Of a stretch of DNA of 63,842 bases, positions 1-63,842 are shown in pieces. The translations under genes and the position numbers were made by a program. Position 1 is the first letter of the stretch, and each line of letters starts with the position of its first letter. This DNA comes from an uncultured Clostridia bacterium (GTDB lineage: Bacteria > Bacillota > Clostridia > Oscillospirales > Ruminococcaceae). The DNA is taken from the NCBI GenBank assembly GCA_947624745.1, contig CANQLR010000013.1, forward strand, positions 1 to 63,842, written 5' to 3'. Below the pieces are notes generated by a model. It did not search any database, was not told the DNA's origin, and saw only the letters and a program-made list of their open reading frames with translations.

Positions 1-45
1 TTTGCCCGAACAAGGTAAACCTTCCACTATTATAAGCCTGTGCAT
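1..45 (-). CDS. P-loop NTPase, N-terminal edge only (partial)
   Basis: Only the first 15 codons lie in the window; the gene runs off the left edge. They read MHRLIIVEGLPCSGK, a strand followed by a Walker A motif (GLPCSGK), typical of small P-loop kinases or ATPases. The start is chosen because GGGAGG lies nine bases upstream (about 53-58 on the minus strand). It is downstream of the dipeptidase on the same strand and may be co-transcribed. Nothing more can be said about substrate. Confidence 0.55.
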   Translation of the reverse strand, partial: MHRLIIVEGLPCSGK

Positions 46-140
46 AACATCATACCTCCCTAAATTCCGATTTATCACCCATGCCGTCATATCGTCAAGA
101 ACCTTTTCCGCCTGCTTTTTGCACATAATATCCGCCCCGT

Positions 141-1517
141 TCACTCGTTGCAGACCCTTATTATCGCCTCCGCGAATATCTTCGCATTTTCGGCGAGCGC
201 CGCGACGTCGATAAACTCGTCCGCCCCGTGGATGCGGTTGTCGACCCCCTCGACCTCGCACCCGAACGCCACCCCGCCGGGTATCCCGTGGACGTACGTC
301 CCCCCGCCGATGGCGATGGGCTCGCCCTCCTTGCCGGTGACCTCGCGATAGGCCGCCAAAAGCTCCCTCACGAACGGGCTGTCCGCCGAAACGCTGTGCG
401 GCTCTGACCCGTCGATGTCGGGCGTAAAACCTATATCCGAAAGCGTTTTCCCGAGCTTTTCCCGGACCTCCCCCACGCTCCCGCAGATCGGGAACCTGAT
501 GTCGATCCCGCCCTCAAGGCTCTTCCCGTCATAGTCAAGAATGCTCAAAACCAGCGTCAGCGCGCCCGAGACCTCGTCTCTCATTACGACCCCGGCGTGC
601 TCCCCGTCCGTCTCGCAGTAGGGAAACGCCCTGTCGAGCCCCAAAATAAGCCCCTTTGCGGGCTGATCGAGCGGCAAAAGGCTCAGCACCTTAATCAAAG
701 CCGTCAGCGCGTTGTCCCCCGTCTCCGGGGTCGAGGCGTGGGCGCTGCTCCCCACGGCGGCGATCCTGATCCCGCCGTTTTCCTCGGTCAGATCAAACTT
801 CACCGAGCCCCCGACCTTTTCTATCGCGCTCTCAACGTCCTCGCGGCTTATCCCCGCGACTGCCGCCTCGGCCGAGGCAGGCACCGCGTTCAGGGTTATC
901 CCCCCGTGGAGCGCCAAAAGCTTTTCCGAGCGGCACTCCGCCCCGAACCTTGCGCCGATATGCCCCTTTTCGATGTTTATGAGCGGATAGCTCGCGTCCG
1001 GCGTAAAGAGCCACTGCGGCAGCTCCCGCTTTTTGCGGTAATACGCGATATCCGACGAGCCGCATTCCTCGTCGGTGCCCATGATGAGCCTCACCCCGCG
1101 CTTCAGCGGAACCTTAAGCTCCTTAAGCGCCTTTAGGGCGTACATCACCGACACCGCGGGCCCTTTGTCGTCCATCGCCCCTCTGCCAAAGAGCCTTCCG
1201 CCCTCGCCCTCGGCCTTAAAGGGGTCTTTTGTCCAGCCTCCTCCGGCCGCGACCACGTCAAGATGCGCCAAAATTCCCAGAACCGGGTCCTCGCCCAAGC
1301 TCGCCGAGCCGGCGTAACCGTCCACGTTTTCCGTTACGAGCCCGAAGCTCTTGCATATCTCGAGCGCCCTGTCGAGGCACTCTCTCGCGGCCTTTCCGAA
1401 CGGCGCGCCCTCCGCGGGCTCTCCCCGAACGCTCGGGAACGAGATCAGCTCCCCGAGGGTTTTCACCATCTCCGGCGTCATTTCGTCGATATACTTAAAC
1501 AGTTTAGCGTTATCCAT
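141..1517 (-). CDS. pepV: M20 family dipeptidase (PepV/Sapep-like)
   Basis: 458-residue cytoplasmic metallodipeptidase of the M20 PepV/Sapep type, which hydrolyses dipeptides with two metal ions, usually zinc or manganese. Visible motifs are the metal-binding H85-L-D87, the bridging MDDKG around residues 115-119, the catalytic/metal-binding DEE at 149-151, an Asp in the FTPDASYP stretch, and the C-terminal GGGTYVHG histidine. The length matches PepV (about 460-470). It starts one base after the pullulanase stop, with AGGG five bases upstream, so the two are translationally coupled; no functional link is obvious beyond nutrient use. Confidence 0.9.
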   Translation of the reverse strand: MDNAKLFKYIDEMTPEMVKTLGELISFPSVRGEPAEGAPFGKAARECLDRALEICKSFGLVTENVDGYAGSASLGEDPVLGILAHLDVVAAGGGWTKDPFKAEGEGGRLFGRGAMDDKGPAVSVMYALKALKELKVPLKRGVRLIMGTDEECGSSDIAYYRKKRELPQWLFTPDASYPLINIEKGHIGARFGAECRSEKLLALHGGITLNAVPASAEAAVAGISREDVESAIEKVGGSVKFDLTEENGGIRIAAVGSSAHASTPETGDNALTALIKVLSLLPLDQPAKGLILGLDRAFPYCETDGEHAGVVMRDEVSGALTLVLSILDYDGKSLEGGIDIRFPICGSVGEVREKLGKTLSDIGFTPDIDGSEPHSVSADSPFVRELLAAYREVTGKEGEPIAIGGGTYVHGIPGGVAFGCEVEGVDNRIHGADEFIDVAALAENAKIFAEAIIRVCNE

Positions 1518-1518
1518 A

Positions 1519-3399
1519 TTATCCCTGCTTTCTTATCAGTATCATTCCCGATATCGGCGGCACGATCAAGCCCTCGCAGTATGTCGCCATCGGCTTTTCC
1601 GAGCAAACTATGTCGCTGACGTGAAGGAGCCACTCCCCGTCCGGCAGCATTATCATCTTCGCCCGAGGTATCGGGTTCACAAGTATCAGAACGTCCTCCG
1701 TCCCTGTGCGAAGCCTTAAAGCGATGGTCCCGTCCGGCGAGGATATGACCTCCGCCGCCGAATTTATCTCATCAAAGCTCCTCTGCCTGAAAGCCGGGTG
1801 AGCCTTTCTGAACGCTATGAGCCCCCGGCAGTAGTCCGACTCTCTTTTATTCACGTCGAGCATATGCCACTTAATTGAATTAACTATGTCCGGCGAGCGG
1901 TAGGAGTTGTGGTCGAACCTGTGCTCCCCGAGGGGCTTGGAGCGCAAAAAGTCCTGTCCGCCGTGCAAAAAGGGTATCCCCTGCGCCATAAGCACCAAAA
2001 ACATCGCGAGGCGGGACATCTTCTTTCTGTCCTCCTCCGAGCAGCCCGCGACCGACACCGAGAGCTTATCCCACAGCGTCAGGTTGTCGTGAGCCTCGCA
2101 GTAATTCACCGTCTGATCCGGCGTGACCGCCCAGCCCGCGTGCCCCAAAAGCCCGCTTATAACGGTCTGGCGGAAGTGGAAATTCCCGCTGATATATCCG
2201 AGCCCCTCGTCGGTGAAGTTGTCCCCCTTGATGGCGTCCCGGAACCCGTCGTTGAAGTAACCCACCCCCGGCGTTCTCCCGGCGTTATACAAAAGCGCCG
2301 AAATGTCGTTCGGAAGCGCGGTGTGTCCGCCCGTCCAGCCCTCGCCGTAAATTATCGCCGAGGGATTTATCTTTTTGAGCTCCGACCTTATCCCGTTCAC
2401 GGTGTCTATATCAAGTATCCCCATCAGGTCGAACCTGAACCCGTCGATCCTGTACTCTTTCGCCCACCAGAGCACCGAGTCGGTGATGTATTTTCTCACC
2501 ATCGCCCGCTCCGAAGCTATCTCGTTCCCGCAGCCCGAGCCGTTCGAGTATCCTCCCCGCTCGTCCTGCCGATAGTAATACCCCGGGAAAGCCTTCGAGA
2601 AGTTCGAGTCCTCCGTTCTTCCGGTGTGATTATACACCACGTCCATGACGACCCCGATATTCTCGCGGTGCAGCGCCTGCACCAGCTTTTTCATCTCGTT
2701 TATCCGCCGCTCCGGCTTGTACGGCTCTCTCGACATCGAACCGTCCGGGACGTTGTAGTTCATCGGGTTGTAGCCCCAGTTATACTCGGATTTTGGGTCG
2801 TTCTCGTCGACCCCCTCGAAGTCGAACACCGGCATGAGCTGAACGTGCGTGACCCCGAGCCGCTTCAAATGCCCGAGGCAGGTCGCCTGCCCCGACGGCA
2901 GCCGCGAATAGCTGTCGTAAAAGCTCGCGTACATTCCCCTCGCGCTCGGCGCTATCTGGGACGACTGATCCGCCGAAAAATCCCTCACCGAAAGCTCGTA
3001 AATGACCGCGTCGACGGGGCTGTCGAGCTTGACGTAGCACTCCTTATCCCAGCCGAAGGGGTCGGTCTTTCTCATGTCGGCGATATACCCCCTGCACCCG
3101 TTCACCCCGAGCGCTGTGGCGTAGATGTCCACCCCCTCCTCGGTCTTTCCCGAGTAGGTATAGGCGTAGGTGTAGTACATTCCTTCGAGCCTCTGGGGAT
3201 AAACGAATCTCCAGACCCCGTCGCCGGAAAGCTTAAGGGGTATCGTCTCGCAGGGCTCCCCCTCCTGTCCCGCGTAAAGCCGAAGCTCGACCGCCTCGGC
3301 GCAGGGCGCCCACACCGCAAAGGCGGTGCTCCCCTCCGAAAGCTCCACCCCGAGGCTCCCCGAATAGCTGTAATCTCTGTCAATATCAGTAAAGTCCAT
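1519..3399 (-). CDS. pulA: Type I pullulanase (alpha-1,6-glucan debranching enzyme)
   Basis: 626-residue GH13 enzyme expected to cleave alpha-1,6 branches in glycogen, starch or pullulan. An N-terminal CBM48-like beta domain (about 10-110) is followed by the catalytic barrel with the pullulanase signature YNWGYNP (206-212), VVYNHT (254-259), the nucleophile region GFRFD (D324), the acid/base YGEGW (E353) and the HD pair (H437-D438). No signal peptide is present, so it probably acts in the cytoplasm on stored or imported glucan. It has its own promoter at 3457-3485 and is first gene of a two-gene operon with the dipeptidase. Confidence 0.95.
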   Translation of the reverse strand: MDFTDIDRDYSYSGSLGVELSEGSTAFAVWAPCAEAVELRLYAGQEGEPCETIPLKLSGDGVWRFVYPQRLEGMYYTYAYTYSGKTEEGVDIYATALGVNGCRGYIADMRKTDPFGWDKECYVKLDSPVDAVIYELSVRDFSADQSSQIAPSARGMYASFYDSYSRLPSGQATCLGHLKRLGVTHVQLMPVFDFEGVDENDPKSEYNWGYNPMNYNVPDGSMSREPYKPERRINEMKKLVQALHRENIGVVMDVVYNHTGRTEDSNFSKAFPGYYYRQDERGGYSNGSGCGNEIASERAMVRKYITDSVLWWAKEYRIDGFRFDLMGILDIDTVNGIRSELKKINPSAIIYGEGWTGGHTALPNDISALLYNAGRTPGVGYFNDGFRDAIKGDNFTDEGLGYISGNFHFRQTVISGLLGHAGWAVTPDQTVNYCEAHDNLTLWDKLSVSVAGCSEEDRKKMSRLAMFLVLMAQGIPFLHGGQDFLRSKPLGEHRFDHNSYRSPDIVNSIKWHMLDVNKRESDYCRGLIAFRKAHPAFRQRSFDEINSAAEVISSPDGTIALRLRTGTEDVLILVNPIPRAKMIMLPDGEWLLHVSDIVCSEKPMATYCEGLIVPPISGMILIRKQG

Positions 3400-3456
3400 G
3401 CGAACGCTCCTATGTCAATGGCCGCGGCAAGCCTGCCGCGAAACGGCTGCTCATAT

Positions 3457-3485
3457 ATTATATAATAGTTTTTTTGATTTTTCAA
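3457..3485 (-). promoter_or_regulatory. Promoter of the pullulanase-dipeptidase operon
   Basis: On the minus strand TTGAAA (3480-3485) is followed by 17 bases and TATAAT (3457-3462), close to the sigma-A consensus, about 60 bases before the pullulanase start. Confidence 0.7.
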
Positions 3486-3516
3486 TAGGTGTTTCGCCGT
3501 AATTTTGAATTTTCAG

Positions 3517-3545
3517 TTGATTATTTTCCGTATTTATGTTAAAAT
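3517..3545 (+). promoter_or_regulatory. Promoter of the SGNH hydrolase gene
   Basis: TTGATT (3517-3522), 17-base spacer, TAAAAT (3540-3545), 34 bases before the chosen ATG. It lies back-to-back with the pullulanase promoter. Confidence 0.65.
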
Positions 3546-3579
3546 AAGGTCAAAGAATATTTTTTCGGAGGAAATTTTT

Positions 3580-4605
3580 ATGAATACCTATCTTCCCACC
3601 GGCGATAATTTCAGACTTATAGGACGCGTCGATACCGAAAAAGGCGCCTGCCTGACATGGCCGGGCGCGGCGGTGTATTTCAGGTTCCGCGGCCCTTATC
3701 TTAAGGTCTTTTGGGAGAACGAAAACTTCGGCGCTCCCTCGATCTTGGGCGCTGTCGTCGACGGAAAGGAAATGCAGTTCCCGATCGGCGGAAGCGGCTC
3801 GGGCAGCACCGTAATATGTGAAAACGCCGGCGAAGGCGCTCACGAAGCCCTCATCTATAAGCGCATGGAGGGGCATTTCATCACCCTCACTTCAATTGAA
3901 ACCGAGGGGATAGAGCCCCTGCCCGAGCCTCCCAAAAAGCGTATCGAGGTCTACGGCGACAGCGTTTCGGCGGGCTCGGTCGTCGACTGCGAGGAGTACG
4001 CCGGCAAGCCCGACCCCGAGCACAACGGACAGTTCGACAACGCCTACCACGCCTACCCTCAGATACTCGCCCGCGAGCTCCCGGCGCAGGTCTATGACAC
4101 CTCGCAGGGCGGCATCTCGATATTCGACGGCACGGGCTGGTTTGAAATGCCGAAGACAAGGGGGATGGAGTCCTGCTTCGACAAGTGCCGCTACTCGTCC
4201 TACCGCCCGCAGAGCGACTGGGACTTCCGCTTTAAGCCGCACGTCATAATCTTCGCCATCGGACAGAACGACTCGAGCCCCGACCCCGACGTCCTCAAAA
4301 AGCCGGAAAAGCGGGAAGCTTGGCTCAAAAAGTATGTCGAGATCATCATGGCGGTGCGGTCGCACTCCCCCAAGGCAGCGGTAGTCCTGGCGCTGACGGT
4401 GCTCTGCCACGACCCGGAGTGGGACGAGGCCATGGACGAAATTAAGGCGCGCCTCGGCGGCGAGGAAAACGGGGTCTATCACTTCATGTATACCCGCTGC
4501 GGCAAGGCCACCCCCGGCCACCCGCGCTATTCGGAGCAAAAGGAAATGGCCGCCGAAATGAAGGATTTCTTAAACTCCCTCCCCGCCTCCACTTGGGAAG
4601 ATTAA
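3580..4605 (+). CDS. SGNH/GDSL-type esterase, CE2-like two-domain protein
   Basis: 341 residues from the ATG at 3580, chosen because GGAGGAA lies just upstream; an earlier in-frame ATG at 3505 precedes the promoter and is unlikely. An N-terminal beta-sandwich (about 1-115) is followed by an SGNH hydrolase domain with GDSVSAG (S128), the GQND block and a C-terminal GHPRYSEQ histidine, the order seen in carbohydrate esterase family 2 acetyl-esterases. Likely deacetylates a sugar or polysaccharide; no signal peptide is visible, so the substrate may be intracellular. Monocistronic and divergent from pullulanase, which fits a carbohydrate role. Confidence 0.8.
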   Translation: MNTYLPTGDNFRLIGRVDTEKGACLTWPGAAVYFRFRGPYLKVFWENENFGAPSILGAVVDGKEMQFPIGGSGSGSTVICENAGEGAHEALIYKRMEGHFITLTSIETEGIEPLPEPPKKRIEVYGDSVSAGSVVDCEEYAGKPDPEHNGQFDNAYHAYPQILARELPAQVYDTSQGGISIFDGTGWFEMPKTRGMESCFDKCRYSSYRPQSDWDFRFKPHVIIFAIGQNDSSPDPDVLKKPEKREAWLKKYVEIIMAVRSHSPKAAVVLALTVLCHDPEWDEAMDEIKARLGGEENGVYHFMYTRCGKATPGHPRYSEQKEMAAEMKDFLNSLPASTWED

Positions 4606-4635
4606 CTACATAAATCATCGCCGAAGGCGACACCT

Positions 4636-4674
4636 TGAAACTCTATCTTCTATCCTCTATCCTCTATCTTCTAA
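4636..4674 (+). repeat. Pyrimidine-rich CTCTATC tract (copy 1)
   Basis: A run of imperfect repeats of CTATCTTCTATCCT type ending in CTCTATCTTCTAA. Nearly the same tract occurs at 9392-9430 inside the valS T-box leader. A short hairpin (GCGCGGGCACGCGC) follows. Function unknown. Confidence 0.6.
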
Positions 4675-4730
4675 AGCGCGGGCACGCGCTTTAGTGCGCG
4701 CCTGTAACCGTTTTTTAATAATTTTTACCC

Positions 4731-4759
4731 TTTTCAAACTCAAAAAAGTGTGCTATAAT
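4731..4759 (+). promoter_or_regulatory. Promoter of the D-Ala-D-Ala carboxypeptidase gene
   Basis: TTTTCA (4731-4736), 17 bases, TATAAT (4754-4759) with an extended TGC immediately upstream of the -10. Confidence 0.6.
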
Positions 4760-4799
4760 TAGCCTATGGAACATAAAATCTCTTTTTTCGGGTGATCTG

Positions 4800-6170
4800 A
4801 TGCATAAAAAACTACTCTGCGCGATAATTACGGCTGTTTTTGCGGCGATAATGCTCGTTCAGCCGCTCGGCGCAATAAGCTTCGACCCCGGCTTCGATAT
4901 CTGGTCGGAGGCGGTATATCTTTACAATTTAGACACTCACGAGGCGGTGTTCACGCGCAATCCCGACGAGCGGCTCACCCCCGCCTCCCTCACGAAAATA
5001 ATGACCTGCGTTCTTGTTCTCGAGCAGTTCAGCGACGATATTTCCGCGCTCTCCACCACCTATTGGTCGGGCGGATACGAGTGCTTCGACGAGCTATATC
5101 TGACCGGCGCCTCGACCGCGGATATCCGCAACGGCGAGAAGGTCTCGGTCAAGGACCTGCTTTACGCGCTTATGCTCCGGTCGGCCTGCGAGGCCGCGAA
5201 TATCCTCGCCGTAAACGTCGCGGGGAGCCTTTCGGGATTCGCCGACATGATGAACCTTAAAGCCAAGCAGTTAGGCATGGAAAACACCCATTATACCAAC
5301 GCTCACGGGCTTTTCTGGCAGGATCACTACTCGACTGCGCACGACATCGCGATACTCATCGAATACGCCATGAGCCTGCCGATGTTCACCGAAATTGCCT
5401 GCTCGGCGACCTATGAAATGGCCGAGACGTCATATCACGAGGCAAGGACCATCAGCCACACGAATTCGATGATGTTCAAGGGTAGCGACTACTACTATGA
5501 GTACGTCAAAGGCCTTAAAACAGGCACTTTGGACGAGTCGGGAAGGTGCTTGGCGTCGCTCGCTTATAAGGACGGCTACAGTTATCTCCTCGTGACCCTG
5601 AACGCCCCCCAGTACGACGAAAACGGCAACTCGGTCATGTATAACATGATCGACCACAAAAACATCTATGAATGGGCGTTTTCGAGCTTTGAATACACCA
5701 CTTTGATAGCCGGGACGGAGGAGATCGCCGAGGTGCCGGTGGAGTACGGGGAGGGCGTAGACTACGTTATTGTGCGGCCTGCGGAGGAATTTTCAAGGAT
5801 CTGGAATAAAAACGTCCCCGCGGACAGCCTGCACCGCGTTATCGACCTTAAGCCGAACGTCATCGCGCCGGTGAAGCAGGGCGAGGTCCTCGGGAGCATG
5901 GAGCTGAGCTACGGCGGCGAGACCATGGCCGTGATCGACCTTGTCGCGACCGCAAACGTCGCAAGATCCGAGCAAAAGGAGCTTTTGGCGGTGGCGCAGA
6001 GCTTCATCGGGTCGGAGGATTTCTTTAACGCAGCTAAGTATTCCGCCGCATTTTTTCTTGTCTATACTATACTCATAATTATCCTAAAAATTGTCATTCA
6101 CCGTTCCAACAAAAAGCGGGCGAAGCAGTACACGCCGGGTCAGGGGAAGAGAAACGTCGACAAGTGGTAG
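4800..6170 (+). CDS. Serine-type D-Ala-D-Ala carboxypeptidase (PBP5/DacF-like)
   Basis: 456-residue penicillin-binding protein that trims the terminal D-Ala from peptidoglycan stem peptides. A signal peptide (about 1-26) leads to the catalytic S63-L-T-K66 tetrad, a second motif S128-A-C130 and K240-T-G; the C-terminal region ends in a transmembrane helix (about 416-436) followed by a basic cytosolic tail, so the protein is anchored at the cell surface. Oddity: the second motif is usually S-x-N, but here the third residue is Cys. Length and order match DacF/PBP5 (peptidase S11). Own promoter upstream. Confidence 0.93.
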   Translation: MHKKLLCAIITAVFAAIMLVQPLGAISFDPGFDIWSEAVYLYNLDTHEAVFTRNPDERLTPASLTKIMTCVLVLEQFSDDISALSTTYWSGGYECFDELYLTGASTADIRNGEKVSVKDLLYALMLRSACEAANILAVNVAGSLSGFADMMNLKAKQLGMENTHYTNAHGLFWQDHYSTAHDIAILIEYAMSLPMFTEIACSATYEMAETSYHEARTISHTNSMMFKGSDYYYEYVKGLKTGTLDESGRCLASLAYKDGYSYLLVTLNAPQYDENGNSVMYNMIDHKNIYEWAFSSFEYTTLIAGTEEIAEVPVEYGEGVDYVIVRPAEEFSRIWNKNVPADSLHRVIDLKPNVIAPVKQGEVLGSMELSYGGETMAVIDLVATANVARSEQKELLAVAQSFIGSEDFFNAAKYSAAFFLVYTILIIILKIVIHRSNKKRAKQYTPGQGKRNVDKW

Positions 6171-6495
6171 ACAGTTTTTGGAAGATTTTTTTGGGGGTAA
6201 GGCTCCGAGGCGGCAAAGGGGCAAATGTGAACGAAGTGTTAAATCAGACGGTTTTGGGGGCGTTTAGAAACATTTAAAATACAATTTTGTAACATAATCG
6301 AAACAATTCCCGTCTGGGGCAAATGGGCGGGATTTTTGTTGGATTTTGGGGGAGGCCTGATTGTGGCTAACCTATAGTGATGACTTTGAAAATAGGGATT
6401 TCTCCCGTTGCGGCACGCTTCCAAAAGGCACTATCCCTCAACCTTGCGCCCTTTTAATAAAATCCCACCGTACCCTTTTCCCTTGCTTCCTCCCC
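6171..6495. other. Intergenic stretch, nothing recognised
   Basis: About 325 bases between the carboxypeptidase and the prfB promoter. I see no gene, no clear terminator and no member of the hairpin repeat families. Confidence 0.5.
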
Positions 6496-6524
6496 TTGAT
6501 TTTTCCCTCAACCTGTGCTATAAT
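6496..6524 (+). promoter_or_regulatory. prfB promoter
   Basis: TTGATT (6496-6501), 17 bases, TATAAT (6519-6524) preceded by TGC, 35 bases before the prfB start. Confidence 0.7.
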
Positions 6525-6558
6525 GGCCTAAAACCACAAAAATCACGCGGAGGATAAA

Positions 6559-7677
6559 ATGGTACTCATTGACGAACTTAAACAGCGCCTGGCCGAGGCT
6601 GCCCCGAAGGTGAAGGAGCTCCACTCGGTCCTTAACATCGACGCGGCCGCCGAGGAGATCGAGCAGCTCCACTTAAAGGCCGCAGAACCGGGCTTTTGGG
6701 ACGACGCCGAGAAGTCGCAGAAGATACTTCAGCGCACTAAATCTCTTGAAAATAATGTCGAGGACGACCGGCGGCTCAACACGGCTCTTGACGACATCGC
6801 GACTCTCATCGAGATGTACGGCGAGGAGCCCGACGACTCGATCTTAGACGACATCAAGAAAGAGCTTGACAGGCTTGAGCAAAAGGTCGACAGCCTCACC
6901 TTAAAGACCCTTCTGAAGGGCGAATACGACTCCTCCAACGCCATTCTGAGCTTCCATGCGGGCGCGGGCGGCACCGAGGCGCAGGACTGGACAGAAATGC
7001 TCCTAAGAATGTATATCCGTTGGGGTGAGGCGCACGGCTACAAGGTCTCGGTGCTCGACACCCTCGACGGCGGCGACGCGGGCATAAAATCCGCCTCTAT
7101 GATCATTGAGGGGGAGAATGCCTACGGCTATTTAAAGAGCGAAAGCGGCATTCACCGGCTCGTGAGAATTTCCCCCTTCGACGCGTCCGGCTCACGGCAT
7201 ACCTCATTCTCGGCAGTCGAGGTAATGCCCGAAATTGAAGCGGATATGAGCGTCGATATACGTCCCGAGGACATCAAAATGGACGTTTTCCGCTCATCGG
7301 GCGCGGGCGGCCAGCACATCAACAAAACCTCCTCGGCGGTAAGACTCACCCACCTGCCGACGGGCATCGTGACCTCCTGCCAGACCCAGAGAAGCCAGGC
7401 GCAGAACCGCGACTACGCCATGAAAATGCTTGTGGCAAAGCTTGTCGAGATCAAGGAGAGGGAGCACCTGTCCAAAATTGAGGACATTAAAGGTGTTCAG
7501 AAGGAGATCGCGTGGGGGTCGCAGATCCGGTCGTATGTGTTCATGCCGTATACGCTCGTGAAGGACCACCGGACGGGTTACGAGGACGGCAACGTGCACG
7601 CGGTCATGGACGGCGAGCTGGACGGGTTCATCAACGCGTACCTCAAGGCGCTCGCAAACGGGGAGATCCAGAAATAG
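6559..7677 (+). CDS. prfB: Peptide chain release factor 2, without programmed frameshift
   Basis: 372-residue RF2, which recognises UGA/UAA and triggers peptidyl-tRNA hydrolysis. The codon-recognition SPF tripeptide lies in RISPFDASG and the catalytic GGQ is at 250-252, as in E. coli RF2. The start has GGAGG seven bases upstream. In most bacteria RF2 is interrupted near codon 26 by an in-frame UGA read through by +1 frameshift; here codons 25-26 are CTT AAC, so the gene is continuous. An AAGGAG stretch still lies about 12 bases upstream of codon 25. UGA, UAG and UAA are all used as stops nearby, so normal RF2 function is expected. Confidence 0.96.
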   Translation: MVLIDELKQRLAEAAPKVKELHSVLNIDAAAEEIEQLHLKAAEPGFWDDAEKSQKILQRTKSLENNVEDDRRLNTALDDIATLIEMYGEEPDDSILDDIKKELDRLEQKVDSLTLKTLLKGEYDSSNAILSFHAGAGGTEAQDWTEMLLRMYIRWGEAHGYKVSVLDTLDGGDAGIKSASMIIEGENAYGYLKSESGIHRLVRISPFDASGSRHTSFSAVEVMPEIEADMSVDIRPEDIKMDVFRSSGAGGQHINKTSSAVRLTHLPTGIVTSCQTQRSQAQNRDYAMKMLVAKLVEIKEREHLSKIEDIKGVQKEIAWGSQIRSYVFMPYTLVKDHRTGYEDGNVHAVMDGELDGFINAYLKALANGEIQK

Positions 7678-8647
7678 TTTCTTAACACTTTCGCAACAGT
7701 TTCGTAACGACTTAATATTTTATTTACACTTATGTAACAGTTTTGAAACATGTTGAAAAGCTGTTGAAAGCGAGGCGGTTTTGGGGGAGCAAAGCCCGAG
7801 CGGAGGGGCGAGGAAAGCAAAATTGAGAGGACGAAGGACGGAAAAAGCTGCGGGGCGGCTTTTTTCTTTTTGGGGAGGTTTGGGGGTGATGCGGGGGCGA
7901 AGCCCGTGGTGCGCGCTTCGCGCGCACCCGCCGGCCGCACGAAGTGCGGCGGGCATGACGGCAATTCCATTGCCGCCCGGGCTTCGCCCATGCGTGTCTA
8001 CCGCTTTGCCTCCTTAATGCAGCAAAGTGCAGACCCGCACAAGTTGGGGCACAAGTCTTGTGCGCTTTTGGAGGGTGCATGAGGAGGCAGTGACCGGGGG
8101 CGAAGCCCCGAGGCGCCCGAAGGGCGCCTGAGCCAAATCCGCTTGCGGATTTGGCTCGGCGGCAGCGGAGCTGCCGCCCGGGGCTTCGCCGCGCGGGGTC
8201 TGCACTTTGATGCGGTGAGGCAGGAAGGCGCGGGGGCAAAGCCCCCGCCGGCCACGGAGTGGCCGGCGTGCCGGGAGGCAAAGCCTCCCGGCCGCGCGGA
8301 GCGAAGCTCCGCGCATGGGGCTTTGCCCTGCCGGAGGAGCAGAAGACAGAGGTCAGAGGGCAGAGTGGCGGGAAACAACTTGGGCGCAACGCCGCCCCCT
8401 CCCGGCGGGAGGGGGCTTGCACCCGGTCATAATTCTGCTCAAGCCTTGGCAGGGGGTGGGGCTTAAAATAGCATGAGCTCGCTTGCGAGCGAATACCTTA
8501 TGATGGCTGATGAGGGATCATAACGAAATTCGGTAATGCGCAGTCTGTGCGTGGGCGAAGCCCCCCGCGGCAGCTTCGCTGCCGCTTGCCCGCCGTGCGG
8601 AGCACGGCGGGCGTGTGCGCGCGGAGCGCGCGCCCGGGGCTTCGCCC
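7678..8647. repeat. Hairpin-repeat island 1 (four three-hairpin units)
   Basis: Gene-free island. Three-hairpin units lie at 7895-7989, 8097-8190, 8234-8328 and 8553-8647. Each has outer arms of GGGCGAAGCCC type and three inner hairpins, for example GTGCGCGC/GCGCGCAC, GCCGCAC/GTGCGGC and GGCAAT/ATTGCC in the first. The third unit uses GGGCAAAGCCC with GGGCTTTGCCC, a compensated change in both arms. An R1 repeat on the minus strand fills 8395-8552. Long open frames here are a consequence of the repeat and are not genes. Confidence 0.85.
8395..8552 (-). repeat. R1 dispersed repeat, partial copy A
   Basis: Reverse-strand 3' portion of the R1 element. It holds the AAGGTATTCGCTCGC / GCGAGCTCATGCTAT core (here with a TTGCGAGCG hairpin), the TTTTAAGCCCCACC segment and the terminal CCCCCTCCC-GGCG-GGGAGGGGG hairpin, in the same order as the copies at 37869-38180 and 38302-38611. 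Confidence 0.8.
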
Positions 8648-9057
8648 TACCCCGCGTACCTCTTCGCCCCCTCCCGGAACACACCCCGCCTTATCCCACG
8701 CGCCGCAAGCGTCGCCGGCAGGCTCAGCAGCAGCCACAGCCCGCTGAACGGCAGGCAGATCTGCCCCCAGAGGTTCAGCGGCAGGTCTGCGTAGTCCCAG
8801 ACGTTTAACCTCATAAACTGATTGATGATTATGCCCGAGGTCAGCTCGCTCAGCGTTATTATCGCTGCGTTCAGCGGCGCTTGCAGGAAAATATTCCCGC
8901 CGAATATCCTCGCCTCGTCCGCAAGATAGATCATGAAAAAGCAAAATCCACCGACCACGAACATCGAAATGTGCGTTTCGCCCCGCCAGCAAAGCTCGAC
9001 TATGCCGTAAGCGAGCCCGCCGAATACATAAACTGTAAGATATTTTAAAATTTTCAT
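8647..9057 (-). CDS. Small integral membrane protein, putative ABC transporter type IV (CmpB-like)
   Basis: 136 residues from the ATG at 9057, with GGGGGAA upstream; an ATG two codons earlier sits too close to that site. Four or so hydrophobic segments (about 4-22, 30-47, 58-76 and 95-115) fill most of the protein, with a basic C-terminal tail. The composition and the WRGETHISM and DYADLPLN segments suggest the CmpB/putative ABC-transporter type IV family common in Clostridia, whose function is not established. The stop codon directly touches the arm of a three-hairpin repeat unit. Family assignment is from memory. Confidence 0.65.
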   Translation of the reverse strand: MKILKYLTVYVFGGLAYGIVELCWRGETHISMFVVGGFCFFMIYLADEARIFGGNIFLQAPLNAAIITLSELTSGIIINQFMRLNVWDYADLPLNLWGQICLPFSGLWLLLSLPATLAARGIRRGVFREGAKRYAG

Positions 9058-9154
9058 GCACATTCCCCCTTTTATTACGTCATGAGTATTGGCGCGCGCG
9101 CCGAAAAAATTCATATTTTCGGCGAAATTTCAGTGATTTTCCGCCATTTTTCTG

Positions 9155-9183
9155 TTGACAACCGCCCGAATTTGTGCTATAGT
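9155..9183 (+). promoter_or_regulatory. Promoter of the valS T-box leader
   Basis: TTGACA (9155-9160), 17 bases, TATAGT (9178-9183) preceded by TGC. Confidence 0.75.
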
Positions 9184-9391
9184 TTTCTAAAGGCGTTTTA
9201 TGGGGAGTGAATGCCCGGAAGGCTCCTAAAAGAGAGGCGGGAAAGGTGAAAGCCGCCGGAGCGGACCGCGTTTTCTGTCGCCCCAAAGCCGGGAGGAAGA
9301 AAGGCTCGCCCGATTAGACCCTCCCCGTCTTAGCGCGTTAAGCTTTTTAAGTGGGAAGATCAAGGCCGGAATCAGCGGATATCCTCCTGTG

Positions 9392-9430
9392 AGAGTTCTA
9401 TCCTCTAACCTTCTATCCTCTATCTTCTAA
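9392..9430 (+). repeat. Pyrimidine-rich CTCTATC tract (copy 2)
   Basis: Imperfect repeats ending in TCTATCCTCTATCTTCTAA, shared with the tract at 4636-4674. Here it forms the linker directly before the T-box antiterminator. Confidence 0.6.
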
Positions 9431-9456
9431 TTTGAGTGGTACCGCGGGAAAATTCT

Positions 9457-9488
9457 CGTCTCAAAGCGAAACTTTGGGGCGATTTTTT
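9457..9488 (+). terminator. T-box conditional terminator upstream of valS
   Basis: Ten-base-pair stem with loop CGAAA followed by ATTTTTTAT. Its 5' side follows the T-box bulge sequence, so formation of the antiterminator would compete with it. Confidence 0.85.
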
Positions 9489-9521
9489 ATCGCTCCGATA
9501 ATATTGAAAAGAGGTAGTGCA

Positions 9522-12140
9522 ATGAAAAAACAGCTCGAAAAGCTCTATGAGCCGAAGGCCGTCGAGGACCGTATCTACAAATACTGGACCGACGGAAACT
9601 ATTTTCACGCAAGGGTGAACCCCGACAAAAAGCCCTACACCATCGTGATACCGCCGCCGAACATCACAGGGCAGCTTCACATGGGTCATGCGCTCGACGA
9701 AACGCTCCAGGATATCCTTATAAGGTATAAGAGAATGTCCGGGTTCGAGACGCTGTGGCTCCCGGGGACGGATCACGCCTCCATCGCGACCGAAGCGAAG
9801 ATAGTCGCGCAGATGAAGTCGGAAGGGCTCACAAAGGACGATCTCGGCAGGGACGGTTTTTTGGAGAGAGCCTGGGCGTGGAGAGAAAAATACGGCTCGA
9901 CGATTATCAATCAGCTTAAGAAATTGGGCTCCTCCTGCGACTGGGAGAGAGAGCGCTTCACGATGGACGAGGGCTGCTCGAAGGCGGTCAAAGAGGTCTT
10001 CGTGAGGTACTACGAAAAGGGCCTTATCTACCGCGGCGAGCGCATCATAAACTGGTGCCCTCACTGCCTCACCTCCATCTCCAACGCCGAGGTCAACTAT
10101 GAGGAGCAGGCGGGTCACTTCTGGCACCTGCGCTATCCCCTGACCGACGGCTCGGGCTGGCTCGAGCTCGCGACGACAAGACCCGAGACCCTCCTCGGCG
10201 ATACCGCCGTCGCGGTCAACCCGAAGGACGAAAGATACAAAAAGTACGTCGGAAAGACGGTCACACTGCCGCTCGTCGGGCGGGAGATCCCCGTCGTCGC
10301 GGACAGCTATGTCGACATGGAATTCGGAACCGGCGTCGTGAAGATCACCCCGGCGCACGACCCGAACGACTTTGAGGTCGGCGCGCGGCACGACCTGCCG
10401 GTCATCAACGTCATGACCGACGACGCGAAGATCACCGAGGATTACCCGAAGTACGCCGGAATGGACAGATACGAGGCGAGAAAGGCGATCGTCGCCGATT
10501 TGGAGGCAGGCGGGTACCTCGTGAAGATCGAGGACTACTCGCACAGCGTAGGCACCTGCTACCGCTGCGGCACCACCATTGAGCCGAGGGTATCGCTCCA
10601 GTGGTTCGTGAAGATGGCCGAGCTCGCAAAGCCCGCTATCGAGGCGGTGCGCTCGGGAAAGATAAAATTCGTGCCCGAAAGGTTCGAGAAAAACTACTTC
10701 AACTGGATGGAGGATATCCGCGACTGGTGCGTTTCCCGCCAGCTTTGGTGGGGACACCGCATACCCGCGTTCTACTGCGACGACTGCGGCGAAACGGTCG
10801 TGACAAAAGAGGACAGCGCGGTCTGCCCGAAGTGCGGCAAAGTCATGAGGCAGGACCCCGACACCCTCGACACTTGGTTCAGCTCTGCTCTCTGGCCGTT
10901 TTCGACCCTCGGCTGGCCGGACAAGACCCCCGAGCTCGAATATTTCTATCCGACGAACACCCTCGTCACCGGCTGGGACATCATCACCTTCTGGGTGTCG
11001 AGAATGATAGTCGCGGGAATGGAGTTCATGAAGGAGCGCCCGTTCGAGACGGTCCTTATCCACGGGCTGATGCGCGACCCGAACGGCCTTAAGATGTCGA
11101 AATCGCTGGGCAACGGCATAGACCCGCTCGAGGTGATAGATCAGTTCGGCGCGGACGCGCTTCGGTTCATGGTCGCCTCCGGCACGTCGCCCGGAAACGA
11201 CATGAGATATTCGGAGGAGAAGGTAAAGGCCTGCCGCAACTTCGCGAACAAGCTCTGGAACGCGACAAGATTTATCATGATGAACCTGCCGGAGGACTTC
11301 GACGTTCCCGAAAGCCTCCCCGAAAGCCCCGCCGTCGAGGACAAATGGCTCGCCTCGAAGATAAACACCCTCGCCAAAGAGGTAAACGACAACCTTGAAA
11401 AGTTCGAGATAGGCGTTGCGGCGCAGAAGGTCTATGACTTTATCTGGGACGTATACTGCGACTGGTATATCGAGCTGACGAAGCCGAGGATAAACGCCGG
11501 CGGAAAGTCTGCCGAGGACGCACAGACGATGCTCGTATGGGCGATGGCGAGGATACTCAAGCTTCTGCACCCGTTCATGCCGTTCATCACCGAGGAGATC
11601 TGGCAGGCGCTCGACGGAAGCGGAAAGCCGCTAATGCTCGAAAACTTCCCGGTGTACGAGAAGTCCCTCGACTTCCCCGCCGAGGAGGAGGCTTTTGAGA
11701 AGATCATCGAGGCCATTCGCGCGATAAGAAACCGCCGCGCCGAGATGAACGTTCCGCCGTCGAAAAAGGCAGAGCTTTTCATCGAGACGGATATGCCGGA
11801 GGTCTTTGAAAAGGGCGTTATGTTCTTCGAGAGGCTCGCCTCGACCTCGGAGGCGTTCATAAATAAGCCTGCGCCGGAGGGGTCGCTTGTAATAGTTACC
11901 CCGTCGGCAAGGCTGTTCATACCTATGAACGAGCTGATTGACCGCGAAAAGGAGCTTGCGCGCCTCAACAAGGAAAAGGCCGCGGCGGAAAAGGACATCG
12001 CGATAATAAACGGGAAGCTTTCTAACGAAGGATTTGTCGCCAAAGCCCCGGCGCAGGTCGTCGAGGCCGAGCGCAACAAGCTTTCGGCGGCAAAGGACAA
12101 GCTCGAAAAGATAACACAGTCGTTAAAGGCGTTAAGCTGA
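9522..12140 (+). CDS. valS: Valyl-tRNA synthetase
   Basis: 872-residue class I aminoacyl-tRNA synthetase charging tRNA-Val. The HMGH signature is at 53-56 and KMSKS near 524-528; a CP1 editing domain lies between, with a zinc-binding Cys pattern near DDCGETV...CPKCGK. The end is the arginine-rich Val tRNA-binding coiled coil (about 810-870). The start is the ATG at 9522 with GAGG upstream; a longer open frame reaching back to 9432 lies inside the T-box and is not translated. The next two genes follow at short distances and are probably co-transcribed under T-box control. Confidence 0.97.
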   Translation: MKKQLEKLYEPKAVEDRIYKYWTDGNYFHARVNPDKKPYTIVIPPPNITGQLHMGHALDETLQDILIRYKRMSGFETLWLPGTDHASIATEAKIVAQMKSEGLTKDDLGRDGFLERAWAWREKYGSTIINQLKKLGSSCDWERERFTMDEGCSKAVKEVFVRYYEKGLIYRGERIINWCPHCLTSISNAEVNYEEQAGHFWHLRYPLTDGSGWLELATTRPETLLGDTAVAVNPKDERYKKYVGKTVTLPLVGREIPVVADSYVDMEFGTGVVKITPAHDPNDFEVGARHDLPVINVMTDDAKITEDYPKYAGMDRYEARKAIVADLEAGGYLVKIEDYSHSVGTCYRCGTTIEPRVSLQWFVKMAELAKPAIEAVRSGKIKFVPERFEKNYFNWMEDIRDWCVSRQLWWGHRIPAFYCDDCGETVVTKEDSAVCPKCGKVMRQDPDTLDTWFSSALWPFSTLGWPDKTPELEYFYPTNTLVTGWDIITFWVSRMIVAGMEFMKERPFETVLIHGLMRDPNGLKMSKSLGNGIDPLEVIDQFGADALRFMVASGTSPGNDMRYSEEKVKACRNFANKLWNATRFIMMNLPEDFDVPESLPESPAVEDKWLASKINTLAKEVNDNLEKFEIGVAAQKVYDFIWDVYCDWYIELTKPRINAGGKSAEDAQTMLVWAMARILKLLHPFMPFITEEIWQALDGSGKPLMLENFPVYEKSLDFPAEEEAFEKIIEAIRAIRNRRAEMNVPPSKKAELFIETDMPEVFEKGVMFFERLASTSEAFINKPAPEGSLVIVTPSARLFIPMNELIDREKELARLNKEKAAAEKDIAIINGKLSNEGFVAKAPAQVVEAERNKLSAAKDKLEKITQSLKALS

Positions 12141-12158
12141 AAAGTCAGGAGGTAATTT

Positions 12159-13499
12159 ATGCGTAAGACCACGCCGCGACATCCGATCCTGATGTCTATA
12201 GCGGTACTTCTCATATTCTTCGTATCCATGCTGCTCGGGTCGGTGTTTATCGGCTTCGCTCCGCCGTTTTTCCGCCAAAACGGAGAGCTTCTGATGCAGT
12301 CGGTGGGCGAATCGGTAGTCTGCCTCGCGGGGATACTTTGCGCGGCGGCGTTCGGATATATCAGGGCGTTTTACAATACCGACAAATTCGGGACGGGCGT
12401 GGCCTGCTCGGCGTATCTTCTGATTGCCTACGCCTTCAGCGGCGTCGCCTCGCTTGCGCTTGAGTTTGAGGAGCACGGAAGCGGCGTTTTCGACAGGCTC
12501 CAGCCGTTCGGGAGGATAATGGTATGGCCTCTCGCGGTCCTTCTTATAGGCTTTGCCGAGGAGACATTCTTTAGGGGCGTCGTCGCGAACCTTTTCTTTG
12601 ACAAGCACGGAAAGGACCCCGCGGGGGTCCGCACTGCGGCAATATACTCGGGGATAATGTTCGGCGCGGTGCACCTTACGAACATGGTATCCTCGGAGCC
12701 GAGCGGGGTCTTGGTTCAGGTCGCTTCGGTCACCTGCATAGGTATTGCGATGGCGGCGATATACTACCGCTGCCGGAACATCTGGGTGATGATACTTCTT
12801 CACGCCTTTATGGACTTCTGCGCCTGCGCGACGATAGGGCTGTTCGGGGGCTCGCTCTCGTCGGAGATAAGCGATTACAGCATAGTCTCCACGATAACGG
12901 CGGGGCTGCCGTATCTCATAGTCGCGGCGGTGCTCCTTAGAAAAAAAAAGGTCTGCGAGGTCCTTTGCAGCGACCCGAACGTCGCCGTAACCGCCCCGCA
13001 GATATCGCCCGGCGAGACGGTGATATCCATGGATATGCGCTCCTCGCCCGAGAGCAAAAAGTCGTTCAGGCGGGCGATAATCGTGTTTATCCTGTTCGAG
13101 GCCGTCTGCATCGCGGGGTCGTTTCTTCTGACCGATAACTTCAGGGACATGGTCGACGATCTGACCGGGGCGACGGTCTTGGAGTACGACACGGAGGAGG
13201 TCTATACCTCGGAGGACAGAACGGCAAGGGGCACCGAGCTCGATTTTGAGGTCGACAGGGGCGGAGACTACAAGGTCGTCCTTATAACCGAGCCGTCCGA
13301 CTCGAACGTGAACATGGTGCTTCGGATAGAAAAGGACGGAGAGACCGTCTATGAGAGCGCATACGGCGGAAAGTGCACCGACACCTTCGGGGTGGAGCTC
13401 GGCGAGGGGACGTATAGGCTCTATCTCGTCTACGACTTCTCGGGGATAAAAAAGGAGCCGGTGGACTACAGGACCTCGGTGAAGATCACCGCGGATTAA
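12159..13499 (+). CDS. CPBP family intramembrane glutamic protease (Abi/CAAX) with C-terminal extension
   Basis: 446 residues, strong ribosome binding site (AGGAGG). Multiple membrane helices cover about 1-275 with the CPBP motifs EETFFRG (the EExxxR motif), FGAVHLTN (His) and HAFMDFC (His). Family members are membrane proteases or protease-like proteins involved in prenyl-protein processing, bacteriocin self-immunity or sigma regulation; which applies here is not visible. The last 130 residues hold one more membrane helix (about 305-325) and an extracytoplasmic beta-rich domain, unusual for the family. It sits 18 bases after valS. Confidence 0.82.
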   Translation: MRKTTPRHPILMSIAVLLIFFVSMLLGSVFIGFAPPFFRQNGELLMQSVGESVVCLAGILCAAAFGYIRAFYNTDKFGTGVACSAYLLIAYAFSGVASLALEFEEHGSGVFDRLQPFGRIMVWPLAVLLIGFAEETFFRGVVANLFFDKHGKDPAGVRTAAIYSGIMFGAVHLTNMVSSEPSGVLVQVASVTCIGIAMAAIYYRCRNIWVMILLHAFMDFCACATIGLFGGSLSSEISDYSIVSTITAGLPYLIVAAVLLRKKKVCEVLCSDPNVAVTAPQISPGETVISMDMRSSPESKKSFRRAIIVFILFEAVCIAGSFLLTDNFRDMVDDLTGATVLEYDTEEVYTSEDRTARGTELDFEVDRGGDYKVVLITEPSDSNVNMVLRIEKDGETVYESAYGGKCTDTFGVELGEGTYRLYLVYDFSGIKKEPVDYRTSVKITAD

Positions 13500-13511
13500 A
13501 GGGGTAAGAGC

Positions 13512-13895
13512 ATGGCAGAGCCGATTTTTACGGTAGAGGTCGATATAACCTCCTTCGATGGGGTAAGACAGGGGGAGCGGGGCGTGAACCTCATCGGATT
13601 TCGGGGGAGGGTCGATTCCCCGGTGTTCAGGGGCGAGACGTTCGGGACGGGGTATGACACGCAAAAATACTCGGAGGCGGGGTTTTCGCTCTCGGCGAGA
13701 TACCTTTTAAAGGGCGTCGACGAAAACGGCGCGCCCTGCTCGGTGTTCATCGAAAACAACGGGCCGGACATGGCAAGCTGCGTGCCGGAGATCGTAACCG
13801 ACAGCCCTGCTCTCGCGGCGTTTCTTGACGGAAAAAGCCTTCGGGCGGAGGTTTTGCCCCGCGACGGCGGAGTGAGCGTGAAAATATTCGGTTGA
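13512..13895 (+). CDS. DUF3237 family protein
   Basis: 127 residues. The segment YLLKGVDENGAPCSVFIENNG and the overall beta-rich pattern match DUF3237, a small single-domain family of unknown function. No signal peptide or membrane segment. It follows the CPBP gene by 12 bases with AGGGG-type ribosome site, so it is probably the last gene of the valS transcript. Confidence 0.7.
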   Translation: MAEPIFTVEVDITSFDGVRQGERGVNLIGFRGRVDSPVFRGETFGTGYDTQKYSEAGFSLSARYLLKGVDENGAPCSVFIENNGPDMASCVPEIVTDSPALAAFLDGKSLRAEVLPRDGGVSVKIFG

Positions 13896-13918
13896 GAGGC
13901 AAAAATTAAAAAACGGTA

Positions 13919-13947
13919 TTGAAAATCACGGGAAACTGTGATACAAT
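13919..13947 (+). promoter_or_regulatory. Promoter of the MscS-type channel gene
   Basis: TTGAAA (13919-13924), 17 bases, TACAAT (13942-13947), about 45 bases before the start codon. Confidence 0.65.
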
Positions 13948-13991
13948 AATTTTAACGGGGCGACCCGAAATCAGCGAAAAGGAGATCAAAT

Positions 13992-14798
13992 ATGTTAGAC
14001 TGGTTAATCAATTTCGTCAACACCTATCTCGTCGACTTCGGCGTGAAGCTTATTATGGCGCTGCTCGTTCTGCTTATCGGGCTGAAGCTTGTTAAGTTCA
14101 TTATCAAAAAGCTCGGCAAGAGCAAGGCGTTCGCAAAGATCGACAAGGGCGTGGGGAACCTCATTCTCTCGATACTTAAATTCGTCAGCAACGCGCTCGT
14201 CGTCATCATCGCGGTGCAGATCTTAGGCGTTCCCTCGGCGACCATCATCGCGGCGCTGGGCTCCTGCGGTCTGGCTGTCGGCCTTGCGCTCCAGGGCGGC
14301 CTCTCGAACATCGCGGGCGGGCTGATGATAATGCTCTTCAAGCCCTTCCAGTACGGCGATTACATCGTGACCGGCTCGGGCGAGGGCGTCGTCGAGGACA
14401 TCGGCGTTTTCTACACAAAGCTCTGCACCGTCGACAACAAGCTCATCAGCATACCGAACTCGGCACTCTCCTCCTCGACCGTGACTAACCTTTCGGCCAA
14501 GCCGACAAGGGGCATCGAGGTGGACGTCGCGGTGCGCTATGACGCGGACATCGAGGTCGCAAGAAAGGCGCTTTTGGACTGCGCGGACAGCTGCCCGATG
14601 GTTCTTAAGGACCCGAAGCCGATCGTTTTCGTATCTGATCACGGCGACTGCGCGATGAAGCTGACCCTCAGGGTCACCGTGAACGGCTCGGACTACTGGC
14701 CGGCGCGCTGGGAGCTCATGCAGACGAGCGTCAAGGCTGTCTCAGACGCGGGCGTGGTCATTCCGTTCCCGCAGCTCGATGTGCATGTGGATAAGTAA
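13992..14798 (+). CDS. mscS: Small-conductance mechanosensitive channel (MscS family)
   Basis: 268 residues, close to the canonical MscS length. Three N-terminal transmembrane helices (about 13-32, 55-75, 80-105) are followed by the pore-lining glycine/alanine-rich helix (LGSCGLAVGLALQGGLSNIAGG) and the cytoplasmic beta and alpha/beta domains. It should open under hypo-osmotic membrane tension and release solutes. Own promoter and a clear terminator directly after, so it is a single-gene unit. Confidence 0.93.
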   Translation: MLDWLINFVNTYLVDFGVKLIMALLVLLIGLKLVKFIIKKLGKSKAFAKIDKGVGNLILSILKFVSNALVVIIAVQILGVPSATIIAALGSCGLAVGLALQGGLSNIAGGLMIMLFKPFQYGDYIVTGSGEGVVEDIGVFYTKLCTVDNKLISIPNSALSSSTVTNLSAKPTRGIEVDVAVRYDADIEVARKALLDCADSCPMVLKDPKPIVFVSDHGDCAMKLTLRVTVNGSDYWPARWELMQTSVKAVSDAGVVIPFPQLDVHVDK

Positions 14799-14824
14799 GG
14801 AGAAGGCTGCATAAATAAAACGAG

Positions 14825-14850
14825 AAAAGGGCCCCGGTGGGGCTCTTTTT
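14825..14850 (+). terminator. Terminator after mscS
   Basis: Stem AGGGCCCC-GGT-GGGGCTCT preceded by A residues and followed by TTTTT. Confidence 0.8.
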
Positions 14851-14859
14851 GGTGGGGAG

Positions 14860-15205
14860 AGGGCGAGGGGGCGAAGCCCCGAGGCGCCCGAAGGGCGCCT
14901 GTTCGGCCACGCTTGCGTGGCCGAACGTGAGCCGAAGGCTCACCGGGGCTTCGCCGCGCGGGGTCTGCACCTTGTGCGGGGAGCAGGGAGCGTGCGGGGC
15001 GAAGCCCCCGGCCACTCCGTGGCCGGGGGCCGGGAAGCGGAGCTTCCCGGCCGCGCGGAGCGAAGCTCCGCGCGGGCTTCGCCCGAACTCCCTGCGCTGC
15101 AGATGCATGGCGAAGCCACGAGGCGGCAGCGGAGCTGCCGCCACGCCGGACCCGCAAGCAGGTCCGGCGGGTGCGCGCTCCGCGCGCACCCGGGGCTTCG
15201 CCCCC
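14860..15205. repeat. Hairpin-repeat island 2 (three three-hairpin units)
   Basis: Units at 14867-14955, 14996-15084 and 15108-15204. Unit hairpins are AGGCGCCC/GGGCGCCT, TTCGGCCACG/CGTGGCCGAA and GTGAGCC/GGCTCAC; then CCGGCCAC/GTGGCCGG, CCGGGAAGC/GCTTCCCGG and GCGCGGAGC/GCTCCGCGC; then GGCGGCAGC/GCTGCCGCC, CCGGACC/GGTCCGG and GTGCGCGC/GCGCGCAC. The last arm ends about seven bases before the -35 box of the yifB promoter. Confidence 0.85.
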
Positions 15206-15211
15206 ACCCCC

Positions 15212-15240
15212 TTTACTTTTTCCCCCACATGTGTTATAAT
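15212..15240 (+). promoter_or_regulatory. yifB operon promoter
   Basis: TTTACT (15212-15217), 17 bases, TATAAT (15235-15240), 31 bases before the GTG start. Confidence 0.7.
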
Positions 15241-15271
15241 ATATAAAATTCACCGAGAAAGGGCGAGGGCT

Positions 15272-16801
15272 GTGTTTTACAAGGTCAGAAGCGTAGGGCT
15301 CACGGGGATGAACGCTTACCCCGTCGACGTTGAACTCGACATAACGAAGGGTCTCGAGCGGTTCGACATCGTCGGCATGGCGGACGTTTCGGTCAAGGAA
15401 TCGCGGGAGAGGATAAAAGCCGCGTTTCGCTGCTCCGAGATACGCTTTCCCGCCTCCTCGGTCGTGATAAACCTCGCCCCGGCGGACGTAAAAAAGGCCG
15501 GCACCCAGCACGACCTCGCCATTTCCGCGGCGATACTCGCTTCCTTGGGCAGCGTTCGCGAGGACATCTCCGACGCGGCGTTTTTGGGGGAGCTTTCCCT
15601 CGGCGGCGAGCTGCGCCCGGTAAACGGAGTTCTTCCGATGACCATAAACGCCCGAGCCTCGGGCATAAAGCGTATATTCGTACCATTTGACAACGCCCAG
15701 GAGGCATCGCTGGTCGAGGGTATAGATGTCTTCGGCGTAAAGTGCCTGTCCGAGCTTTGCTCTCACCTCTCGGGAGGAGCGAAGATCCCCGCGACCCCGC
15801 ATTACATACCCAAACCGGAGCAGTTTGTCGGCGGGCTCGATTTCGAGGACGTCAAGGGCCAGCAGTCTGCGAAAAAGGCCCTCGAGATAGCGGCCTGCGG
15901 CGGGCACAACGTTCTGATGATCGGCTCTCCCGGCTCGGGAAAGAGCATGCTCGCGAAGAGACTGCCCTCGATACTCCCCGCGATGACCTTCGAGGAGTCG
16001 ATCGAGACCACGAACATCTACTCGATCGCCGGGCTTTTGGACAAGGACGACCCGCTCATCACCCTGCGGCCGTTCCGCTCTCCCCACCACACCGTTTCCA
16101 CTGCGGGGCTCACAGGCGGCGGAGGCGTGCCGAGGCCGGGCGAGATTTCCCTTTCACACAACGGCCTTCTGTTTTTGGACGAGCTGGCCGAGTTCAACCG
16201 CTCCACCCTCGAGGTGCTGCGCCAGCCCATCGAGGACGGAAAGGTCTCGATCTCACGCGCGTCAGGCACCGTTACATACCCCTGCCGGGTCATGCTCGTC
16301 GCGGCGATGAACCCCTGCCCCTGCGGCTATTACGGCCACCCGACGAAAAAGTGCGTCTGCACGAAAAAGCAGGTCACACAGTATCTCTCGAAAATTTCGG
16401 GGCCGATGCTCGACCGCTTCGACCTGCATATCGAGGTCGCGCCGGTCGAATACGAGCACCTTGCAAGCACCGCTAAAGAGGAGCCGAGCCGCGTTATCCG
16501 CGAGAGGGTGCAAAAAGCCCGCGACATCCAGAGCCGGCGCTTTCGGGGCACAAAGATAACCTGCAACGCGCAGATAACACCCGACATAATACACGAGGTC
16601 TGCCCGCTGACCCCCGACGCCGACGACACCCTTCGCGGAGTTTTCGACCGCCTCGGGCTTTCGGCGAGGGCGTACGACAAAATAATGAAGGTCTCCCGCA
16701 CCATCGCCGACATGGAGGGCTGCGAGGTGATAGATCGGCGGCACATCTCGTCGGCAGTGAGGTATCGGACGCTTGACAGAAAATTCTGGCAGAACGAATA
16801 G
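15272..16801 (+). CDS. comM: YifB/ComM-type Mg-chelatase-like AAA+ ATPase
   Basis: 509 residues from a GTG start at 15272 (GAGGG upstream); upstream open frame is repeat DNA before the promoter. An N-terminal Lon-protease-like fold (about 1-170) precedes the AAA+ domain with Walker A GSPGSGKS (218-225), Walker B LLFLDELAE, and a zinc-like cluster CPCGYYG...KCVCTKKQ; the C-terminal ChlI domain ends at KFWQNE. ComM in naturally competent bacteria is a helicase promoting branch migration during integration of imported DNA; orthologues occur widely. First gene of an operon with the two genes downstream. Confidence 0.92.
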   Translation: MFYKVRSVGLTGMNAYPVDVELDITKGLERFDIVGMADVSVKESRERIKAAFRCSEIRFPASSVVINLAPADVKKAGTQHDLAISAAILASLGSVREDISDAAFLGELSLGGELRPVNGVLPMTINARASGIKRIFVPFDNAQEASLVEGIDVFGVKCLSELCSHLSGGAKIPATPHYIPKPEQFVGGLDFEDVKGQQSAKKALEIAACGGHNVLMIGSPGSGKSMLAKRLPSILPAMTFEESIETTNIYSIAGLLDKDDPLITLRPFRSPHHTVSTAGLTGGGGVPRPGEISLSHNGLLFLDELAEFNRSTLEVLRQPIEDGKVSISRASGTVTYPCRVMLVAAMNPCPCGYYGHPTKKCVCTKKQVTQYLSKISGPMLDRFDLHIEVAPVEYEHLASTAKEEPSRVIRERVQKARDIQSRRFRGTKITCNAQITPDIIHEVCPLTPDADDTLRGVFDRLGLSARAYDKIMKVSRTIADMEGCEVIDRRHISSAVRYRTLDRKFWQNE

Positions 16802-16809
16802 GTGAAAAT

Positions 16810-17640
16810 ATGAGAAACACTGAGGAAATGCTTAGCTTAATTAAAAATGTTGCGGAGGCCGACGACCGAATTTCGGCGGCGCTTCTCTGCGGCTCGCGGG
16901 CAGACCCCGAAGCCGAGCCGGACAGGTACCAAGACTATGACGTCATATATTTCGTCAGCGACGTTAAGCCCTTTTGGGACAACAAGGCGTGGCTGGAAAG
17001 CTGCTTCGGCCGCGTAATTCTGATGCAGACCCCAGAGACGGGAACGCTCATTCCGCCGGACGGGACCGGAGATTTTGTCTACCTCGCGATCTTCGAGGAC
17101 GGGGTGAGGGTTGATCTGACCGTGACCGAGAGAAAAAGCTATGACAGCGGCGAGCCGGCAAAGATCATCTTAGACAAGACGGGAATACTTAAGGATATTA
17201 AGTGCGACCCGGCGCGGTATCACGTCAAAAAGCCGAGCGAAAAGGAATTTTCCGACTGCTGCAACGAGTTTTGGTGGTGCTTAAACAACGTCGCCAAGGG
17301 CATCGCCCGCGGTCAGGACGTCTACGCGATGGATATGCTGAACCGTTACGTCCGGGACATGCTGAACGTCATGACGGGGTGGTATATCGGCGTGGACACC
17401 GATTTTTCGGTCTCGCCGGGGAAGGCCGGGAAGAATTTCAAAAAATATCTCGGCGCGGACATTTATATGATGTATTTAAAGACCTACTCCGGCGCCGACG
17501 GGATAAGGGGCGCGGCCATGAACATGGCGGACCTGTTCTCGTTTTTGGCGCAGACGGTCGCCTCGGCGCTCGGCTTTTGCTACAACAGAGCCGAGGAGGA
17601 GGGCTCACGAAAATATTTCGGCAGCATTGCCGTTATTTAA
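16810..17640 (+). CDS. Aminoglycoside 6-adenylyltransferase family protein (ANT(6)/AadE-like)
   Basis: 276 residues. The nucleotidyltransferase core has GSRADPEAE followed by QDYDVIY, the GS...D-x-D metal site, and a third acidic position in VRVDLTV. The FVYLAIFEDGVRVDLT region and the C-terminal alpha-helical domain match the ANT(6) family, which transfers AMP to the 6-OH of streptomycin. It is about 25 residues shorter than AadE, and its position in a chromosomal operon with yifB argues for an intrinsic homologue rather than a recently acquired resistance gene; resistance cannot be inferred from sequence alone. Confidence 0.8.
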   Translation: MRNTEEMLSLIKNVAEADDRISAALLCGSRADPEAEPDRYQDYDVIYFVSDVKPFWDNKAWLESCFGRVILMQTPETGTLIPPDGTGDFVYLAIFEDGVRVDLTVTERKSYDSGEPAKIILDKTGILKDIKCDPARYHVKKPSEKEFSDCCNEFWWCLNNVAKGIARGQDVYAMDMLNRYVRDMLNVMTGWYIGVDTDFSVSPGKAGKNFKKYLGADIYMMYLKTYSGADGIRGAAMNMADLFSFLAQTVASALGFCYNRAEEEGSRKYFGSIAVI

Positions 17641-17656
17641 TTCAGGAGGTTAAATT

Positions 17657-18892
17657 ATGACAGAGAGAAAAATCATGCAGATTTTCCGCGACACCGCTTA
17701 CCCGCACACCGGCGGCTCGGACGAGGAGCTTAAAACGGCGAAATACCTCGCCGAAAAGTGCGGGGAACTCGGCGTAAAGGCCGAAATTTGGCCGTTTGCG
17801 GTCGACGTCGCGACCATAAGCAGGGCGGAGCTTTATATCGACGGCAAGCCTGTCCCCTGCAAGGGCTACTACCTCTGCGGCTCGGGCGAGGTCGAGGCGC
17901 CGCTTCTGTATCTGCCGAACAACGACCCATGCTCGCTCGCGAACGCTCGCGGGAAGATAGTCATGAGCGATGGGCACCTCGGCTACTGGACATATCAGGA
18001 CATTTTGGACAACGGCGCGGTCGGCTTCATCACCTATGACGGCGACGCGAACTATCGCGACCGGGATATCGACCAAAGAGAGCTCAGAAGCTATGTCTCG
18101 AACGGACGGAAAATTTTGGGGGTGAACATCAACGCCAAGGACGCTATCTCGATAATCGCCTCGGGGGAGCACACCGCTAAAATAGTCATTGATCAGGACG
18201 AGCGGGAGGGCGAATCCCGCAACGTTATCGCGGAGATCCCCGGCGAGACCGACGAGGTCATCGTTTTCACCGCGCACTACGACTCGACCTCGCTTTCAAA
18301 CGGCGCTTACGACAATATGTCAGGTTCGGTGGGGATTTTGGCGGCGCTCGAACACTTTGTCGCGAGGGCGAAAAAGCCGAGGTATACGCTGCGGTTTATC
18401 TGGTGCGGCTCGGAGGAAAGAGGGCTGTTGGGCTCGAAGGCCTACGTCGCCTCGCTCTCGGAGGAGGAACTCAAAAAAATAGTTTTAAACATTAACCTTG
18501 ACATGATAGGCTCGATCATGGGCAGGTTCATCGCCTGCTGCTCGAGCGAGGACAAATTGGTTCACTACATTGAATATTTCGCGCAGGAGCTGGGCTTCGG
18601 CATCTCCTGCAAGCAGGACGTTTACTCCTCGGATTCAACGCCGTTTGCCGACAAGGGCGTCCCGAGTCTTAGCTTTGCGCGGCTTGCTCCCCACAACACC
18701 GCGACGATACACAATTCCTACGACACGGTAAAGGTCATGAGCGCAGCGCAGATGAAAAAGGACATAGATTTCATCAACGCGTTCGCCGACAGAATGGCCA
18801 TGGCGAAGAGAATGCCGGTCGCGAGGGAGATCCCGGAGAGCGTGAAGAAAAAGCTCGACTACTACCTGTTCAGGGAGAGGGAGAAGAAGTAA
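17657..18892 (+). CDS. M28 family zinc aminopeptidase with PA domain
   Basis: 411 residues without signal peptide. A protease-associated insert lies at about 80-180. The co-catalytic zinc ligands are visible as H207 (TAHYDS), D219 (AYDNMSG), E253/E254 (GSEERG), D282 (NLDMIG) and H352 (TIHNSYD), with E253 or E254 as general base. Expected to remove N-terminal residues from peptides. AGGAGG ribosome site, 16 bases after the adenylyltransferase gene; terminator follows. Confidence 0.9.
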   Translation: MTERKIMQIFRDTAYPHTGGSDEELKTAKYLAEKCGELGVKAEIWPFAVDVATISRAELYIDGKPVPCKGYYLCGSGEVEAPLLYLPNNDPCSLANARGKIVMSDGHLGYWTYQDILDNGAVGFITYDGDANYRDRDIDQRELRSYVSNGRKILGVNINAKDAISIIASGEHTAKIVIDQDEREGESRNVIAEIPGETDEVIVFTAHYDSTSLSNGAYDNMSGSVGILAALEHFVARAKKPRYTLRFIWCGSEERGLLGSKAYVASLSEEELKKIVLNINLDMIGSIMGRFIACCSSEDKLVHYIEYFAQELGFGISCKQDVYSSDSTPFADKGVPSLSFARLAPHNTATIHNSYDTVKVMSAAQMKKDIDFINAFADRMAMAKRMPVAREIPESVKKKLDYYLFREREKK

Positions 18893-18921
18893 CTGGCAAA
18901 AATAAGGGGTAAGGGATGGGG

Positions 18922-18946
18922 AAAAGCAGCGAGGAGCTGCTTTTTT
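18922..18946 (+). terminator. Terminator of the yifB operon
   Basis: AAAAGCAGC-GAGGA-GCTGCTTTTTT hairpin with T run, 30 bases after the M28 stop. Confidence 0.85.
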
Positions 18947-18954
18947 GTGGGGGC

Positions 18955-19500
18955 AGGGAAGCTGACGGCGGGACGCAGGCATGGGGCGAAGCCTCGGCGC
19001 TCGCGGAGCGAGCGCCTAAGGCCGCGCTTCGCGCGGCCTGTGCTGCGGCAGCTCCGCTGCCGCAGCGAGGCTTCGCCACGGGCCTTGTGCGTGATCCCGC
19101 ATGGGCGAAGCCCTGCACGGAGCAAAGCTCCGCGCAGGCCGTGGGCCGAAGGCCCACGGCTCCCGGCCGCGAAGCGGCCGGGAGGGCTTCGCCCCACGCA
19201 CTCTGCGTGCCCCGGGGCGGCGAAGCCCGGGCGGCAGCTTCGCTGCCGCCTGCCCGACCCGCGGAGCGGGTCGGGCAGTGCGAACTTCGTTCGCACCTCG
19301 GGCTTCGCCCCAGCACCCGACCCCATGCGAAGCCCCGTGAGCCTGCTCCGCAGGCTCACCTGCCGCGCGAGCGCGGCAGCGAGGCGCCCTTCGGGCGCCT
19401 CTGGGGCTTCGCCCACATCACGCACACAGCCCCACAGCATCCCCCTTCGTCCGCTTTCCACACGCCCCCACCCCCCAAAAAAATTCTCCCCTTCCCCGCA
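18955..19500. repeat. Hairpin-repeat island 3 (four three-hairpin units in tandem)
   Basis: Units at 18984-19077, 19103-19194, 19219-19310 and 19327-19414, each with three hairpins. Examples: GGCGCTCGC/GCGAGCGCC, AGGCCGCGC/GCGCGGCCT and CTGCGGCAGC/GCTGCCGCAG in the first; GTGAGCCTGC/GCAGGCTCAC, CTGCCGCGC/GCGCGGCAG and GAGGCGCCC/GGGCGCCTC in the last. Outer arms covary: GGCGAAGCCTCG pairs with CGAGGCTTCGCC, GGGCGAAGCCCT with AGGGCTTCGCCC. Long frames in all directions are artefacts. Confidence 0.88.
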
Positions 19501-19548
19501 ATAAATCCCCCTTCCCGCGCATTATTATATCGAAAGGAGTTGATAGGA

Positions 19549-20067
19549 TTGCATGACGCCGAGCTTCTTGACCGGCTTTTAAAGGACATCGCCGACGGCG
19601 GCAAGAGCGCTCTTGCCGCGCTGTACGAGGCGGTCTCCCCCGCCGTGTATTCGTTCGCACTCTCCGTTTTGGGATCCCGCGCGGACGCCGAGGACGTTCT
19701 GCAGGACGTCTTTGTCGAGATCTTTCGCTCCGCCAAGGGCTACAAAAGCGTCGGAAAGCCGATGGGCTGGATAATTTCCATAACGAAAAGCAAGTGCCTG
19801 ATGAAGCTTCGGCACGACCGCTTCACCGCCCGCGATGCCGACGTCGAGGCGCTCAGCCCGCCCGTGGATTTCCCCGAGGACAAAATAATCATGAAGCTTT
19901 GCATCGAAAAGCTTCCCGAAGAGGAACGCAGGATCGTCCTTCTCAAAGCCTCGGGTCTTAAACACAGGGAGATTGCTGAGATACTCGGCATGAATCTTTC
20001 AACGGTACTTTCAAAATATCACAGAGCTTTGAAAAAGCTTAAATGCGCTTTGCTCGGAAAGGAGTAA
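19549..20067 (+). CDS. ECF-type RNA polymerase sigma factor
   Basis: 172 residues from a TTG at 19549, chosen because AAGGAG lies nine bases upstream and no ATG occurs before region 2; the open frame upstream is repeat DNA. Sigma region 2 (about 20-90, with SRADAEDVLQDVFVEIF) and region 4 (about 115-170, with LKHREIAEILGMNLSTVLSKYHRALKKLK split across the helix-turn-helix) are present, and region 3 is absent, as in the ECF group. The next gene starts four bases after the stop and encodes a membrane protein, the usual sigma/anti-sigma arrangement. Confidence 0.9.
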   Translation: MHDAELLDRLLKDIADGGKSALAALYEAVSPAVYSFALSVLGSRADAEDVLQDVFVEIFRSAKGYKSVGKPMGWIISITKSKCLMKLRHDRFTARDADVEALSPPVDFPEDKIIMKLCIEKLPEEERRIVLLKASGLKHREIAEILGMNLSTVLSKYHRALKKLKCALLGKE

Positions 20068-20070
20068 CAT

Positions 20071-22371
20071 ATGAGCGGCAGGAATATTATCAGACAGTTA
20101 AGCAAAGAGCTTCGCGACGATATACCGACATCGCTCGGCTCCGTTTCGGAATTGAGCGGCATGACGGAAGGAAGTGTTATATATATGAAAAAGACCAAAA
20201 GGCTTAAGCCCGCGGTCAAAATTGCGATCGCGGTCGCGGCGGCGGCAGTCGCCCTGACACTCACGGTGACCGCGGTGAACTTCACCGGGCTCATCGACGA
20301 GCGCGACGCCTTTGCGGCAGCCTATAACCACCTCTACGAGACCTCCGAGGGGGAGGAGCAAAAGGACATCGCAAACCTTATTTTAGCGGGTATGCCCATC
20401 GAGGACGCCGCCGAGATGGAGAGCGCCGACATCGGCCTTAAAGGGCTCCGTCCCGTTTACAACCTCACCTTCACAATGGTTGAGACGGTCTATCACTACA
20501 CCGTCGACGCCAAGACCGGGGTCATAATCGCTTCCTCGAGCGAGCCTCTCGAAACATCTGAATCGAGAGAGCCGGTCTATGAGAGGCACCCGTTTGTCAT
20601 CTCCGAGGCGGAAAAGAACGCCGAATACAACCGCACCTACGCCCTCTACGCCGTACAGGAGCACTTCGGCTGCTTCAGCCGCACCTTCCCCGGCGCCGAC
20701 GGAGCAAAGTTCGCCGTGAACTTCTTCAACGACGTCTATTCCTCCGAGGACGGCTACTACGAAATAACGTATTGCGGCGGGGGATATAAGTACAGCTGCA
20801 AGGTCGACATGACGAACGGCGAAATTTACGACGACAAGATCGAATTGGACGATCTCTACACCGGCGAGGAGGAGGACCGCTTCAAGGTTGAACCTCTTGA
20901 GGGAGTGATAGGCCATAACGCCGCCCTTAAGGCCGCCTGCGAGGCTGCGGGGATTGAATACACCCTCAAATACTGCGGCGACGCGTTCCTCGGATATGTC
21001 GAATACTTCGACGCCGGCAGCTTCAGCAGCTATGTCCCTTATAACTCGGCAGTCTACCCCGTGACCTTAAACGTCCCCGACGCGGGCAAACAGAGATTCA
21101 GATACAAGGTCTATGTTGACGCTGTGACCGGCGAGGCGCTTTCGGTAACTCAGCTCGGCATAATCGGCATAAACAAGTCCGAGGATGAATACCACAGCGA
21201 CCTGAACCGCGGCCAGCTCGCCATCTACGCCGTCCGCCACCGCTTCGGCCTCACCGATTGGCCCACCCCCGAGGAGCTTCCCGGCGAATACGTCTTCGGC
21301 AGCGCCGAGCGCGATATGAGCGGCAATTTCCTCGTCGCGGTCAAGTACGACGGCTACATCTACCGCTGCACGGTCGACCCCGAGACCTTCGCCATACTCT
21401 CTGAAAATGTCGAGGAGGACCCGATGACGGCCGAGAGAACTCTCCACCAAGGCGACCCGAACATGATCGGCCAGGTAAGGGCGATCGAGATAGTCGCCGA
21501 AAAGACCGGGTTAGACCCGTATGATCCCGACGTCTACTTCGTAGCGGACTGCGAGCTCATGAGCGACGGCAGAAAGGTCTATCACACCTACTTCAATAAG
21601 CGCGGCGCGATAGCGAACCTCACCGACAGCTACTATATCGACTGCTACAGCGGCGAGATAGTCGAAGTTATCGACCCGCTCACGCAGCAGCCCGCCGGCG
21701 AGGCCTCTCCCACGCCCTCCGTCGGCGCAGACCCGACCAAGCCGTATGAGGCTAACCAAGTCCCCTCCACCGAAGCCGAAAACGGCGAGATATCCGAGGC
21801 CGCGGCCTTCATCGCCGTCCTTGAGGACCTCGGGATAACCGACCGCGACGTCGAGAGCCTTAAGATCGGCCGCGAGGGAGGCGAGTTCGTCTTCACCTTC
21901 TACATCTCCGACATCGAAACGGTCTACCGCGTCGACGCAGGATCGGGTAAGATCACAGGAAAATCGGGGGTCACGCCGGACAAATTCATCACTCCCGATC
22001 AGGCCGAGGAGATCGCGACCCACGACTCCGGCCTCAGGCGCGAGGCGATAAGCGCCCTCACCGTCGAGCGCGGCAGCCAATACTCCACGCTGTTCTATAG
22101 GGTCACATATGTCTACCGCAGCATAAGCTACTTCGCCGAGGTCGAGATCATGAGCGGCGAGATCCTCTCGGCAAGCTGCCCGATGAACGTCCCGCCCGAG
22201 GACATAAGCACCTCGATGACGAAGGACGGCATCATCGCCGAGGCGCTAAAGCAGCTCGGTATCTCCGAGTATGACGCCGCCTCCGTAACGGTCACCCGCG
22301 ACACCGCGACCGTCACCCTGAGCATCGATGGTGAAACGCTTAAATGCGAAGTCCCGATAACCCTCGAATAA
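20071..22371 (+). CDS. Putative membrane-anchored anti-sigma factor with multiple PepSY-like repeats
   Basis: 766 residues. A short cytosolic N-terminus (1-45) is followed by one transmembrane helix (about 49-69) and a 700-residue extracytoplasmic part. That part is built from about eight repeats of a PepSY-like pattern: an amphipathic helix (for example YALYAVQEHFG, LAIYAVRHRFGL, RAIEIVAEKTGL) and then strands ending in VDxxTGEI-type turns. A Pro-rich linker lies around 555-575. Coupling to the sigma gene suggests it holds the factor and releases it on an envelope signal; the N-terminus does not match a known anti-sigma domain that I can name. Confidence 0.72.
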   Translation: MSGRNIIRQLSKELRDDIPTSLGSVSELSGMTEGSVIYMKKTKRLKPAVKIAIAVAAAAVALTLTVTAVNFTGLIDERDAFAAAYNHLYETSEGEEQKDIANLILAGMPIEDAAEMESADIGLKGLRPVYNLTFTMVETVYHYTVDAKTGVIIASSSEPLETSESREPVYERHPFVISEAEKNAEYNRTYALYAVQEHFGCFSRTFPGADGAKFAVNFFNDVYSSEDGYYEITYCGGGYKYSCKVDMTNGEIYDDKIELDDLYTGEEEDRFKVEPLEGVIGHNAALKAACEAAGIEYTLKYCGDAFLGYVEYFDAGSFSSYVPYNSAVYPVTLNVPDAGKQRFRYKVYVDAVTGEALSVTQLGIIGINKSEDEYHSDLNRGQLAIYAVRHRFGLTDWPTPEELPGEYVFGSAERDMSGNFLVAVKYDGYIYRCTVDPETFAILSENVEEDPMTAERTLHQGDPNMIGQVRAIEIVAEKTGLDPYDPDVYFVADCELMSDGRKVYHTYFNKRGAIANLTDSYYIDCYSGEIVEVIDPLTQQPAGEASPTPSVGADPTKPYEANQVPSTEAENGEISEAAAFIAVLEDLGITDRDVESLKIGREGGEFVFTFYISDIETVYRVDAGSGKITGKSGVTPDKFITPDQAEEIATHDSGLRREAISALTVERGSQYSTLFYRVTYVYRSISYFAEVEIMSGEILSASCPMNVPPEDISTSMTKDGIIAEALKQLGISEYDAASVTVTRDTATVTLSIDGETLKCEVPITLE

Positions 22372-22385
22372 GCCGAAACGGCGCA

Positions 22386-22423
22386 AAAAAACACAGTCCG
22401 CTCCCCGCGGGCTGTGCTTTTTT
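22386..22423. terminator. Bidirectional terminator between the sigma operon and the opp operon
   Basis: Ten-base-pair stem CACAGTCCGC-TCCCC-GCGGGCTGTG flanked by A and T runs on either side, so it can stop both converging transcripts. Confidence 0.85.
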
Positions 22424-22424
22424 A

Positions 22425-22811
22425 TTATTTAGTCATCTCATACGCCGCCAGCGCCGCAAGCGCCGCGGCAAGGTATACCGCCCCCGCCAAAAGCATCTCG
22501 GCGGCTGGCTTTCTCTCCTCGCGCTTTCGCTCGACATATTCGAGCGGGGTCTCCTTTTCGCGCTGACGAAGCATAGGAAACGCCGTCAGGAACACGTTCG
22601 ATATCCCGTAGGCCGCAAGGTCGAAGCTGCCCTTGTTTCTCGCGAGCTTCAGTCCCCCGACGCCCAAAAGTATCACCGAGGCGACGAAAAACCCGTCGCA
22701 GAGCGAATGCAGCGCGCCATAGTCCCTGACCCGGTCGAGCGCAAAGACCAAAACGGTCACGACCGCCCCGACCGCGAAACTCGAAATAAGCGGCTTTTTA
22801 CGCAGTTTCAC
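22425..22811 (-). CDS. DUF3899 family membrane protein
   Basis: 128 residues from a GTG start overlapping the end of the oppF gene by 14 bases, with GGAG seven bases upstream in oppF. Three hydrophobic segments (about 9-26, 38-55 and 104-124), with a charged cytosolic stretch [18 protein letters not shown] between the last two. The pattern fits DUF3899, a Firmicutes family of unknown function. Translational coupling makes it the last gene of the opp operon. Confidence 0.7.
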
Positions 22812-24018
22812 TTTGAAGCTCCGCCATTATCTTCTGATACTCCGCCTCGTTGCACTGTACGAAGTGCCCCGGCCTTACCTCGCGGAAGGTGGGCTTGTCG
22901 ACCGAATAATCGTGCTCGGCGAGGGGGTTGTAAACGATCCTCTTTCTCGCCTTTTCATAAATCGGGTCGGGAAGCGGAATCGCCGAAAGAAGCGACTTGG
23001 TGTAGGGGTGTATCGGGTGAGCGAACAGCTCGTCTGAATCTGCGAGCTCGACCATCTTGCCGTAGTACATAACGCCGATACGGTCGGAGAAGTACTTGAC
23101 CACCGAGAGGTCGTGGGCGATGAAGAGTATCGTCAGCCCGAAGCGGTCCCTTAAATCGTTCAAGAGGTTGATGACCTGCGCCTGGACCGAAACGTCGAGG
23201 GCCGAAACCGGCTCGTCGGCGATGATAAGCTCGGGTCTCATGATTATCGAGCGCGCGACGCCTATTCTCTGGCGCTGGCCGCCCGAGAACTCATGCGGAT
23301 AGCGGGAGGCGTGCTCCCTGACCAGCCCGACGAGCTCCAGCATCTCATAGACCTTCTCGTCGATCACCTTTTTGTCCCGCTCGCCTTGGATAACGAGCCC
23401 CTCCGCGATTATCTCGCGGACGGTCATACGCGGGTCAAGCGAGGCGATAGGATCCTGGAAGATCATCTGTATCTGTGTGACGAGCTTGGTGTTTCTTGCC
23501 TTTCTCAGCTCGTCGCGGTACTCCTTTTCGAGCTTTGCGCGCTCGTCCGGCTTTGCGCTTTCGATCAGCGGCTTGTATTTTTCGTTGATCTCCTTGACGC
23601 GCTTTGCCGAATATTCCTTGTCGCAGTTTTTCTGGTCGTTTTTCGCGGCCTTGATCTGCTCGCGCTGCTCGGCGACAAACTTGTCAAGCTCTGCCTTGAG
23701 CTTTGCCTGGTCGGCGCCGGGCTTTTTAATGTTCTCGGCATATTCCTTCTTCGCGTTTGCGATGGCGTCCTTGTACGACTGCACGCCCGCACATATCCTT
23801 ATGCCCTTGAAGATAACGTCGCCGGAGGTGATGTTATAGAGCTTTATGATGGAGCGCCCGGTAGTGGTCTTGCCGCAGCCCGACTCGCCGACGAGGCCGA
23901 AGACCTCGCCCTTTTTGATGTCGAAGCTTACGTCGTCGACCGCTTTTGTCGTAAAGCTGCCCGCCTTGAAATACTGGCAGAGATGTGATACCTGTAAAAG
24001 GGTCTCCCGATCATTCAT
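22798..24018 (-). CDS. oppF: Oligopeptide ABC transporter ATP-binding protein OppF, with coiled-coil insertion
   Basis: 406 residues, about 80 more than usual. Walker A GESGCGKT at 44-51, Q-loop FQDP near 187-190, signature SGGQRQR, Walker [13 protein letters not shown] and the C-terminal oligopeptide-transporter domain with [12 protein letters not shown] are intact. A highly charged helical insertion (about 77-178) sits between Walker A and the Q-loop, where normal OppF has a short beta segment. Together with OppD it should power peptide import. Its start overlaps the oppD end by eight bases. Confidence 0.9.
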
Positions 24019-26170
24019 CCTTAATCCCCCTCTTTGAATTCATTCTCGCTATCCTGTCGACGACCGCCTTCGGAGGATCGACCTTCGGGGCGTCGGGGTG
24101 CAGGAGCCATGTTGCGGCATAGTGGGTGTCGGTGATCTTGAACATCGGCGGCTGGCGCTCGAAGTCGATCTGCATGGCGTATTTGTTTCTCGGGGCGAAC
24201 GCGTCTCCCTTCGGAGGATAGATCATGTTCGGAGGAGTGCCGGGGATAGCCTCAAGCTTTTCGTTGGTGTCAAGATCCGGCATCGAGCTCAAAAGCGCCC
24301 ATGTGTAGGGGTGCGCCGAGTGATAGAAGATATCCTCCGACGTGCCGTACTCGACTATCTTTCCGGCGTACATAACGGCGACTCTGTCCGCCATGTTCGC
24401 GACAACGCCCAGGTCGTGGGTGATGAATATGACCGAAAGCTGCCTCTCCTCCTTGAGCCTGTTGATAAGCTCAAGTATCTGCGACTGAATGGTAACGTCG
24501 AGGGCCGTGGTCGGCTCGTCACAGATAAGTATATCCGGGTTCGCGGCGAGGGCGATGGCGATGACGATGCGCTGTCTCATACCGCCCGAGAACTCGAACG
24601 GATACTGGCGGTATCTCTTGTGCGGCTCCGCAATGCCGACCTCGTCCATCAGCTTGATGGCGCGGTGCTTCGCGATCCGCCTTGTTACCTTGTCGACGAC
24701 GCCCGAAGCGTTGGTCATAAGGTAGTTGATGACGTCGACCGTCTCTGCGTCGTAGTTTCTCGAATCCGCCGCGGCGAGAGCCTCGTCGTAGTGGTCTATA
24801 AGCCTGTGTATGAGCCTCGAAATATTCTCCTTGACGAGCTCAAGGTCCGTCACGTTCGGCTCCGCGAGCTCCCAGCCCGCCTGCTTGCCGCTCGCGATTA
24901 TGCGGTCATACTTTTTCTTGTCGCGGGCGTACTTTTTCAGCGCCTTTTTATTCGCGGCGATGCCGTTGAAGTAGCTGTCGACCTCGGACTTGAGCGACGG
25001 CGCGAAGGTGAAGCTGAGGCTGTCCTTTACAATGGCAAGCGGGTCTATCGCCTTTTTGACGACGGCCGCAAGGCTCTTCTGGGTGTCATAGGACTCCTTC
25101 ATGTCGAGGTTTTCCTTCGAGTACACCGAAAGAGCGGCGTTAAGGGCGGTAATAGCCTCCTTCATGTTGCCGTAGGTCTCGTTCGCCGAATATTTGAGCG
25201 CGCCCTCCGCGTCCGAAATAAACGCGAGCATGAAGTCCTTGTCGAGGTAATCCTTCATATAGGCGTTCATTTCCTCGACCGGCATATCCGGCAGCTCCTT
25301 GCCCGAGAAGGTGAGGTAATACCCCATTCTGAAGAAGTTGGGTATCGGCTTGCCCTCGGCCTCGGTGGTCAGCTCTCTTATTCTGTAGAGTATATCGAGC
25401 ACCGGGCGGTATTCAAGCGACTTTCTCGCGGCCTTGAAGGTCGGAAGAAGCTTCGAGGAAAGCGTCTTGATCTCGTTTTCATACTTCGCAGGGTCGATGA
25501 CGTAGGTGTTCAGGGAGTCCTTTGCCTGCTTCGCGATGTCCTTAAGGCGGTCGACCGCGTCCTTTCCGGCCGATTTCTTTTCAAGCTCGAAGGCTATCTT
25601 GTCGATATCGTCGGTATTTTCGTCGGCGGCCTCCTTCGCCTTTTTATAGGCCGACTCCAGCTCAATGTGCTTGAACTCGAACTTGTCGAATTTCTTGCAG
25701 CTCTCGGTGAGCCTATCCGCCTCGGAGGGGTTGTTTTTGATCATCGCCTCGTTGAGCGACTTCAGGTACGAATTGAAGGTCTTCTTGCTCTCGCGCTGAC
25801 GGGCCTTGCCCTTTAAAAGCATAGCCTCGGTCAGCTGCTTACCTATCCTGACGATAGGGTTCAGCGAGGACATCGGGTCCTGGAAGATCATGGCTATCTT
25901 GTCGCCGCGGATCTTGTGGAAGTCCTCCTCCGAAATTTTAAGAAGGTCCTTGCCGTCATAGATTATCTCGCCCGACTCAACGATAGAGTTTCCGGCCAGA
26001 ATGCCCAAAATGGCCTTAGAAGTGACCGATTTGCCGGAGCCCGACTCGCCGACGATGGCAAGCGTTTCGCCCTTGGCAAGGTCGAAGCTGATATCGCGAA
26101 CGGCCTGTACCTTGCCGTTCGATGTGCGGAAGGATATCCGCAGGTTTTTAACGGTAAGCTTGTTTTCCAT
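24011..26170 (-). CDS. oppD: Oligopeptide ABC transporter ATP-binding protein OppD, with about 375-residue helical insertion
   Basis: 719 residues, about twice the normal 330-350. Walker A GESGSGKS (41-48) and Q-loop FQDPMSS (96-102) are near the N-terminus, but the signature FSGGMRQR only follows at about 527; Walker [12 protein letters not shown], the H-loop ITHD and the OppD C-terminal domain are normal. The insertion (about 120-495) is Lys/Glu/Asp-rich, mostly helical and lies in the helical subdomain that faces the permease. No frame disruption is visible, so it is probably a real domain. One-base overlap with oppC. Confidence 0.9.
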
Positions 26171-27708
26171 CAGTCATCAACTCCTCTCGTAGACGGGTTG
26201 AATGCGTCTCTTAAGCCGTTGCCGAAGAGGTTGAACGCGATCATCAAAAGCCCAAGGAACAGACTCGGCCAGAGCATCGCGTGGGGCGCCGTGGTGGCTG
26301 AGGAGTTGCCCTGCGACAAAAGCGTGCCGATGGTAGTTCCCGCGAAGGAACTCAGATCGACTATGCCGAGGTAGGTCATCGACGTCTCCGAGCTTATAAC
26401 GCCCGGAATAATGAGCGCGCAGGAGGTGATGATGGTTCCTATCGCGTTCGGGAAGATGTGCTTGAACATCAGTCTGCGGTCCGAAGCGCCGAGCGTTCTT
26501 GCCGCCATGACGAATTCCTGCCCCTTGAAGCGGTAGAACTGCTTACGGGTGAGGGCGGACATGCCTATCCACCCCGTCAGCACGAACGCGAACAGGAACG
26601 ACGGCACGACGCCCACCTTTTGCGCGAGGTGGAGCTGGAAGAGCGTCGTCACGACGATGAACGGAACGCCGGACAGGATATCCGAGATACGGTCGAGCGC
26701 CATATCAATGAATCCGCCGTAGTAGCCCTGGATAGCGCCGTAAACCGCGCCGATTGTGAGGTTGATGGCCGAGACGATTATGGCGAAGATTATTGAAAAT
26801 CTCGCGCCGACGCCTATCGCGCACATGAGGTCCATACCCATGAGGTTGGTGCCCATGAGGTAGCTCGGCGCGTGGCCGTTTATGTAGATATAGTAGTTAT
26901 AGTAGTTGAGCCTTACCGACACGGCGCCGGACTTTGCAGAGGAGTAGACGTAAGAGCCGTCGTCGCCGGGTATTCTTATCGAGTTATAGGGGTGTCCCGC
27001 GCGGGCGGGGTCGGTCGAATATGCGGGGATGAAGTTTCCGTCGTCGTCCAAGATCGCCGCGCCCTTCGAGTCGCACTTATACCAGATATTGGCGTTATCG
27101 GTTATGCCGCTGATATCCGCCGGCTCGACATAGGGATAAATTACCTGAATGCCGGTCTCGTTCTGCCACTCCTGGAGCTTGTCAAACTCCGAGTAGCTCA
27201 AAACTCTCGTGATCATGCCGAGGGCGTAGTAGGCGTTTATTTCGAGGTCATAAGTATATCTCGTGACCATCTTGCCGCGCTGCTTTACCTCGGTCTCGTG
27301 GCTGCGCACGGTGCGGATGACCGGGTTCTTGCCGGTCTCCTCGGCGATGCCCCGCCAATAGTTCATGGCGGTGTCGTTTTGGGAGTCATAGGTCTTCGCG
27401 CCGTCCAAGATGCCGATATGAAGGTCGGCGATTTTTTCGTTGAAGGCGGGATAGTTGATGTAAAGCTTATCCTTGTCGTTCACGGAATACTGCGAGAACA
27501 CCGGCACAAAGATAGCGTAAAGCACCAGGAAAAGCAGTATCCACGCGGCGATGACCGAGGACTTGTTCTTTGAAAATCTAAGCAAAGCGTCCGCGAAGAA
27601 GCCTCTTGCCTTTGTCTTGAGCTCGGTGTCGTGGAGGTACTGGTCGTCCTGAACAAAGGCGAACTTTTCGGCGGGTATGTGTTCGTAATTCTGATTCGTC
27701 ATACTCAT
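26170..27708 (-). CDS. oppC: Oligopeptide ABC transporter permease OppC with large extracytoplasmic insertion
   Basis: 512 residues against about 300 for typical OppC. After transmembrane helix 1 (about 51-72) there is a 210-residue extracytoplasmic region (about 73-285) before the standard core starting at GTNLMGMDLM; five further helices and the EAA loop AARTLGASDRRLMFKHIFPN follow. The extra domain could contact the enlarged binding protein. Start codon overlaps the oppB stop (ATGA). Confidence 0.9.
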   Translation of the reverse strand: MSMTNQNYEHIPAEKFAFVQDDQYLHDTELKTKARGFFADALLRFSKNKSSVIAAWILLFLVLYAIFVPVFSQYSVNDKDKLYINYPAFNEKIADLHIGILDGAKTYDSQNDTAMNYWRGIAEETGKNPVIRTVRSHETEVKQRGKMVTRYTYDLEINAYYALGMITRVLSYSEFDKLQEWQNETGIQVIYPYVEPADISGITDNANIWYKCDSKGAAILDDDGNFIPAYSTDPARAGHPYNSIRIPGDDGSYVYSSAKSGAVSVRLNYYNYYIYINGHAPSYLMGTNLMGMDLMCAIGVGARFSIIFAIIVSAINLTIGAVYGAIQGYYGGFIDMALDRISDILSGVPFIVVTTLFQLHLAQKVGVVPSFLFAFVLTGWIGMSALTRKQFYRFKGQEFVMAARTLGASDRRLMFKHIFPNAIGTIITSCALIIPGVISSETSMTYLGIVDLSSFAGTTIGTLLSQGNSSATTAPHAMLWPSLFLGLLMIAFNLFGNGLRDAFNPSTRGVDD

Positions 27709-28658
27709 TTTTTCGACCCCATTCTTATACGCGGGTCGATAAAGCCGTAGCTGATATCGACCACAATGCTGGCTGCCAGACCTATGGCGGTATAGAAGCA
27801 GGTGGACAGTATGAATATATTGTAGTCAAGTCCGTTAATGGCGTTAAGCGTTAATCCGCCGACGCCCGGGACCGAGAATATCCTCTCGATGATGAGCGAG
27901 CCGCCCAAAATGCCTATAAATTCGCCGAAAATTCCGGGAACGATAACCACGAAGCAGTTTCTTAAGGCGTGGCGGACGGTCGCCTGGGTCTTGGTGAGTC
28001 CCTTCGTCCTCGCCAAAAGCATGAATTCCGAGGTCAGAACTTCGGTAAGCTCCGCTCTCGTCGTTCTTGTGAACCCCGCGATAACGCCGAAGCTTAAAGA
28101 CATCACCGCCGGTATCATCGAAACGAACATCGGCCATGAGAACCAGTCGGTGCCGGATTTCATCAGAAACGGGAACCAGCCGAGCTTATAGCAGAATATG
28201 TACTGTATCAGGAACGCGTAAACGAAGCTCGGCACCGAGATAACGACCATAGTCAGCGTGGATATCGTATAGTCGACCCATGTGTTTTTCTTAAGGGCCG
28301 CAAAGATACCGAACGCGATGCCTATAGGTATCGAGAGTATTATCGAGTACAGATTTATGATCATACTCGCGGGGAGCTTCTGAATGAATATCGACCACAC
28401 GTCCTGACCGAAGTAGAGCTTTTCCGAAAGCCCCCAGTCGAACTTTGTGACGACGTTCTTCACGAAGAGCGCGAACTGCACAAGATACGGTTCGTTGTAG
28501 CCGAGCGCCTCGCGCCGAAGCTCGATGACCTTGGTATGCGGGTCCTCGGGCGGCAGTATGGGCTGCGGCAGCATTCTGATAAGAACGAAGCACATGAGTG
28601 TGATTATCAGAAACACGATTATCATGTAAAACGTTCTTTGCAGTGCATATTTTACCAT
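27705..28658 (-). CDS. oppB: Oligopeptide ABC transporter permease OppB
   Basis: 317 residues from the ATG at 28658 (GAGGAGG upstream), the normal length for OppB. Six transmembrane helices, the N-terminal hydrophobic helix (about 9-30) and the EAA loop LLARTKGLTKTQATVRHALRN split near residue 220 are visible. It forms the membrane channel with OppC. It is the only subunit of this system without an insertion. Confidence 0.92.
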   Translation of the reverse strand: MVKYALQRTFYMIIVFLIITLMCFVLIRMLPQPILPPEDPHTKVIELRREALGYNEPYLVQFALFVKNVVTKFDWGLSEKLYFGQDVWSIFIQKLPASMIINLYSIILSIPIGIAFGIFAALKKNTWVDYTISTLTMVVISVPSFVYAFLIQYIFCYKLGWFPFLMKSGTDWFSWPMFVSMIPAVMSLSFGVIAGFTRTTRAELTEVLTSEFMLLARTKGLTKTQATVRHALRNCFVVIVPGIFGEFIGILGGSLIIERIFSVPGVGGLTLNAINGLDYNIFILSTCFYTAIGLAASIVVDISYGFIDPRIRMGSKK

Positions 28659-28742
28659 TTGATAGTCAACCTCCTCTGTATGACTTTCACCCAACGTGCA
28701 AAGCGCTTGCGCGCCGCGTGAAAATCATAGTCATAAAGTCCG

Positions 28743-28772
28743 ACTGCGGCGAGGTTTTACCCCCGCCGCAGT
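28743..28772 (-). promoter_or_regulatory. Intercistronic hairpin between oppA and oppB
   Basis: Perfect nine-base-pair stem ACTGCGGCG/CGCCGCAGT with a 12-base loop and no T run. In transporter operons such hairpins commonly protect the binding-protein mRNA 3' end and reduce downstream expression; that role is inferred. Confidence 0.55.
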
Positions 28773-28826
28773 TATTAGGAGCGCAAAAATTTTAAATTTT
28801 ATGCGTCGATGCCGAACTTCCGGAAA

Positions 28827-31379
28827 TTAGTACTGGAGGGTGCCGCCCTGAGAGGCAACATACTCGTTCCACTCGTCCTCGGTGTAGTTGTATCTCATGT
28901 AAGCGATACCGCCGCGGCCCATCATCGGGTTGTAATCCTCGACGACGTTATAGACCTGCTGGCTGAGGAGCGAAGCTCCGGCGTCCTGCATGATCGGCAC
29001 GCAGTTGTAGCTGAGGAGCATCTCCTGCTCGATGGCAGCGAGGATCTCAAGTCTGGTGTCGGTATCGATCTGGCCGTAACCGAAGTTGTAGTCAACTCCG
29101 TCGACGGTCTTCATGGTACCGTTGAGGCACTCGGCGAAGGCGCGGATAGACATAGTCAGATCCTTGCCGTTGATGTTGACGGTCATGTTGTGAGCGTTAG
29201 CATCCCACCACTGGCCCCAGTAAGCGGCGTCGGTCCTGGTCCAGGTATCAGCCATGGAGAACGGATCGAGGGTCGCACCGGACCAACCGGCGAGCTGAGT
29301 ATCGTAAAGGCCGTTTCTGATGCCGTCGGACCAGCCGTTGCCCAGAGGAGCGGACTTGGTGATCCTGATCTTCTGGTAGAGGCCGGTGCCTTCGGTAGCC
29401 TTATCGAAGGACTCGGTGAAGTAAGCGATGAGCTTGTCGTAAAGCTCGGACTCGGCGGAAAGGGCGTAAACCATGTTTACTTCCTGATCCGAAACGCCGT
29501 CGCCGTTGTTATCGGTGATGTAGCCGAGCTCGATACCCTCTTCATAAGCCTCCTGGAAGAGCTCCTTGGCGGTCTCGGCGTCGTAACCGGTGATGGAAGC
29601 GACGGCAGCGTCAAGGTCTCCGCCGAAGTCGTCAACATTGACCGAGTAGAAGGCGCAGAGCGCTCTCTTGGCGGGGTCGGTGTCGCGATAGTAGGCGCAG
29701 GTCTCGGGATCGTAGATGTAGGTCTGGCCAAGGAAGCCGTAGCCGCCCTGACGTGAAGGCGAGCAGGTCGCCGCAAGGTCTTCGCGGTCGATAGCGACGG
29801 CGCAGGCACGGCGGAAGGTGTTCAGCATCTGCATCTGGAGGTCGTGAGTGGTGGCGTCGAAGTCGGCGGCAGCCTCACGCTGGTTGATAACATCCTCATA
29901 ACCGTTGAAGAGGAGGAAGAAGATGGTCTCGGCAGGGGTCTTGTAGCAGTAATCGGAGTTGATGTACTGGTCGAAGTCCTCGGCCTGGAGGCCGTAGCCC
30001 ATCAGCTGACCGGCGAGGAACATCTGCTTTCTGGTAGTAGCTTCCTCGACGACCTGGCAGTCGATCTCGGTGGTCTCGTACATCTGGTAGGTCTCACCGT
30101 CGTCGGGATGGACGTAGTTGATCCACTCATAGTTCCAACCGGCCCAGTTCGGGTTCTTTACGAGGTGGAGGGATTTGTCCATCTGATAGTCGGAAAGAAC
30201 GTAAGGACCGTAGGAAGCGGTGGTGTCAACACCGGTGAAGTAGGTGCTGGAGTATACGGTGCCGGCAGCGGACTCGGACTCGACGAGGCAATCGTCGTAA
30301 AGGTCGGTCTTAACGAGCCAGCTTGTGGACATGCCGTAGGTGGTGAGGTAGAAGCCCTCAAGAGCGTTCTTGTAGACGAAGATGAGGGAGTTGTCGTCGG
30401 TGGCTAAAAGACCGACGTTCGAGAAGTCGTAGTTGTCGTCATAGGTCTTCAGGGTGCCGACATAGTCGGTAGCGTAAGCCTCGTAAGGCATGCCGGGGGC
30501 AAAGTAGTTGTCCCACAGATACTTAGGAGAAACATAGTCCTCGGGCTGGCCTTCCTCGACGGCGGGGTCACGGATCATGGTGTCGTCGGTGATGCAGCCG
30601 TAGGTGGTGCCGTCGTCATAGGTGATGCCCCAGAAGTTGGCGAGGTCGATGTAGATCTCGTCCTCGGTAAGACCGGAAGCAAGAAGCTCGCTCGAGGTCA
30701 TACCGCCGGCAACGAAGGTAGAGGAGCCCTGGAAAGCATAGTTCTCGGCGTTCACAACAACATAGGAGCCCTGAGAATAGTCAGCGGCGCGGAAGTTGAG
30801 GAGCTTCGGATCGAGAAGTCTCTTGAAGGACTCTACGAAATCGTTGGCGGTGATGGGGGTGCCGTCGTCCCACTGAAGGTCGTCACGGAGCTTTACCTTC
30901 CAGGCATAGCTCGAGGTGGCGCTGTCCGGGATACCGAACTGGGGATACTCGGCCTTGATCTCTTCGGTGACGTCAACAGGCATCTCGGCCGCCATGGCGG
31001 GGACGATGGTGTAGCCGTCGAAGGTCTCTTTGCCCTCTACGGGGTGGTTCTCATCGTTGAAGATGAGGCTGTAGAGGCTGTCGTCGATGTAGCCCTGAAG
31101 ATAGGCGTCATCAGTAGTCTGATAAGTATGGGGATTCCAGTTGGAAGCAAGGGTGGATACGCTGTCCTTATAGATATAGGACTCGCCGGTATCTACCATG
31201 CCCGCAGGAGTCTCTTCTTCGTCCGCAGGAGTCTCGCCGCCGTTGTTGTCGGCAGGAACATTTGCGGGAGTGTTGCTGTCTCCGCTGGTCACGGGAGTGC
31301 CGCCGTTATCGCCGCAAGCGACGAGAGCGAAGCACATCACGAGAGCAAGCAAAAGAGCAACAATTCTTTTTGCAGTCAT
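28827..31379 (-). CDS. oppA: Oligopeptide-binding lipoprotein OppA (enlarged)
   Basis: 850 residues from the ATG at 31379 (GGAGG eight bases upstream). Lipobox in ALVACGDN gives a lipid-anchored mature protein starting at Cys22, followed by a Thr/Pro/Glu-rich linker (about 25-60). The body matches solute-binding family 5: WKVKLRDDLQWDDGTPITANDFVESFKRL split around 160-190, and the C-terminal lobe. It is about 300 residues longer than E. coli OppA, with extra segments in the middle (acidic, Tyr-rich). It captures peptides and delivers them to OppBC. First gene of the operon. Confidence 0.9.
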   Translation of the reverse strand: MTAKRIVALLLALVMCFALVACGDNGGTPVTSGDSNTPANVPADNNGGETPADEEETPAGMVDTGESYIYKDSVSTLASNWNPHTYQTTDDAYLQGYIDDSLYSLIFNDENHPVEGKETFDGYTIVPAMAAEMPVDVTEEIKAEYPQFGIPDSATSSYAWKVKLRDDLQWDDGTPITANDFVESFKRLLDPKLLNFRAADYSQGSYVVVNAENYAFQGSSTFVAGGMTSSELLASGLTEDEIYIDLANFWGITYDDGTTYGCITDDTMIRDPAVEEGQPEDYVSPKYLWDNYFAPGMPYEAYATDYVGTLKTYDDNYDFSNVGLLATDDNSLIFVYKNALEGFYLTTYGMSTSWLVKTDLYDDCLVESESAAGTVYSSTYFTGVDTTASYGPYVLSDYQMDKSLHLVKNPNWAGWNYEWINYVHPDDGETYQMYETTEIDCQVVEEATTRKQMFLAGQLMGYGLQAEDFDQYINSDYCYKTPAETIFFLLFNGYEDVINQREAAADFDATTHDLQMQMLNTFRRACAVAIDREDLAATCSPSRQGGYGFLGQTYIYDPETCAYYRDTDPAKRALCAFYSVNVDDFGGDLDAAVASITGYDAETAKELFQEAYEEGIELGYITDNNGDGVSDQEVNMVYALSAESELYDKLIAYFTESFDKATEGTGLYQKIRITKSAPLGNGWSDGIRNGLYDTQLAGWSGATLDPFSMADTWTRTDAAYWGQWWDANAHNMTVNINGKDLTMSIRAFAECLNGTMKTVDGVDYNFGYGQIDTDTRLEILAAIEQEMLLSYNCVPIMQDAGASLLSQQVYNVVEDYNPMMGRGGIAYMRYNYTEDEWNEYVASQGGTLQY

Positions 31380-31466
31380 GAATAATTCCTCCAATAACTA
31401 ATTTCCGCGCAATTTTGTGCGCGCAGCTCCCGGCGGGAATACAGTCTTCCCACCGAGTATGGATTG

Positions 31467-31495
31467 ATTTTATCACACCTACGGGAAGTTTTCAA
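31467..31495 (-). promoter_or_regulatory. opp operon promoter
   Basis: On the minus strand TTGAAA (31490-31495), 17 bases, TAAAAT (31467-31472), about 90 bases before oppA. Confidence 0.65.
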
Positions 31496-31499
31496 GTAG

Positions 31500-31884
31500 T
31501 TGTCAATAACTTGTCGAAAATTTCGGCGTTTTCACCATCAAAATTCGTCAAGGCAACATATAGCCTTGTATACTTTTATGCAATTTTTAGGCAATTCTTG
31601 TCTTTAGCCCAAATTCACCTGCTTTCGTGGGGAGGACAAAGCAGAGGACGGAGGGCAGAGGGCAGAGGCGGGGTGGAAGCAGGGAGAGAAAGGCTGGTTT
31701 ATACAACACCCATGTGGTTCATCGGAGAAGGATATCCCAGTATATAACATAAAATGGTATTTTGTGCAGAATTCATATTTAATAAGGTATTAACGGGAGC
31801 AGGTTATCTTAAGTCCCACCGCTGTTTCCTCATGCTGGGAAAGCCTACAGCATGGCTATAAGTCAACACAAGTCTCGCCGAATG
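31500..31884. other. Intergenic stretch upstream of opp, nothing recognised
   Basis: AT-richer DNA. A segment near 31510-31560 (AAATTTCGGCG...CAAAATTCG) resembles the middle of the R1 repeat; a purine tract of GCAGAGG type lies at 31635-31670. No gene seen. Confidence 0.4.
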
Positions 31885-32020
31885 AGGGGTAAATAGCATG
31901 ATCTCGCTCGCAAAGCGAATACCTTATGCAAAAGGTTGTGGCTAGAACGAAGTTTGGTAAGGTGTAGAAAGCACCGAAGGCGAAGCCCTAAGCACGCTAC
32001 CGCGTGCTTCCCGCCGCTCG
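31885..32020 (-). repeat. R1 dispersed repeat, partial copy B
   Basis: Reverse-strand copy containing GGCGGG, a hairpin AAGCACGC-GGTA-GCGTGCTT, AGGGCTTCGCC, the ACACCTTACCAAACTTCG segment and the AAGGTATTCGC core. The hairpin occupies the same place as unrelated stems in the other R1 copies. Confidence 0.8.
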
Positions 32021-32600
32021 TCGTCGCAAGCTCCATATCCCTCGCCCCTCCGCGAGCGTCGGGGCTCACTCATTCCGCTGCTCCTCCTATCCCCACAAAG
32101 TCCACGGACTTTGTGGGGCCCCTGTTTTCAAGAGCGGCGGACAACATTCGCTCCGCGAATGTTGTGGCTTCGCCCCACCCCCCACGCCTCTCCCCACCTT
32201 TAAAAATCCGTCCCACTTTCCTGCTTCTGCCTACAGCGTGCGCCCTTGCTTTACTGCCGCGCTGTGGAAAAGTGCAGCCCCCGTGTGGCGAACCCTCGGG
32301 TGCCCACGAAGTGGGCGCCACAGGCCGCACTTCGCGCGGTCTGACGTCGGCAGCTTCGTTGCCGACGCGAGGGTTCGCCTCTTGCACTGCCCTGCCTCCC
32401 CGCAGCGCCGCGCAGCCCCCGCGCGGCGAAGCCCCTGCGGCAGCTTCGCTGCCGCCACGCCAAACCCGCAAGCGGATTTGGCTTAGGCGCCCTTCGGGCG
32501 CCTCGGGGCTTCGCCCCCAACTCCCACACAAACTCCCCCTCCCCCCGTGAGTGAGCCTAACACAACCATATATTTTACAAATCTTTAATTTGGCACAACT
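32021..32600. repeat. Hairpin-repeat island 4 (two three-hairpin units)
   Basis: Units at 32287-32379 and 32425-32516. The first has outer arms GGCGAACCCTCG and CGAGGGTTCGCC, differing from the common arms on both sides in a compensated way; one of its three inner hairpins is imperfect. The second holds GCGGCAGC/GCTGCCGC, GCCAAA-CCGC/GCGG-TTTGGC and GGCGCCC/GGGCGCC. No gene. Confidence 0.8.
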
Positions 32601-32620
32601 ATCAATAGTCCCCGCAAACA

Positions 32621-32649
32621 AGCCCCTTACCCAACCGGGCAAGGGGCTC
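32621..32649. terminator. Hairpin downstream of the MATE gene, possible terminator
   Basis: AGCCCCTT-ACCC / GGGC-AAGGGGCT stem-loop about 50 bases past the MATE stop. The T run is weak on the minus side. Confidence 0.5.
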
Positions 32650-32701
32650 TTTGCATATTCACATCATCTCAGCACTTACCCCGCCCTGCTGCTTTTCCTC
32701 T

Positions 32702-34126
32702 TCACCCCGCTGCTTCCCCCATCTCCATCTCCCTCTCCCCCCTCTTCTTCGCGATTGCAAAGAAGACAATGAAGCAGAACAAATGCACCAAAAACGCCAT
32801 CACCCAGCTAATCGGGTAGGAGATATACAGGATCCTCAGGCAGTCCTCGGCGGCCGCGCCGGTCGCCTTATACGCCGCAAAATATGTAAATATCCAAACT
32901 ATTCTGAAGCCGCAGACGCACAGGATCGAGTCTATCGTCGGGATCAGCGAGCGGCCGATGCCCCGGAGCATTCCCACCATCACGTCCATCATTCCGCAGG
33001 TAAAATATGTAAGACAAATGATGTTCATTCTGACCATTCCGTAGGCGATCTCCTCCGGCTTGTTGGTGTAAAGGCCCAAAAGCTGGGGCTCCAAGAGCTT
33101 CGCGATGACCCCGAGGCCGAAGCCGACGCCGAAGACGATGCCCACGCACTCGAACGCGACGAGGCGAATTCTCTTGTACTCCTTCGCGCCGAAATTCTGC
33201 CCGGTGAAGGTTATCGCCGCCTGATAAACCGAGTTCATCGCGTTGTAGATGAACCCCTCTATGTTCGCCGCGGCGCCGTTTCCGCCCATTATCGCAGGCA
33301 CGCCGAAGCCGTTGATCGAGCTCTGGATAATGACGTTCGAGATCGAGAAAACCGAGCCCTGAATGCCGGCGGGAAGGCCCACGGCAAGGATTTTCCCAAG
33401 CTTTTTCCAGTGAATTTTTATCTTTTTTATGTAGAGCTTTATCGGCCCGTCCGAGCGTAGCAGGCAGATGAAGATGAGCGCTGCCGAGACGAACTGGGAA
33501 ATAATGGTCGCGAGGGCGACGCCCGCAACGTCGAGGCCGAAGCCGATGACGAAGATGAGATTCATAATCACGTTAATTACTCCCGAGAACATCAGGAAGT
33601 AGAGCGGCCGTTTCGTGTCGCCGACTGCCCTTAAGATCGACGCGCCGAAGTTGTAGAGCATATTCGCCGGCGAGCCGAGGAAGAAAATTTTGACATATAG
33701 CGCCGAGAGGTCGATGACGTCCTCGGGCGAGCTCATCCATTCGAGCATCGTTCTGGTCGCGAAAAAGCCGAAAACGCCGACGATAACGCCGCTTATAAGG
33801 GCAATCGCGATGGAGGTGTGCACCGCCTCGCTGACGTCCTTGTGCTTTCCCGCGCCAAAGCTTTGGGCGACGAGCACCGACGAGCCGATTGAGAGTCCCA
33901 TAAACACATTAACTATCAGGTTGATGAGTGCGCCGGTCGACGAGACCGCGGCGAGAGCGTTGTCGCTGCCGTATTTTCCGACGACGATGATGTCCGCGGC
34001 GTTGTAGAGAAGCTGGAGCGTGCCGGTGATTATCAGCGGAACCGTAAATTTAATTATATTAAGAAAAATCGGCCCCTTGGTCATGTCCATTGTGTTGGAC
34101 GCGTGCCGAGTCGCAATAGGTTTCAA
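32702..34126 (-). CDS. MATE family multidrug/cation antiporter
   Basis: 474 residues from a TTG at 34126, chosen because GGAGGG lies seven bases upstream; the frame further upstream is intergenic and runs into an R1 repeat. About twelve transmembrane helices in two homologous halves, with MATE-typical PLIITGTLQLLYNAADIIVVGKYG split near residues 25-50, VAQSFGAGKHKD and the second-half GQNFGAKEYKR. It should export drugs or metabolites using a sodium or proton gradient. Closest to the DinF/NorM-like clostridial group; substrate unknown. Confidence 0.88.
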   Translation of the reverse strand: MKPIATRHASNTMDMTKGPIFLNIIKFTVPLIITGTLQLLYNAADIIVVGKYGSDNALAAVSSTGALINLIVNVFMGLSIGSSVLVAQSFGAGKHKDVSEAVHTSIAIALISGVIVGVFGFFATRTMLEWMSSPEDVIDLSALYVKIFFLGSPANMLYNFGASILRAVGDTKRPLYFLMFSGVINVIMNLIFVIGFGLDVAGVALATIISQFVSAALIFICLLRSDGPIKLYIKKIKIHWKKLGKILAVGLPAGIQGSVFSISNVIIQSSINGFGVPAIMGGNGAAANIEGFIYNAMNSVYQAAITFTGQNFGAKEYKRIRLVAFECVGIVFGVGFGLGVIAKLLEPQLLGLYTNKPEEIAYGMVRMNIICLTYFTCGMMDVMVGMLRGIGRSLIPTIDSILCVCGFRIVWIFTYFAAYKATGAAAEDCLRILYISYPISWVMAFLVHLFCFIVFFAIAKKRGEREMEMGEAAG

Positions 34127-34373
34127 GCGATCGCCCTCCGAAAAAGTGAGATTATAAAGTTGAATTAAAAGACGAGAAAACAAAAGAGGTATAAAACCGT
34201 AATCGGATATATAATACTCTTTTTTTCGGCTTTTTGCAATGATTTTTGAAAGATTTTTAATTTTCTCACAATAGATCAATCCCGCCCCCGATTTCCCGCC
34301 GTTTTTCGTCGGGTTGATGAAATGAATAAGGGGGTTAATTTTCGGGAGGGGTGTGCTATGGGTGGGGCGAAGC

Positions 34374-34632
34374 CCCAACGCCCACGTAGTGGGCGTTGTC
34401 CGCCGCGGGTAGGTCTTTGTGCTGCCCTTATAAATAGCAGAAAAATCGACGTTTTGCAAGCTTACAAAATTCGTCACGCGGCGGGAATCGCGCTTTTAAG
34501 CGCGATTAGGGCTTCGCCCTCCGTGTTTTCAGCACCTTACCCAACTTCGTTATAGCCTCAGCCTTGCGCATAAGGTATTCGCTTCGCTCATTCTATTTTA
34601 AGCCCCCTCCCCTGCCCTCCCCGAGGGGGAGG
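34374..34632 (+). repeat. R1 dispersed repeat, copy C
   Basis: Nearly full-length copy: GGGGCGAAGCCCC, hairpin AACGCCCAC-GTA-GTGGGCGTT, TGTCCGCC, the TATAAATAGCA...TTTTGCAAGCTTACAAAATTCG segment in shortened form, GGCGGG, hairpin AATCGCGC-TTTTAA-GCGCGATT (outer bases), AGGGCTTCGCCCTCCGTG, the AAGGTATTCGCT core and a GGGGAGGG-type end. Confidence 0.82.
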
Positions 34633-35110
34633 GAGATTTTGTCACACTTTTCCGTCTCACCACAGTAAAGCGAAAAACCCACACTTGGCGAAGCCCGTTA
34701 CGCGCTTCGCGCGTAACGCCCGACCCGCAAGCGGGTCGGGCTGTGCGCCTGCTTCGCAGGCGCACCCGGGCTTCGCCCCTCCCCTGCACCTTACCTGCCT
34801 CAGTTATAGCCCTACGTGAGCAGCCACAAGGTATCGCCCCTCACTCTCCCCTGCCTCATCGCCCCAAAGCCCAGTCCCCGCACTGCCAATCCTCGCCTTC
34901 TGCGCATTGCAGCAGTCTTGTTGCCGCCCCTGAGCTTCACTCAACACTCCCTGCCTCATCGCCCCAAAGCCCAGACCCCGCACTGCCAATCCCCGCCCCG
35001 CCTCATGCGCACGGCGGCAGTTTTATTGTCACCAGCCTTCTCCCCTCATCCTACCCATCCATCACTCCCCTCGCCCCTTCCCCAACAACTGCCTCCCCGG
35101 CCTAAACCAG
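34633..35110. repeat. Hairpin-repeat island 5 with a 102-bp-spaced direct repeat
   Basis: One three-hairpin unit at 34687-34778 (GTTACGCGC/GCGCGTAAC, CCCGACCCGC/GCGGGTCGGG, GTGCGCCTGC/GCAGGCGCAC). Then a roughly 40-base segment (CTGCCTCATCGCCCC...) is present at about 34850-34891 and again at 34952-34993. No gene. Confidence 0.75.
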
Positions 35111-35118
35111 AGCCTCCC

Positions 35119-35175
35119 CGGTTACAAAACGGTAACAAACCCTTCCCATCTGTTACGATACGGTTACAAAACGGT
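35119..35175 (+). promoter_or_regulatory. Paired CGGTTACAAAACGGT sites, possible operator
   Basis: The 15-base sequence CGGTTACAAAACGGT occurs at 35119-35133 and 35161-35175, exactly 42 bases apart (about four helical turns), with a further GTTACG between them, just upstream of the promoter at 35194. This looks like binding sites for a dimeric activator or repressor. Confidence 0.5.
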
Positions 35176-35193
35176 TAATGTTTGGTAATCTTA

Positions 35194-35222
35194 TTGACAG
35201 CGGGAAAAATTGGTGCTAAGCT
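35194..35222 (+). promoter_or_regulatory. Promoter of the small secreted peptide gene
   Basis: TTGACA (35194-35199), 17 bases ending in TGC, TAAGCT (35217-35222). Confidence 0.6.
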
Positions 35223-35253
35223 AAAGACAACATCAAAAAAAGGAGCGGTGGAT

Positions 35254-35439
35254 ATGAAAAAATTCCTTTCACTTTTGCTTGCCGTAGCGGTGCTGACCGT
35301 TTTATGCGTCTACGCAAACGGGCTTGTCAAGGCTTCTCCCGCCGCTTCGGACGAGGACGGGGCTGCCCGGAACGCCTCTTCAGAGGCCGTCGAGACCGAC
35401 GAGCGCATCGCCATGGTGCTCACGGACCTCGCCGCATAA
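35254..35439 (+). CDS. Small secreted or membrane-anchored peptide
   Basis: 61 residues: MKK, a hydrophobic helix (about 4-22) and an acidic, Ala-rich remainder. AGGAGCGG precedes the ATG, and a promoter with two operator-like sites lies directly upstream, so it is probably a real gene. No family recognised. The signal-like N-terminus and short length would fit a secreted peptide, but no export or processing partner is adjacent. Confidence 0.55.
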   Translation: MKKFLSLLLAVAVLTVLCVYANGLVKASPAASDEDGAARNASSEAVETDERIAMVLTDLAA

Positions 35440-35550
35440 AAACGAACTTTACTCTCCCACTTTCATCTTACGGACGGCCACCCGCCCGCAGCTGCAAGAT
35501 GGTTTATACAATCCGCCGTCCAAACGTAGTGGGCGGCACTTTTTTACCCT

Positions 35551-35622
35551 TGGGCGGCATATTGGGCGGCATATTGGGCGGCATATTGGGCGGCATATTG
35601 GGCGGCATATTGGGCGGCATAT
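35551..35622 (+). repeat. Six tandem copies of a 12-bp repeat next to a promoter
   Basis: TGGGCGGCATAT repeated six times without change. A partial GTGGGCGGCA copy lies at 35529-35538. The array ends two bases before the -35 box at 35624. Confidence 0.95.
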
Positions 35623-35623
35623 A

Positions 35624-35652
35624 TTGACTTTTACCGCCGATTTTGATATACT
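35624..35652 (+). promoter_or_regulatory. Promoter of the YdcF/SanA-like gene
   Basis: TTGACT (35624-35629), 17 bases, TATACT (35647-35652), directly abutting the 12-bp repeat array. Confidence 0.75.
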
Positions 35653-35721
35653 AACTATGTAAACTTTTCGCTTCATGCGCGACCGCCGGAACCGATCAAA
35701 ATAAATTTTCAGGGTGATCCT

Positions 35722-36387
35722 ATGTCAAACCGTATCAAACCTCTTATTGTTACCCTTGCCGCTGCTGCGTTGATTTTTTCTTTGGCGATAGCGGGGATCG
35801 ACGTTTACGTCAGGAAAAGCGTCGAGGACATGATAGTCAGCCCCGAGGAGGCGAAGGCCTTCGGGGCGGATTGCGCTATCGTTCTGGGCTGCAAGGTCTC
35901 GGGAAATGTGCCGTCGCCGATGCTGAACGACAGGCTCGCCGAGGGGGTGGAGCTTTACCGCTCGGGCGCGGCGCCGAAGCTTCTGATGAGCGGCGATCAC
36001 GGGAGGAAAAATTACAACGAGGTCGGCGCGATGAAGGAGTTCGCGACCTCTGCCGGAGTGCCGTCGGAGGACGTTTTTATGGACCACGCGGGCTTTTCGA
36101 CATACGAGACGATGTACCGCGCGAGGGACGTTTTCGAGGCGGAGCGGGTGATAATCGTCACCCAGAAATACCACCTCTACCGCTCGCTTTATATCGCGAA
36201 AAAGCTCGGCCTGACGGCGGTCGGCGTGGCCTCCGACCCGAGGGCGTACCGCGGGCAGATCAAGCGCGAAATACGGGAGATTTTGGCTCGCTGCAAGGAC
36301 TTTTTCGGCTGCATTTTCATGCCGGAGCCGACATATCTCGGCGAAGCGATTCCGGTCAGCGGGAACGGCGACCTCACCGCCGGATAA
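35722..36387 (+). CDS. YdcF/SanA family (DUF218) membrane-anchored protein
   Basis: 221 residues. One N-terminal membrane helix (about 7-27) is followed by the DUF218 domain with AIVLGCKV, the PSPMLNDRLAEGVELYRSG stretch, LLMSGDHG, ETMYRARDVF and VTQKYHLYRSLYIAKKLGL. SanA is linked to envelope barrier function and vancomycin exclusion at high temperature in enterics; the biochemical activity of the family is poorly defined. Transcribed from the promoter at the 12-bp repeats. Confidence 0.85.
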   Translation: MSNRIKPLIVTLAAAALIFSLAIAGIDVYVRKSVEDMIVSPEEAKAFGADCAIVLGCKVSGNVPSPMLNDRLAEGVELYRSGAAPKLLMSGDHGRKNYNEVGAMKEFATSAGVPSEDVFMDHAGFSTYETMYRARDVFEAERVIIVTQKYHLYRSLYIAKKLGLTAVGVASDPRAYRGQIKREIREILARCKDFFGCIFMPEPTYLGEAIPVSGNGDLTAG

Positions 36388-36452
36388 AAATTTTGGGGAG
36401 ATAATTCTGCGGGATCTTCGCCCGAAGATCGCGAAACGAAAGGAAGATGTTC

Positions 36453-36821
36453 ATGGCAGATCTCACCGTAAACGAAATGCTTGAGATGCAAAAGCGGCTC
36501 CAAGAAAAATACGGCGGCAAATGGGAAAGGATCTCCTGCGAGGCGGGCAAGCACAAGCTTCTTTGGATGATCGGCGAGGTCGGAGAGGTCATAGATATCG
36601 TCAAGAAAAACGGGGATATCTCGGCCTGCAACGACGCCGAAACAAGAAAGCGGCTTGTCGAGGAGATGGCCGACGTTTTGATGTATTACGGCGACGTTTT
36701 GCTGCGCTACGGCATATCCGCCGACGAGCTGAAGCGGGCGTATACCGAAAAATTTGAAAAAACATGGAGCGTTGGTGACTATATTTCCCGCTTTATCAAA
36801 CCGGCGGGAGCGCGGCAATGA
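36453..36821 (+). CDS. MazG-like nucleotide pyrophosphohydrolase
   Basis: 122 residues from the second ATG at 36453, which has AAAGGA eight bases upstream; the ATG two codons earlier is too close. All-helical, with the paired metal-binding motif EVGEV (Glu-x2-Glu) and EEMADVL (Glu-x2-Asp), as in the MazG/dUTPase-like superfamily that hydrolyses NTPs or dNTPs to monophosphates, often as house-cleaning. A small hairpin (36829-36848) follows. Confidence 0.78.
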   Translation: MADLTVNEMLEMQKRLQEKYGGKWERISCEAGKHKLLWMIGEVGEVIDIVKKNGDISACNDAETRKRLVEEMADVLMYYGDVLLRYGISADELKRAYTEKFEKTWSVGDYISRFIKPAGARQ

Positions 36822-36883
36822 TCACTAAAAGGCCGAAAAACCGGCCTTCATGATAAAAAATAAAGAACACGGAGGAATAAATT

Positions 36884-37855
36884 ATGTGCACAGCTGCTAC
36901 CTACAAAACCGCGGACCACTATTTCGGCAGAAACCTTGACTATGAGTTCGCATACAACCAGACGGTCACGGTCACCCCGAGAAATTACCCGTTTGACTTT
37001 CGCCACGCGCCGAAAATGACGTCGCACTTCGCGATGATCGGCATGGCGTTCGTCCAGGAGGGATACCCTCTTTATTACGACGCGACGAACGAAAAGGGGC
37101 TGAGCATGGCGGGGCTGAATTTCCCGCAAAACGCCGATTATAAGCCCTTTGCGGAGGGCAAGGACAACATCGCGCCGTTCGAGTTCATACCCTGGGTGCT
37201 CTCGCAGTGCGAGGATCTCGGTCAGGTCAGGGCGCTTCTTTCGCGCTTAAACCTTTTAAACGAGGATTTCAGCGAGGCGCTGCCCCTCTCGCCCCTGCAC
37301 TGGATGATCTCGGACAGAAACGGCAGCATTGTGGTCGAGTCGGTCGCCGACGGGCTGAAGGTCTATGAGAACCCGGTCGGGGTCATGACCAACAACCCGA
37401 CGTTCGACTACCATTTGACTAATCTGGTGAACTATATGTCCGCCTCGCCGGAGGATCCCGAAAACCGCATTTCGGGGGAGATCGCCCTTAAGCCATACAG
37501 CCGCGGAATGGGCGGGCTGGGCATTCCCGGCGACCTTTCGAGCGCTTCAAGGTTCGTCAAGGCCGCGTTTACCCGCCTGAATTCGCGTTCCGGCGACAGC
37601 GAGGTCGAGAGCGTCTCGCAATTCTTCCATATTTTAGGCTCCGTCGCGCAGCAGAAGGGCTGCTGCAAGGTCGAGCACGGCTATGAATATACAATTTATT
37701 CCTCCTGCTGCAACACCGACCGGGGAATCTATTACTATACGACCTACGAAAACAGCCGCGTCACCGGCGTGGATATGCACCGCGAAAACCTCGACGGGAC
37801 GGAGATTGTGAGCTATCCGCTCGAAAAGTGCGAGGGGTTTAGGGTGCAGAATTAG
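36884..37855 (+). CDS. cbh: Choloylglycine hydrolase family enzyme, probable bile salt hydrolase
   Basis: 323 residues, AGGAG ribosome site. An Ntn hydrolase whose N-terminal Cys2 becomes the nucleophile after Met removal. The family's active-site set is present: C2, R16, D19, N79, N170 and R223. Segments such as LHWMISD, TNNPTFDYH, GIPGDLSSASRF, EFFHIL-like SQFFHILGSVAQ and GIYYYTTYEN closely follow the Clostridium perfringens bile salt hydrolase as I remember it, more than penicillin V acylases. Expected to release taurine or glycine from conjugated bile acids. No signal peptide, as usual for this family. Implies a gut host. Confidence 0.9.
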   Translation: MCTAATYKTADHYFGRNLDYEFAYNQTVTVTPRNYPFDFRHAPKMTSHFAMIGMAFVQEGYPLYYDATNEKGLSMAGLNFPQNADYKPFAEGKDNIAPFEFIPWVLSQCEDLGQVRALLSRLNLLNEDFSEALPLSPLHWMISDRNGSIVVESVADGLKVYENPVGVMTNNPTFDYHLTNLVNYMSASPEDPENRISGEIALKPYSRGMGGLGIPGDLSSASRFVKAAFTRLNSRSGDSEVESVSQFFHILGSVAQQKGCCKVEHGYEYTIYSSCCNTDRGIYYYTTYENSRVTGVDMHRENLDGTEIVSYPLEKCEGFRVQN

Positions 37856-37868
37856 GGGAAGCTTAGCC

Positions 37869-38180
37869 GGGGCGAAGCCCCAACATTCGTGAAGCGAATG
37901 TTGTCCGCTGCTGGAGGGTTTTGTGCTATCTATATAAATAGCAAAAATTTCGGCATTTTGCAGGCTTTCAAAATTCGAAGGGCGGCGGGAATCGCGCCCG
38001 AATGGGCGCGATTAGCGCTTCGCCCTTCGTGCTGCCTGCCTCTCTCCCCACTTTGTTATAACCCTAACCTTGTCCAAAAGGTATTCGCTCGCAAGCGAGC
38101 TCATGCTATGTTAAGCCCCACCCCCACCAAGCCCTGAGCAGATCGTGGATATGTGAAAGTCCCCTCCCGGTGGGAGGGGG
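37869..38180 (+). repeat. R1 dispersed repeat, copy D
   Basis: Full-length copy. Fixed parts match copy E closely (TGTGCTATCTATATAAATAG, the CGGCATTTTGCAGGCTTTC stretch, AAGGTATTCGCTCGC, CCCCTCCCGGTGGGAGGGG). Variable hairpins here are AACATTCG-TGA-AGCGAATGTT near 37880 and AATCGCGCCC-GAAT-GGGCGCGATT near 37992. Confidence 0.88.
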
Positions 38181-38301
38181 ATATATTTGCGTAGGGAGAT
38201 GGGGCGAAGCGCTCTGGCGTGAGAGAAGCAGAAAGGTAGGGCGAGAGTAAGTTGGGGCACGAGAGTTTGGCAGGCGCAAAGGTGGAGTGGAGGCACTGAC
38301 T

Positions 38302-38611
38302 GGGGCGAAGCCCCAACGCCCGCGAAGCGGGCGTTGTCCGCCACGGGTCGGGTTTTGTGCTATCTATATAAATAGCAAAAATTTCGGCATTTTGCAGGCT
38401 TTCAAAATTCGACGGGTGGCGGGAAGCACATCGAAGATGTGCTTAGGGCTTCGCCCTCCGTGATTTCAGCGCCTTACTAAACTTTGTTAAAGCCTCAACC
38501 TTGTCCAAAAGGTATTCGCTCGCGAGCGAGCTCATGCTATTTTAAGCCCCACGCCCACCAAGCCCTGAACAGATCGTGGTTATGTGAAAGCCCCCTCCCG
38601 GTGGGAGGGGG
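38302..38611 (+). repeat. R1 dispersed repeat, copy E
   Basis: Full-length copy 433 bases after copy D. Variable hairpins are AACGCCCGC-GAA-GCGGGCGTT near 38313 and AAGCACATC-GAA-GATGTGCTT near 38427, in the same places as different stems in copy D. Confidence 0.88.
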
Positions 38612-38727
38612 CCTGTCTTTGCGCGGGAAACCGGTGGCGAAGCCCGTGTGCGCGTCCTACGCGCACCGCCGGCCACGCAAGCGTGTCCGGCATGGCGGCA
38701 GCTCCGCTGCCGCCCGGGCTTCGCCCC

Positions 38728-38940
38728 GACCATGGCGTAACGTCTGAACCTCCTGCTAAGCCCCAGTTGAGAGCAGAGTTTGCCTCGCTCATCGCTCGGC
38801 AAACGGGGAGACCCCTTACGAGAGTGCAACGCCCAATCAACTGCTGACTCGTACCTTAGTTCCCGTTGCGCAACGAATCCGCCGGAGAGGCGGCTTCGCC
38901 TCCACCCTGCCTCACCGCAGCAAAGTGCAAGACCCGCACC
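38728..38940 (+). repeat. R2 dispersed repeat, copy 1
   Basis: About 210 bases: CATGGCGTAACGTC, a TTTGCC...GGCAAA stem around TCGCTCATCGCTC, TGCAACGCC, GACTCGTACCTTAGTTCCCG, the palindrome CGTTGCGCAACG, CGCCGGAG and a GCAGCAAAGTGCAAGACC end that runs into a three-hairpin unit. Confidence 0.8.
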
Positions 38941-39164
38941 GGGCGAAGCCCGTGGCGGCAATGAAATTGCCGCCACGCCGGACGTGCAAGCACGTCCGGC
39001 GGGTGCGCGCTCCGCGCGCACCCCGGGCTTCGCCCCCCGGCGCCACCGCCCCCACCCTGCAGACCCCGCATGGCGAAGCCCAGTGAGCCTGCTTCGCAGT
39101 CTCACCCGCCGCACTTCGTGTGCGGCGGCGAGGCGCCCTTCGGGCGCCTCGGGGCTTCGTCCCC

Positions 39165-39371
39165 CGCTTACAGCGCCGCAGTTACATTACCTGCTTACCT
39201 CCGACTTTTCTTTGCCTCGCTCATCGCTCGGCAAATAGGGGACCCCCGTCGAGAGCGCAACGCCCTATCGACTTCTGACTCGCACCTTAGTTCCCGTTGC
39301 GCAGCGAACCCGCCGGAGCGGCGGCTTCGCCTCCACCCTGCCTCACCGCTGCAAAGCGCAAGACCCGCACC
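39165..39371 (+). repeat. R2 dispersed repeat, copy 2
   Basis: Same order of blocks as copy 1 with point differences (for example GACTCGCACCTTAGTTCCCG and CGTTGCGCAGCG) and a distinct 5' part CTTACAGCGCCGCAGTT. It also runs into a three-hairpin unit. Confidence 0.8.
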
Positions 39372-39659
39372 GGGCGAAGCCCGTGGCGGCAATGAAATTG
39401 CCGCCATGCCGGACGTGCTTGCACGTCCGGCATGTGCGCGCTCCGCGCGTACCCCGGGCTTCGCCCACCCCTGGCGCCACCGCAGCCACCCTGCAGACCC
39501 CGCGTGGCGAATCCCCATGCGCGGAGCTTCGCTCCGCGCGGCAGGGAAGCTAAGCTTCCCTGCCAGCTGGACACTTCGTGTCCGGCTGGGGCTTCGCCCC
39601 CAAACGCCACAGCCGCCAACTCTCGCCGGCGGCCGTTTGCTTATCATTTTAACCTTTTA

Positions 39660-40109
39660 TCAGTGCGCGTTCCCGTTCGTCGCGCCGTGAGAATCGCCCT
39701 CGTCGGTGCGGTTTTCAAGCCCCTCCGAGTCGGTTCCGCCGCTTGCTTCGGTATCCGTGCGGGCGCTGCCGTCATCGTCGCTGCTCCCGGGCCTCATGCC
39801 GTCTGTCATGTCCTTGATGTCGTCGCCCACGCGCTCGGCGCCGTCGCCGATGTCCTCAAGACCCTCGTCCACACCGCTTTCGAGATCCTCCATGCCCTCC
39901 TCAAAAACGCCGCCGTCGGTGGTGTCCGCAACGTCGCCGTCAGGGTCGGCGCTGTAGCTCCCGACGTCGTCCGAGACGGGCGCTTCGGTCGTTACCTTCG
40001 GCTTCAGGGTGGTGCCGGTGCCGGGTTCGCGGTAGATGTCGTCGTCGCCGCAGCCCGTCAGCGCTAAAAGTGCGAATATCAAAGCGAAAATAATTGACAA
40101 TTTTTTCAT
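39660..40109 (-). CDS. Acidic lipoprotein of unknown function
   Basis: 149 residues. Signal peptide with lipobox ALTGCGDDD (Cys20), then a low-complexity, strongly acidic body rich in Asp, Glu, Gly and Thr. A helical stretch EEGMEDLESGVDEGLEDIGDG (split around residues 70-92) shows a heptad-like Glu/Leu pattern. No family recognised. It is flanked by repeats downstream and by radC upstream on the same strand, with 84 bases between. Confidence 0.7.
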   Translation of the reverse strand: MKKLSIIFALIFALLALTGCGDDDIYREPGTGTTLKPKVTTEAPVSDDVGSYSADPDGDVADTTDGGVFEEGMEDLESGVDEGLEDIGDGAERVGDDIKDMTDGMRPGSSDDDGSARTDTEASGGTDSEGLENRTDEGDSHGATNGNAH

Positions 40110-40193
40110 ACTAAAACCTTCCTAAAATAATTTAAGCCTTTTGCTTGATGATATCATCTCCCAAAAGACTGAAATTATACCGAATTTTTGAAG

Positions 40194-40880
40194 TTATAGG
40201 CCGATCCTTCCTTTCTCGGCGATCATCGAAAACGCGCCGTCGCGGCCGATTATGATGTGGTCAACGAGGTCGATTCCGAAAAGCCCGAGCCTTTCCGCAA
40301 GCGTTTCGGTGAATCGAATGTCGGCGGCGGACGGGCTGCAAACGCCCGCGGGGTGGCAGTGCGATACCGCGACCTTCTCCGCGCCGACCTCGATCGCCTT
40401 TCGGGTGATGACCCCGACCCGCCTTTCGAGAGTTTCCGGCGTTTCCTCCCCCGCGACGTCCCAATCGAGTTCGAAATAGCCCCTGCCCCAAAAGGCCGCC
40501 GTCGCCGCCTCGTCGGTGCGATTCTTAAATTTGTTAGCGAAATATCCCGCCGCGCGCTCGGTGTTCCCGAAGGCGAAAGAGCCCCCGCCCCTCAGCGCCG
40601 CGATCTCCGGCAAAAGCCCTATGACCCGCGCCGCGTGGGCGTTCAGCCCGCTTGTCTCCGTCAGCTTTTTCGGGGGAGTCCTCACCACCGCGCCGACCGT
40701 TCCGAACCGCTCAAGCAGCGTAAGACAGACCTCCCGCGCGCGGTTTTTCGGCACGCAGTAGCTTAAAAGCAGGGTGAGGGCGTCCTTCGGGAGCAGCCCG
40801 CCGAGCCCTCCGCGCGACAGATACCTTTGGCGAATAGAGTCGATGTCGGCCCCATCGCCTCCCCGCCGCCCTGCGCCCAT
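40194..40880 (-). CDS. radC: RadC family protein (JAB/MPN domain)
   Basis: 228 residues from the ATG at 40880, seven bases after GGAGG; an ATG two codons earlier abuts the site. N-terminal helix-hairpin-helix-like region (about 10-90) and a C-terminal JAMM metalloprotease-like domain with SHCHPAGVCSPSAAD, the His-x-His...Ser-x-x-Asp zinc site. RadC was once thought to be a DNA repair protein, but its role is unclear. It starts 15 bases after the ABC ATPase stop, so both are in one operon. Confidence 0.88.
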   Translation of the reverse strand: MGAGRRGGDGADIDSIRQRYLSRGGLGGLLPKDALTLLLSYCVPKNRAREVCLTLLERFGTVGAVVRTPPKKLTETSGLNAHAARVIGLLPEIAALRGGGSFAFGNTERAAGYFANKFKNRTDEAATAAFWGRGYFELDWDVAGEETPETLERRVGVITRKAIEVGAEKVAVSHCHPAGVCSPSAADIRFTETLAERLGLFGIDLVDHIIIGRDGAFSMIAEKGRIGL

Positions 40881-40895
40881 AGCCATGCCTCCTTA

Positions 40896-41624
40896 TCACT
40901 CGTCACCGTAATACTGCATATACAAATTTTCCAAATTCTTCTCCCCGTCCCTGACCTTTTCGCACAGCTCCGCCACCGTCCCCTCGTCGATGAGCTCGCC
41001 CTTTTTAATGAGCAAAATCCGGTCTGCGATGGTCTCGATGTCGCTGACGATGTGCGTGGAAATGATAACTATCTTATCTTTTGAGAGGCGGCTGATGAGG
41101 TTTCGCGTGATGACCCTCTGCTTCGGGTCGAGGCCCGCCGTCGGCTCGTCTAAAATCAGCAGCTTCGGATTCCCAAGGAGCGCCTGAGCTATTAAAACGC
41201 GCTGTTTCATGCCTCCCGAGAAGCCGCCTAACTTTTGGTCTGCCTGCTCCGAAAGCTCCACCAAATCCAAGACCCGCTCGACCTCATCCGGGATCTTCTC
41301 CTTTTTAATGCCCTTGAGCGCGGCGAGATACCCGACGAACCGCGAGGCGGTGAACGAGGGATAAAGCTCCTGCTGCTGGGGCATGAAGCCGATCTTGCGG
41401 CGGTATTTCGCCTGAAGCTTCCCGATGTCCTCGCCGTTCCAGAGAATTTCGCTGTCCGGGTCGGCGGGGATATTTTGCGTGATGAGGTTCATCATCGTCG
41501 ACTTGCCCGCTCCGTTGGGGCCCAAAAGCCCGTAAACGCCGTCGTGGAAGTCGTAATCAAAATCAATAAGCGCGTGATTTTGGCCGTAGTGTTTATTAAC
41601 ACCGTTAAGCGATAATGTGTTCAT
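40896..41624 (-). CDS. ABC transporter ATP-binding protein (no permease nearby)
   Basis: 242 residues. Walker A GPNGAGKST near 34-42, Q-loop FMPQQQ, signature FSGGMKQR, Walker B LLILDEPTAGLD and H-loop STH are all intact. The sequence is of the daughter type used for export of drugs, lantibiotics or for sodium/ABC-2 exporters. No ABC-2 permease lies in the window. The start is three bases after the upstream lipoprotein's stop, with its GAGGTGA overlapping that stop, so the two products are made together. Confidence 0.88.
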   Translation of the reverse strand: MNTLSLNGVNKHYGQNHALIDFDYDFHDGVYGLLGPNGAGKSTMMNLITQNIPADPDSEILWNGEDIGKLQAKYRRKIGFMPQQQELYPSFTASRFVGYLAALKGIKKEKIPDEVERVLDLVELSEQADQKLGGFSGGMKQRVLIAQALLGNPKLLILDEPTAGLDPKQRVITRNLISRLSKDKIVIISTHIVSDIETIADRILLIKKGELIDEGTVAELCEKVRDGEKNLENLYMQYYGDE

Positions 41625-41627
41625 AAC

Positions 41628-42740
41628 TCACCTCTTGAAAATCTCGTCCTCGGAAAGCTTGACATACTCGCCGCTTTTGACCTCGCTCCCGATGATATAG
41701 CCGCCGCGATAGCAAAGGACGTAGCCGTATTTCGGAAACGCCTCCGTGTTCAGCTCCAGTATTTTCCCGCCCGAAAGATCAATGGCGTTGCCCGCCTCGG
41801 CGTTGAAGAAATACCCGTTTATCGGCGCGGCGTTGATGTTGTCGGGCAGCTCGTACCCCTCAAAAACCGTCTCGTTTCCCTCACTGTCGATTATGACCGC
41901 GTTTTCGCCGTCCATATAGCCGTAAAACCCGCCGCTCGCAAACATCGGCTTTGTTTTTCCGTTATCATCAACCGAGGATATCGGCATATCCCAGCCGCTT
42001 ATTTCGCCGCTTTCGAGGTCGAGCCGAAGCCGGAAATCTGTCCAATCCCCGCCCCTTTCGTCGGCATAATACCCCTTGATATATAATCCTCCGCGATATT
42101 CGCCGAACACCGACGCGCCCGCGTCATAGCCCTCGGCGAGTATCCCAAGGTTCGCAAACTCCTCGTTTTCGTAGTCATAGCTGCAAATATATACCTTGGT
42201 ATAGCCTGTGCCGACCCCGGTGTAGTCCTCATATTCCGCCTCGGCGGCGATGAAGTAAGCGGTCGAGCCCTTTGTCACAAGGTCGCGAACGGCCAGATTC
42301 TCGATAGTATCGGCCTTGACCCGCGAGCTGCCGTCGGGAGCGGCCCTCATTACATCGGTAGAAACTATGACCTCGCCGTTTTCGCCCCACTCGCGCTTTT
42401 CGTTAAAGAAGTAAAGCTTATTGTCTACGATCTGCGGGTAGCCGTTCCATAGGTCTATCCCGAACGCGGTACAGGTCTCGGGGTCGCTGTGCGGGCAGTT
42501 CGGCCGCATACAAAGTATGACCGACTGCATCGAATCGAAGTCGAAAAACCATGCCCGCCTCGCCGTGAGACCGTTCGCGTCCTCGTTTTCGTCGTCGAAG
42601 AATATCCCGTTGAGGGTCAGGCTCGTCCGCCTCGGGCTGCGGCACGCCGTCTCATACCCCGGGGAGTGCTCCTTCACACCCACGCCGCAGGCCGTCAGAA
42701 GAAGCAGCGCGGCCAAGATAACTGCCAATAATTTTTTCAT
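41628..42740 (-). CDS. Lipoprotein with CxRPNCxH motif, paralogue A
   Basis: 370 residues from the ATG at 42740. Lipobox LLTACGVG. Near residue 85 it has CMRPNCPHSDPETCTAFG, a Cys/His-rich motif shared with three neighbours; after it come repeated strand-turn patterns (KLYFFN, GGLYIKGY, GGFYGYMDG, NGYFFNAE) suggesting a beta-propeller fold, and an acidic end KLSEDEIF. The motif could bind a metal or form disulfides. I do not recognise a characterised family. It is coupled to the downstream ABC ATPase. Confidence 0.78.
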   Translation of the reverse strand: MKKLLAVILAALLLLTACGVGVKEHSPGYETACRSPRRTSLTLNGIFFDDENEDANGLTARRAWFFDFDSMQSVILCMRPNCPHSDPETCTAFGIDLWNGYPQIVDNKLYFFNEKREWGENGEVIVSTDVMRAAPDGSSRVKADTIENLAVRDLVTKGSTAYFIAAEAEYEDYTGVGTGYTKVYICSYDYENEEFANLGILAEGYDAGASVFGEYRGGLYIKGYYADERGGDWTDFRLRLDLESGEISGWDMPISSVDDNGKTKPMFASGGFYGYMDGENAVIIDSEGNETVFEGYELPDNINAAPINGYFFNAEAGNAIDLSGGKILELNTEAFPKYGYVLCYRGGYIIGSEVKSGEYVKLSEDEIFKR

Positions 42741-42758
42741 ATAAATCACCTCTTTAAT

Positions 42759-42787
42759 ATCATACCACAGTTTAAAGAGGCTGTCAA
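42759..42787 (-). promoter_or_regulatory. Promoter of lipoprotein A and ABC ATPase
   Basis: Minus strand TTGACA (42782-42787), 17 bases, TATGAT (42759-42764). Confidence 0.7.
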
Positions 42788-42803
42788 TCGAGCGGCAGGG
42801 CGT

Positions 42804-42950
42804 TTATTTTATTTCTTTCCCGATAACCTTTTCCGCCGGGAGCAGCTGATAGTTTCCCTCATAATCCGCCGCCAAAAAATACCCGTCTGCAGACCCGCCG
42901 TTGAAGGTAAGATTTCCGGTCAGCAGGCGATACCCCTTTTCGGTTTTCAT
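42804..42950 (-). pseudogene. C-terminal remnant of another lipoprotein paralogue
   Basis: A 48-codon open stretch reading MKTEKGYRLLTG, then GSADGYFLAADYEGNYQL and a terminal LPAEKVIGKE. It resembles the last 50 residues of paralogue B (ATGDIYRL...YYGGDYILFGQF...LSPGELFEGE). No signal peptide or CxRPNC motif, so it is the tail of a deleted copy. The DNA from 42951 to 43072 shows no gene. Confidence 0.55.
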
Positions 42951-43072
42951 ATCTATTACGACCTTCCGTCAAGGTCGGCGCGCCAACTTTTTATACTCTG
43001 CTTTAATAAAGCAGTCAACACGCCTCGCACAAGCGGTCGAAAAAACGACATAAGCGGTCAGAAGCGCGCCCG

Positions 43073-44347
43073 TCATTCCCCCTCAAAGAGCTCTCCCGGC
43101 GAAAGCCTGCGAAATTCCCGCGTAAACTGCCCGAAAAGGATATAATCTCCCCCGTAATACGCGATCACCGCCTCGTTCTCCCCGATTGCCCCCGCCCTTA
43201 GCCTGTAAATATCCCCGGTTGCGAGCTCGGTCGCCAAAAGCGTTTCGGCGTTGAACATCATTCCGTTGACAGGGCGGTCCGCAGCGCGCTCGGTCAGGCG
43301 GTGCCCCTCTATCTTTTTGACAGTCCCGTCCGGCGAGGCGATCACGGCGGTATCGCCCTGCTGACAGACATAAAACCCCTCCGCCGCCGCCAAAATATCC
43401 GGCGCGGGCCAGTTCGTTCCCTCGCGCTCCCCCGGCGCGGGAAGCTCGGACGCCGTTAATATTTCCGCCTCGGGGTCAAGGGCGAAAATTCTCGTCACGG
43501 TGAACGCGTGAAGGCTGTCGAAATAGCCGGGCGAGCCCGCGCTCACCCCCTCGGGGCATTCCTCCGCGCCCACCGAAATATAATAAATTTTCCCGCCGTA
43601 TTCGCCGACCACCCCGACCGTGTCGCTCGTATACAGGTGAGATATCCGCCCCAGATTTTGAAGCTCAAATGTTTTAAAATCAAAGCTTTCGGCGAAGTAT
43701 TCATATTCCATCGTCGGCAGCCCGTTTTCGTCCGTGATCTCCCTCGCCGCTACGGTATACCCCCTGTCCCCCGAAACATAAAATCCCGAAAGCGTATACC
43801 CGCCCAAGCTCGCGACCCTTCTTCGCTCCGAGCCGTCGGCGGCGGCCTTATAAATGTTCGCGTGCGAGCTTATACCGCTCTTTGCGGACATCTCGCGCAC
43901 GTTCTCGACGATGTAAACGCTCCCGCCGTAGGAGCAGAGCATGACGTCCGAGCCGTCGGAAAGCCCGAACGCCGAGCAGGTCTCGGGGTCGTCGTGGGTG
44001 CAGTTCGGCCTCGGGCACACCGGGAAGGAGCGCAGGGTCGCGAAGTCAAAAAAGCTCATTCTTCCCGCCGCGGAATATCCGTCGACATAATACGCCCCGT
44101 CCGGGGTCAGCAGGTATCCCGAGCCCTTGGCGGCGCGAAGCTCTTCTATCCCCTGCCCGCCGGGGAATTTTCCGTTCCTCACCGTTTTGGGCTCGGCTCC
44201 GATTGCCTCCGCCCCGCTCTCATCGAGCGAAGCGACTGCCTCCGTCTCAACCGCTTGAGGCGTTTCCGCCCCTTTTTTGCCGGAATTACCGCACCCCGAA
44301 AGGATCAGCACCGCCGCAAAAAATAAAACCGCAGTCAATTTTTTCAT
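43073..44347 (-). CDS. Lipoprotein with CxRPNCxH motif, paralogue B
   Basis: 424 residues. Start at 44347 after GAGGTGGTTTAT. Lipobox ILSGCGNSG. A Glu/Ala-rich linker precedes the conserved CPRPNCTHDDPETCSAFG (about 120-137). The rest shows repeated beta-propeller-like strands (SVYIVENV, KIYYISVG, GFYVCQQGD, GDYILFGQ) and ends LSPGELFEGE. Surface-anchored. It starts 24 bases after paralogue C and is probably on the same transcript. Function unknown. Confidence 0.78.
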   Translation of the reverse strand: MKKLTAVLFFAAVLILSGCGNSGKKGAETPQAVETEAVASLDESGAEAIGAEPKTVRNGKFPGGQGIEELRAAKGSGYLLTPDGAYYVDGYSAAGRMSFFDFATLRSFPVCPRPNCTHDDPETCSAFGLSDGSDVMLCSYGGSVYIVENVREMSAKSGISSHANIYKAAADGSERRRVASLGGYTLSGFYVSGDRGYTVAAREITDENGLPTMEYEYFAESFDFKTFELQNLGRISHLYTSDTVGVVGEYGGKIYYISVGAEECPEGVSAGSPGYFDSLHAFTVTRIFALDPEAEILTASELPAPGEREGTNWPAPDILAAAEGFYVCQQGDTAVIASPDGTVKKIEGHRLTERAADRPVNGMMFNAETLLATELATGDIYRLRAGAIGENEAVIAYYGGDYILFGQFTREFRRLSPGELFEGE

Positions 44348-44371
44348 ATAAACCACCTCTTAAATTATATA

Positions 44372-45544
44372 TCACTCCCCAAACAGCTCCTCCTCGCTCA
44401 CGGCAAAATAGACCGTCTGCTGCCGCTCCAAATCAATATACCTGATCATATATTTTCCGTCCGAATACCCGGCGACATACCCCGCCGCCACGCCCTCCTG
44501 CGGGATGTTCGCCCGAACCTCCTTCCCGTCCGAGAGCCGCCTGACGGTGTTTTCGCCGGAAGCGATATCGCCGAAAATGTACCCGTTTACGACCGCCGTA
44601 TCGTTTCCGTTAAAGTCCTTGATGAATATCTCCCTGCCGTCCGGGCTCACGATAAGCGTGTCCGCGCCGTCCGAATATATCGCCGCGCCCTCCTTTATCT
44701 GCGCATATATCGGAAGCACCGGGGCGCTCGGGTCCGCCGCCCGCTTTTCGTGGGCGGATACTATCTTTTCGGGCAGTTCCCATTCCGAGATCACGAGCGT
44801 TTCAAGGTCGATCTTCCCGTACTCGGTCAGGCTGACCCGGCGAAGCTCCGCGCCGTTATGCTCCCTCGCTTCAAGGCTGTCGCCGTCCCACCAGTCGGCG
44901 TCCTCCTCCTGATAATTCAGGATATAATACAGCTCGCCGCCTATCTCTCCGCAAAAGGTAACGCCCGCCGTATACCCCTCGCACAGAAGCACCTTCGCGA
45001 TGAGATCTTTTTTTGCATAGTCGTACCCGCAGAGATACATCTCGCGCATTCCTTCGGGCTTGCCCTCGGGGTGCTCGTTCACTCCGCCGAAATACAAAAC
45101 GCCGTTTTTAAAGGCCGCGCTCGCGCCCTCGGGGACGGTTATCCCGTCGACTTCGCCGCATTTTGCCCTCCCGGTCCCGTCGATGGCGGCCTTATATACG
45201 TTCAGGCTGCCCCGCGGCAGGTTTCCCTCGTAATAGCTTTGGTTCCCGAACCAGTAAATGCTCCCGCCGACGATAACCGGGTGATTGTCCATTCCGAGCG
45301 CCGAGCAGCTCTCGTCGGTGTGGGGGCAGTTCGGCCTCGGGCAGATAAAAACATCGGCGCCGGTCGAAAGATCGGCAAAATGAAGCCTTCTGCCGACGTC
45401 GACATAAAGCTCTCCGCCCTCGTATCCGAAAAAGTCGTTGTAGTCGATCACGAAGCAGTCGGAGGGCTCTGCCTCCGTCCCCGCCCTATCCCCGCAGCCC
45501 GCAAGAAGCGCCGCCGCCAAAAGGATAACAAAGAATTTTTTCAT
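44372..45544 (-). CDS. Lipoprotein with CxRPNCxH motif, paralogue C
   Basis: 390 residues, start at 45544 after AGAGGTGTTTTGC. Lipobox LLAGCGDRA. The motif is CPRPNCPHTDESCSALG, one residue shorter than in A and B. Propeller-like strands follow (SIYWFGNQ, VLYFGGVN, ELYYILNY, GYIFGDIA), and the end is SEEELFGE. Own promoter-like sequences overlap an AATTAT/ATAATT inverted repeat in the 60 bases upstream. Confidence 0.78.
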   Translation of the reverse strand: MKKFFVILLAAALLAGCGDRAGTEAEPSDCFVIDYNDFFGYEGGELYVDVGRRLHFADLSTGADVFICPRPNCPHTDESCSALGMDNHPVIVGGSIYWFGNQSYYEGNLPRGSLNVYKAAIDGTGRAKCGEVDGITVPEGASAAFKNGVLYFGGVNEHPEGKPEGMREMYLCGYDYAKKDLIAKVLLCEGYTAGVTFCGEIGGELYYILNYQEEDADWWDGDSLEAREHNGAELRRVSLTEYGKIDLETLVISEWELPEKIVSAHEKRAADPSAPVLPIYAQIKEGAAIYSDGADTLIVSPDGREIFIKDFNGNDTAVVNGYIFGDIASGENTVRRLSDGKEVRANIPQEGVAAGYVAGYSDGKYMIRYIDLERQQTVYFAVSEEELFGE

Positions 45545-45604
45545 GCAAAACACCTCTTTTGCTTAATTATGCTATTGTATAATTAGAAAGCAAAGACCCG
45601 CCCC

Positions 45605-46597
45605 TCACGCCCTCTCGAAAAGCTCGCTTTCGGGGATTTTTTTGTATTTCGTGTCTGTCACAAGCCCGTTTTCGTCGGTCACAAACTCCGAAACGATGTA
45701 TCCGTCCTCGGTCTCCGCGGCGATGTGACAGTTTGCGTTCTTAACTTTATATTTCTCCCCGGTCCGATAGTTCACCGCCTCGCCGCCCGGCGCGATCAGC
45801 ACCTCCCCGACAAGCCGATACCCCTCGCCCTCGAACGAAAAAACCTCGCCCGACTCGCAAATTATCTCGCAGCGGCCGCCGTTTTCGACCTGCATCGCCC
45901 CGCCCGAGATCTGCTTCACGTCGCCGTCGATATACTCAATATCAAGGCTTTTCGGGTCGACCGAGATGTTGATCTCCTCCGCCTTTTGGGAGATATCCTC
46001 CGGGAATCTGTAAAGCTCTATAACTATTTTCCCGCCGAAAAAGCCCAAAATGTCGGCCTGCCCGCTCTCACCTTCAAGAATTTTCCTTGTGAGGTCGAGC
46101 TTCTCGCCGAATTCTGCGGTCGCGGGGTCCTCGCGGGAAACGCCCGATCTGTCGTCCCGCATGATGGCTGTTTCGTCGTGAAACTCGCCGTTTTCAAAGC
46201 TGCGGAAATGCTTAAGCCAGTAAATTTTCTCGCCGATCGGAATGACCGGCTCGTTGTCGAATCCGAGCGCAAAACAGGCCTCGGGGTCGGTGTGGGGGCA
46301 GTTCGGCTTGGGGCAGACCGCCGCCTCGACGCCGGATATCGCGTCAAAGTAGTAAAGCGCCCTGACCGTTTTGTAGGCGGGCAGCCGCTTGCCGCCGACG
46401 GTGTAAAAGGCGCCGTCCTCCGGCTAGCCCTTGTCCATGCGGCTTTTCACGTAGTAGAGCCCGTCCCCGCGGCTCGAATAAATCCCGTTCACCCAGTACG
46501 CCTCCGCGCTGCCGGCAACTCTCCGGCCCCGGCCCCAGCCCCCGCACGAGCAGAGCATAAGCGCGAAACCAATAAGCAGGCAAAATAATTTTTTCAT
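45605..46597 (-). pseudogene. Lipoprotein with CxRPNCxH motif, paralogue D, interrupted by a nonsense codon
   Basis: Would encode 330 residues from the ATG at 46597, with lipobox MLCSCGGW and the motif CPKPNCPHTDPEACFALG, ending IPESELFERA. A single in-frame TAG at 46424-46426 (codon 58) stops translation just before the motif; the frame is otherwise open and unchanged. Shorter than A-C because it lacks a middle section. The promoter is intact, so the inactivation looks recent. Sequencing error is possible. Confidence 0.75.
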
Positions 46598-46616
46598 ATA
46601 AACACCTCTTAGCTTT

Positions 46617-46645
46617 ATTATACCACTGTATAATCGAGATGTCAA
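46617..46645 (-). promoter_or_regulatory. Promoter of lipoprotein D with palindromic operator
   Basis: Minus strand TTGACA (46640-46645), 17 bases, TATAAT (46617-46622). The perfect inverted repeat ATTATAC-AGTG-GTATAAT overlaps the -10 box, so a repressor could bind there. Confidence 0.7.
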
Positions 46646-46659
46646 TAGGTTTTGGGGGA

Positions 46660-47165
46660 TTAGAGTGGGGGTGGGGAGGTTTGGCGAGCTTCTCTCTGCT
46701 ACTGTAAAGCACGAATACCGAGAAGGTTTCGCCGGCCTTTCCTCAAAAGGCCGCGGGAATCCAAAGGGCAGAGCCCTTTGGTCGCGACCGCAGTCGCGAA
46801 ATCCCCTACGCATTAGCGAACGCAGGACGGGGAGGAGTAATCAGCCCGCCCCCGGGCGAAGCCGCCGCTCCGGCGGGTTCGCTGCGCAACGGGCACTAAG
46901 GTACGAGTCAGAAGTCGATATGGCGTTGCGTTCTCGCCGGGGGTTCCCTATTTGCCGAGCGGGGAGCGAGGCAAAGAAAAGGCGGTGCTTAGCAGCTAAT
47001 GCAAGTGTTGCGCTGTAAGTGGGGCGGCATTTCCTTATTTGCAGAGCTGGGAGTGAGGCAAACTCTGCTTTCAACTGGGGTTTAGCAGGCGGTTCGGACG
47101 TTACGCCATGGTCGGGGCGAAGCCCGGGGTGTGCGCGGAGCGCGCACCTCGGGCTTCGCCCCGTC
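46660..47165. repeat. Hairpin-repeat island 7 (one diverged three-hairpin unit and one single-hairpin unit)
   Basis: At about 46725-46806 the arms GGTTTCGC and GCGAAATCC enclose GGCCTTT/AAAAGGCC, CCAAAGGGC/GCCCTTTGG and TCGCGAC/GTCGCGA, the same three-hairpin plan with entirely different stems. At 47115-47163 the usual arms enclose only one hairpin (GTGCGC/GCGCAC). An R2 copy lies between. No gene. Confidence 0.75.
46845..47114 (-). repeat. R2 dispersed repeat, copy 3 (reverse)
   Basis: Reverse-strand copy combining blocks seen in both other copies, including CATGGCGTAACGTCCG, two TTTGCC/GGCAAA-type stems, CTTACAGCGC, GACTCGTACCTTAGTGCCCG and CGTTGCGCAGCG. Confidence 0.78.
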
Positions 47166-47190
47166 ACCCCACCCCTCGAAATCCAAAGAA

Positions 47191-47218
47191 AACTGCCGGA
47201 GCCCCCTCTCCGGCAGTT
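47191..47218 (-). terminator. Terminator after yigZ
   Basis: Ten-base-pair perfect stem AACTGCCGGA/TCCGGCAGTT; on the minus strand it is followed by a T-rich TTTTCTTTGG. Confidence 0.75.
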
Positions 47219-47268
47219 GCATCATATGACCCTCTTTATCTCCCCGCCCCGCTGCTCGTTCCCCTTCC

Positions 47269-47886
47269 CTACACCTCCCCCTCATACGTTTCCCCGGTCT
47301 TGATCTCCGCCTTACCGCCGGAGAGCTCGGTGACGGCGGCTGTAAAGGCTTCGCAGGACTCCTCGGGGAGGGTGAGGCTCAGGGTCACTTCCTCGCCGAA
47401 ATCCTGGGAGTTGGTCCTGGCGCCGGACTCGGGCAGAAGGCGCAGGATACGCTCATAAAAGGTGTAGGCGAAGCGCAGTTCAACGTCGCGGACGTTTCGC
47501 ATCTCCCTGACCCCGGCCGCCTTGAGCCCGCCCGAGGCCGCCGAGGAATACGCCCGCGTGAGGCCGCCCTTCCCGAGAAGTATCCCCCCGAAATACCTCG
47601 TGACCACCACCGCGACGTCCTTAAGGCCGCTTTTCTGGATCGCGTCCAGGATCGGCGCGCCTGCGGTCCCCTGGGGCTCGCCGTCGTCCGAAAATCGGGT
47701 CTCGCCGCCCTCGCGAAGCGTGTAGGCATAGCAGTTGTGCCAGGCGCGGCGATGCTCGGCCCTAACCGATTCAATGAACGCCGCCGCCTCTTCCGAGGTC
47801 GAGACGGGGGCGACCTGCGCGATAAACTCGCTTTTTTCAATGATTATGCTGTCGGACGCACGTTTTTTCACTGTTTTGTATGCCAT
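47269..47886 (-). CDS. yigZ: YigZ/IMPACT family protein
   Basis: 205 residues. N-terminal UPF0029/IMPACT domain with SEFIAQVAPV, HRRAWHNCYAYTLREG, FSDDGEPQGTAGAPIL and VVVTRYFGGILLGKGGLTRAYS (in two parts), then a C-terminal domain with the ferredoxin-like fold of DUF1949. The IMPACT family is linked to translation control in eukaryotes; bacterial function is unclear. Its 5' end is duplicated upstream at 48091-48202. Confidence 0.92.
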   Translation of the reverse strand: MAYKTVKKRASDSIIIEKSEFIAQVAPVSTSEEAAAFIESVRAEHRRAWHNCYAYTLREGGETRFSDDGEPQGTAGAPILDAIQKSGLKDVAVVVTRYFGGILLGKGGLTRAYSSAASGGLKAAGVREMRNVRDVELRFAYTFYERILRLLPESGARTNSQDFGEEVTLSLTLPEESCEAFTAAVTELSGGKAEIKTGETYEGEV

Positions 47887-47903
47887 AGCTCACCAACTTT
47901 TCA
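47792..47903. repeat. Direct repeat, copy inside the yigZ 5' end
   Basis: About 112 bases covering the yigZ leader and first 33 codons; nearly identical to 48091-48202 (offset 299, about five differences). Confidence 0.85.
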
Positions 47904-48052
47904 AAAATATGTCTTGATATTTTGATCCGCGCCGCGCCCTGAATTAAGCTCAATTCGAGCAGGCGCAGGGTCTGATCACCGGGATATACAAATTTTGCCT
48001 GTGTATTATTGTCATTATCGACGTAAATAAGCTTTCTTAACGGCTGCTTCAT
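47837..48052 (-). CDS. Small hypothetical protein between the yigZ duplicates
   Basis: 71 residues starting MKQPLRKLIYVDNDNN, with AGGA 14 bases upstream, overlapping the yigZ start region. No known family. It could be a real small protein or simply the open part of the DNA between the two duplicates. Confidence 0.3.
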   Translation of the reverse strand: MKQPLRKLIYVDNDNNTQAKFVYPGDQTLRLLELSLIQGAARIKISRHIFEKLVSYGIQNSEKTCVRQHNH

Positions 48053-48090
48053 GCCGTACTTTTTGTTCCTGAAATTCTCACCCTCAATCC

Positions 48091-48202
48091 TCCGAGGTCG
48101 AGACGGGGGCGACCTGCGCGATAAACTCGCTTTTTTCAATGATTATGCTGTCCGACGCTCGTTTTTTCACTGTTTTATATGCCATAGCTCACCAACTCTT
48201 CC
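48091..48202 (-). pseudogene. Truncated duplicate of the yigZ 5' end
   Basis: On the minus strand this reads MAYKTVKKRASDSIII and continues as in yigZ through VAPVSTSE, then reaches a TGA at codon 34. It is the first 32 codons of yigZ plus a few bases of leader, repeated 299 bases upstream of the real gene. It would give a 33-residue peptide. Confidence 0.75.
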
Positions 48203-48232
48203 AAATTATGTTGCGCATTTTTTTGATAAAAC

Positions 48233-48259
48233 AAAAAGAGGGGATATGCCCCTCTTTTT
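48233..48259 (-). terminator. rpmE terminator
   Basis: AAAAAGAGGGG-ATATG-CCCCTCTTTTT hairpin immediately after the L31 stop; symmetrical, so it may work on both strands. Confidence 0.85.
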
Positions 48260-48260
48260 C

Positions 48261-48476
48261 TTACTTCTTCTCGTTGCCGAGGCCGTAGCGCCTGTTGAAG
48301 CGGTCTACGCGTCCGCCGGTGTCGACCAGCTTCTGCTTACCCGTGAAGAACGGGTGGCACTTCGAACAAATTTCTACCTTGATATTCTGCTTGGTCGAGC
48401 GGGTCTCGATGACGTTGCCGCAGGCGCAGGTTATGGTAGTGGCCTCGTAGTTGGGATGAATACCTTCCTTGGGCAT
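48261..48476 (-). CDS. rpmE: Ribosomal protein L31
   Basis: 71 residues. Component of the 50S subunit bridging to the 30S head. The zinc-binding type, with CAC...C..C pattern ([15 protein letters not shown]). In many bacteria zinc limitation replaces it by a Cys-less paralogue. AGGAAGGAG precedes the ATG; own promoter and terminator. Confidence 0.97.
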
Positions 48477-48618
48477 GATTATGCTCCTTCCTGAATTAAA
48501 ATCGCGGGATGCGCGGCGTCAGAGCGCCGTTACAGCCCATTTTCCCGAATAGCAGCCCATCATCCCGATTCAGACAGTAGTGCTATATGGTGAACGGATG
48601 TGATACATTCGCCTAAAG

Positions 48619-48647
48619 ATTATACCACACCTTTTTTAAAATTGCAA
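48619..48647 (-). promoter_or_regulatory. rpmE promoter
   Basis: Minus strand TTGCAA (48642-48647), 17 bases ending TGG, TATAAT (48619-48624). The 140-base leader has no recognised element. Confidence 0.75.
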
Positions 48648-48669
48648 GCCTTTTTTTAAATTTTTTCTG

Positions 48670-49779
48670 TCAGTCTATAAAGTCCTTCACCTTGTTCGAG
48701 CGGTTCGGGTGGCGGAGCTTCCTTAAGGCCTTCGCCTCTATCTGACGGATCCTTTCGCGGGTGACGTTGAACATCTGCCCGACCTCCTCGAGGGTGCGGC
48801 TGCGGCCGTCCTCAAGACCGAAGCGAAGGCGAAGGACCTTCTCCTCGCGGTCGGTAAGAGTGGAGAGCACCTGGTTTATCTGCTCCTTCAAAAGAACAAG
48901 GGAAGCGGCCTCGGTCGGCTCGGGGGCGTTTTCGTCCGGGATAAAGTCACCAAGGTGGCTGTCCTCCTCCTCGCCGATAGGAGTTTCGAGAGAAACGGGG
49001 TCCTGGGCTATGCGGAGTATCTCGCGGACGCGATCAACAGGCATATCGAGAGCCTGGGCGATCTCGTCGGCCGTCGGGTCTCTGCCGTTTTGGTGCAAAA
49101 GCTGGCTCGAGGTCTTTTTGACCTTCGTGATGGTCTCGACCATGTGGACGGGGATCCTTATTGTTCTTGCCTGGTCGGCGATGGCGCGGGTGATCGACTG
49201 GCGTATCCACCAGGTCGCGTAGGTCGAGAACTTGAAGCCCTTGGTGTAGTCGAATTTTTCGACCGCCTTGATGAGGCCGAGGTTGCCCTCCTGAATGAGG
49301 TCCAAAAAGTGCATTCCCCTGCCGCCGTAGCGCTTCGCTATCGAGACGACGAGGCGAAGATTCGCTTCGGCAAGGCGCTTTTTCGCGGCTTTGTCGCCAT
49401 CCTTCATTCGCTGGGCGAGTTCAATTTCCTCCTCGGGGGTCAGAAGCGGGACCTTGCCTATCTCCTTGAGATAAATTTTGACGGGGTCGTCGATCGCGAT
49501 GGCGTCCATTGCCGCCGGGTCGAGGTCGTCGTCGAGGTCATGGTCGCCGTCCAGAAGGGGCTCGTCCATGTCGATCAGCTCGTCGAGGTTTTCGGTCTCC
49601 ATGACGATGTCGTCGATGATGACTATGCCGTTGGCGGCGCAGGTCTCGTAAAAGCTGTCGATCTTGTCGACGTCGTAGTCGAGTTCCTCGAGCGCCTCGG
49701 TTATCTCACGGGTGGTGAGCTTGCCGGTCGCCTTGCCGCTTGCCAGCAGCGATTCGATTGTTACTTTCTTCTCGCTCAT
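48670..49779 (-). CDS. rpoD: Primary RNA polymerase sigma factor RpoD/SigA
   Basis: 369 residues, the usual length of Firmicutes SigA. Region 1.1 (about 1-75), region 1.2 ([12 protein letters not shown]), region 2 with [20 protein letters not shown] (-10 recognition and core binding), region 3 and region 4 with the helix-turn-helix [23 protein letters not shown] are all intact. It should read the TTGACA/TATAAT promoters seen throughout the window. Last gene of dgt-dnaG-rpoD. Confidence 0.97.
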
Positions 49780-49805
49780 AATTTGCCTCCAAAATATGTA
49801 TTAGA

Positions 49806-51554
49806 TCAAAGCTTTTTTTGTCTTAACCTCATTAAGTATTCCTGATCGAGCTCCTCGTCGCCGCCGCTGCGGCTGCGGTCCTTTAAGATCGCCGTGCAGT
49901 CGTCGACGGCCTGCTTGTTGACCGGGATCTCGCGGGAGCGGGCCAATATCCTTGATATTCTGCCCATTTCGTCGGCCGAAAATTCGCCGCCGAGGGACGA
50001 AAGCCCTATATCAAGGCCGTTTTCGCGGGATAAAAGCATTTTTTCGTAGACCCGGCGGTGAAACGACGTTACAAAATCGTCGGGAGAAAGCTTTGAAAAA
50101 ATTTCCTCCGCGCCGTCCTGATTCGTCAGAAGGTAGGCCAAAATGTCCTCCTCGGCCCGCGATTCCTTCGGGTGGTCGGCCGCCTCGGGGTTCAGGGCGT
50201 CCCTTTTCGGGGGCTGGGTCATCTCGTTTTTTATCTTTCGCTCCTCGCGGCGGCGGTTTTTCTTCCAAACCGATTCGATCTCGGCCTTGATTATCTGCTT
50301 GTCCACGCCCTGCTCGGCCGCGATCTTTGAGATGTAGACCTCGCGCTCGATGCGGTTTTCTATGCCCGCTAAAAGCTCGACCGCGCGGCGGAGATAATCG
50401 ACCCGGCCGAGGTCGTCGCTCATGTCTACCGAGCTTTTTAAGTTCGCGAGCTCGTATTCGGTCGAGCCCTCGGAGCCGTTTAATAAGACCCTGAAGTGGT
50501 CGGCTCCGTAGATCTTCAGGTAATCGTCGACGTCCTTGACGCCGTCGCCGTTCAGCCTTACGACGCGGGTCTTGAGGCCCACGGCGGAGAGGATCGAAAT
50601 GGCGTTTTTGGTGGCCTTGCGGCCTGCCTCGTCGGCGTCGTAGCAAATTATCACTTCGTCGCAGTACTGGCTCATGAGGCGGGCATGCTCGCCGGTGATG
50701 GCGGTGCCGCAGGTGGCTACGGCCTCCTTAAAGCCCGCTTGGTGAAGGCTTACGACGTCGACGTTGCCTTCGCACAGGATGAGCCTGTGGGATTTGACCG
50801 ACTCGTTTTTTGCGAAATTGAGGGCAAAAAGAGTGCGGCTTTTTTTGTAGAGCGCCGTTTCGCGGGAGTTGAGATATTTTCCTCCCGAGGCGCTCGGGTC
50901 GAGCGTTCTTCCGGAGAACGCGCATACGTTTCCGCGGAGGTCGAATATCGGGAAGACCACGCGGTTCACGAAAAAGTCGAAGCTGCGGCCGTTTTTTTCG
51001 CTCAGAAGGCTTGCTGAAATGAGCTCGCGTTCGCTGTAGCCGAGGGCAAGCATGTGGTTTTTAAGGCTTGTCCAGCGGTTCGGCGCAACGCCTATGCCGA
51101 AGCTCTTTATCGTCTCCGGCTTTAGCCGCCGCTTTTGCAGTAAATATGTAAGTCCCTCGCGGCCGTCGTCGGCCGTGAGATTTTTGTAGTAAAACCTTGC
51201 GGCCTCGCGGTTCATTTCTATCAGGCGCTTGCGGTCGCGGCTCGCCCGGTCGTCGTAGCCGTCCTCGGGCATAGCAAGTCCCGCGCGTGAGGCCAGAAGC
51301 TTTACCGCCTCGATGTAGTCGAGGTTCTCTATCTTCATTATAAAGGTGATGACGTCGCCGCCCGCGTGACAGCCGAAGCAGTAGAAGCTCTCGGTGTCGG
51401 GATAAACTACGCAGGAGGGCGTTTTTTCGGAGTGGAACGGGCAGAGGCAGTTCAGGTTGCGTCCCGCGCGCTTCAAGGTCACATAGCTTTTCATGACCTC
51501 GTCTATCGGGTTTCGGGCCTTGAGCTGTTCCAAAAATTCCGCAGGCAGCGGCAC
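49806..51554 (-). CDS. dnaG: DNA primase
   Basis: 582 residues from a GTG start (AGGAAG seven bases upstream). Synthesises RNA primers at the replication fork. The N-terminal CHC2 zinc finger (CPFHSEKTPSCVVYP ... CFGCHAGG) is followed by the catalytic core with TOPRIM acidic residues in ILCEGNVDVVS and ICYDADEAG, and a C-terminal helicase-interaction domain. Classical order upstream of rpoD in Firmicutes. Confidence 0.97.
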   Translation of the reverse strand: MPLPAEFLEQLKARNPIDEVMKSYVTLKRAGRNLNCLCPFHSEKTPSCVVYPDTESFYCFGCHAGGDVITFIMKIENLDYIEAVKLLASRAGLAMPEDGYDDRASRDRKRLIEMNREAARFYYKNLTADDGREGLTYLLQKRRLKPETIKSFGIGVAPNRWTSLKNHMLALGYSERELISASLLSEKNGRSFDFFVNRVVFPIFDLRGNVCAFSGRTLDPSASGGKYLNSRETALYKKSRTLFALNFAKNESVKSHRLILCEGNVDVVSLHQAGFKEAVATCGTAITGEHARLMSQYCDEVIICYDADEAGRKATKNAISILSAVGLKTRVVRLNGDGVKDVDDYLKIYGADHFRVLLNGSEGSTEYELANLKSSVDMSDDLGRVDYLRRAVELLAGIENRIEREVYISKIAAEQGVDKQIIKAEIESVWKKNRRREERKIKNEMTQPPKRDALNPEAADHPKESRAEEDILAYLLTNQDGAEEIFSKLSPDDFVTSFHRRVYEKMLLSRENGLDIGLSSLGGEFSADEMGRISRILARSREIPVNKQAVDDCTAILKDRSRSGGDEELDQEYLMRLRQKKL

Positions 51555-51570
51555 GGTATCACTTCCTTAG

Positions 51571-52569
51571 CTAAATGCGCTCCCAATCCTTGGGAACGAA
51601 GATCTCCATAAATGCCCGCGTGCAGTAGCCGTCGGACATGCCGGCGATGTAGTCGAGCACCGCCGTTTCGACGTCGAAGCGCTCGCTCAAAAGCTTGTAC
51701 TCGTCGGGGAGCTTTTCGGGCCTGTCCATGAAGTAACGGTAGAGCATCTCGATCATCGTCTTTGCCTTCGACTCCTCCGACTTGCAGACGGGGTTGCGGT
51801 AGACGTTCGCGAACATGAACGCGGAAAGCTCGTCCTTGGCCTTCGCAACCTCCTCGGAATAGCAAAGCTTTTCCGCCCCGCTTTCGACGATAGAGCTCAC
51901 CAAAGAGGTTATCCGCTGCGACTTTGTCTTCCCCAAAACGTCGGTCGCGAACCGCGGAAGATCCCCGGCAGAGATCACCCCGGCGCGGATAGCGTCCTCG
52001 ATATCGTGGTTGATGTAGGCGATGACGTCGGCCAGCCGAACGACGCGTCCCTCACGCGTTTCGGCGACCATGTCGGTGTGCTTCAGGATTCCGTCCTTGA
52101 CCTCGTGGGTGAGATTTAAGCCCCGGCCGCCCTTTTCGATGTACTCGACCACCCGGATAGACTGCTCGTAGTGCTTGAAGCCCTTCGAGGAGACGTCGTT
52201 CAGGATCTGCTCGCCCGCGTGGCCGAACGGCGTGTGGCCGAGATCGTGCCCCAAAGCTATCGCCTCGGTGAGGTCCTCGTTCAGGCGAAGCGCACGGGAA
52301 ATCGTCCTCGCGATCTGGCTGACCTCGAGCGTGTGGGTGAGGCGGGTGCGGTAGTGGTCGCCGGTCGGGTTCAAAAACACCTGAGTTTTTCTTTTGAGCC
52401 GCGCGAAGGCGTTGCAGTGGATTATGCGGTCGCGGTCGCGCTGGAAGTCGGTGCGAAGGGTATCCGGCTTGTTTTCGGGGCGGGAGCGGCCCTTTGTCTC
52501 GGCGCTTCTGGCCGCAAGCGGTGAAAGAACATTTTTTTCCATGTTTTCCGTGTATTCCCTTGGGGTCAT
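51571..52569 (-). CDS. dgt: dGTP triphosphohydrolase-like HD protein
   Basis: 332 residues from the ATG at 52569, preceded by GGGAGG; an in-frame ATG further upstream lacks such a site. HD-domain metal ligands are in RLTHTLEVSQ and GHDLGHTPFGHAGE, with the paired Asp in the downstream helix (ADVIAYINHDIEDA). Releases triphosphate from dGTP or other dNTPs. First gene of the operon with dnaG (16 bases apart); this order is common in Clostridia. Confidence 0.93.
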   Translation of the reverse strand: MTPREYTENMEKNVLSPLAARSAETKGRSRPENKPDTLRTDFQRDRDRIIHCNAFARLKRKTQVFLNPTGDHYRTRLTHTLEVSQIARTISRALRLNEDLTEAIALGHDLGHTPFGHAGEQILNDVSSKGFKHYEQSIRVVEYIEKGGRGLNLTHEVKDGILKHTDMVAETREGRVVRLADVIAYINHDIEDAIRAGVISAGDLPRFATDVLGKTKSQRITSLVSSIVESGAEKLCYSEEVAKAKDELSAFMFANVYRNPVCKSEESKAKTMIEMLYRYFMDRPEKLPDEYKLLSERFDVETAVLDYIAGMSDGYCTRAFMEIFVPKDWERI

Positions 52570-52742
52570 GCCACACCTCCCGATTTCGTCAAAAATCCTT
52601 ACACTTTTATATACAACGGCGGGCGGCGGGGGACCTACAAAAAATGAGGGGAGGGAGGGAAATTTGGAGGAATGCACAAAAATGGGGAGGGAGGATTGGG
52701 GAAGGTGACGGGAGGGGGCAATTTGCCTCTCGTTTTTTCATC

Positions 52743-52773
52743 AAAAAAGCCGGCGCACCAAGCCCCGGCTTTC
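52743..52773 (-). terminator. Terminator of the ddl-murF/alr operon
   Basis: Minus-strand stem AAGCCGG/CCGGCTT with a nine-to-eleven-base loop followed by TTTTTTGA, 25 bases after the stop. Confidence 0.75.
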
Positions 52774-52796
52774 GCTTTACTTAACCCTATTATTCC

Positions 52797-55313
52797 TCAA
52801 AAGCTCTCCACCCTATCCGTCTTATCCTCGATCCTTGCGATGATCTCGTACCCGATCGTGCCGCAGATATCGGCCATTTCGTCGACGGTGACGTTGACGT
52901 TATCGAAGATATACACCTCGTCGCCGACCTTGACCTCGCCCTCGATGTCGGTGATATCTATCATCGTGAGGTCCATGCAGATCGAGCCCACTATCGGCGC
53001 GCGCTGGCCGTTCACGACGAAGCACCCGCTCTTTTCCGAATTCGGGTTGAACAGGCGGCGGTAGATCCCGTCGGAATAGCCCACCGCGACCGTCGCTATC
53101 CTCGACTTCCTCTTGGTTGTAAAGCGGCGGTTATAGCTTATCGGGGTGCCGGGCTCGCGCTCGGCGATCTTAAGAATCACCGTCGCGAATTTCAGCGCGG
53201 GCTTGAGGCTCACCATGCTCCTCAGCTCCTCGCTCGGGTAGTAGCCGTAGAGCATATACCCCGGGCGGACCATGTTATAGTGCGCGGCGTTTTTGTTGAA
53301 TATCGCCGCCCCCGCGCAGGCGTGAACGTACGGCGGAACGCCTAAAACGCTCTCGATGTCCCTGACCGCGGCGGCAAAGCGCTCGGTCTGAAGGCGGGTG
53401 AACTCTAAATCGCTTTCGGTGAAGCTGTCGGCGCAGATATAGTGCATGAAAATGCCGTCCAAAACAAGGCCGTTGAGCTTTTTGATCTTCTGAGCAAATC
53501 CTATCGCGTCGGCGGGGTCTATCCCGAGGCGGGAGGCCCCGGTGTCCACCTCGATGTGGATCTTGCTCCTGATCCCGGCGGCGAGGGAGGCCTCGTTCAG
53601 AGCCTTCGCAAAGTCAAGGTCGCTGACGGCGCAGACGCAGCCCTCGGTGATTATCTCCTTGATGTCCGATATTATCGGCTGATAGATTATCATGATGCTC
53701 GCGTCGGGGAGGTTTCGGCGTATCATCGCGGCCTCCTTGACGTCGGCGACCGCAAGATAGCGGCAGCACTTAAAGACGTTCGCGATTATCTCCGACCCGC
53801 AGCCGTAGGCGTTCGCTTTTACCATCGGCATGACCTCTACCCCCGGTTCGAGGGCTTTTTTTATCTCGAAGAAGTTGTGCTTCATCGCGTTGGTGTCGAC
53901 GTAGAGCCGCGTGGGGCTCGGCGGGAGGGCGGTAAAATCGCTCTTGACCGAGTTGATATACGACTTTAAGCATTCGTAGAACTCCTCCATGGCGCTTGCG
54001 CGGGAGCCCTTTATCAAAACGACGTCGCCGGCGTTCACCCCGCCCTCGGTGATGTAGGCCATAAGCGCGTCCTTAAGCTCTCGGCGGGAATGCGCCGGGA
54101 AGCACCTGCCCTTGCCGTCCTTGAGACCTTCGGCGAACGCCTCGTGGTCCTCGCCGATGAAAAACACATAGTCCACCGCAGAGGAGATGTCCGAGGCGAG
54201 CTTTTTGTGCTCCTCGGCGCTGTAGGCCCCGAGCTCGTGCATCTGCCCCAAAACCGCGACCTTTTTCTTGCCGTCGAATTTTATAAGTGCGTCGGCGGCG
54301 GCGCGCATGCTGTCAGGCGAGGCGTTGTAGTAGTCCTTGATGATGGCGATCCCCTTGTCGTAGGAGATCTCGTTTCGCATGGCGACCGCCTCGTAGCCCT
54401 CGAGCGCCTTTGCGGCCTCCTCGGGGGAAACGCCGAGCTCATACGCACCGGCGATCGCTTCGAGCGCGTTATTCACGTTGTGCCGGCCGATTATCGGCAG
54501 GCGGCAGGGAACCGACTTGTCGCCGTACCTGATCGAAAATTCCGTTGCCGCGCCGAGGTCCTTTATGTCCTCCGCCCGAAAAGCGCTGTCCTCCGCCTCA
54601 CCTATCTTTTCAAGCCTAAAGCCGTTCGGCCTGACGTCCTGCAAAAACGGGTCCGCGCCGTTTATGATGAGCGTTCCGCCCTCCTTAAGGCCGTTGAGGA
54701 TTTCGAGCTTCGCCTTTTTGATATTCTCCTGCGAGCCCAAATTTCCCATGTGCGCCTTGCCGATGTTCGTGATTATCGCGACGCTCGGCCGCGCCATTTT
54801 CGTGAGGCGGTTTATCTCGCCCATGTGGTTCATGCCGAGCTCCAACACCGCGCAGTCATACGAGCCGTCGAGCCTAAAAAGCGTGTGCGAAAGGCCGATG
54901 ACGTTGTTATAGTTCTTGTCCGGGGTCAGGACCTTATACTTCGACGAAAGAATGGTATAGAGCATATTCCGGGTCGTGGTCTTTCCGTTCGAGCCTGTGA
55001 CCGCGATGACCGGAATGTCGAATTTTTGGCGGTATTTCGCGGCGAGCGTGCGGTAGGCCTCCAAGGGGTCGCCGACCAGAACCGTCGGCACTCCGTCCGC
55101 CCGCTTTTCCTTTGATATGATGAGCGCCGCGCCCTTTGACACCGCGACCTCGACGAAATCGTCGCCCTTGAAGCGCGCGCCGTCGAGGGCGATGAACATC
55201 TCCCCCGGCTGGAGCGTGCGGGTGTCGGTGCTGACCCCGCATATCTCAAAATCATTCCCCTCGGCTTCTTTTCCGAGCGCCGAGAGCACCTCGTGATAAC
55301 GTATCGTTTCCAT
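52797..55313 (-). CDS. murF-alr: Bifunctional MurF ligase - alanine racemase fusion
   Basis: 838 residues from the ATG at 55313 (AGGG eight bases upstream; a GTG three codons earlier is also possible). Residues 1-460 are UDP-MurNAc-tripeptide:D-Ala-D-Ala ligase with P-loop GSNGKTT (107-113), NYNNVIG, LELGMNHMGEI and IGRHNVNNALEA. Residues 465-838 are a PLP alanine racemase with the Schiff-base Lys K499 in MVKANAYG and the opposing Tyr in ISYNRRFTT, plus VAVGYSDGI. Makes D-Ala from L-Ala and joins D-Ala-D-Ala to the stem peptide in the cytoplasm. Such fusions are known mainly from Bacteroidetes. It follows the ligase gene by 20 bases. Confidence 0.95.
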   Translation of the reverse strand: METIRYHEVLSALGKEAEGNDFEICGVSTDTRTLQPGEMFIALDGARFKGDDFVEVAVSKGAALIISKEKRADGVPTVLVGDPLEAYRTLAAKYRQKFDIPVIAVTGSNGKTTTRNMLYTILSSKYKVLTPDKNYNNVIGLSHTLFRLDGSYDCAVLELGMNHMGEINRLTKMARPSVAIITNIGKAHMGNLGSQENIKKAKLEILNGLKEGGTLIINGADPFLQDVRPNGFRLEKIGEAEDSAFRAEDIKDLGAATEFSIRYGDKSVPCRLPIIGRHNVNNALEAIAGAYELGVSPEEAAKALEGYEAVAMRNEISYDKGIAIIKDYYNASPDSMRAAADALIKFDGKKKVAVLGQMHELGAYSAEEHKKLASDISSAVDYVFFIGEDHEAFAEGLKDGKGRCFPAHSRRELKDALMAYITEGGVNAGDVVLIKGSRASAMEEFYECLKSYINSVKSDFTALPPSPTRLYVDTNAMKHNFFEIKKALEPGVEVMPMVKANAYGCGSEIIANVFKCCRYLAVADVKEAAMIRRNLPDASIMIIYQPIISDIKEIITEGCVCAVSDLDFAKALNEASLAAGIRSKIHIEVDTGASRLGIDPADAIGFAQKIKKLNGLVLDGIFMHYICADSFTESDLEFTRLQTERFAAAVRDIESVLGVPPYVHACAGAAIFNKNAAHYNMVRPGYMLYGYYPSEELRSMVSLKPALKFATVILKIAEREPGTPISYNRRFTTKRKSRIATVAVGYSDGIYRRLFNPNSEKSGCFVVNGQRAPIVGSICMDLTMIDITDIEGEVKVGDEVYIFDNVNVTVDEMADICGTIGYEIIARIEDKTDRVESF

Positions 55314-55333
55314 AAAATTCACCCTTTTTTAAA

Positions 55334-57715
55334 TTACTCCGAAAGTATCGTTTCCAAAAGCTCCGTCGGGTAGAGCGGCGGGGTCTCCTTTGCGCCCTGC
55401 TGGAACAACACCGTCGACGGCGACAGCCCCGGCAGAGTGTTAAGCTCAATTACTATAATTTCGCCCGTTTCGTTGTTCGCGAAGATGTCTATGCGGCAGT
55501 AGTCCTTCACTCCGCAGCCCTTGGCGACCGCCTCCATCGAGCGCATTATCTTTTCAAGAAGCGGCTTTTTGATCACGTTTTCGGGCGGCGGGGTTATGTT
55601 TATGCCGGTGCCGCCCTGGAATTTTTCCTCTAAAGATAAGACCGCGTTGTCGGCGACGGTGACGCTCGGGAAAAACGAGTGGTAAGCGCCCTTTTTCTCC
55701 AAAACGCCGACGGTCATCTCGACCCAAGCTCCCCCGCCCGAGACCGAAACGCCGTCCTTCGAGATCAGAAGGGTCTCGGTCCTGATATACTCCTCAAAGA
55801 GCATTTCGGAGAGCTTCGCGGGAAGCTGTATCTTTTCGGGCTGGTCGGCGAAGGTGTTTTCGGGAATGTAGGGGCGGCGCTCCGAGAAAAGCGCGAAATA
55901 GCGCCGAAGATCCTCCGAGGACCGAAGTATGACTATTCCGGTGGAGCAGCCGTCGCCGTTCGGCTTTACGACCACGCTCCCGCTGCCGAGAAGCCCGGTG
56001 ATCCCGCGCCACTTCGGGTCGGGATCAGATAAAATTTCCGCGACCTCCTCCGGCTCCATAAGTATCTTTTTGCAGGTGCGAACGCCGGGGAGCGAAAGGG
56101 ATGTTATCCTCTCGCCGGTTCTGAATTTATCCATGCAAAGCTCGGCTGCTAAAGATCCGGAGCCGTTGAAGTTGAGCCCCGCGGCCTCCAAAAGCCGCTG
56201 GAACCCGCCGTTTTCGCCGAATCCGCCGTGAAGCCCCAAAAAGACGTCGGCGCCCTGCTTTTTGCACATGTCGATGAACCCTTCAAGGCTCATGCCCTCG
56301 GCGGAGGGCTCGCCCGCGGGGAATCTCCCCGAAAGACCGAGCTCGGTTAAAATTTCCTCCTTAAGGCGCTTGGTGTAGGCGACATAGCCGTCGGGGCGGT
56401 TTTTGATGTAGTCGTAGATCTCCTCGGTGGTGTGCTTTAAAGCGGCGGCATAAGGCACCTCGTAGACGGTGAACCCGCCGCCCTCCGAAAAGAGGATATA
56501 AGGAACGGGGCAGTATTTTTTCGAGTTTAAAAGCTTAAGCCAGACGTTTGTGCCGCTCATCAGCGAGACCTGCCGCTCGGATGTTATGCCGCCGAAAATC
56601 ACGTTCACCGGCTTTTTACCGAGTTTATCGTCGCGCGGAATGTCGAATTTTATGCCGTTTCGCTCGCAGGCGTTTTTCAGAATGACCGCTAAAAGGTCCT
56701 TGTGCCGAAGCCCGACCGCGGCAGCCTGCTGGAAGATGAAGCTGTTCTGCTCCATGCCGCTTATCGGGTTGAAGTCGGAAAAATAGACCGAGCCGTCCTC
56801 TAAAAGCCAGCCGTCGATGCGAAGAAAATCGCGCGCGCCGACCTCTTTGAAGAGCCTGACGGCGGTGGAGCGGATCTCGGCGATCTTATCCTCCCCGAAC
56901 CTTGCGGGGCAGTAGTAGCGGGTCTCGGTCGTCGAGAGGTATTTTTTGCGCTTGTCAAAGACCTCGCCGGCAAGGGGCTCGCCGTTTCGGTCGAGTAGCT
57001 CGACCTCGGTGGGCATAAGCGCGGCGGTGCGCCCGTTCGCCTCAAGGATTATGACTGTGAATTCGCGGCCGCGGCAGAGCTGCTCGACGACGAGCGGACC
57101 GTATTTTTTAAGGCTCTCCAAAGCGGTAGATACCGCGTCCTCGGGCGAGCGTGCGACGCTCACCCCTATCGAGGAGCCGCCCTCGGAGGGTTTTATCACG
57201 ACCTCGGAGAGGTTATTTTTCTGCATGAAATCGCGGATAAGGGAGTCCGCAGCCCCGGGATCGCTCAAAAAAAGCTTCGGAACGGAGCGCAGCCCCAGCG
57301 GGCGGAGGATCTTTTCCTCGGCGTTTTTCTTGCTATACATCCTCTCGCACGCCGCCGACCCGGAGGCCACGAAGGGTATGCCGTTCGCCTCTAAAAGACG
57401 CTGAACGCCGCCGTCCTCGCCGAAGCGGCCGTGCATGACCGGAAAAACGAGGTCGTGCCGCTTCAGAGCCGAAATTAAGGCGTCGAGGGGGAGGCCGTCG
57501 TTTCCCGAAAGCATGAACTCGAAGTCGGAGGTCGTATTTGAATAGAGGAATTTTTCGTTAATGGGGTAACATTTCATGTCCTGCCCGAGGAAGAACACCG
57601 AAAGCCCGACCCCCGGCATACAGCGCAGGTGGTCGTAAACGGAGCGCACCGAGTTGAGGGAGATGTCCTTTTCCCTCGACGGCCCCCCGCACAAAAGCGC
57701 AAGCTTTATAGCCAT
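55334..57715 (-). CDS. ddl: Tandem double D-alanine-D-alanine ligase
   Basis: 793 residues from the ATG at 57715 (AAAGGA upstream), about twice normal Ddl. Domain 1 (1-365) has E15, GSSIG (180-184), the omega-loop Y259 in KKYLST, R299/D301 and D314-F-N316. Domain 2 (368-793) has E380, GCSTG (589-593), omega-loop F699 in EKFQGGTG, R741/D743 and E757-L-N759. Both keep ATP-grasp residues, so both may be active. Domain 1 carries the Tyr typical of D-Ala-D-Ala ligases, domain 2 a Phe. Forms D-Ala-D-Ala for the MurF part of the next gene. Tandem Ddl fusions are known in plant plastids. Confidence 0.93.
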   Translation of the reverse strand: MAIKLALLCGGPSREKDISLNSVRSVYDHLRCMPGVGLSVFFLGQDMKCYPINEKFLYSNTTSDFEFMLSGNDGLPLDALISALKRHDLVFPVMHGRFGEDGGVQRLLEANGIPFVASGSAACERMYSKKNAEEKILRPLGLRSVPKLFLSDPGAADSLIRDFMQKNNLSEVVIKPSEGGSSIGVSVARSPEDAVSTALESLKKYGPLVVEQLCRGREFTVIILEANGRTAALMPTEVELLDRNGEPLAGEVFDKRKKYLSTTETRYYCPARFGEDKIAEIRSTAVRLFKEVGARDFLRIDGWLLEDGSVYFSDFNPISGMEQNSFIFQQAAAVGLRHKDLLAVILKNACERNGIKFDIPRDDKLGKKPVNVIFGGITSERQVSLMSGTNVWLKLLNSKKYCPVPYILFSEGGGFTVYEVPYAAALKHTTEEIYDYIKNRPDGYVAYTKRLKEEILTELGLSGRFPAGEPSAEGMSLEGFIDMCKKQGADVFLGLHGGFGENGGFQRLLEAAGLNFNGSGSLAAELCMDKFRTGERITSLSLPGVRTCKKILMEPEEVAEILSDPDPKWRGITGLLGSGSVVVKPNGDGCSTGIVILRSSEDLRRYFALFSERRPYIPENTFADQPEKIQLPAKLSEMLFEEYIRTETLLISKDGVSVSGGGAWVEMTVGVLEKKGAYHSFFPSVTVADNAVLSLEEKFQGGTGINITPPPENVIKKPLLEKIMRSMEAVAKGCGVKDYCRIDIFANNETGEIIVIELNTLPGLSPSTVLFQQGAKETPPLYPTELLETILSE

Positions 57716-57831
57716 ATGTCCCGTCCTTTCCGCGCCGAATACCCGGCGCAAATATATTCTATTTCGGCGCGCGGCGGGATATTCCCCGCGCCGAAGGGTA
57801 GGGTAAATAATTGAAGGGTATGAATAGAATT

Positions 57832-57860
57832 ATTATAGTACAGAATCGGGGAGATGTCAA
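57832..57860 (-). promoter_or_regulatory. Promoter of the ddl-murF/alr operon
   Basis: Minus strand TTGACA (57855-57860), 17 bases, TATAAT (57832-57837). A GC-rich inverted repeat (CGCGCGGCGGG ... CCCGCGC) lies in the leader. The remaining DNA to 58016 shows only a short GTGGCCG/CGGCCAC hairpin. Confidence 0.75.
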
Positions 57861-58016
57861 GATGGGGAGGGGGCGGGGAGTGGCCGAAACGGCCACATTT
57901 AAATTAAGTGTGGAAAATAGAAAGCGTTTAGTAACAGCGGTTCGTTTGGCAAAAAATTTTTATAATGTGGGCGGAATGGACACTCCCGAGTATCTCTATT
58001 CAACTTATCTCTCCCC

Positions 58017-59831
58017 CTACTCCCCCATTCTCATCCCCACCTCCTCCGCTGCCTCCCTCGCGAGTGCCCTGAGTGTCGAGGCTTTCCCGTCGCTTTCGGT
58101 GGCCTCGTTGCAGGCCGTGAGGACCGGCTCCACGAACGCCGAGGCGAAAAAGCGCCACTGCACGAAGTACCCCTCGGGGTCGGGAATGTCGGCATAGCGC
58201 CCGTTTTCGCCCGCGTCGAGCACGCACTCCATGAACCGCGCGGCGAGGTCCTTTTTGCCGCTGCTCGGGTTCATCACCAAAAACCCGCCGCAGAGCGCCT
58301 TGAGCTCGCTGCCGAAAGGCATTTTCTCCTCGCCGCCGTTCGGAAAATCGTGAAAATACTTAAGCAGCTTATACAGCTCCTCCCCGCTCGCGTCCAAAAA
58401 AACTCCCTCCGTCACGTCGACGTTTTGGGCGAGATACAGCGCCTGCGAAACCGCGCGCGAATAGCAGAACCGGCTGCCGTCCTCGGGGTAATTTTCGCGG
58501 GTGTAACCGTTCGTGAGGTATGTCGGAACGCCCACATACGCGCCGTTCAGCCCGCAGAATTTCTCGATTGCAGGGTTCCCCGAAATGCGCCCGTTCAGGC
58601 CGTCGTATTTAGTTAAGTCCTCAAACATTCCCGCAAGAAAATATTTAACCTGGTGCATATAAACCGGCTCATACAGATCAAAATCGGTGTCCCCCGCCAT
58701 CAGCTTCACGTCGAGCCGCTCGAAGTCGGTGCCGTAGCTCACCGTCTTTACCGTCGCGCCCGTTTCACGCTCGAAATCCCGGATAATTTCCGCATAATTC
58801 GACGCCGACTGGCAGGCGAGGGTGACGCTTTCGGGCGGGTCGGCGAAGTCGTAGAGCAAGATCTCCCCGGGCGGCACCACCGCGCTCGCGATGTTCTCAT
58901 ATACCGACAAAAACGCGCCCTCAAAGGCCGGCCCGTCGGGGTAAAAGCGCTTCAGGACGGCGCTGTCCGGGTCGGTCAGGGAGCACTCCATCAAAAACGG
59001 CGCTTGCCTGCTGTCCCCCGTCGGCGCGCTGAAAATAAGCGCCGTGCCGGTCTTTTCGAGGTATGCGAGCGCGAGCGCGAACCCGCCCGGATACGCCGCC
59101 TCAACGCTCGTAAGCCGCTTTGTCTTTCCGCTTTCGAGGTCAATTTCACAGATATTTACAAACCGCGAATCATAAAGGCTCTCCTCCGCCTTCAAAATTT
59201 TGTTGCCCTTATACCTCGCGAAAACGCGGCATATCCCCGACATCGCGCCGCCGTCGCTTTCGGGAATTTTATTAGTTTCATTAAGCGTTTCCCGGTCGAA
59301 AACGATATTTTCGGTGACGGTGATCCCGCCCACGCTCTCAGTGCAGGTGAAGCAGAAACAGCCGTCGGCGACAATAAGCCCCCGCGCCGCGATCCCGTCT
59401 TTTTCGACATTTATTTCCCGCTCCGAGATCAGCTCGCCCTCCGGCGAATACTCCCCGATAACGCCGCTTCCGTAGGCAAAAAGCCTCGCCCCGTCGGCCG
59501 CGATAAACGCAGCCCCTGTGTCGAAAATCCTGTCCGACTCCCCGCTTTCAAGGTCCAGCCGCCACACCCCGCCGTCCGAAAGAAAATACAGCGCCTTTTC
59601 GATCTGCGCCTGCGAAAGAATTTTGTCGAAGCTTATGGGCAGAGTAATCTCATCGGCGGGCGAAAACGCGTTATAGCTCACGCTTCGGCCGAAGATAGCG
59701 CTCTCGACGGCCTCTCCGTGAATTTCGACATTCGGCGATTTTGTCGAGATAACCGGGGACTTTTCCCCGCCTCCGCAGGAGCAGAGTGCCGTCAAAGCGA
59801 TTAAGCAAGCTAATAATTTCTTGAGTTTCAT
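58017..59831 (-). CDS. Lipoprotein fusing a propeller-like domain to an extracellular solute-binding domain
   Basis: 604 residues. Lipobox ALCSCGGG. Residues about 60-345 show repeated strand motifs (ALYFLSDGGVWRLDLESG, RLFAYGSGVIGEY, KILKAEESLYDSR) typical of beta-propellers. Residues about 350-604 resemble family 1 solute-binding proteins: SVTLACQSASNYAEIIRDFE, TDFDLYEPVY, AGMFEDLTKYD, YVGVPTYLTNGY. No permease is near; the gene is divergent from a LytTR two-component system and may be its sensor partner or target. Fusion of these two folds is unusual; ligand unknown. Confidence 0.75.
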   Translation of the reverse strand: MKLKKLLACLIALTALCSCGGGEKSPVISTKSPNVEIHGEAVESAIFGRSVSYNAFSPADEITLPISFDKILSQAQIEKALYFLSDGGVWRLDLESGESDRIFDTGAAFIAADGARLFAYGSGVIGEYSPEGELISEREINVEKDGIAARGLIVADGCFCFTCTESVGGITVTENIVFDRETLNETNKIPESDGGAMSGICRVFARYKGNKILKAEESLYDSRFVNICEIDLESGKTKRLTSVEAAYPGGFALALAYLEKTGTALIFSAPTGDSRQAPFLMECSLTDPDSAVLKRFYPDGPAFEGAFLSVYENIASAVVPPGEILLYDFADPPESVTLACQSASNYAEIIRDFERETGATVKTVSYGTDFERLDVKLMAGDTDFDLYEPVYMHQVKYFLAGMFEDLTKYDGLNGRISGNPAIEKFCGLNGAYVGVPTYLTNGYTRENYPEDGSRFCYSRAVSQALYLAQNVDVTEGVFLDASGEELYKLLKYFHDFPNGGEEKMPFGSELKALCGGFLVMNPSSGKKDLAARFMECVLDAGENGRYADIPDPEGYFVQWRFFASAFVEPVLTACNEATESDGKASTLRALAREAAEEVGMRMGE

Positions 59832-59921
59832 GTTACCGCCTCCTTATTTTAAGGATAATCCTGCGGCAGAAAAATTTCAACCCGTCGGGCACAAACGTCC
59901 CCGAAACGGCGCAAAAAGCGG

Positions 59922-59950
59922 TTGCGCGGCGGGGGCATATATGCTATACT
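59922..59950 (+). promoter_or_regulatory. Promoter of the LytTR two-component operon
   Basis: TTGCGC (59922-59927), 17 bases ending TGC, TATACT (59945-59950), followed closely by the GGGGAGG ribosome site. Confidence 0.65.
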
Positions 59951-59971
59951 AAAAGGGGAGGTGGCGGCAAA

Positions 59972-60709
59972 ATGGCTAAAATAGGCGTTTGCGACGACAG
60001 CCTTGACATCGCGCGGGACATCGCAAAAACGGTAAAAAGCTCCTTCGAGGCGCTGTCGGAGGAGTGCAGTATTTATGTATTTCAAAGCGGAGCGGAGGTG
60101 CTTAAAGAGAACCTGCGCGCGCCCTTTGACGTTCTTTTTTTGGACATAGACATGCCCGGAATCAGCGGATTCGATCTCGCGAGGGAGCTTCGCGCCGCGG
60201 GCGACGGCTGCCTGATCGTCTTTGTAACGTCCCATTCCGAGCTTGTCTACGACAGCCTCGACTTTCAGCCCTTCAACTTTTTGAGGAAAAATTCGGCGCA
60301 GCCTCTTTCGGAGAGCGTGCCGAAAACGGTCGCGAAAATAGTTGACCGACTTAAACAGGCAAAGATGGTCCTGATCGAGGAGCGGACCCTCGGCAGCGTT
60401 CCGGTGCGGCTTCGGGACATCATCTCGATAGAATCGAGCGGGCACTACCTCGTCTACACGGTCTCGGACGGCGGGAGCACGAAAAAGCTTGTCTCCCGCG
60501 GGCTCATCTCGGAGCGGGAGGAGCTTTTGGAGGGCAGCGGCTTCGCGAGGGTCCACAAGGGCTTTATAATAAACTTCGGGCAGCTGAAACGGCTCGACCG
60601 CTCGCTCAAAGAAGCCGAGCTTTTCGGCGGGGTCAGGGTGCCGATCGGCAAGAAATACCGTCAGGCTTTGGAGGAAAAATATTCAATGTATTTAAGGAGA
60701 AGATCATGA
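59972..60709 (+). CDS. LytTR-family response regulator (AgrA/ComE-like)
   Basis: 245 residues. Receiver domain with acidic pocket CDDS (7-10), phosphorylated D58 in FLDIDMPG, and conserved Thr/Ser and Lys further on (FVTSHS, FLRKN). The C-terminal LytTR DNA-binding domain (about 140-240) contains IISIESSGHYLVY and FARVHKGFIINFGQLKRL in parts. LytTR regulators bind paired direct repeats upstream of targets, often in peptide signalling or virulence. Stop codon overlaps the kinase start. Confidence 0.92.
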   Translation: MAKIGVCDDSLDIARDIAKTVKSSFEALSEECSIYVFQSGAEVLKENLRAPFDVLFLDIDMPGISGFDLARELRAAGDGCLIVFVTSHSELVYDSLDFQPFNFLRKNSAQPLSESVPKTVAKIVDRLKQAKMVLIEERTLGSVPVRLRDIISIESSGHYLVYTVSDGGSTKKLVSRGLISEREELLEGSGFARVHKGFIINFGQLKRLDRSLKEAELFGGVRVPIGKKYRQALEEKYSMYLRRRS

Positions 60710-62121
60710 CGCCGTATGAACTTACCCGCCACGCGCTCAACTATCAGGTGTTCTACGTTCTGCACCGCGTGGGGCTCGCGTGGCTTATAATAGAGCTTGC
60801 ACTGTCCCTTTTCAAGGGCTTCGCGGCGGTGATATTTTTAAAAAACTTTCTCGGCGTCCGCCCTGGGGCAAAGTGCCGAAAATCGGCGCTCGCGGTCTGC
60901 TCGCTCGCCTACGCGCTCATTCTCTGGGCAGAATATTACTTCTTCGGCTGGTTCCGCCTTTGGGGCCTCGCGATAGTCTTTCTGCCGCTTCTTTGCGTGC
61001 TTCTGGCTTACTCTCTCGCGTTTTGCGGCGGCAGGACTCGCGAAAAAATACTCGCGCCGCTTTGCGCGAACGCGATAAACCTTTCGGTGACGCTTCTTTC
61101 AAACCTCATGTCCTTGGAGCTTCGCGGGAAAATGGCCGAGCTTCACGGGGCCTACGGGCTCTACAACATCTACGAAACGTGGGCGGTGCTTTTTATCTCG
61201 CCCGCGCTGATATACTTCGTTTTCTACCTGATTTTGCGGCTCTTCGGGCGGTGCGATTTCTCCCGAAAAAGCTCGCTCATACAATGGACGGTCCTCTCGG
61301 CGGCGCTCACGGTCAGCATAATCTCGGCGGTGCATATATTCATAAGGTTCGACTTTCGCGCCGACAACCTCGTTCGGCTGCGGACCTTCGGCGGGGTGAT
61401 AATCATGAGCTTTCTGCTCTCGGATATCTTCGTTTTCCTGCTCCTCGGCGACATCATGAGGAAAAATAAGGCGGTGACCGAGCTTGCGCTCCTGCGCCGG
61501 ACGGAGGAGTACAACCGCCAGTACATCGCGAGCCTCAAAAACGAATACGAGACGGTGAGAAAGCTTCGCCACGACTCGAAAAACTGCCTTCTCGCGGTGT
61601 CGTCACTCATTGAGCGGGGCGAGACGGAGCGCGCCAAGGAGCAGATCGAGAGCTATCTCGGCGAGATGAGCACGTCGGAGGTATTCATCGAGACGGACAA
61701 TTCGGTGGTGAACGCGGTCGTGAACGCAAAGCTGACGGCGGCGAAGTCGGCGGGGATAGAGTGCGAGTGCATGGTCTGCCGGGACATCTGCGGGATAGCC
61801 GACCACGACCTCTGTCGGCTGCTGTCGAATATGCTGGACAACGCCATCGAGGCCTGCGAGCTCGACCCGAGCCCCTGCCGCCTCATCGAGCTTCGCATCA
61901 CCCGCGAGGGCGAAAGCTGCACCTTCGCGGTGAAAAACACGGTGCCGAGCCCGGTGCTCGAAACAAATCCCGAGCTCAAATCGACCAAGTCCGACCCCTC
62001 CGAGCACGGCTGCGGCGTTCGGATAATCCGCGAGATCGCCGAAAAATACTCCGGCCGCAGCGACTTTTATGACGAGGACGGCATGTTTGTGGCAAGGGTG
62101 AGAATGGAGGGAAGGGGGTAG
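60706..62121 (+). CDS. GHKL-type sensor histidine kinase (AgrC-like)
   Basis: 471 residues. Six or seven membrane helices in residues 1-250, a helical dimerisation segment with phospho-acceptor H289 in KLRHDSKNCL, and the ATPase domain with N-box LDNAIEAC and G-box HGCGVRIIREIAEKYSG. The GHKL kinase with short DHp is the usual partner of LytTR regulators. Its large membrane domain suggests sensing of a peptide or lipid-soluble signal. No agrB/agrD pair is visible. Confidence 0.92.
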   Translation: MTPYELTRHALNYQVFYVLHRVGLAWLIIELALSLFKGFAAVIFLKNFLGVRPGAKCRKSALAVCSLAYALILWAEYYFFGWFRLWGLAIVFLPLLCVLLAYSLAFCGGRTREKILAPLCANAINLSVTLLSNLMSLELRGKMAELHGAYGLYNIYETWAVLFISPALIYFVFYLILRLFGRCDFSRKSSLIQWTVLSAALTVSIISAVHIFIRFDFRADNLVRLRTFGGVIIMSFLLSDIFVFLLLGDIMRKNKAVTELALLRRTEEYNRQYIASLKNEYETVRKLRHDSKNCLLAVSSLIERGETERAKEQIESYLGEMSTSEVFIETDNSVVNAVVNAKLTAAKSAGIECECMVCRDICGIADHDLCRLLSNMLDNAIEACELDPSPCRLIELRITREGESCTFAVKNTVPSPVLETNPELKSTKSDPSEHGCGVRIIREIAEKYSGRSDFYDEDGMFVARVRMEGRG

Positions 62122-62147
62122 GGAGGCCGCCCAAATCAAGAATAAAC

Positions 62148-62182
62148 AAAAAAGAGACCGCCGCGTGGGTGGCCTCTTTTTT
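62148..62182. terminator. Terminator after the two-component operon
   Basis: AAAAAGAG-ACCGCC / GGGTGGCCTCTTTTTT hairpin with one mismatch; A and T runs on both sides. Confidence 0.75.
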
Positions 62183-62285
62183 GGTCTGTCCGACAGGAAT
62201 CGAACCAAGGCGTCGCCGAACTCCCTGCCGGTCTCTCCCTTGGAGACGACGCCTTCGCGAAGCCGCCTCGGCTTATGCCTCGGGT

Positions 62286-63485
62286 CTGCCGAATTATTGC
62301 CAGCCACTTCTTGGCATCGCTCTCTGTCCGGCGCACTGCCTCGACATCTGCGGTCAATACTTCAATCTTCTCCATCAGTTCGCCCTGCTCCGTCTGATAT
62401 TTTGCGGTCAGCATATTGAAGCTGTATTCGGTGATGCGTTCCGCCGCCCAGTTCTCATAGAGCCTTACGAACAATCCGTCAATCTCGTACTTTCGCTTCT
62501 CGGTCTTTTTCAAGTTCTAAAGCTGTTTCTTCCTCACTGCACTCCGTTCATTATTGCCTGAGCTTAGCAAACGCTCCAACATCTCTTCGTCTTGCTCCGC
62601 CTGTAACGCCTAATACTGTATTCGTGCCAATATATAATTATATAAAACTTCATAGCCGATATTGCGTGGGGTGCATCGCCTGTTTTTGTCTCTGTATTCC
62701 CGATTTCTTCCGCAGTTGTAATGGCGGTACAGTCCGCCTGGCTTGACAGCGCAAGAATATCTCGTTTTCCATCCGCAATCCGGGCATGCCAAAAATCCGA
62801 CAAAATTCTTTGTCGTTTTGTCCTTGCATCCCTTGCGCCTGCGCTCTCTCTGTTCCTGCACTGTGTTAAAGACATCCTTGGAAATGATAGCCTCAGAGTG
62901 CCCTCAACCCGCATCCCTTCCTCCTACCTGCGGCTTCTTTACCGTCTTTTTGTTTTTGTAAGATACGTTCGTCTGTTTTCCGTGAACACTGTTGCCGATG
63001 TACGTTTCGTCTTTCAAAATGTCGCGTACCGCTCGGATAACCCACGCATAAGCCTTTTCCGCAGGAGCGTTTTCGTAAAACTTCGCGAACTGCCCATACT
63101 TCTTGTAGTTGATATACCCCGCCGTTGGAATTTTTTCTTGAATGAGTACTTTTGTGATTTTTCCCGCACCTGCGCCACGAGCAGCAAGGTTGAAAATCTT
63201 TTCGATTATCCAAGCGGTGTCGGGGTCGATAGCGAGCTTGCTCTTGTTCTCTGGGTGACGCATATAACCGAGCGGTGCAGTTGTGAACGTGCACTCACCT
63301 ACTGCGAATTTCGCGTGCAATGCTGCTTTGACTTTACGGCTGGTATCTTTTGCTATGAACTCGTTGAACCAATTCTTGATGCCTGCCATATCGTTGTCGG
63401 TACTGTTCGGGTCGATGGTGTCGAAGTGGTCGTTTATCGCAATATAGCGCACGCCGTATTTAGGGAAAGTATACTCCTTTGGCAT
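62286..63485 (-). pseudogene. Decayed large serine recombinase
   Basis: In one continuous frame this reads as the middle and C-terminal parts of a large serine recombinase: AINDHFDTIDP, the KDTSRKVKAALHAKF helix, a recombinase domain (TTAPLGYMRHPE ... IPTAGYINYKKYG), a zinc ribbon (CPDCGWKTRYSC ... HYNC), and a coiled coil (YEIDGLFVRLYENW). It contains three in-frame stops (TGA near 62904, TAGs near 62610 and 62519) and lacks the N-terminal resolvase catalytic domain, so it is inactive. Relatives move Tn4451- or Tn916-like elements. It marks a former integration. Confidence 0.85.
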
Positions 63486-63576
63486 TAAAACTATAGAATT
63501 TTAGTATCTATTAGATATTAAATATTTACTTATTTGGTATCAAGTCTTTTTCTAAATCCGATGTAATATTAAAATC

Positions 63577-63613
63577 GCCCCCGATTGGTATCACGGTAAT
63601 ACCAATCGGGGGC
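63577..63613. terminator. Perfect 15-bp hairpin, likely terminator of the edge gene
   Basis: GCCCCCGATTGGTAT and its exact complement around a seven-base loop, ten bases after the stop of the partial CDS; on the minus strand TTTTAAT follows. Confidence 0.7.
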
Positions 63614-63623
63614 AAAAGCGGTA

Positions 63624-63842
63624 TTAAAAGCTGATGGCAAAGTCGAGTGCTGCCGAAATATTCTCATCATCTTCGGCAGACTGCGCAATTTCGGGGACGG
63701 ATTGAACAGGAGAAATCGCACCGACAGGAGCAAAGCGCAAAGCGCACTCAACGGTTTCGGCTATACGCTTCAAAAAAGCGTCCTCCTTTTCGCGGGTTTC
63801 AAGGTACGGATCCCGAAGCAGCTTTTCCTGCCGTTCAAAATA
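63624..63842 (-). CDS. C-terminal part of an unidentified protein (partial)
   Basis: 72 codons open to the right edge, ending AALDFAISF. Charged helical start (QEKLLRDPYLETREKEDAFLKR in two parts) and an acidic tail. Not recognised. It shares strand and proximity with the recombinase remnant, so it may belong to a mobile element. Confidence 0.45.
   Translation of the reverse strand, partial: YFERQEKLLRDPYLETREKEDAFLKRIAETVECALRFAPVGAISPVQSVPEIAQSAEDDENISAALDFAISF

Follow-up and report, generated by a model that had tools for sequence, protein, structure and literature searches.

Known repeats are, as a rule, defined by sequence. BIMEs occur as many extragenic palindromic copies, often close together and in opposite orientation; MITEs are short and non-coding, with terminal inverted repeats and high copy numbers; and integron attC sites have short conserved ends and a folded interior that varies, and are recognised as a folded single strand. 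REPINs are REP doublets that form hairpins, and a clover fold is mentioned for them in the portion of their description drawn on here (PMC3116915). The repeats considered below come from an uncultured Clostridia bacterium (Ruminococcaceae); the window, the whole stretch of DNA analysed, is positions 1 to 63,842 of contig CANQLR010000013.1 (63,842 nt). The observation made in a preliminary description is confirmed. Many short intergenic repeats of one bacterial genus fold into an outer stem that closes around exactly three hairpins. Among the best matches in titles and abstract openings of the open-licence literature, none describes units of this kind.

Calculated with RNA energy parameters, an outer stem with three branches is predicted at 19 of the 20 coordinates listed here (no strand assigned).

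7895..7989, three-hairpin unit (S class), arms GGGCGAAGCCC/GGGCTTCGCCC
8098..8191, three-hairpin unit, subfamily with stems GGCGCCC, AGCCAAATCCGC and GGCGGCAGC
8234..8328, three-hairpin unit with GGGCAAAGCCCC arms (arm centre AAA/TTT)
8553..8647, three-hairpin unit
14869..14956, three-hairpin unit upstream of comM
14997..15084, three-hairpin unit upstream of comM
15108..15203, three-hairpin unit with imperfect middle hairpin (one parse gives two hairpins)
18985..19077, three-hairpin unit
19103..19194, three-hairpin unit
19219..19310, three-hairpin unit
19327..19412, three-hairpin unit
32287..32379, three-hairpin unit with GGCGAACCCTCG arms
32425..32516, three-hairpin unit
34687..34778, three-hairpin unit
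38636..38726, three-hairpin unit
38941..39035, three-hairpin unit
39072..39162, three-hairpin unit
39372..39466, three-hairpin unit, near-duplicate of that at 38941, with flanks in common
39506..39599, three-hairpin unit
46725..46824, from another repeat family, its three hairpin loops arranged differently

The last had been taken for a diverged copy, but belongs to another repeat family with its three loops nested differently. A TTTCGC/GCGAAA outer pairing can be drawn there by hand. The preliminary inventory was right about the 19 three-hairpin units but missed a second class of about 155 bp and a one-hairpin unit (again without strand):

31978..32175, L-class-like unit with extra sequence in the middle arm
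34365..34519, L-class unit: the arms of a three-hairpin unit, with two short hairpins on either side of a long middle arm that is AT-rich at its core
37870..38025, L-class unit
38303..38456, L-class unit
47113..47163, reduced unit: the arms of a three-hairpin unit around a single hairpin

The L class mostly keeps three branches while its middle arm is long. With the outer stem enforced, three branches are predicted in 30 of 40 L-class units and four in one; nine were unscored because their first base is mismatched, of which, by eye, eight have three branches and one (L186:16140) has five. With the outer stem not enforced, the plan is predicted in 25 of 32.

The fixed plan and the preference for three, both proposed from the window, hold beyond it and in other species of the genus. 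A sequence-blind detector, requiring an outer stem of at least 8 bp and hairpins making up at least 72% of the inside, returned 117 matches with three hairpins from stretches of the genus, two with two, one with four, and 60 with one, these last mostly ordinary long hairpins; that is, 117 of 120 multi-hairpin matches carry three. The same detector returned none with three, six with two and 43 with one from 80 comM loci (1.23 Mb), a comparison set nearly all from other genera, with one 4 kb locus (L031) probably from this genus. It found nothing in 400 kb of shuffled sequence from the source genome, nor in the stretches from G414, G412, G404, G416, G323 and G410. Among units picked solely by arm sequence, 142 of 148 have predicted folds with exactly three hairpins. 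Three loops are also predicted for 299 of 950 units after mononucleotide shuffling, which makes hairpin number alone weak proof; the weight of the evidence is in the perfect stems, the fixed arms and the sequence-blind count.

The arms are two strongly conserved inverted 11-bp sequences, GGGC-GNA-GCCC, with covariation (GAA/TTC, GGA/TCC, GCA/TGC, AAA/TTT). They are predicted to close a near-perfect four-way junction with the three hairpins, most of which end in triloops; by RNA parameters, 61 of the 142 three-branch units have no or one predicted unpaired base at the junction, and 123 have at most four. The estimate of about 20 copies was too low: the pattern GGGCGAAGCCCN{50,80}GGGCTTCGCC has 98 forward and 110 reverse matches in the source genome (control, zero). 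A looser forward pattern with a wider gap, which takes in longer units, has 229 matches there, versus one place where the arm order is reversed. Outside the genus, the pattern is nearly absent in the samples searched.

Like REPs and REPINs, the units are extragenic, high in copy number and dispersed. Of 77 in the source genome, 67 lie between called genes, nine overlap the 5′ part of an ORF and one is at an edge; the nine overlaps are probably over-extended gene starts. The statement that all copies are intergenic is thus largely sound, these exceptions apart. With genes called by codon score, units occur in 25 of 151 tandem, 10 of 64 divergent and 8 of 43 convergent intergenic regions; the orientation of the neighbouring genes thus makes no clear difference, and units do not avoid promoter regions. 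The units disperse as discrete blocks: in 99 of 151 similar pairs, neither flank shows homology over the nearest 40 bases. Some copies travel in composites of about 510 bp that include longer flanking sequence. Carriage by viruses or plasmids was rejected: five IMG/VR stretches contain the arm pattern, none enclosing two or more hairpins, and one 241-base stretch had no matches in phages or plasmids.

The preliminary description proposed comparing syntenic regions, and presence and absence are seen at both loci studied deeply. Between ilvC and ilvD, a unit is in the same place in seven of 22 species, inverted in G415; between oadB and oadA, one is found in four of 22 (G000, G415, G335 and G411), that of G411 recognised by eye, with one arm mismatched. 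In seven species oadB and oadA are 12–21 nt apart; the insert is approximately 210–240 bp, more than the unit alone. At shared sites in related species the three-hairpin plan is retained and the stems are only partly shared. The count of stem changes in this comparison is anchored at the parsed stem base, and register shifts (G258, G273) inflate its two-sided class. Across many units, the shape tends to persist between species though many letters differ. An alignment of six unit sequences has stems of unequal length and a middle hairpin that the aligner splits apart.

The stems and loops carry marks of how they change. Over all comparisons, 549 changed stem positions differ on both sides and still pair, and 75 differ on one side, a count that includes related pairs repeatedly and whole-hairpin swaps and omits 574 slots with altered stem length. 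The low stem-mismatch count of the detector-picked set is partly a product of the detector, and the arm-chosen set is the fairer one. Among 608 comparable loops, 66 are exact inversions and another 66 are inversions with one change. Loop inversion and two-sided changes are marks expected of template switching (PMC8794818, PMC8604942); according to PMC8604942, it makes arms homogeneous and inverts spacers, ttc/gaa among them. Triloops of the form GNA or TNC make up 249 of 286 in units, 241 of these closed by C-G, and 21 of 182 at the comM loci; C(GNA)G or its complement is the majority form of unit triloop. GNA mini-hairpins are unusually stable in DNA, according to the portion of PMC4686876 consulted.

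Hairpins also reassort among units (13 four-combination sets, by rough six-base alleles), and the middle hairpin has been swapped between units that otherwise match. The stems had been described as interchangeable and drawn from a shared repertoire; the repertoire is mostly slot-specific, with only six alleles in both middle and outer slots. Either cassette exchange or selection for a folded shape had been offered as the cause; both find support, in the reassorting hairpins and in the shape kept at shared sites, and they are not mutually exclusive.

The explanation preferred here, to which we would give an even chance, is that the units are a REPIN-like, genus-specific, non-autonomous mobile repeat recognised or kept as folded DNA, in which shape more than sequence is inherited, while template switching and hairpin exchange perfect and diversify the stems. 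An exposed single strand, on the lagging strand or through supercoil-driven extrusion, would let the fold start from its C(GNA)G mini-hairpins; a template switch across a hairpin would copy one stem strand onto the other, leaving perfect stems and flipped loops; and exchange between copies would swap whole hairpins. A putative protein reading the arms and folded junction may insert or retain copies, with the consequence that sequences closing as an outer stem with three branches persist. A benefit to the host, through intercistronic structure or through binding to the nucleoid or a junction protein, would be hypothetical. Several results weigh against this explanation: the units could be linked to no transposase or recombinase; 11 spanning matches from three species, all messy, included no clean empty site of a unit alone; and both the oadB-oadA insert and the composites of about 510 bp are longer than a unit. 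A more specific version, which we regard as tentative and rather unlikely, is that the units are genome-encoded mimics of Holliday junctions, recognised by shape by a putative junction-binding or junction-cutting protein, the shape being inherited while much of the sequence may change freely; inversion, hairpin exchange and spread would all result from that recognition. Three hairpins would then be preferred because, with the outer stem, they form a four-way junction.

An RNA role, which we consider rather unlikely, would have the units transcribed and, in the manner proposed for REPs, acting between cistrons or at 3′ ends as structures to stabilise, process or terminate mRNA, with selection on the RNA fold keeping the plan. 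RNA selection may act at some sites, since both deeply studied loci lie between co-directional genes of one pathway, and by eye most species lacking the unit at ilvC-ilvD have some other hairpin there. But the units show no clear orientation preference, their triloops are of DNA type, and no Rfam family matches the window at gathering scores. Nor do unit stems, whether detector- or arm-chosen, show an RNA wobble signal: G-U pairs are about 1% in the arm-chosen set, equally on both strands (66 of 5635 on one, 65 of 5636 on the other). If template switching simply made and perfected hairpins in GC-rich intergenic DNA, with neither protein nor selection, the inverted loops and two-sided changes would be as expected from the portions of PMC8794818 and PMC8604942 cited above. 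Such a by-product is improbable, however, as it leaves unexplained why three is preferred, why the arms stay conserved around stems that change, the single orientation of the arms, an L class with mostly the same number of branches, and the near absence outside the genus in the samples searched.

The arms of the units could be the terminal inverted repeats of an ordinary MITE of some unknown transposon, its interior hairpins meaningless; inverted conserved arms and dispersal as discrete blocks fit this, but it leaves perfect interior hairpins, nearly always three, unexplained, and we think it unlikely. Target site duplication showed no clear excess over expectation for 116 units in 36 tests (six lengths from 2 to 8 bp, six offsets), the largest being 4 against 1.3 expected in one test. 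None of 11 wider arm pairs (gaps up to 4 kb, in stretches covering about a third of the source genome) enclosed an insert the size of a gene with hairpins at either end. Mobilisation as a REP or REPIN element by a RAYT (Y1) transposase, the gene link suggested earlier, is very improbable, despite a likeness in size, intergenic dispersal, inverted ends, compensatory variable interior and proposed clover fold to what is given in the cited part of PMC3116915. The source genome has only Y1_Tnp fragments with stops and no intact RAYT, any Y1 match occurs in eight of 31 genomes, and G273, G397, G414 and G416 have arm-pattern matches yet no Y1, so that Y1 does not track the units. First and third hairpin stems are alike in none of 116 units, and the flanks lack a GTAG or CGTC tag, the consensus flanking units of the source genome being limited to C at position 1 (60%). 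Loss of the hairpin nuclease SbcCD as a cause of tolerance is not supported either: 11 of 31 genomes, G415, G273 and G416 among them, have SbcD above the cut-off, and most unit-free genomes lack it; the source genome has only weak matches that fall short of the cut-off.

Here, architecture alone is enough to find a family of repeats, and related species have copies of one plan at the same site with stems only partly shared. A long-standing question can thereby be put to the test, whether selection or DNA self-templating keeps hairpins perfect, since nature supplies many replicates in which the orientation of the loop can be read as a mark. The findings also point to a mobile DNA that is recognised by its folded junction. 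Compared with REPINs, as characterised in the cited part of PMC3116915, the units are likewise intergenic and mobile, with conserved inverted ends and a variable middle that stays able to form hairpins, with compensatory changes, but the conserved part is an 11-bp arm rather than the REP hairpin. All three hairpins are variable in the units, the first and third are unlike, and there is neither a tag nor a tracking RAYT. GTAG- or CGTC-tagged REPs, in the part of PMC3733652 consulted, also form many extragenic palindromic copies, often near each other and in opposite orientation, but are single palindromes of 20–40 bp with a terminal tag, whereas the units are closed, untagged junctions, mostly of 75–120 bp, with three hairpins. 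With MITEs the units share short length, lack of coding sequence, inverted ends and high copy number; they differ in having no clear target duplication, no parent transposon found in the stretches searched, and a constrained interior structure. Like attC sites they have conserved short ends and a variable folded interior, but they are dispersed in ordinary intergenic regions rather than placed between cassettes.

The preliminary description ascribed a fixed three-hairpin plan to 20 units in the window. Predicted folds give an outer stem with three branches in 19 of these; the last, at 46725, listed as a diverged copy, has its three hairpin loops nested otherwise and belongs to a separate repeat family of ~200 bp. 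This second family (window 46725-46824; L128:12524-12725) reads GGTTTCGCCGGCCTTT.. CCAAAGGG.. then a AAACAGTCCGGTGGACTGTTT hairpin, and has matches at many places in the genus. G273, a species of the same genus, carries many copies of another hairpin of type GTATCCATATTTTCC..GGAAAATATGGATAC (stretches L173, L175, L176, L177, L132).

Because three loops of some kind were also predicted in 299/950 shuffled units, we relied on detectors that require an outer stem and an interior mostly covered by hairpins. The strict detector, run on 423 kb of the unit-bearing organism's own genome (G000), counted three hairpins in 39 matches, a single one in three and two in none, plus one merged pair; two further single-hairpin matches were runs of N. 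In relatives' stretches all 19 matches had three. Its shuffled control gave one match with one hairpin and one with six. A faster, slightly looser detector returned 117 threes from the genus stretches (one, with arm TTTTTCAA, probably false), two twos, one four and 60 singles; by eye both twos are chance-like, and the singles are mostly ordinary long hairpins. It found zero threes, six twos and 43 singles in 80 loci around comM (1.23 Mb), and no matches in 400 kb of shuffled own sequence or in the stretches of six species (G414, G412, G404, G416, G323, G410), although G416 and G410 do carry a unit between ilvC and ilvD. The count also favors three where units were chosen by arms only (at most two arm mismatches, inner distance 40-95): of 148, 142 have three hairpin loops, five have two and one has four. 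At the junction, three branches are predicted in 142, two in three and none in three, with at most four unpaired bases in 123 of the 142 three-branch units.

Inter-arm distances in own stretches have two peaks, at 50-79 bases (n = 87) and 120-149 (n = 40), with three in the twenties and few elsewhere. The 120-149 peak corresponds to the L class, whose units have the arms of the short (S) class and contain two short hairpins plus a middle arm around an AT-rich core. When the outer stem is enforced, 30/40 L units have three branches and one has four; the other nine, mismatched at the first base, were unscored, and by eye eight have three branches and one five. Folded freely, 25/32 have three. 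The core occurs at 38 places in own stretches and at none in the relatives' stretches examined; a family seen only here therefore mostly obeys the three-branch rule. Some units have still longer interiors, as if a hairpin or the middle arm had received additional sequence, and at least two have a CGTCGTCGCAAGCTCCATATCCCTCGCC-like segment in common:
window 31978-32175, over-long unit
L118:17050-17334, over-long unit
L195:15692-16065, over-long unit
L186:15729-15922, over-long unit

The own genome comprises 2.57 Mb in 100 contigs, the window being contig C13. The exact arm pattern was found in 4/394 genomes of an order sample, all four in this genus. With a variable center, it was found in the own genome and six others of a phylum sample (398 genomes), at single places each in those six, with hairpins absent by eye. 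A looser pattern matched 19/31 genus genomes (own 229 places, G415 205, G416 74); among the matches listed for some poor genomes (G394, G398, G406, G407) the three-hairpin plan is absent by eye. The genome behind one comM locus (L031, "uncultured Clostridia bacterium isolate Lapin-033__bin31") holds stem families of its own at 75 places; 12 others behind these loci have none. The relatives found through comM are Ruminococcus, Oscillospiraceae and others, which makes the Oscillospirales the likely order.

Triloops close 286/351 hairpins. They are GNA or TNC in 249/286, 241 of these closed by C-G, compared with 67/184 hairpins away from units and 21/182 at comM loci. The DNA mini-hairpin d(GCGAAGC), which has a GNA loop, is described as extraordinarily stable (PMC4686876), and the arms themselves share this form (GGGC-GAA-GCCC). 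Arm order is reversed at only one place. Arms covary: GGA/TCC in G408 at ilvC-ilvD, GCA/TGC in G273 and G411, and AAA/TTT in one own subfamily. G-U pairs are equally rare on the two strands (66/5635 and 65/5636). Among 374 similar, non-independent within-species pairs, 608 comparable loops were identical in 299 cases, differed by one change in 139, by exact inversion in 66, by inversion plus one change in 66, and otherwise in 38. Stem positions, leaving out 574 slots with altered stem length, were the same in 4533 cases, changed on both sides and still paired in 549, on one side in 75, and otherwise in 23. The middle hairpin can differ where the others match, and outer and middle alleles form 13 four-combination sets; cassette exchange, as suggested, is supported to this extent, but the six-base alleles are rough and some sets may be convergence.

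Comparison of syntenic intergenic regions placed units at the same site in several species, with stems only partly shared. Between ilvC and ilvD, seven of 22 species have a unit (G000, with two, G258, G410, G416, G273, G408, G415) and 15 have none. The first stem is common to six of the seven and the third related. Middle stems vary both in sequence and in parsed length (8-10 bp). G408 has a unit of a different kind, and the G415 unit has one degenerate arm and inverted hairpin order. Pairwise over six species, the six basal pairs were the same in 191 cases, changed on both sides in 79, a class inflated by register shifts (G258, G273), and on one side in none. Between oadB and oadA, also in 22 species, a unit lies 41-42 bases after oadB in G000, G335 and G415, and by eye G411 has a version with a mismatched arm. 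Three of these units have a third stem starting GCCCGC, and those of G000 and G335 are similar in the first stem; other stems look unrelated. Elsewhere the spacing is 12-21 bases (G417, G408, G410, G416, G414, G273, G413), 18 (G397) or 47-65 (G396, G418, G394), or the genes are close together (G404, G323, G399, G405); inserts in G409, G412 and G258 are other sequence, with no unit detected. A third shared unit lies between putative phoU-like and phoB-like genes, named from sequence. The surrounding stretch, up to 6.5 kb long (L112:775-7260), shows 91-92% identity among three species including G258 and G273. This exceeds the other loci compared (~81-83% for G000 and G258 at ilvC-ilvD), and the stretch may have been recently exchanged.

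Within the own genome, 151 similar pairs among 77 units lack flank homology on both sides in 99 cases, and have it on one side in 27 and 18 and on both in seven; the unit thus acts as a discrete block. A composite of ~510 bp, made up of S, spacer and L, is repeated as well, and a terminator-like GC hairpin recurs at its end (window 8358-8502 and repeats of CCCCCTCCCGGYGGGAGGGGGC). Thirty-six tests for target duplication gave no clear excess (largest 4 vs. 1.3 expected), searches within genomes turned up no clean empty site, and the proposed RAYT connection found no counterpart in a Y1 transposase tracking the units. All kinds of intergenic region hold units, without clear preference. A gene at window 16810-17640 that matches streptomycin adenylyltransferase (PF04439, E 1.2e-87) has comM on one side and an M28 peptidase gene on the other.

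The arms are conserved in sequence and the interior mostly in shape; together with the DNA-type loops, the equality of the two strands and the absence of orientation preference, this points to DNA as the level of the fold. Template switching accounts for perfect stems and loop inversion (PMC8604942; PMC8794818); taken alone, however, it leaves the three-hairpin preference and the arms unexplained. These would follow from recognition of a closed four-way junction in DNA; such recognition, an enzyme behind it and any benefit are what we infer. The units differ from REPINs in three defining features that were tested; REPINs, as described in PMC3116915, are nonetheless the nearest known kind.
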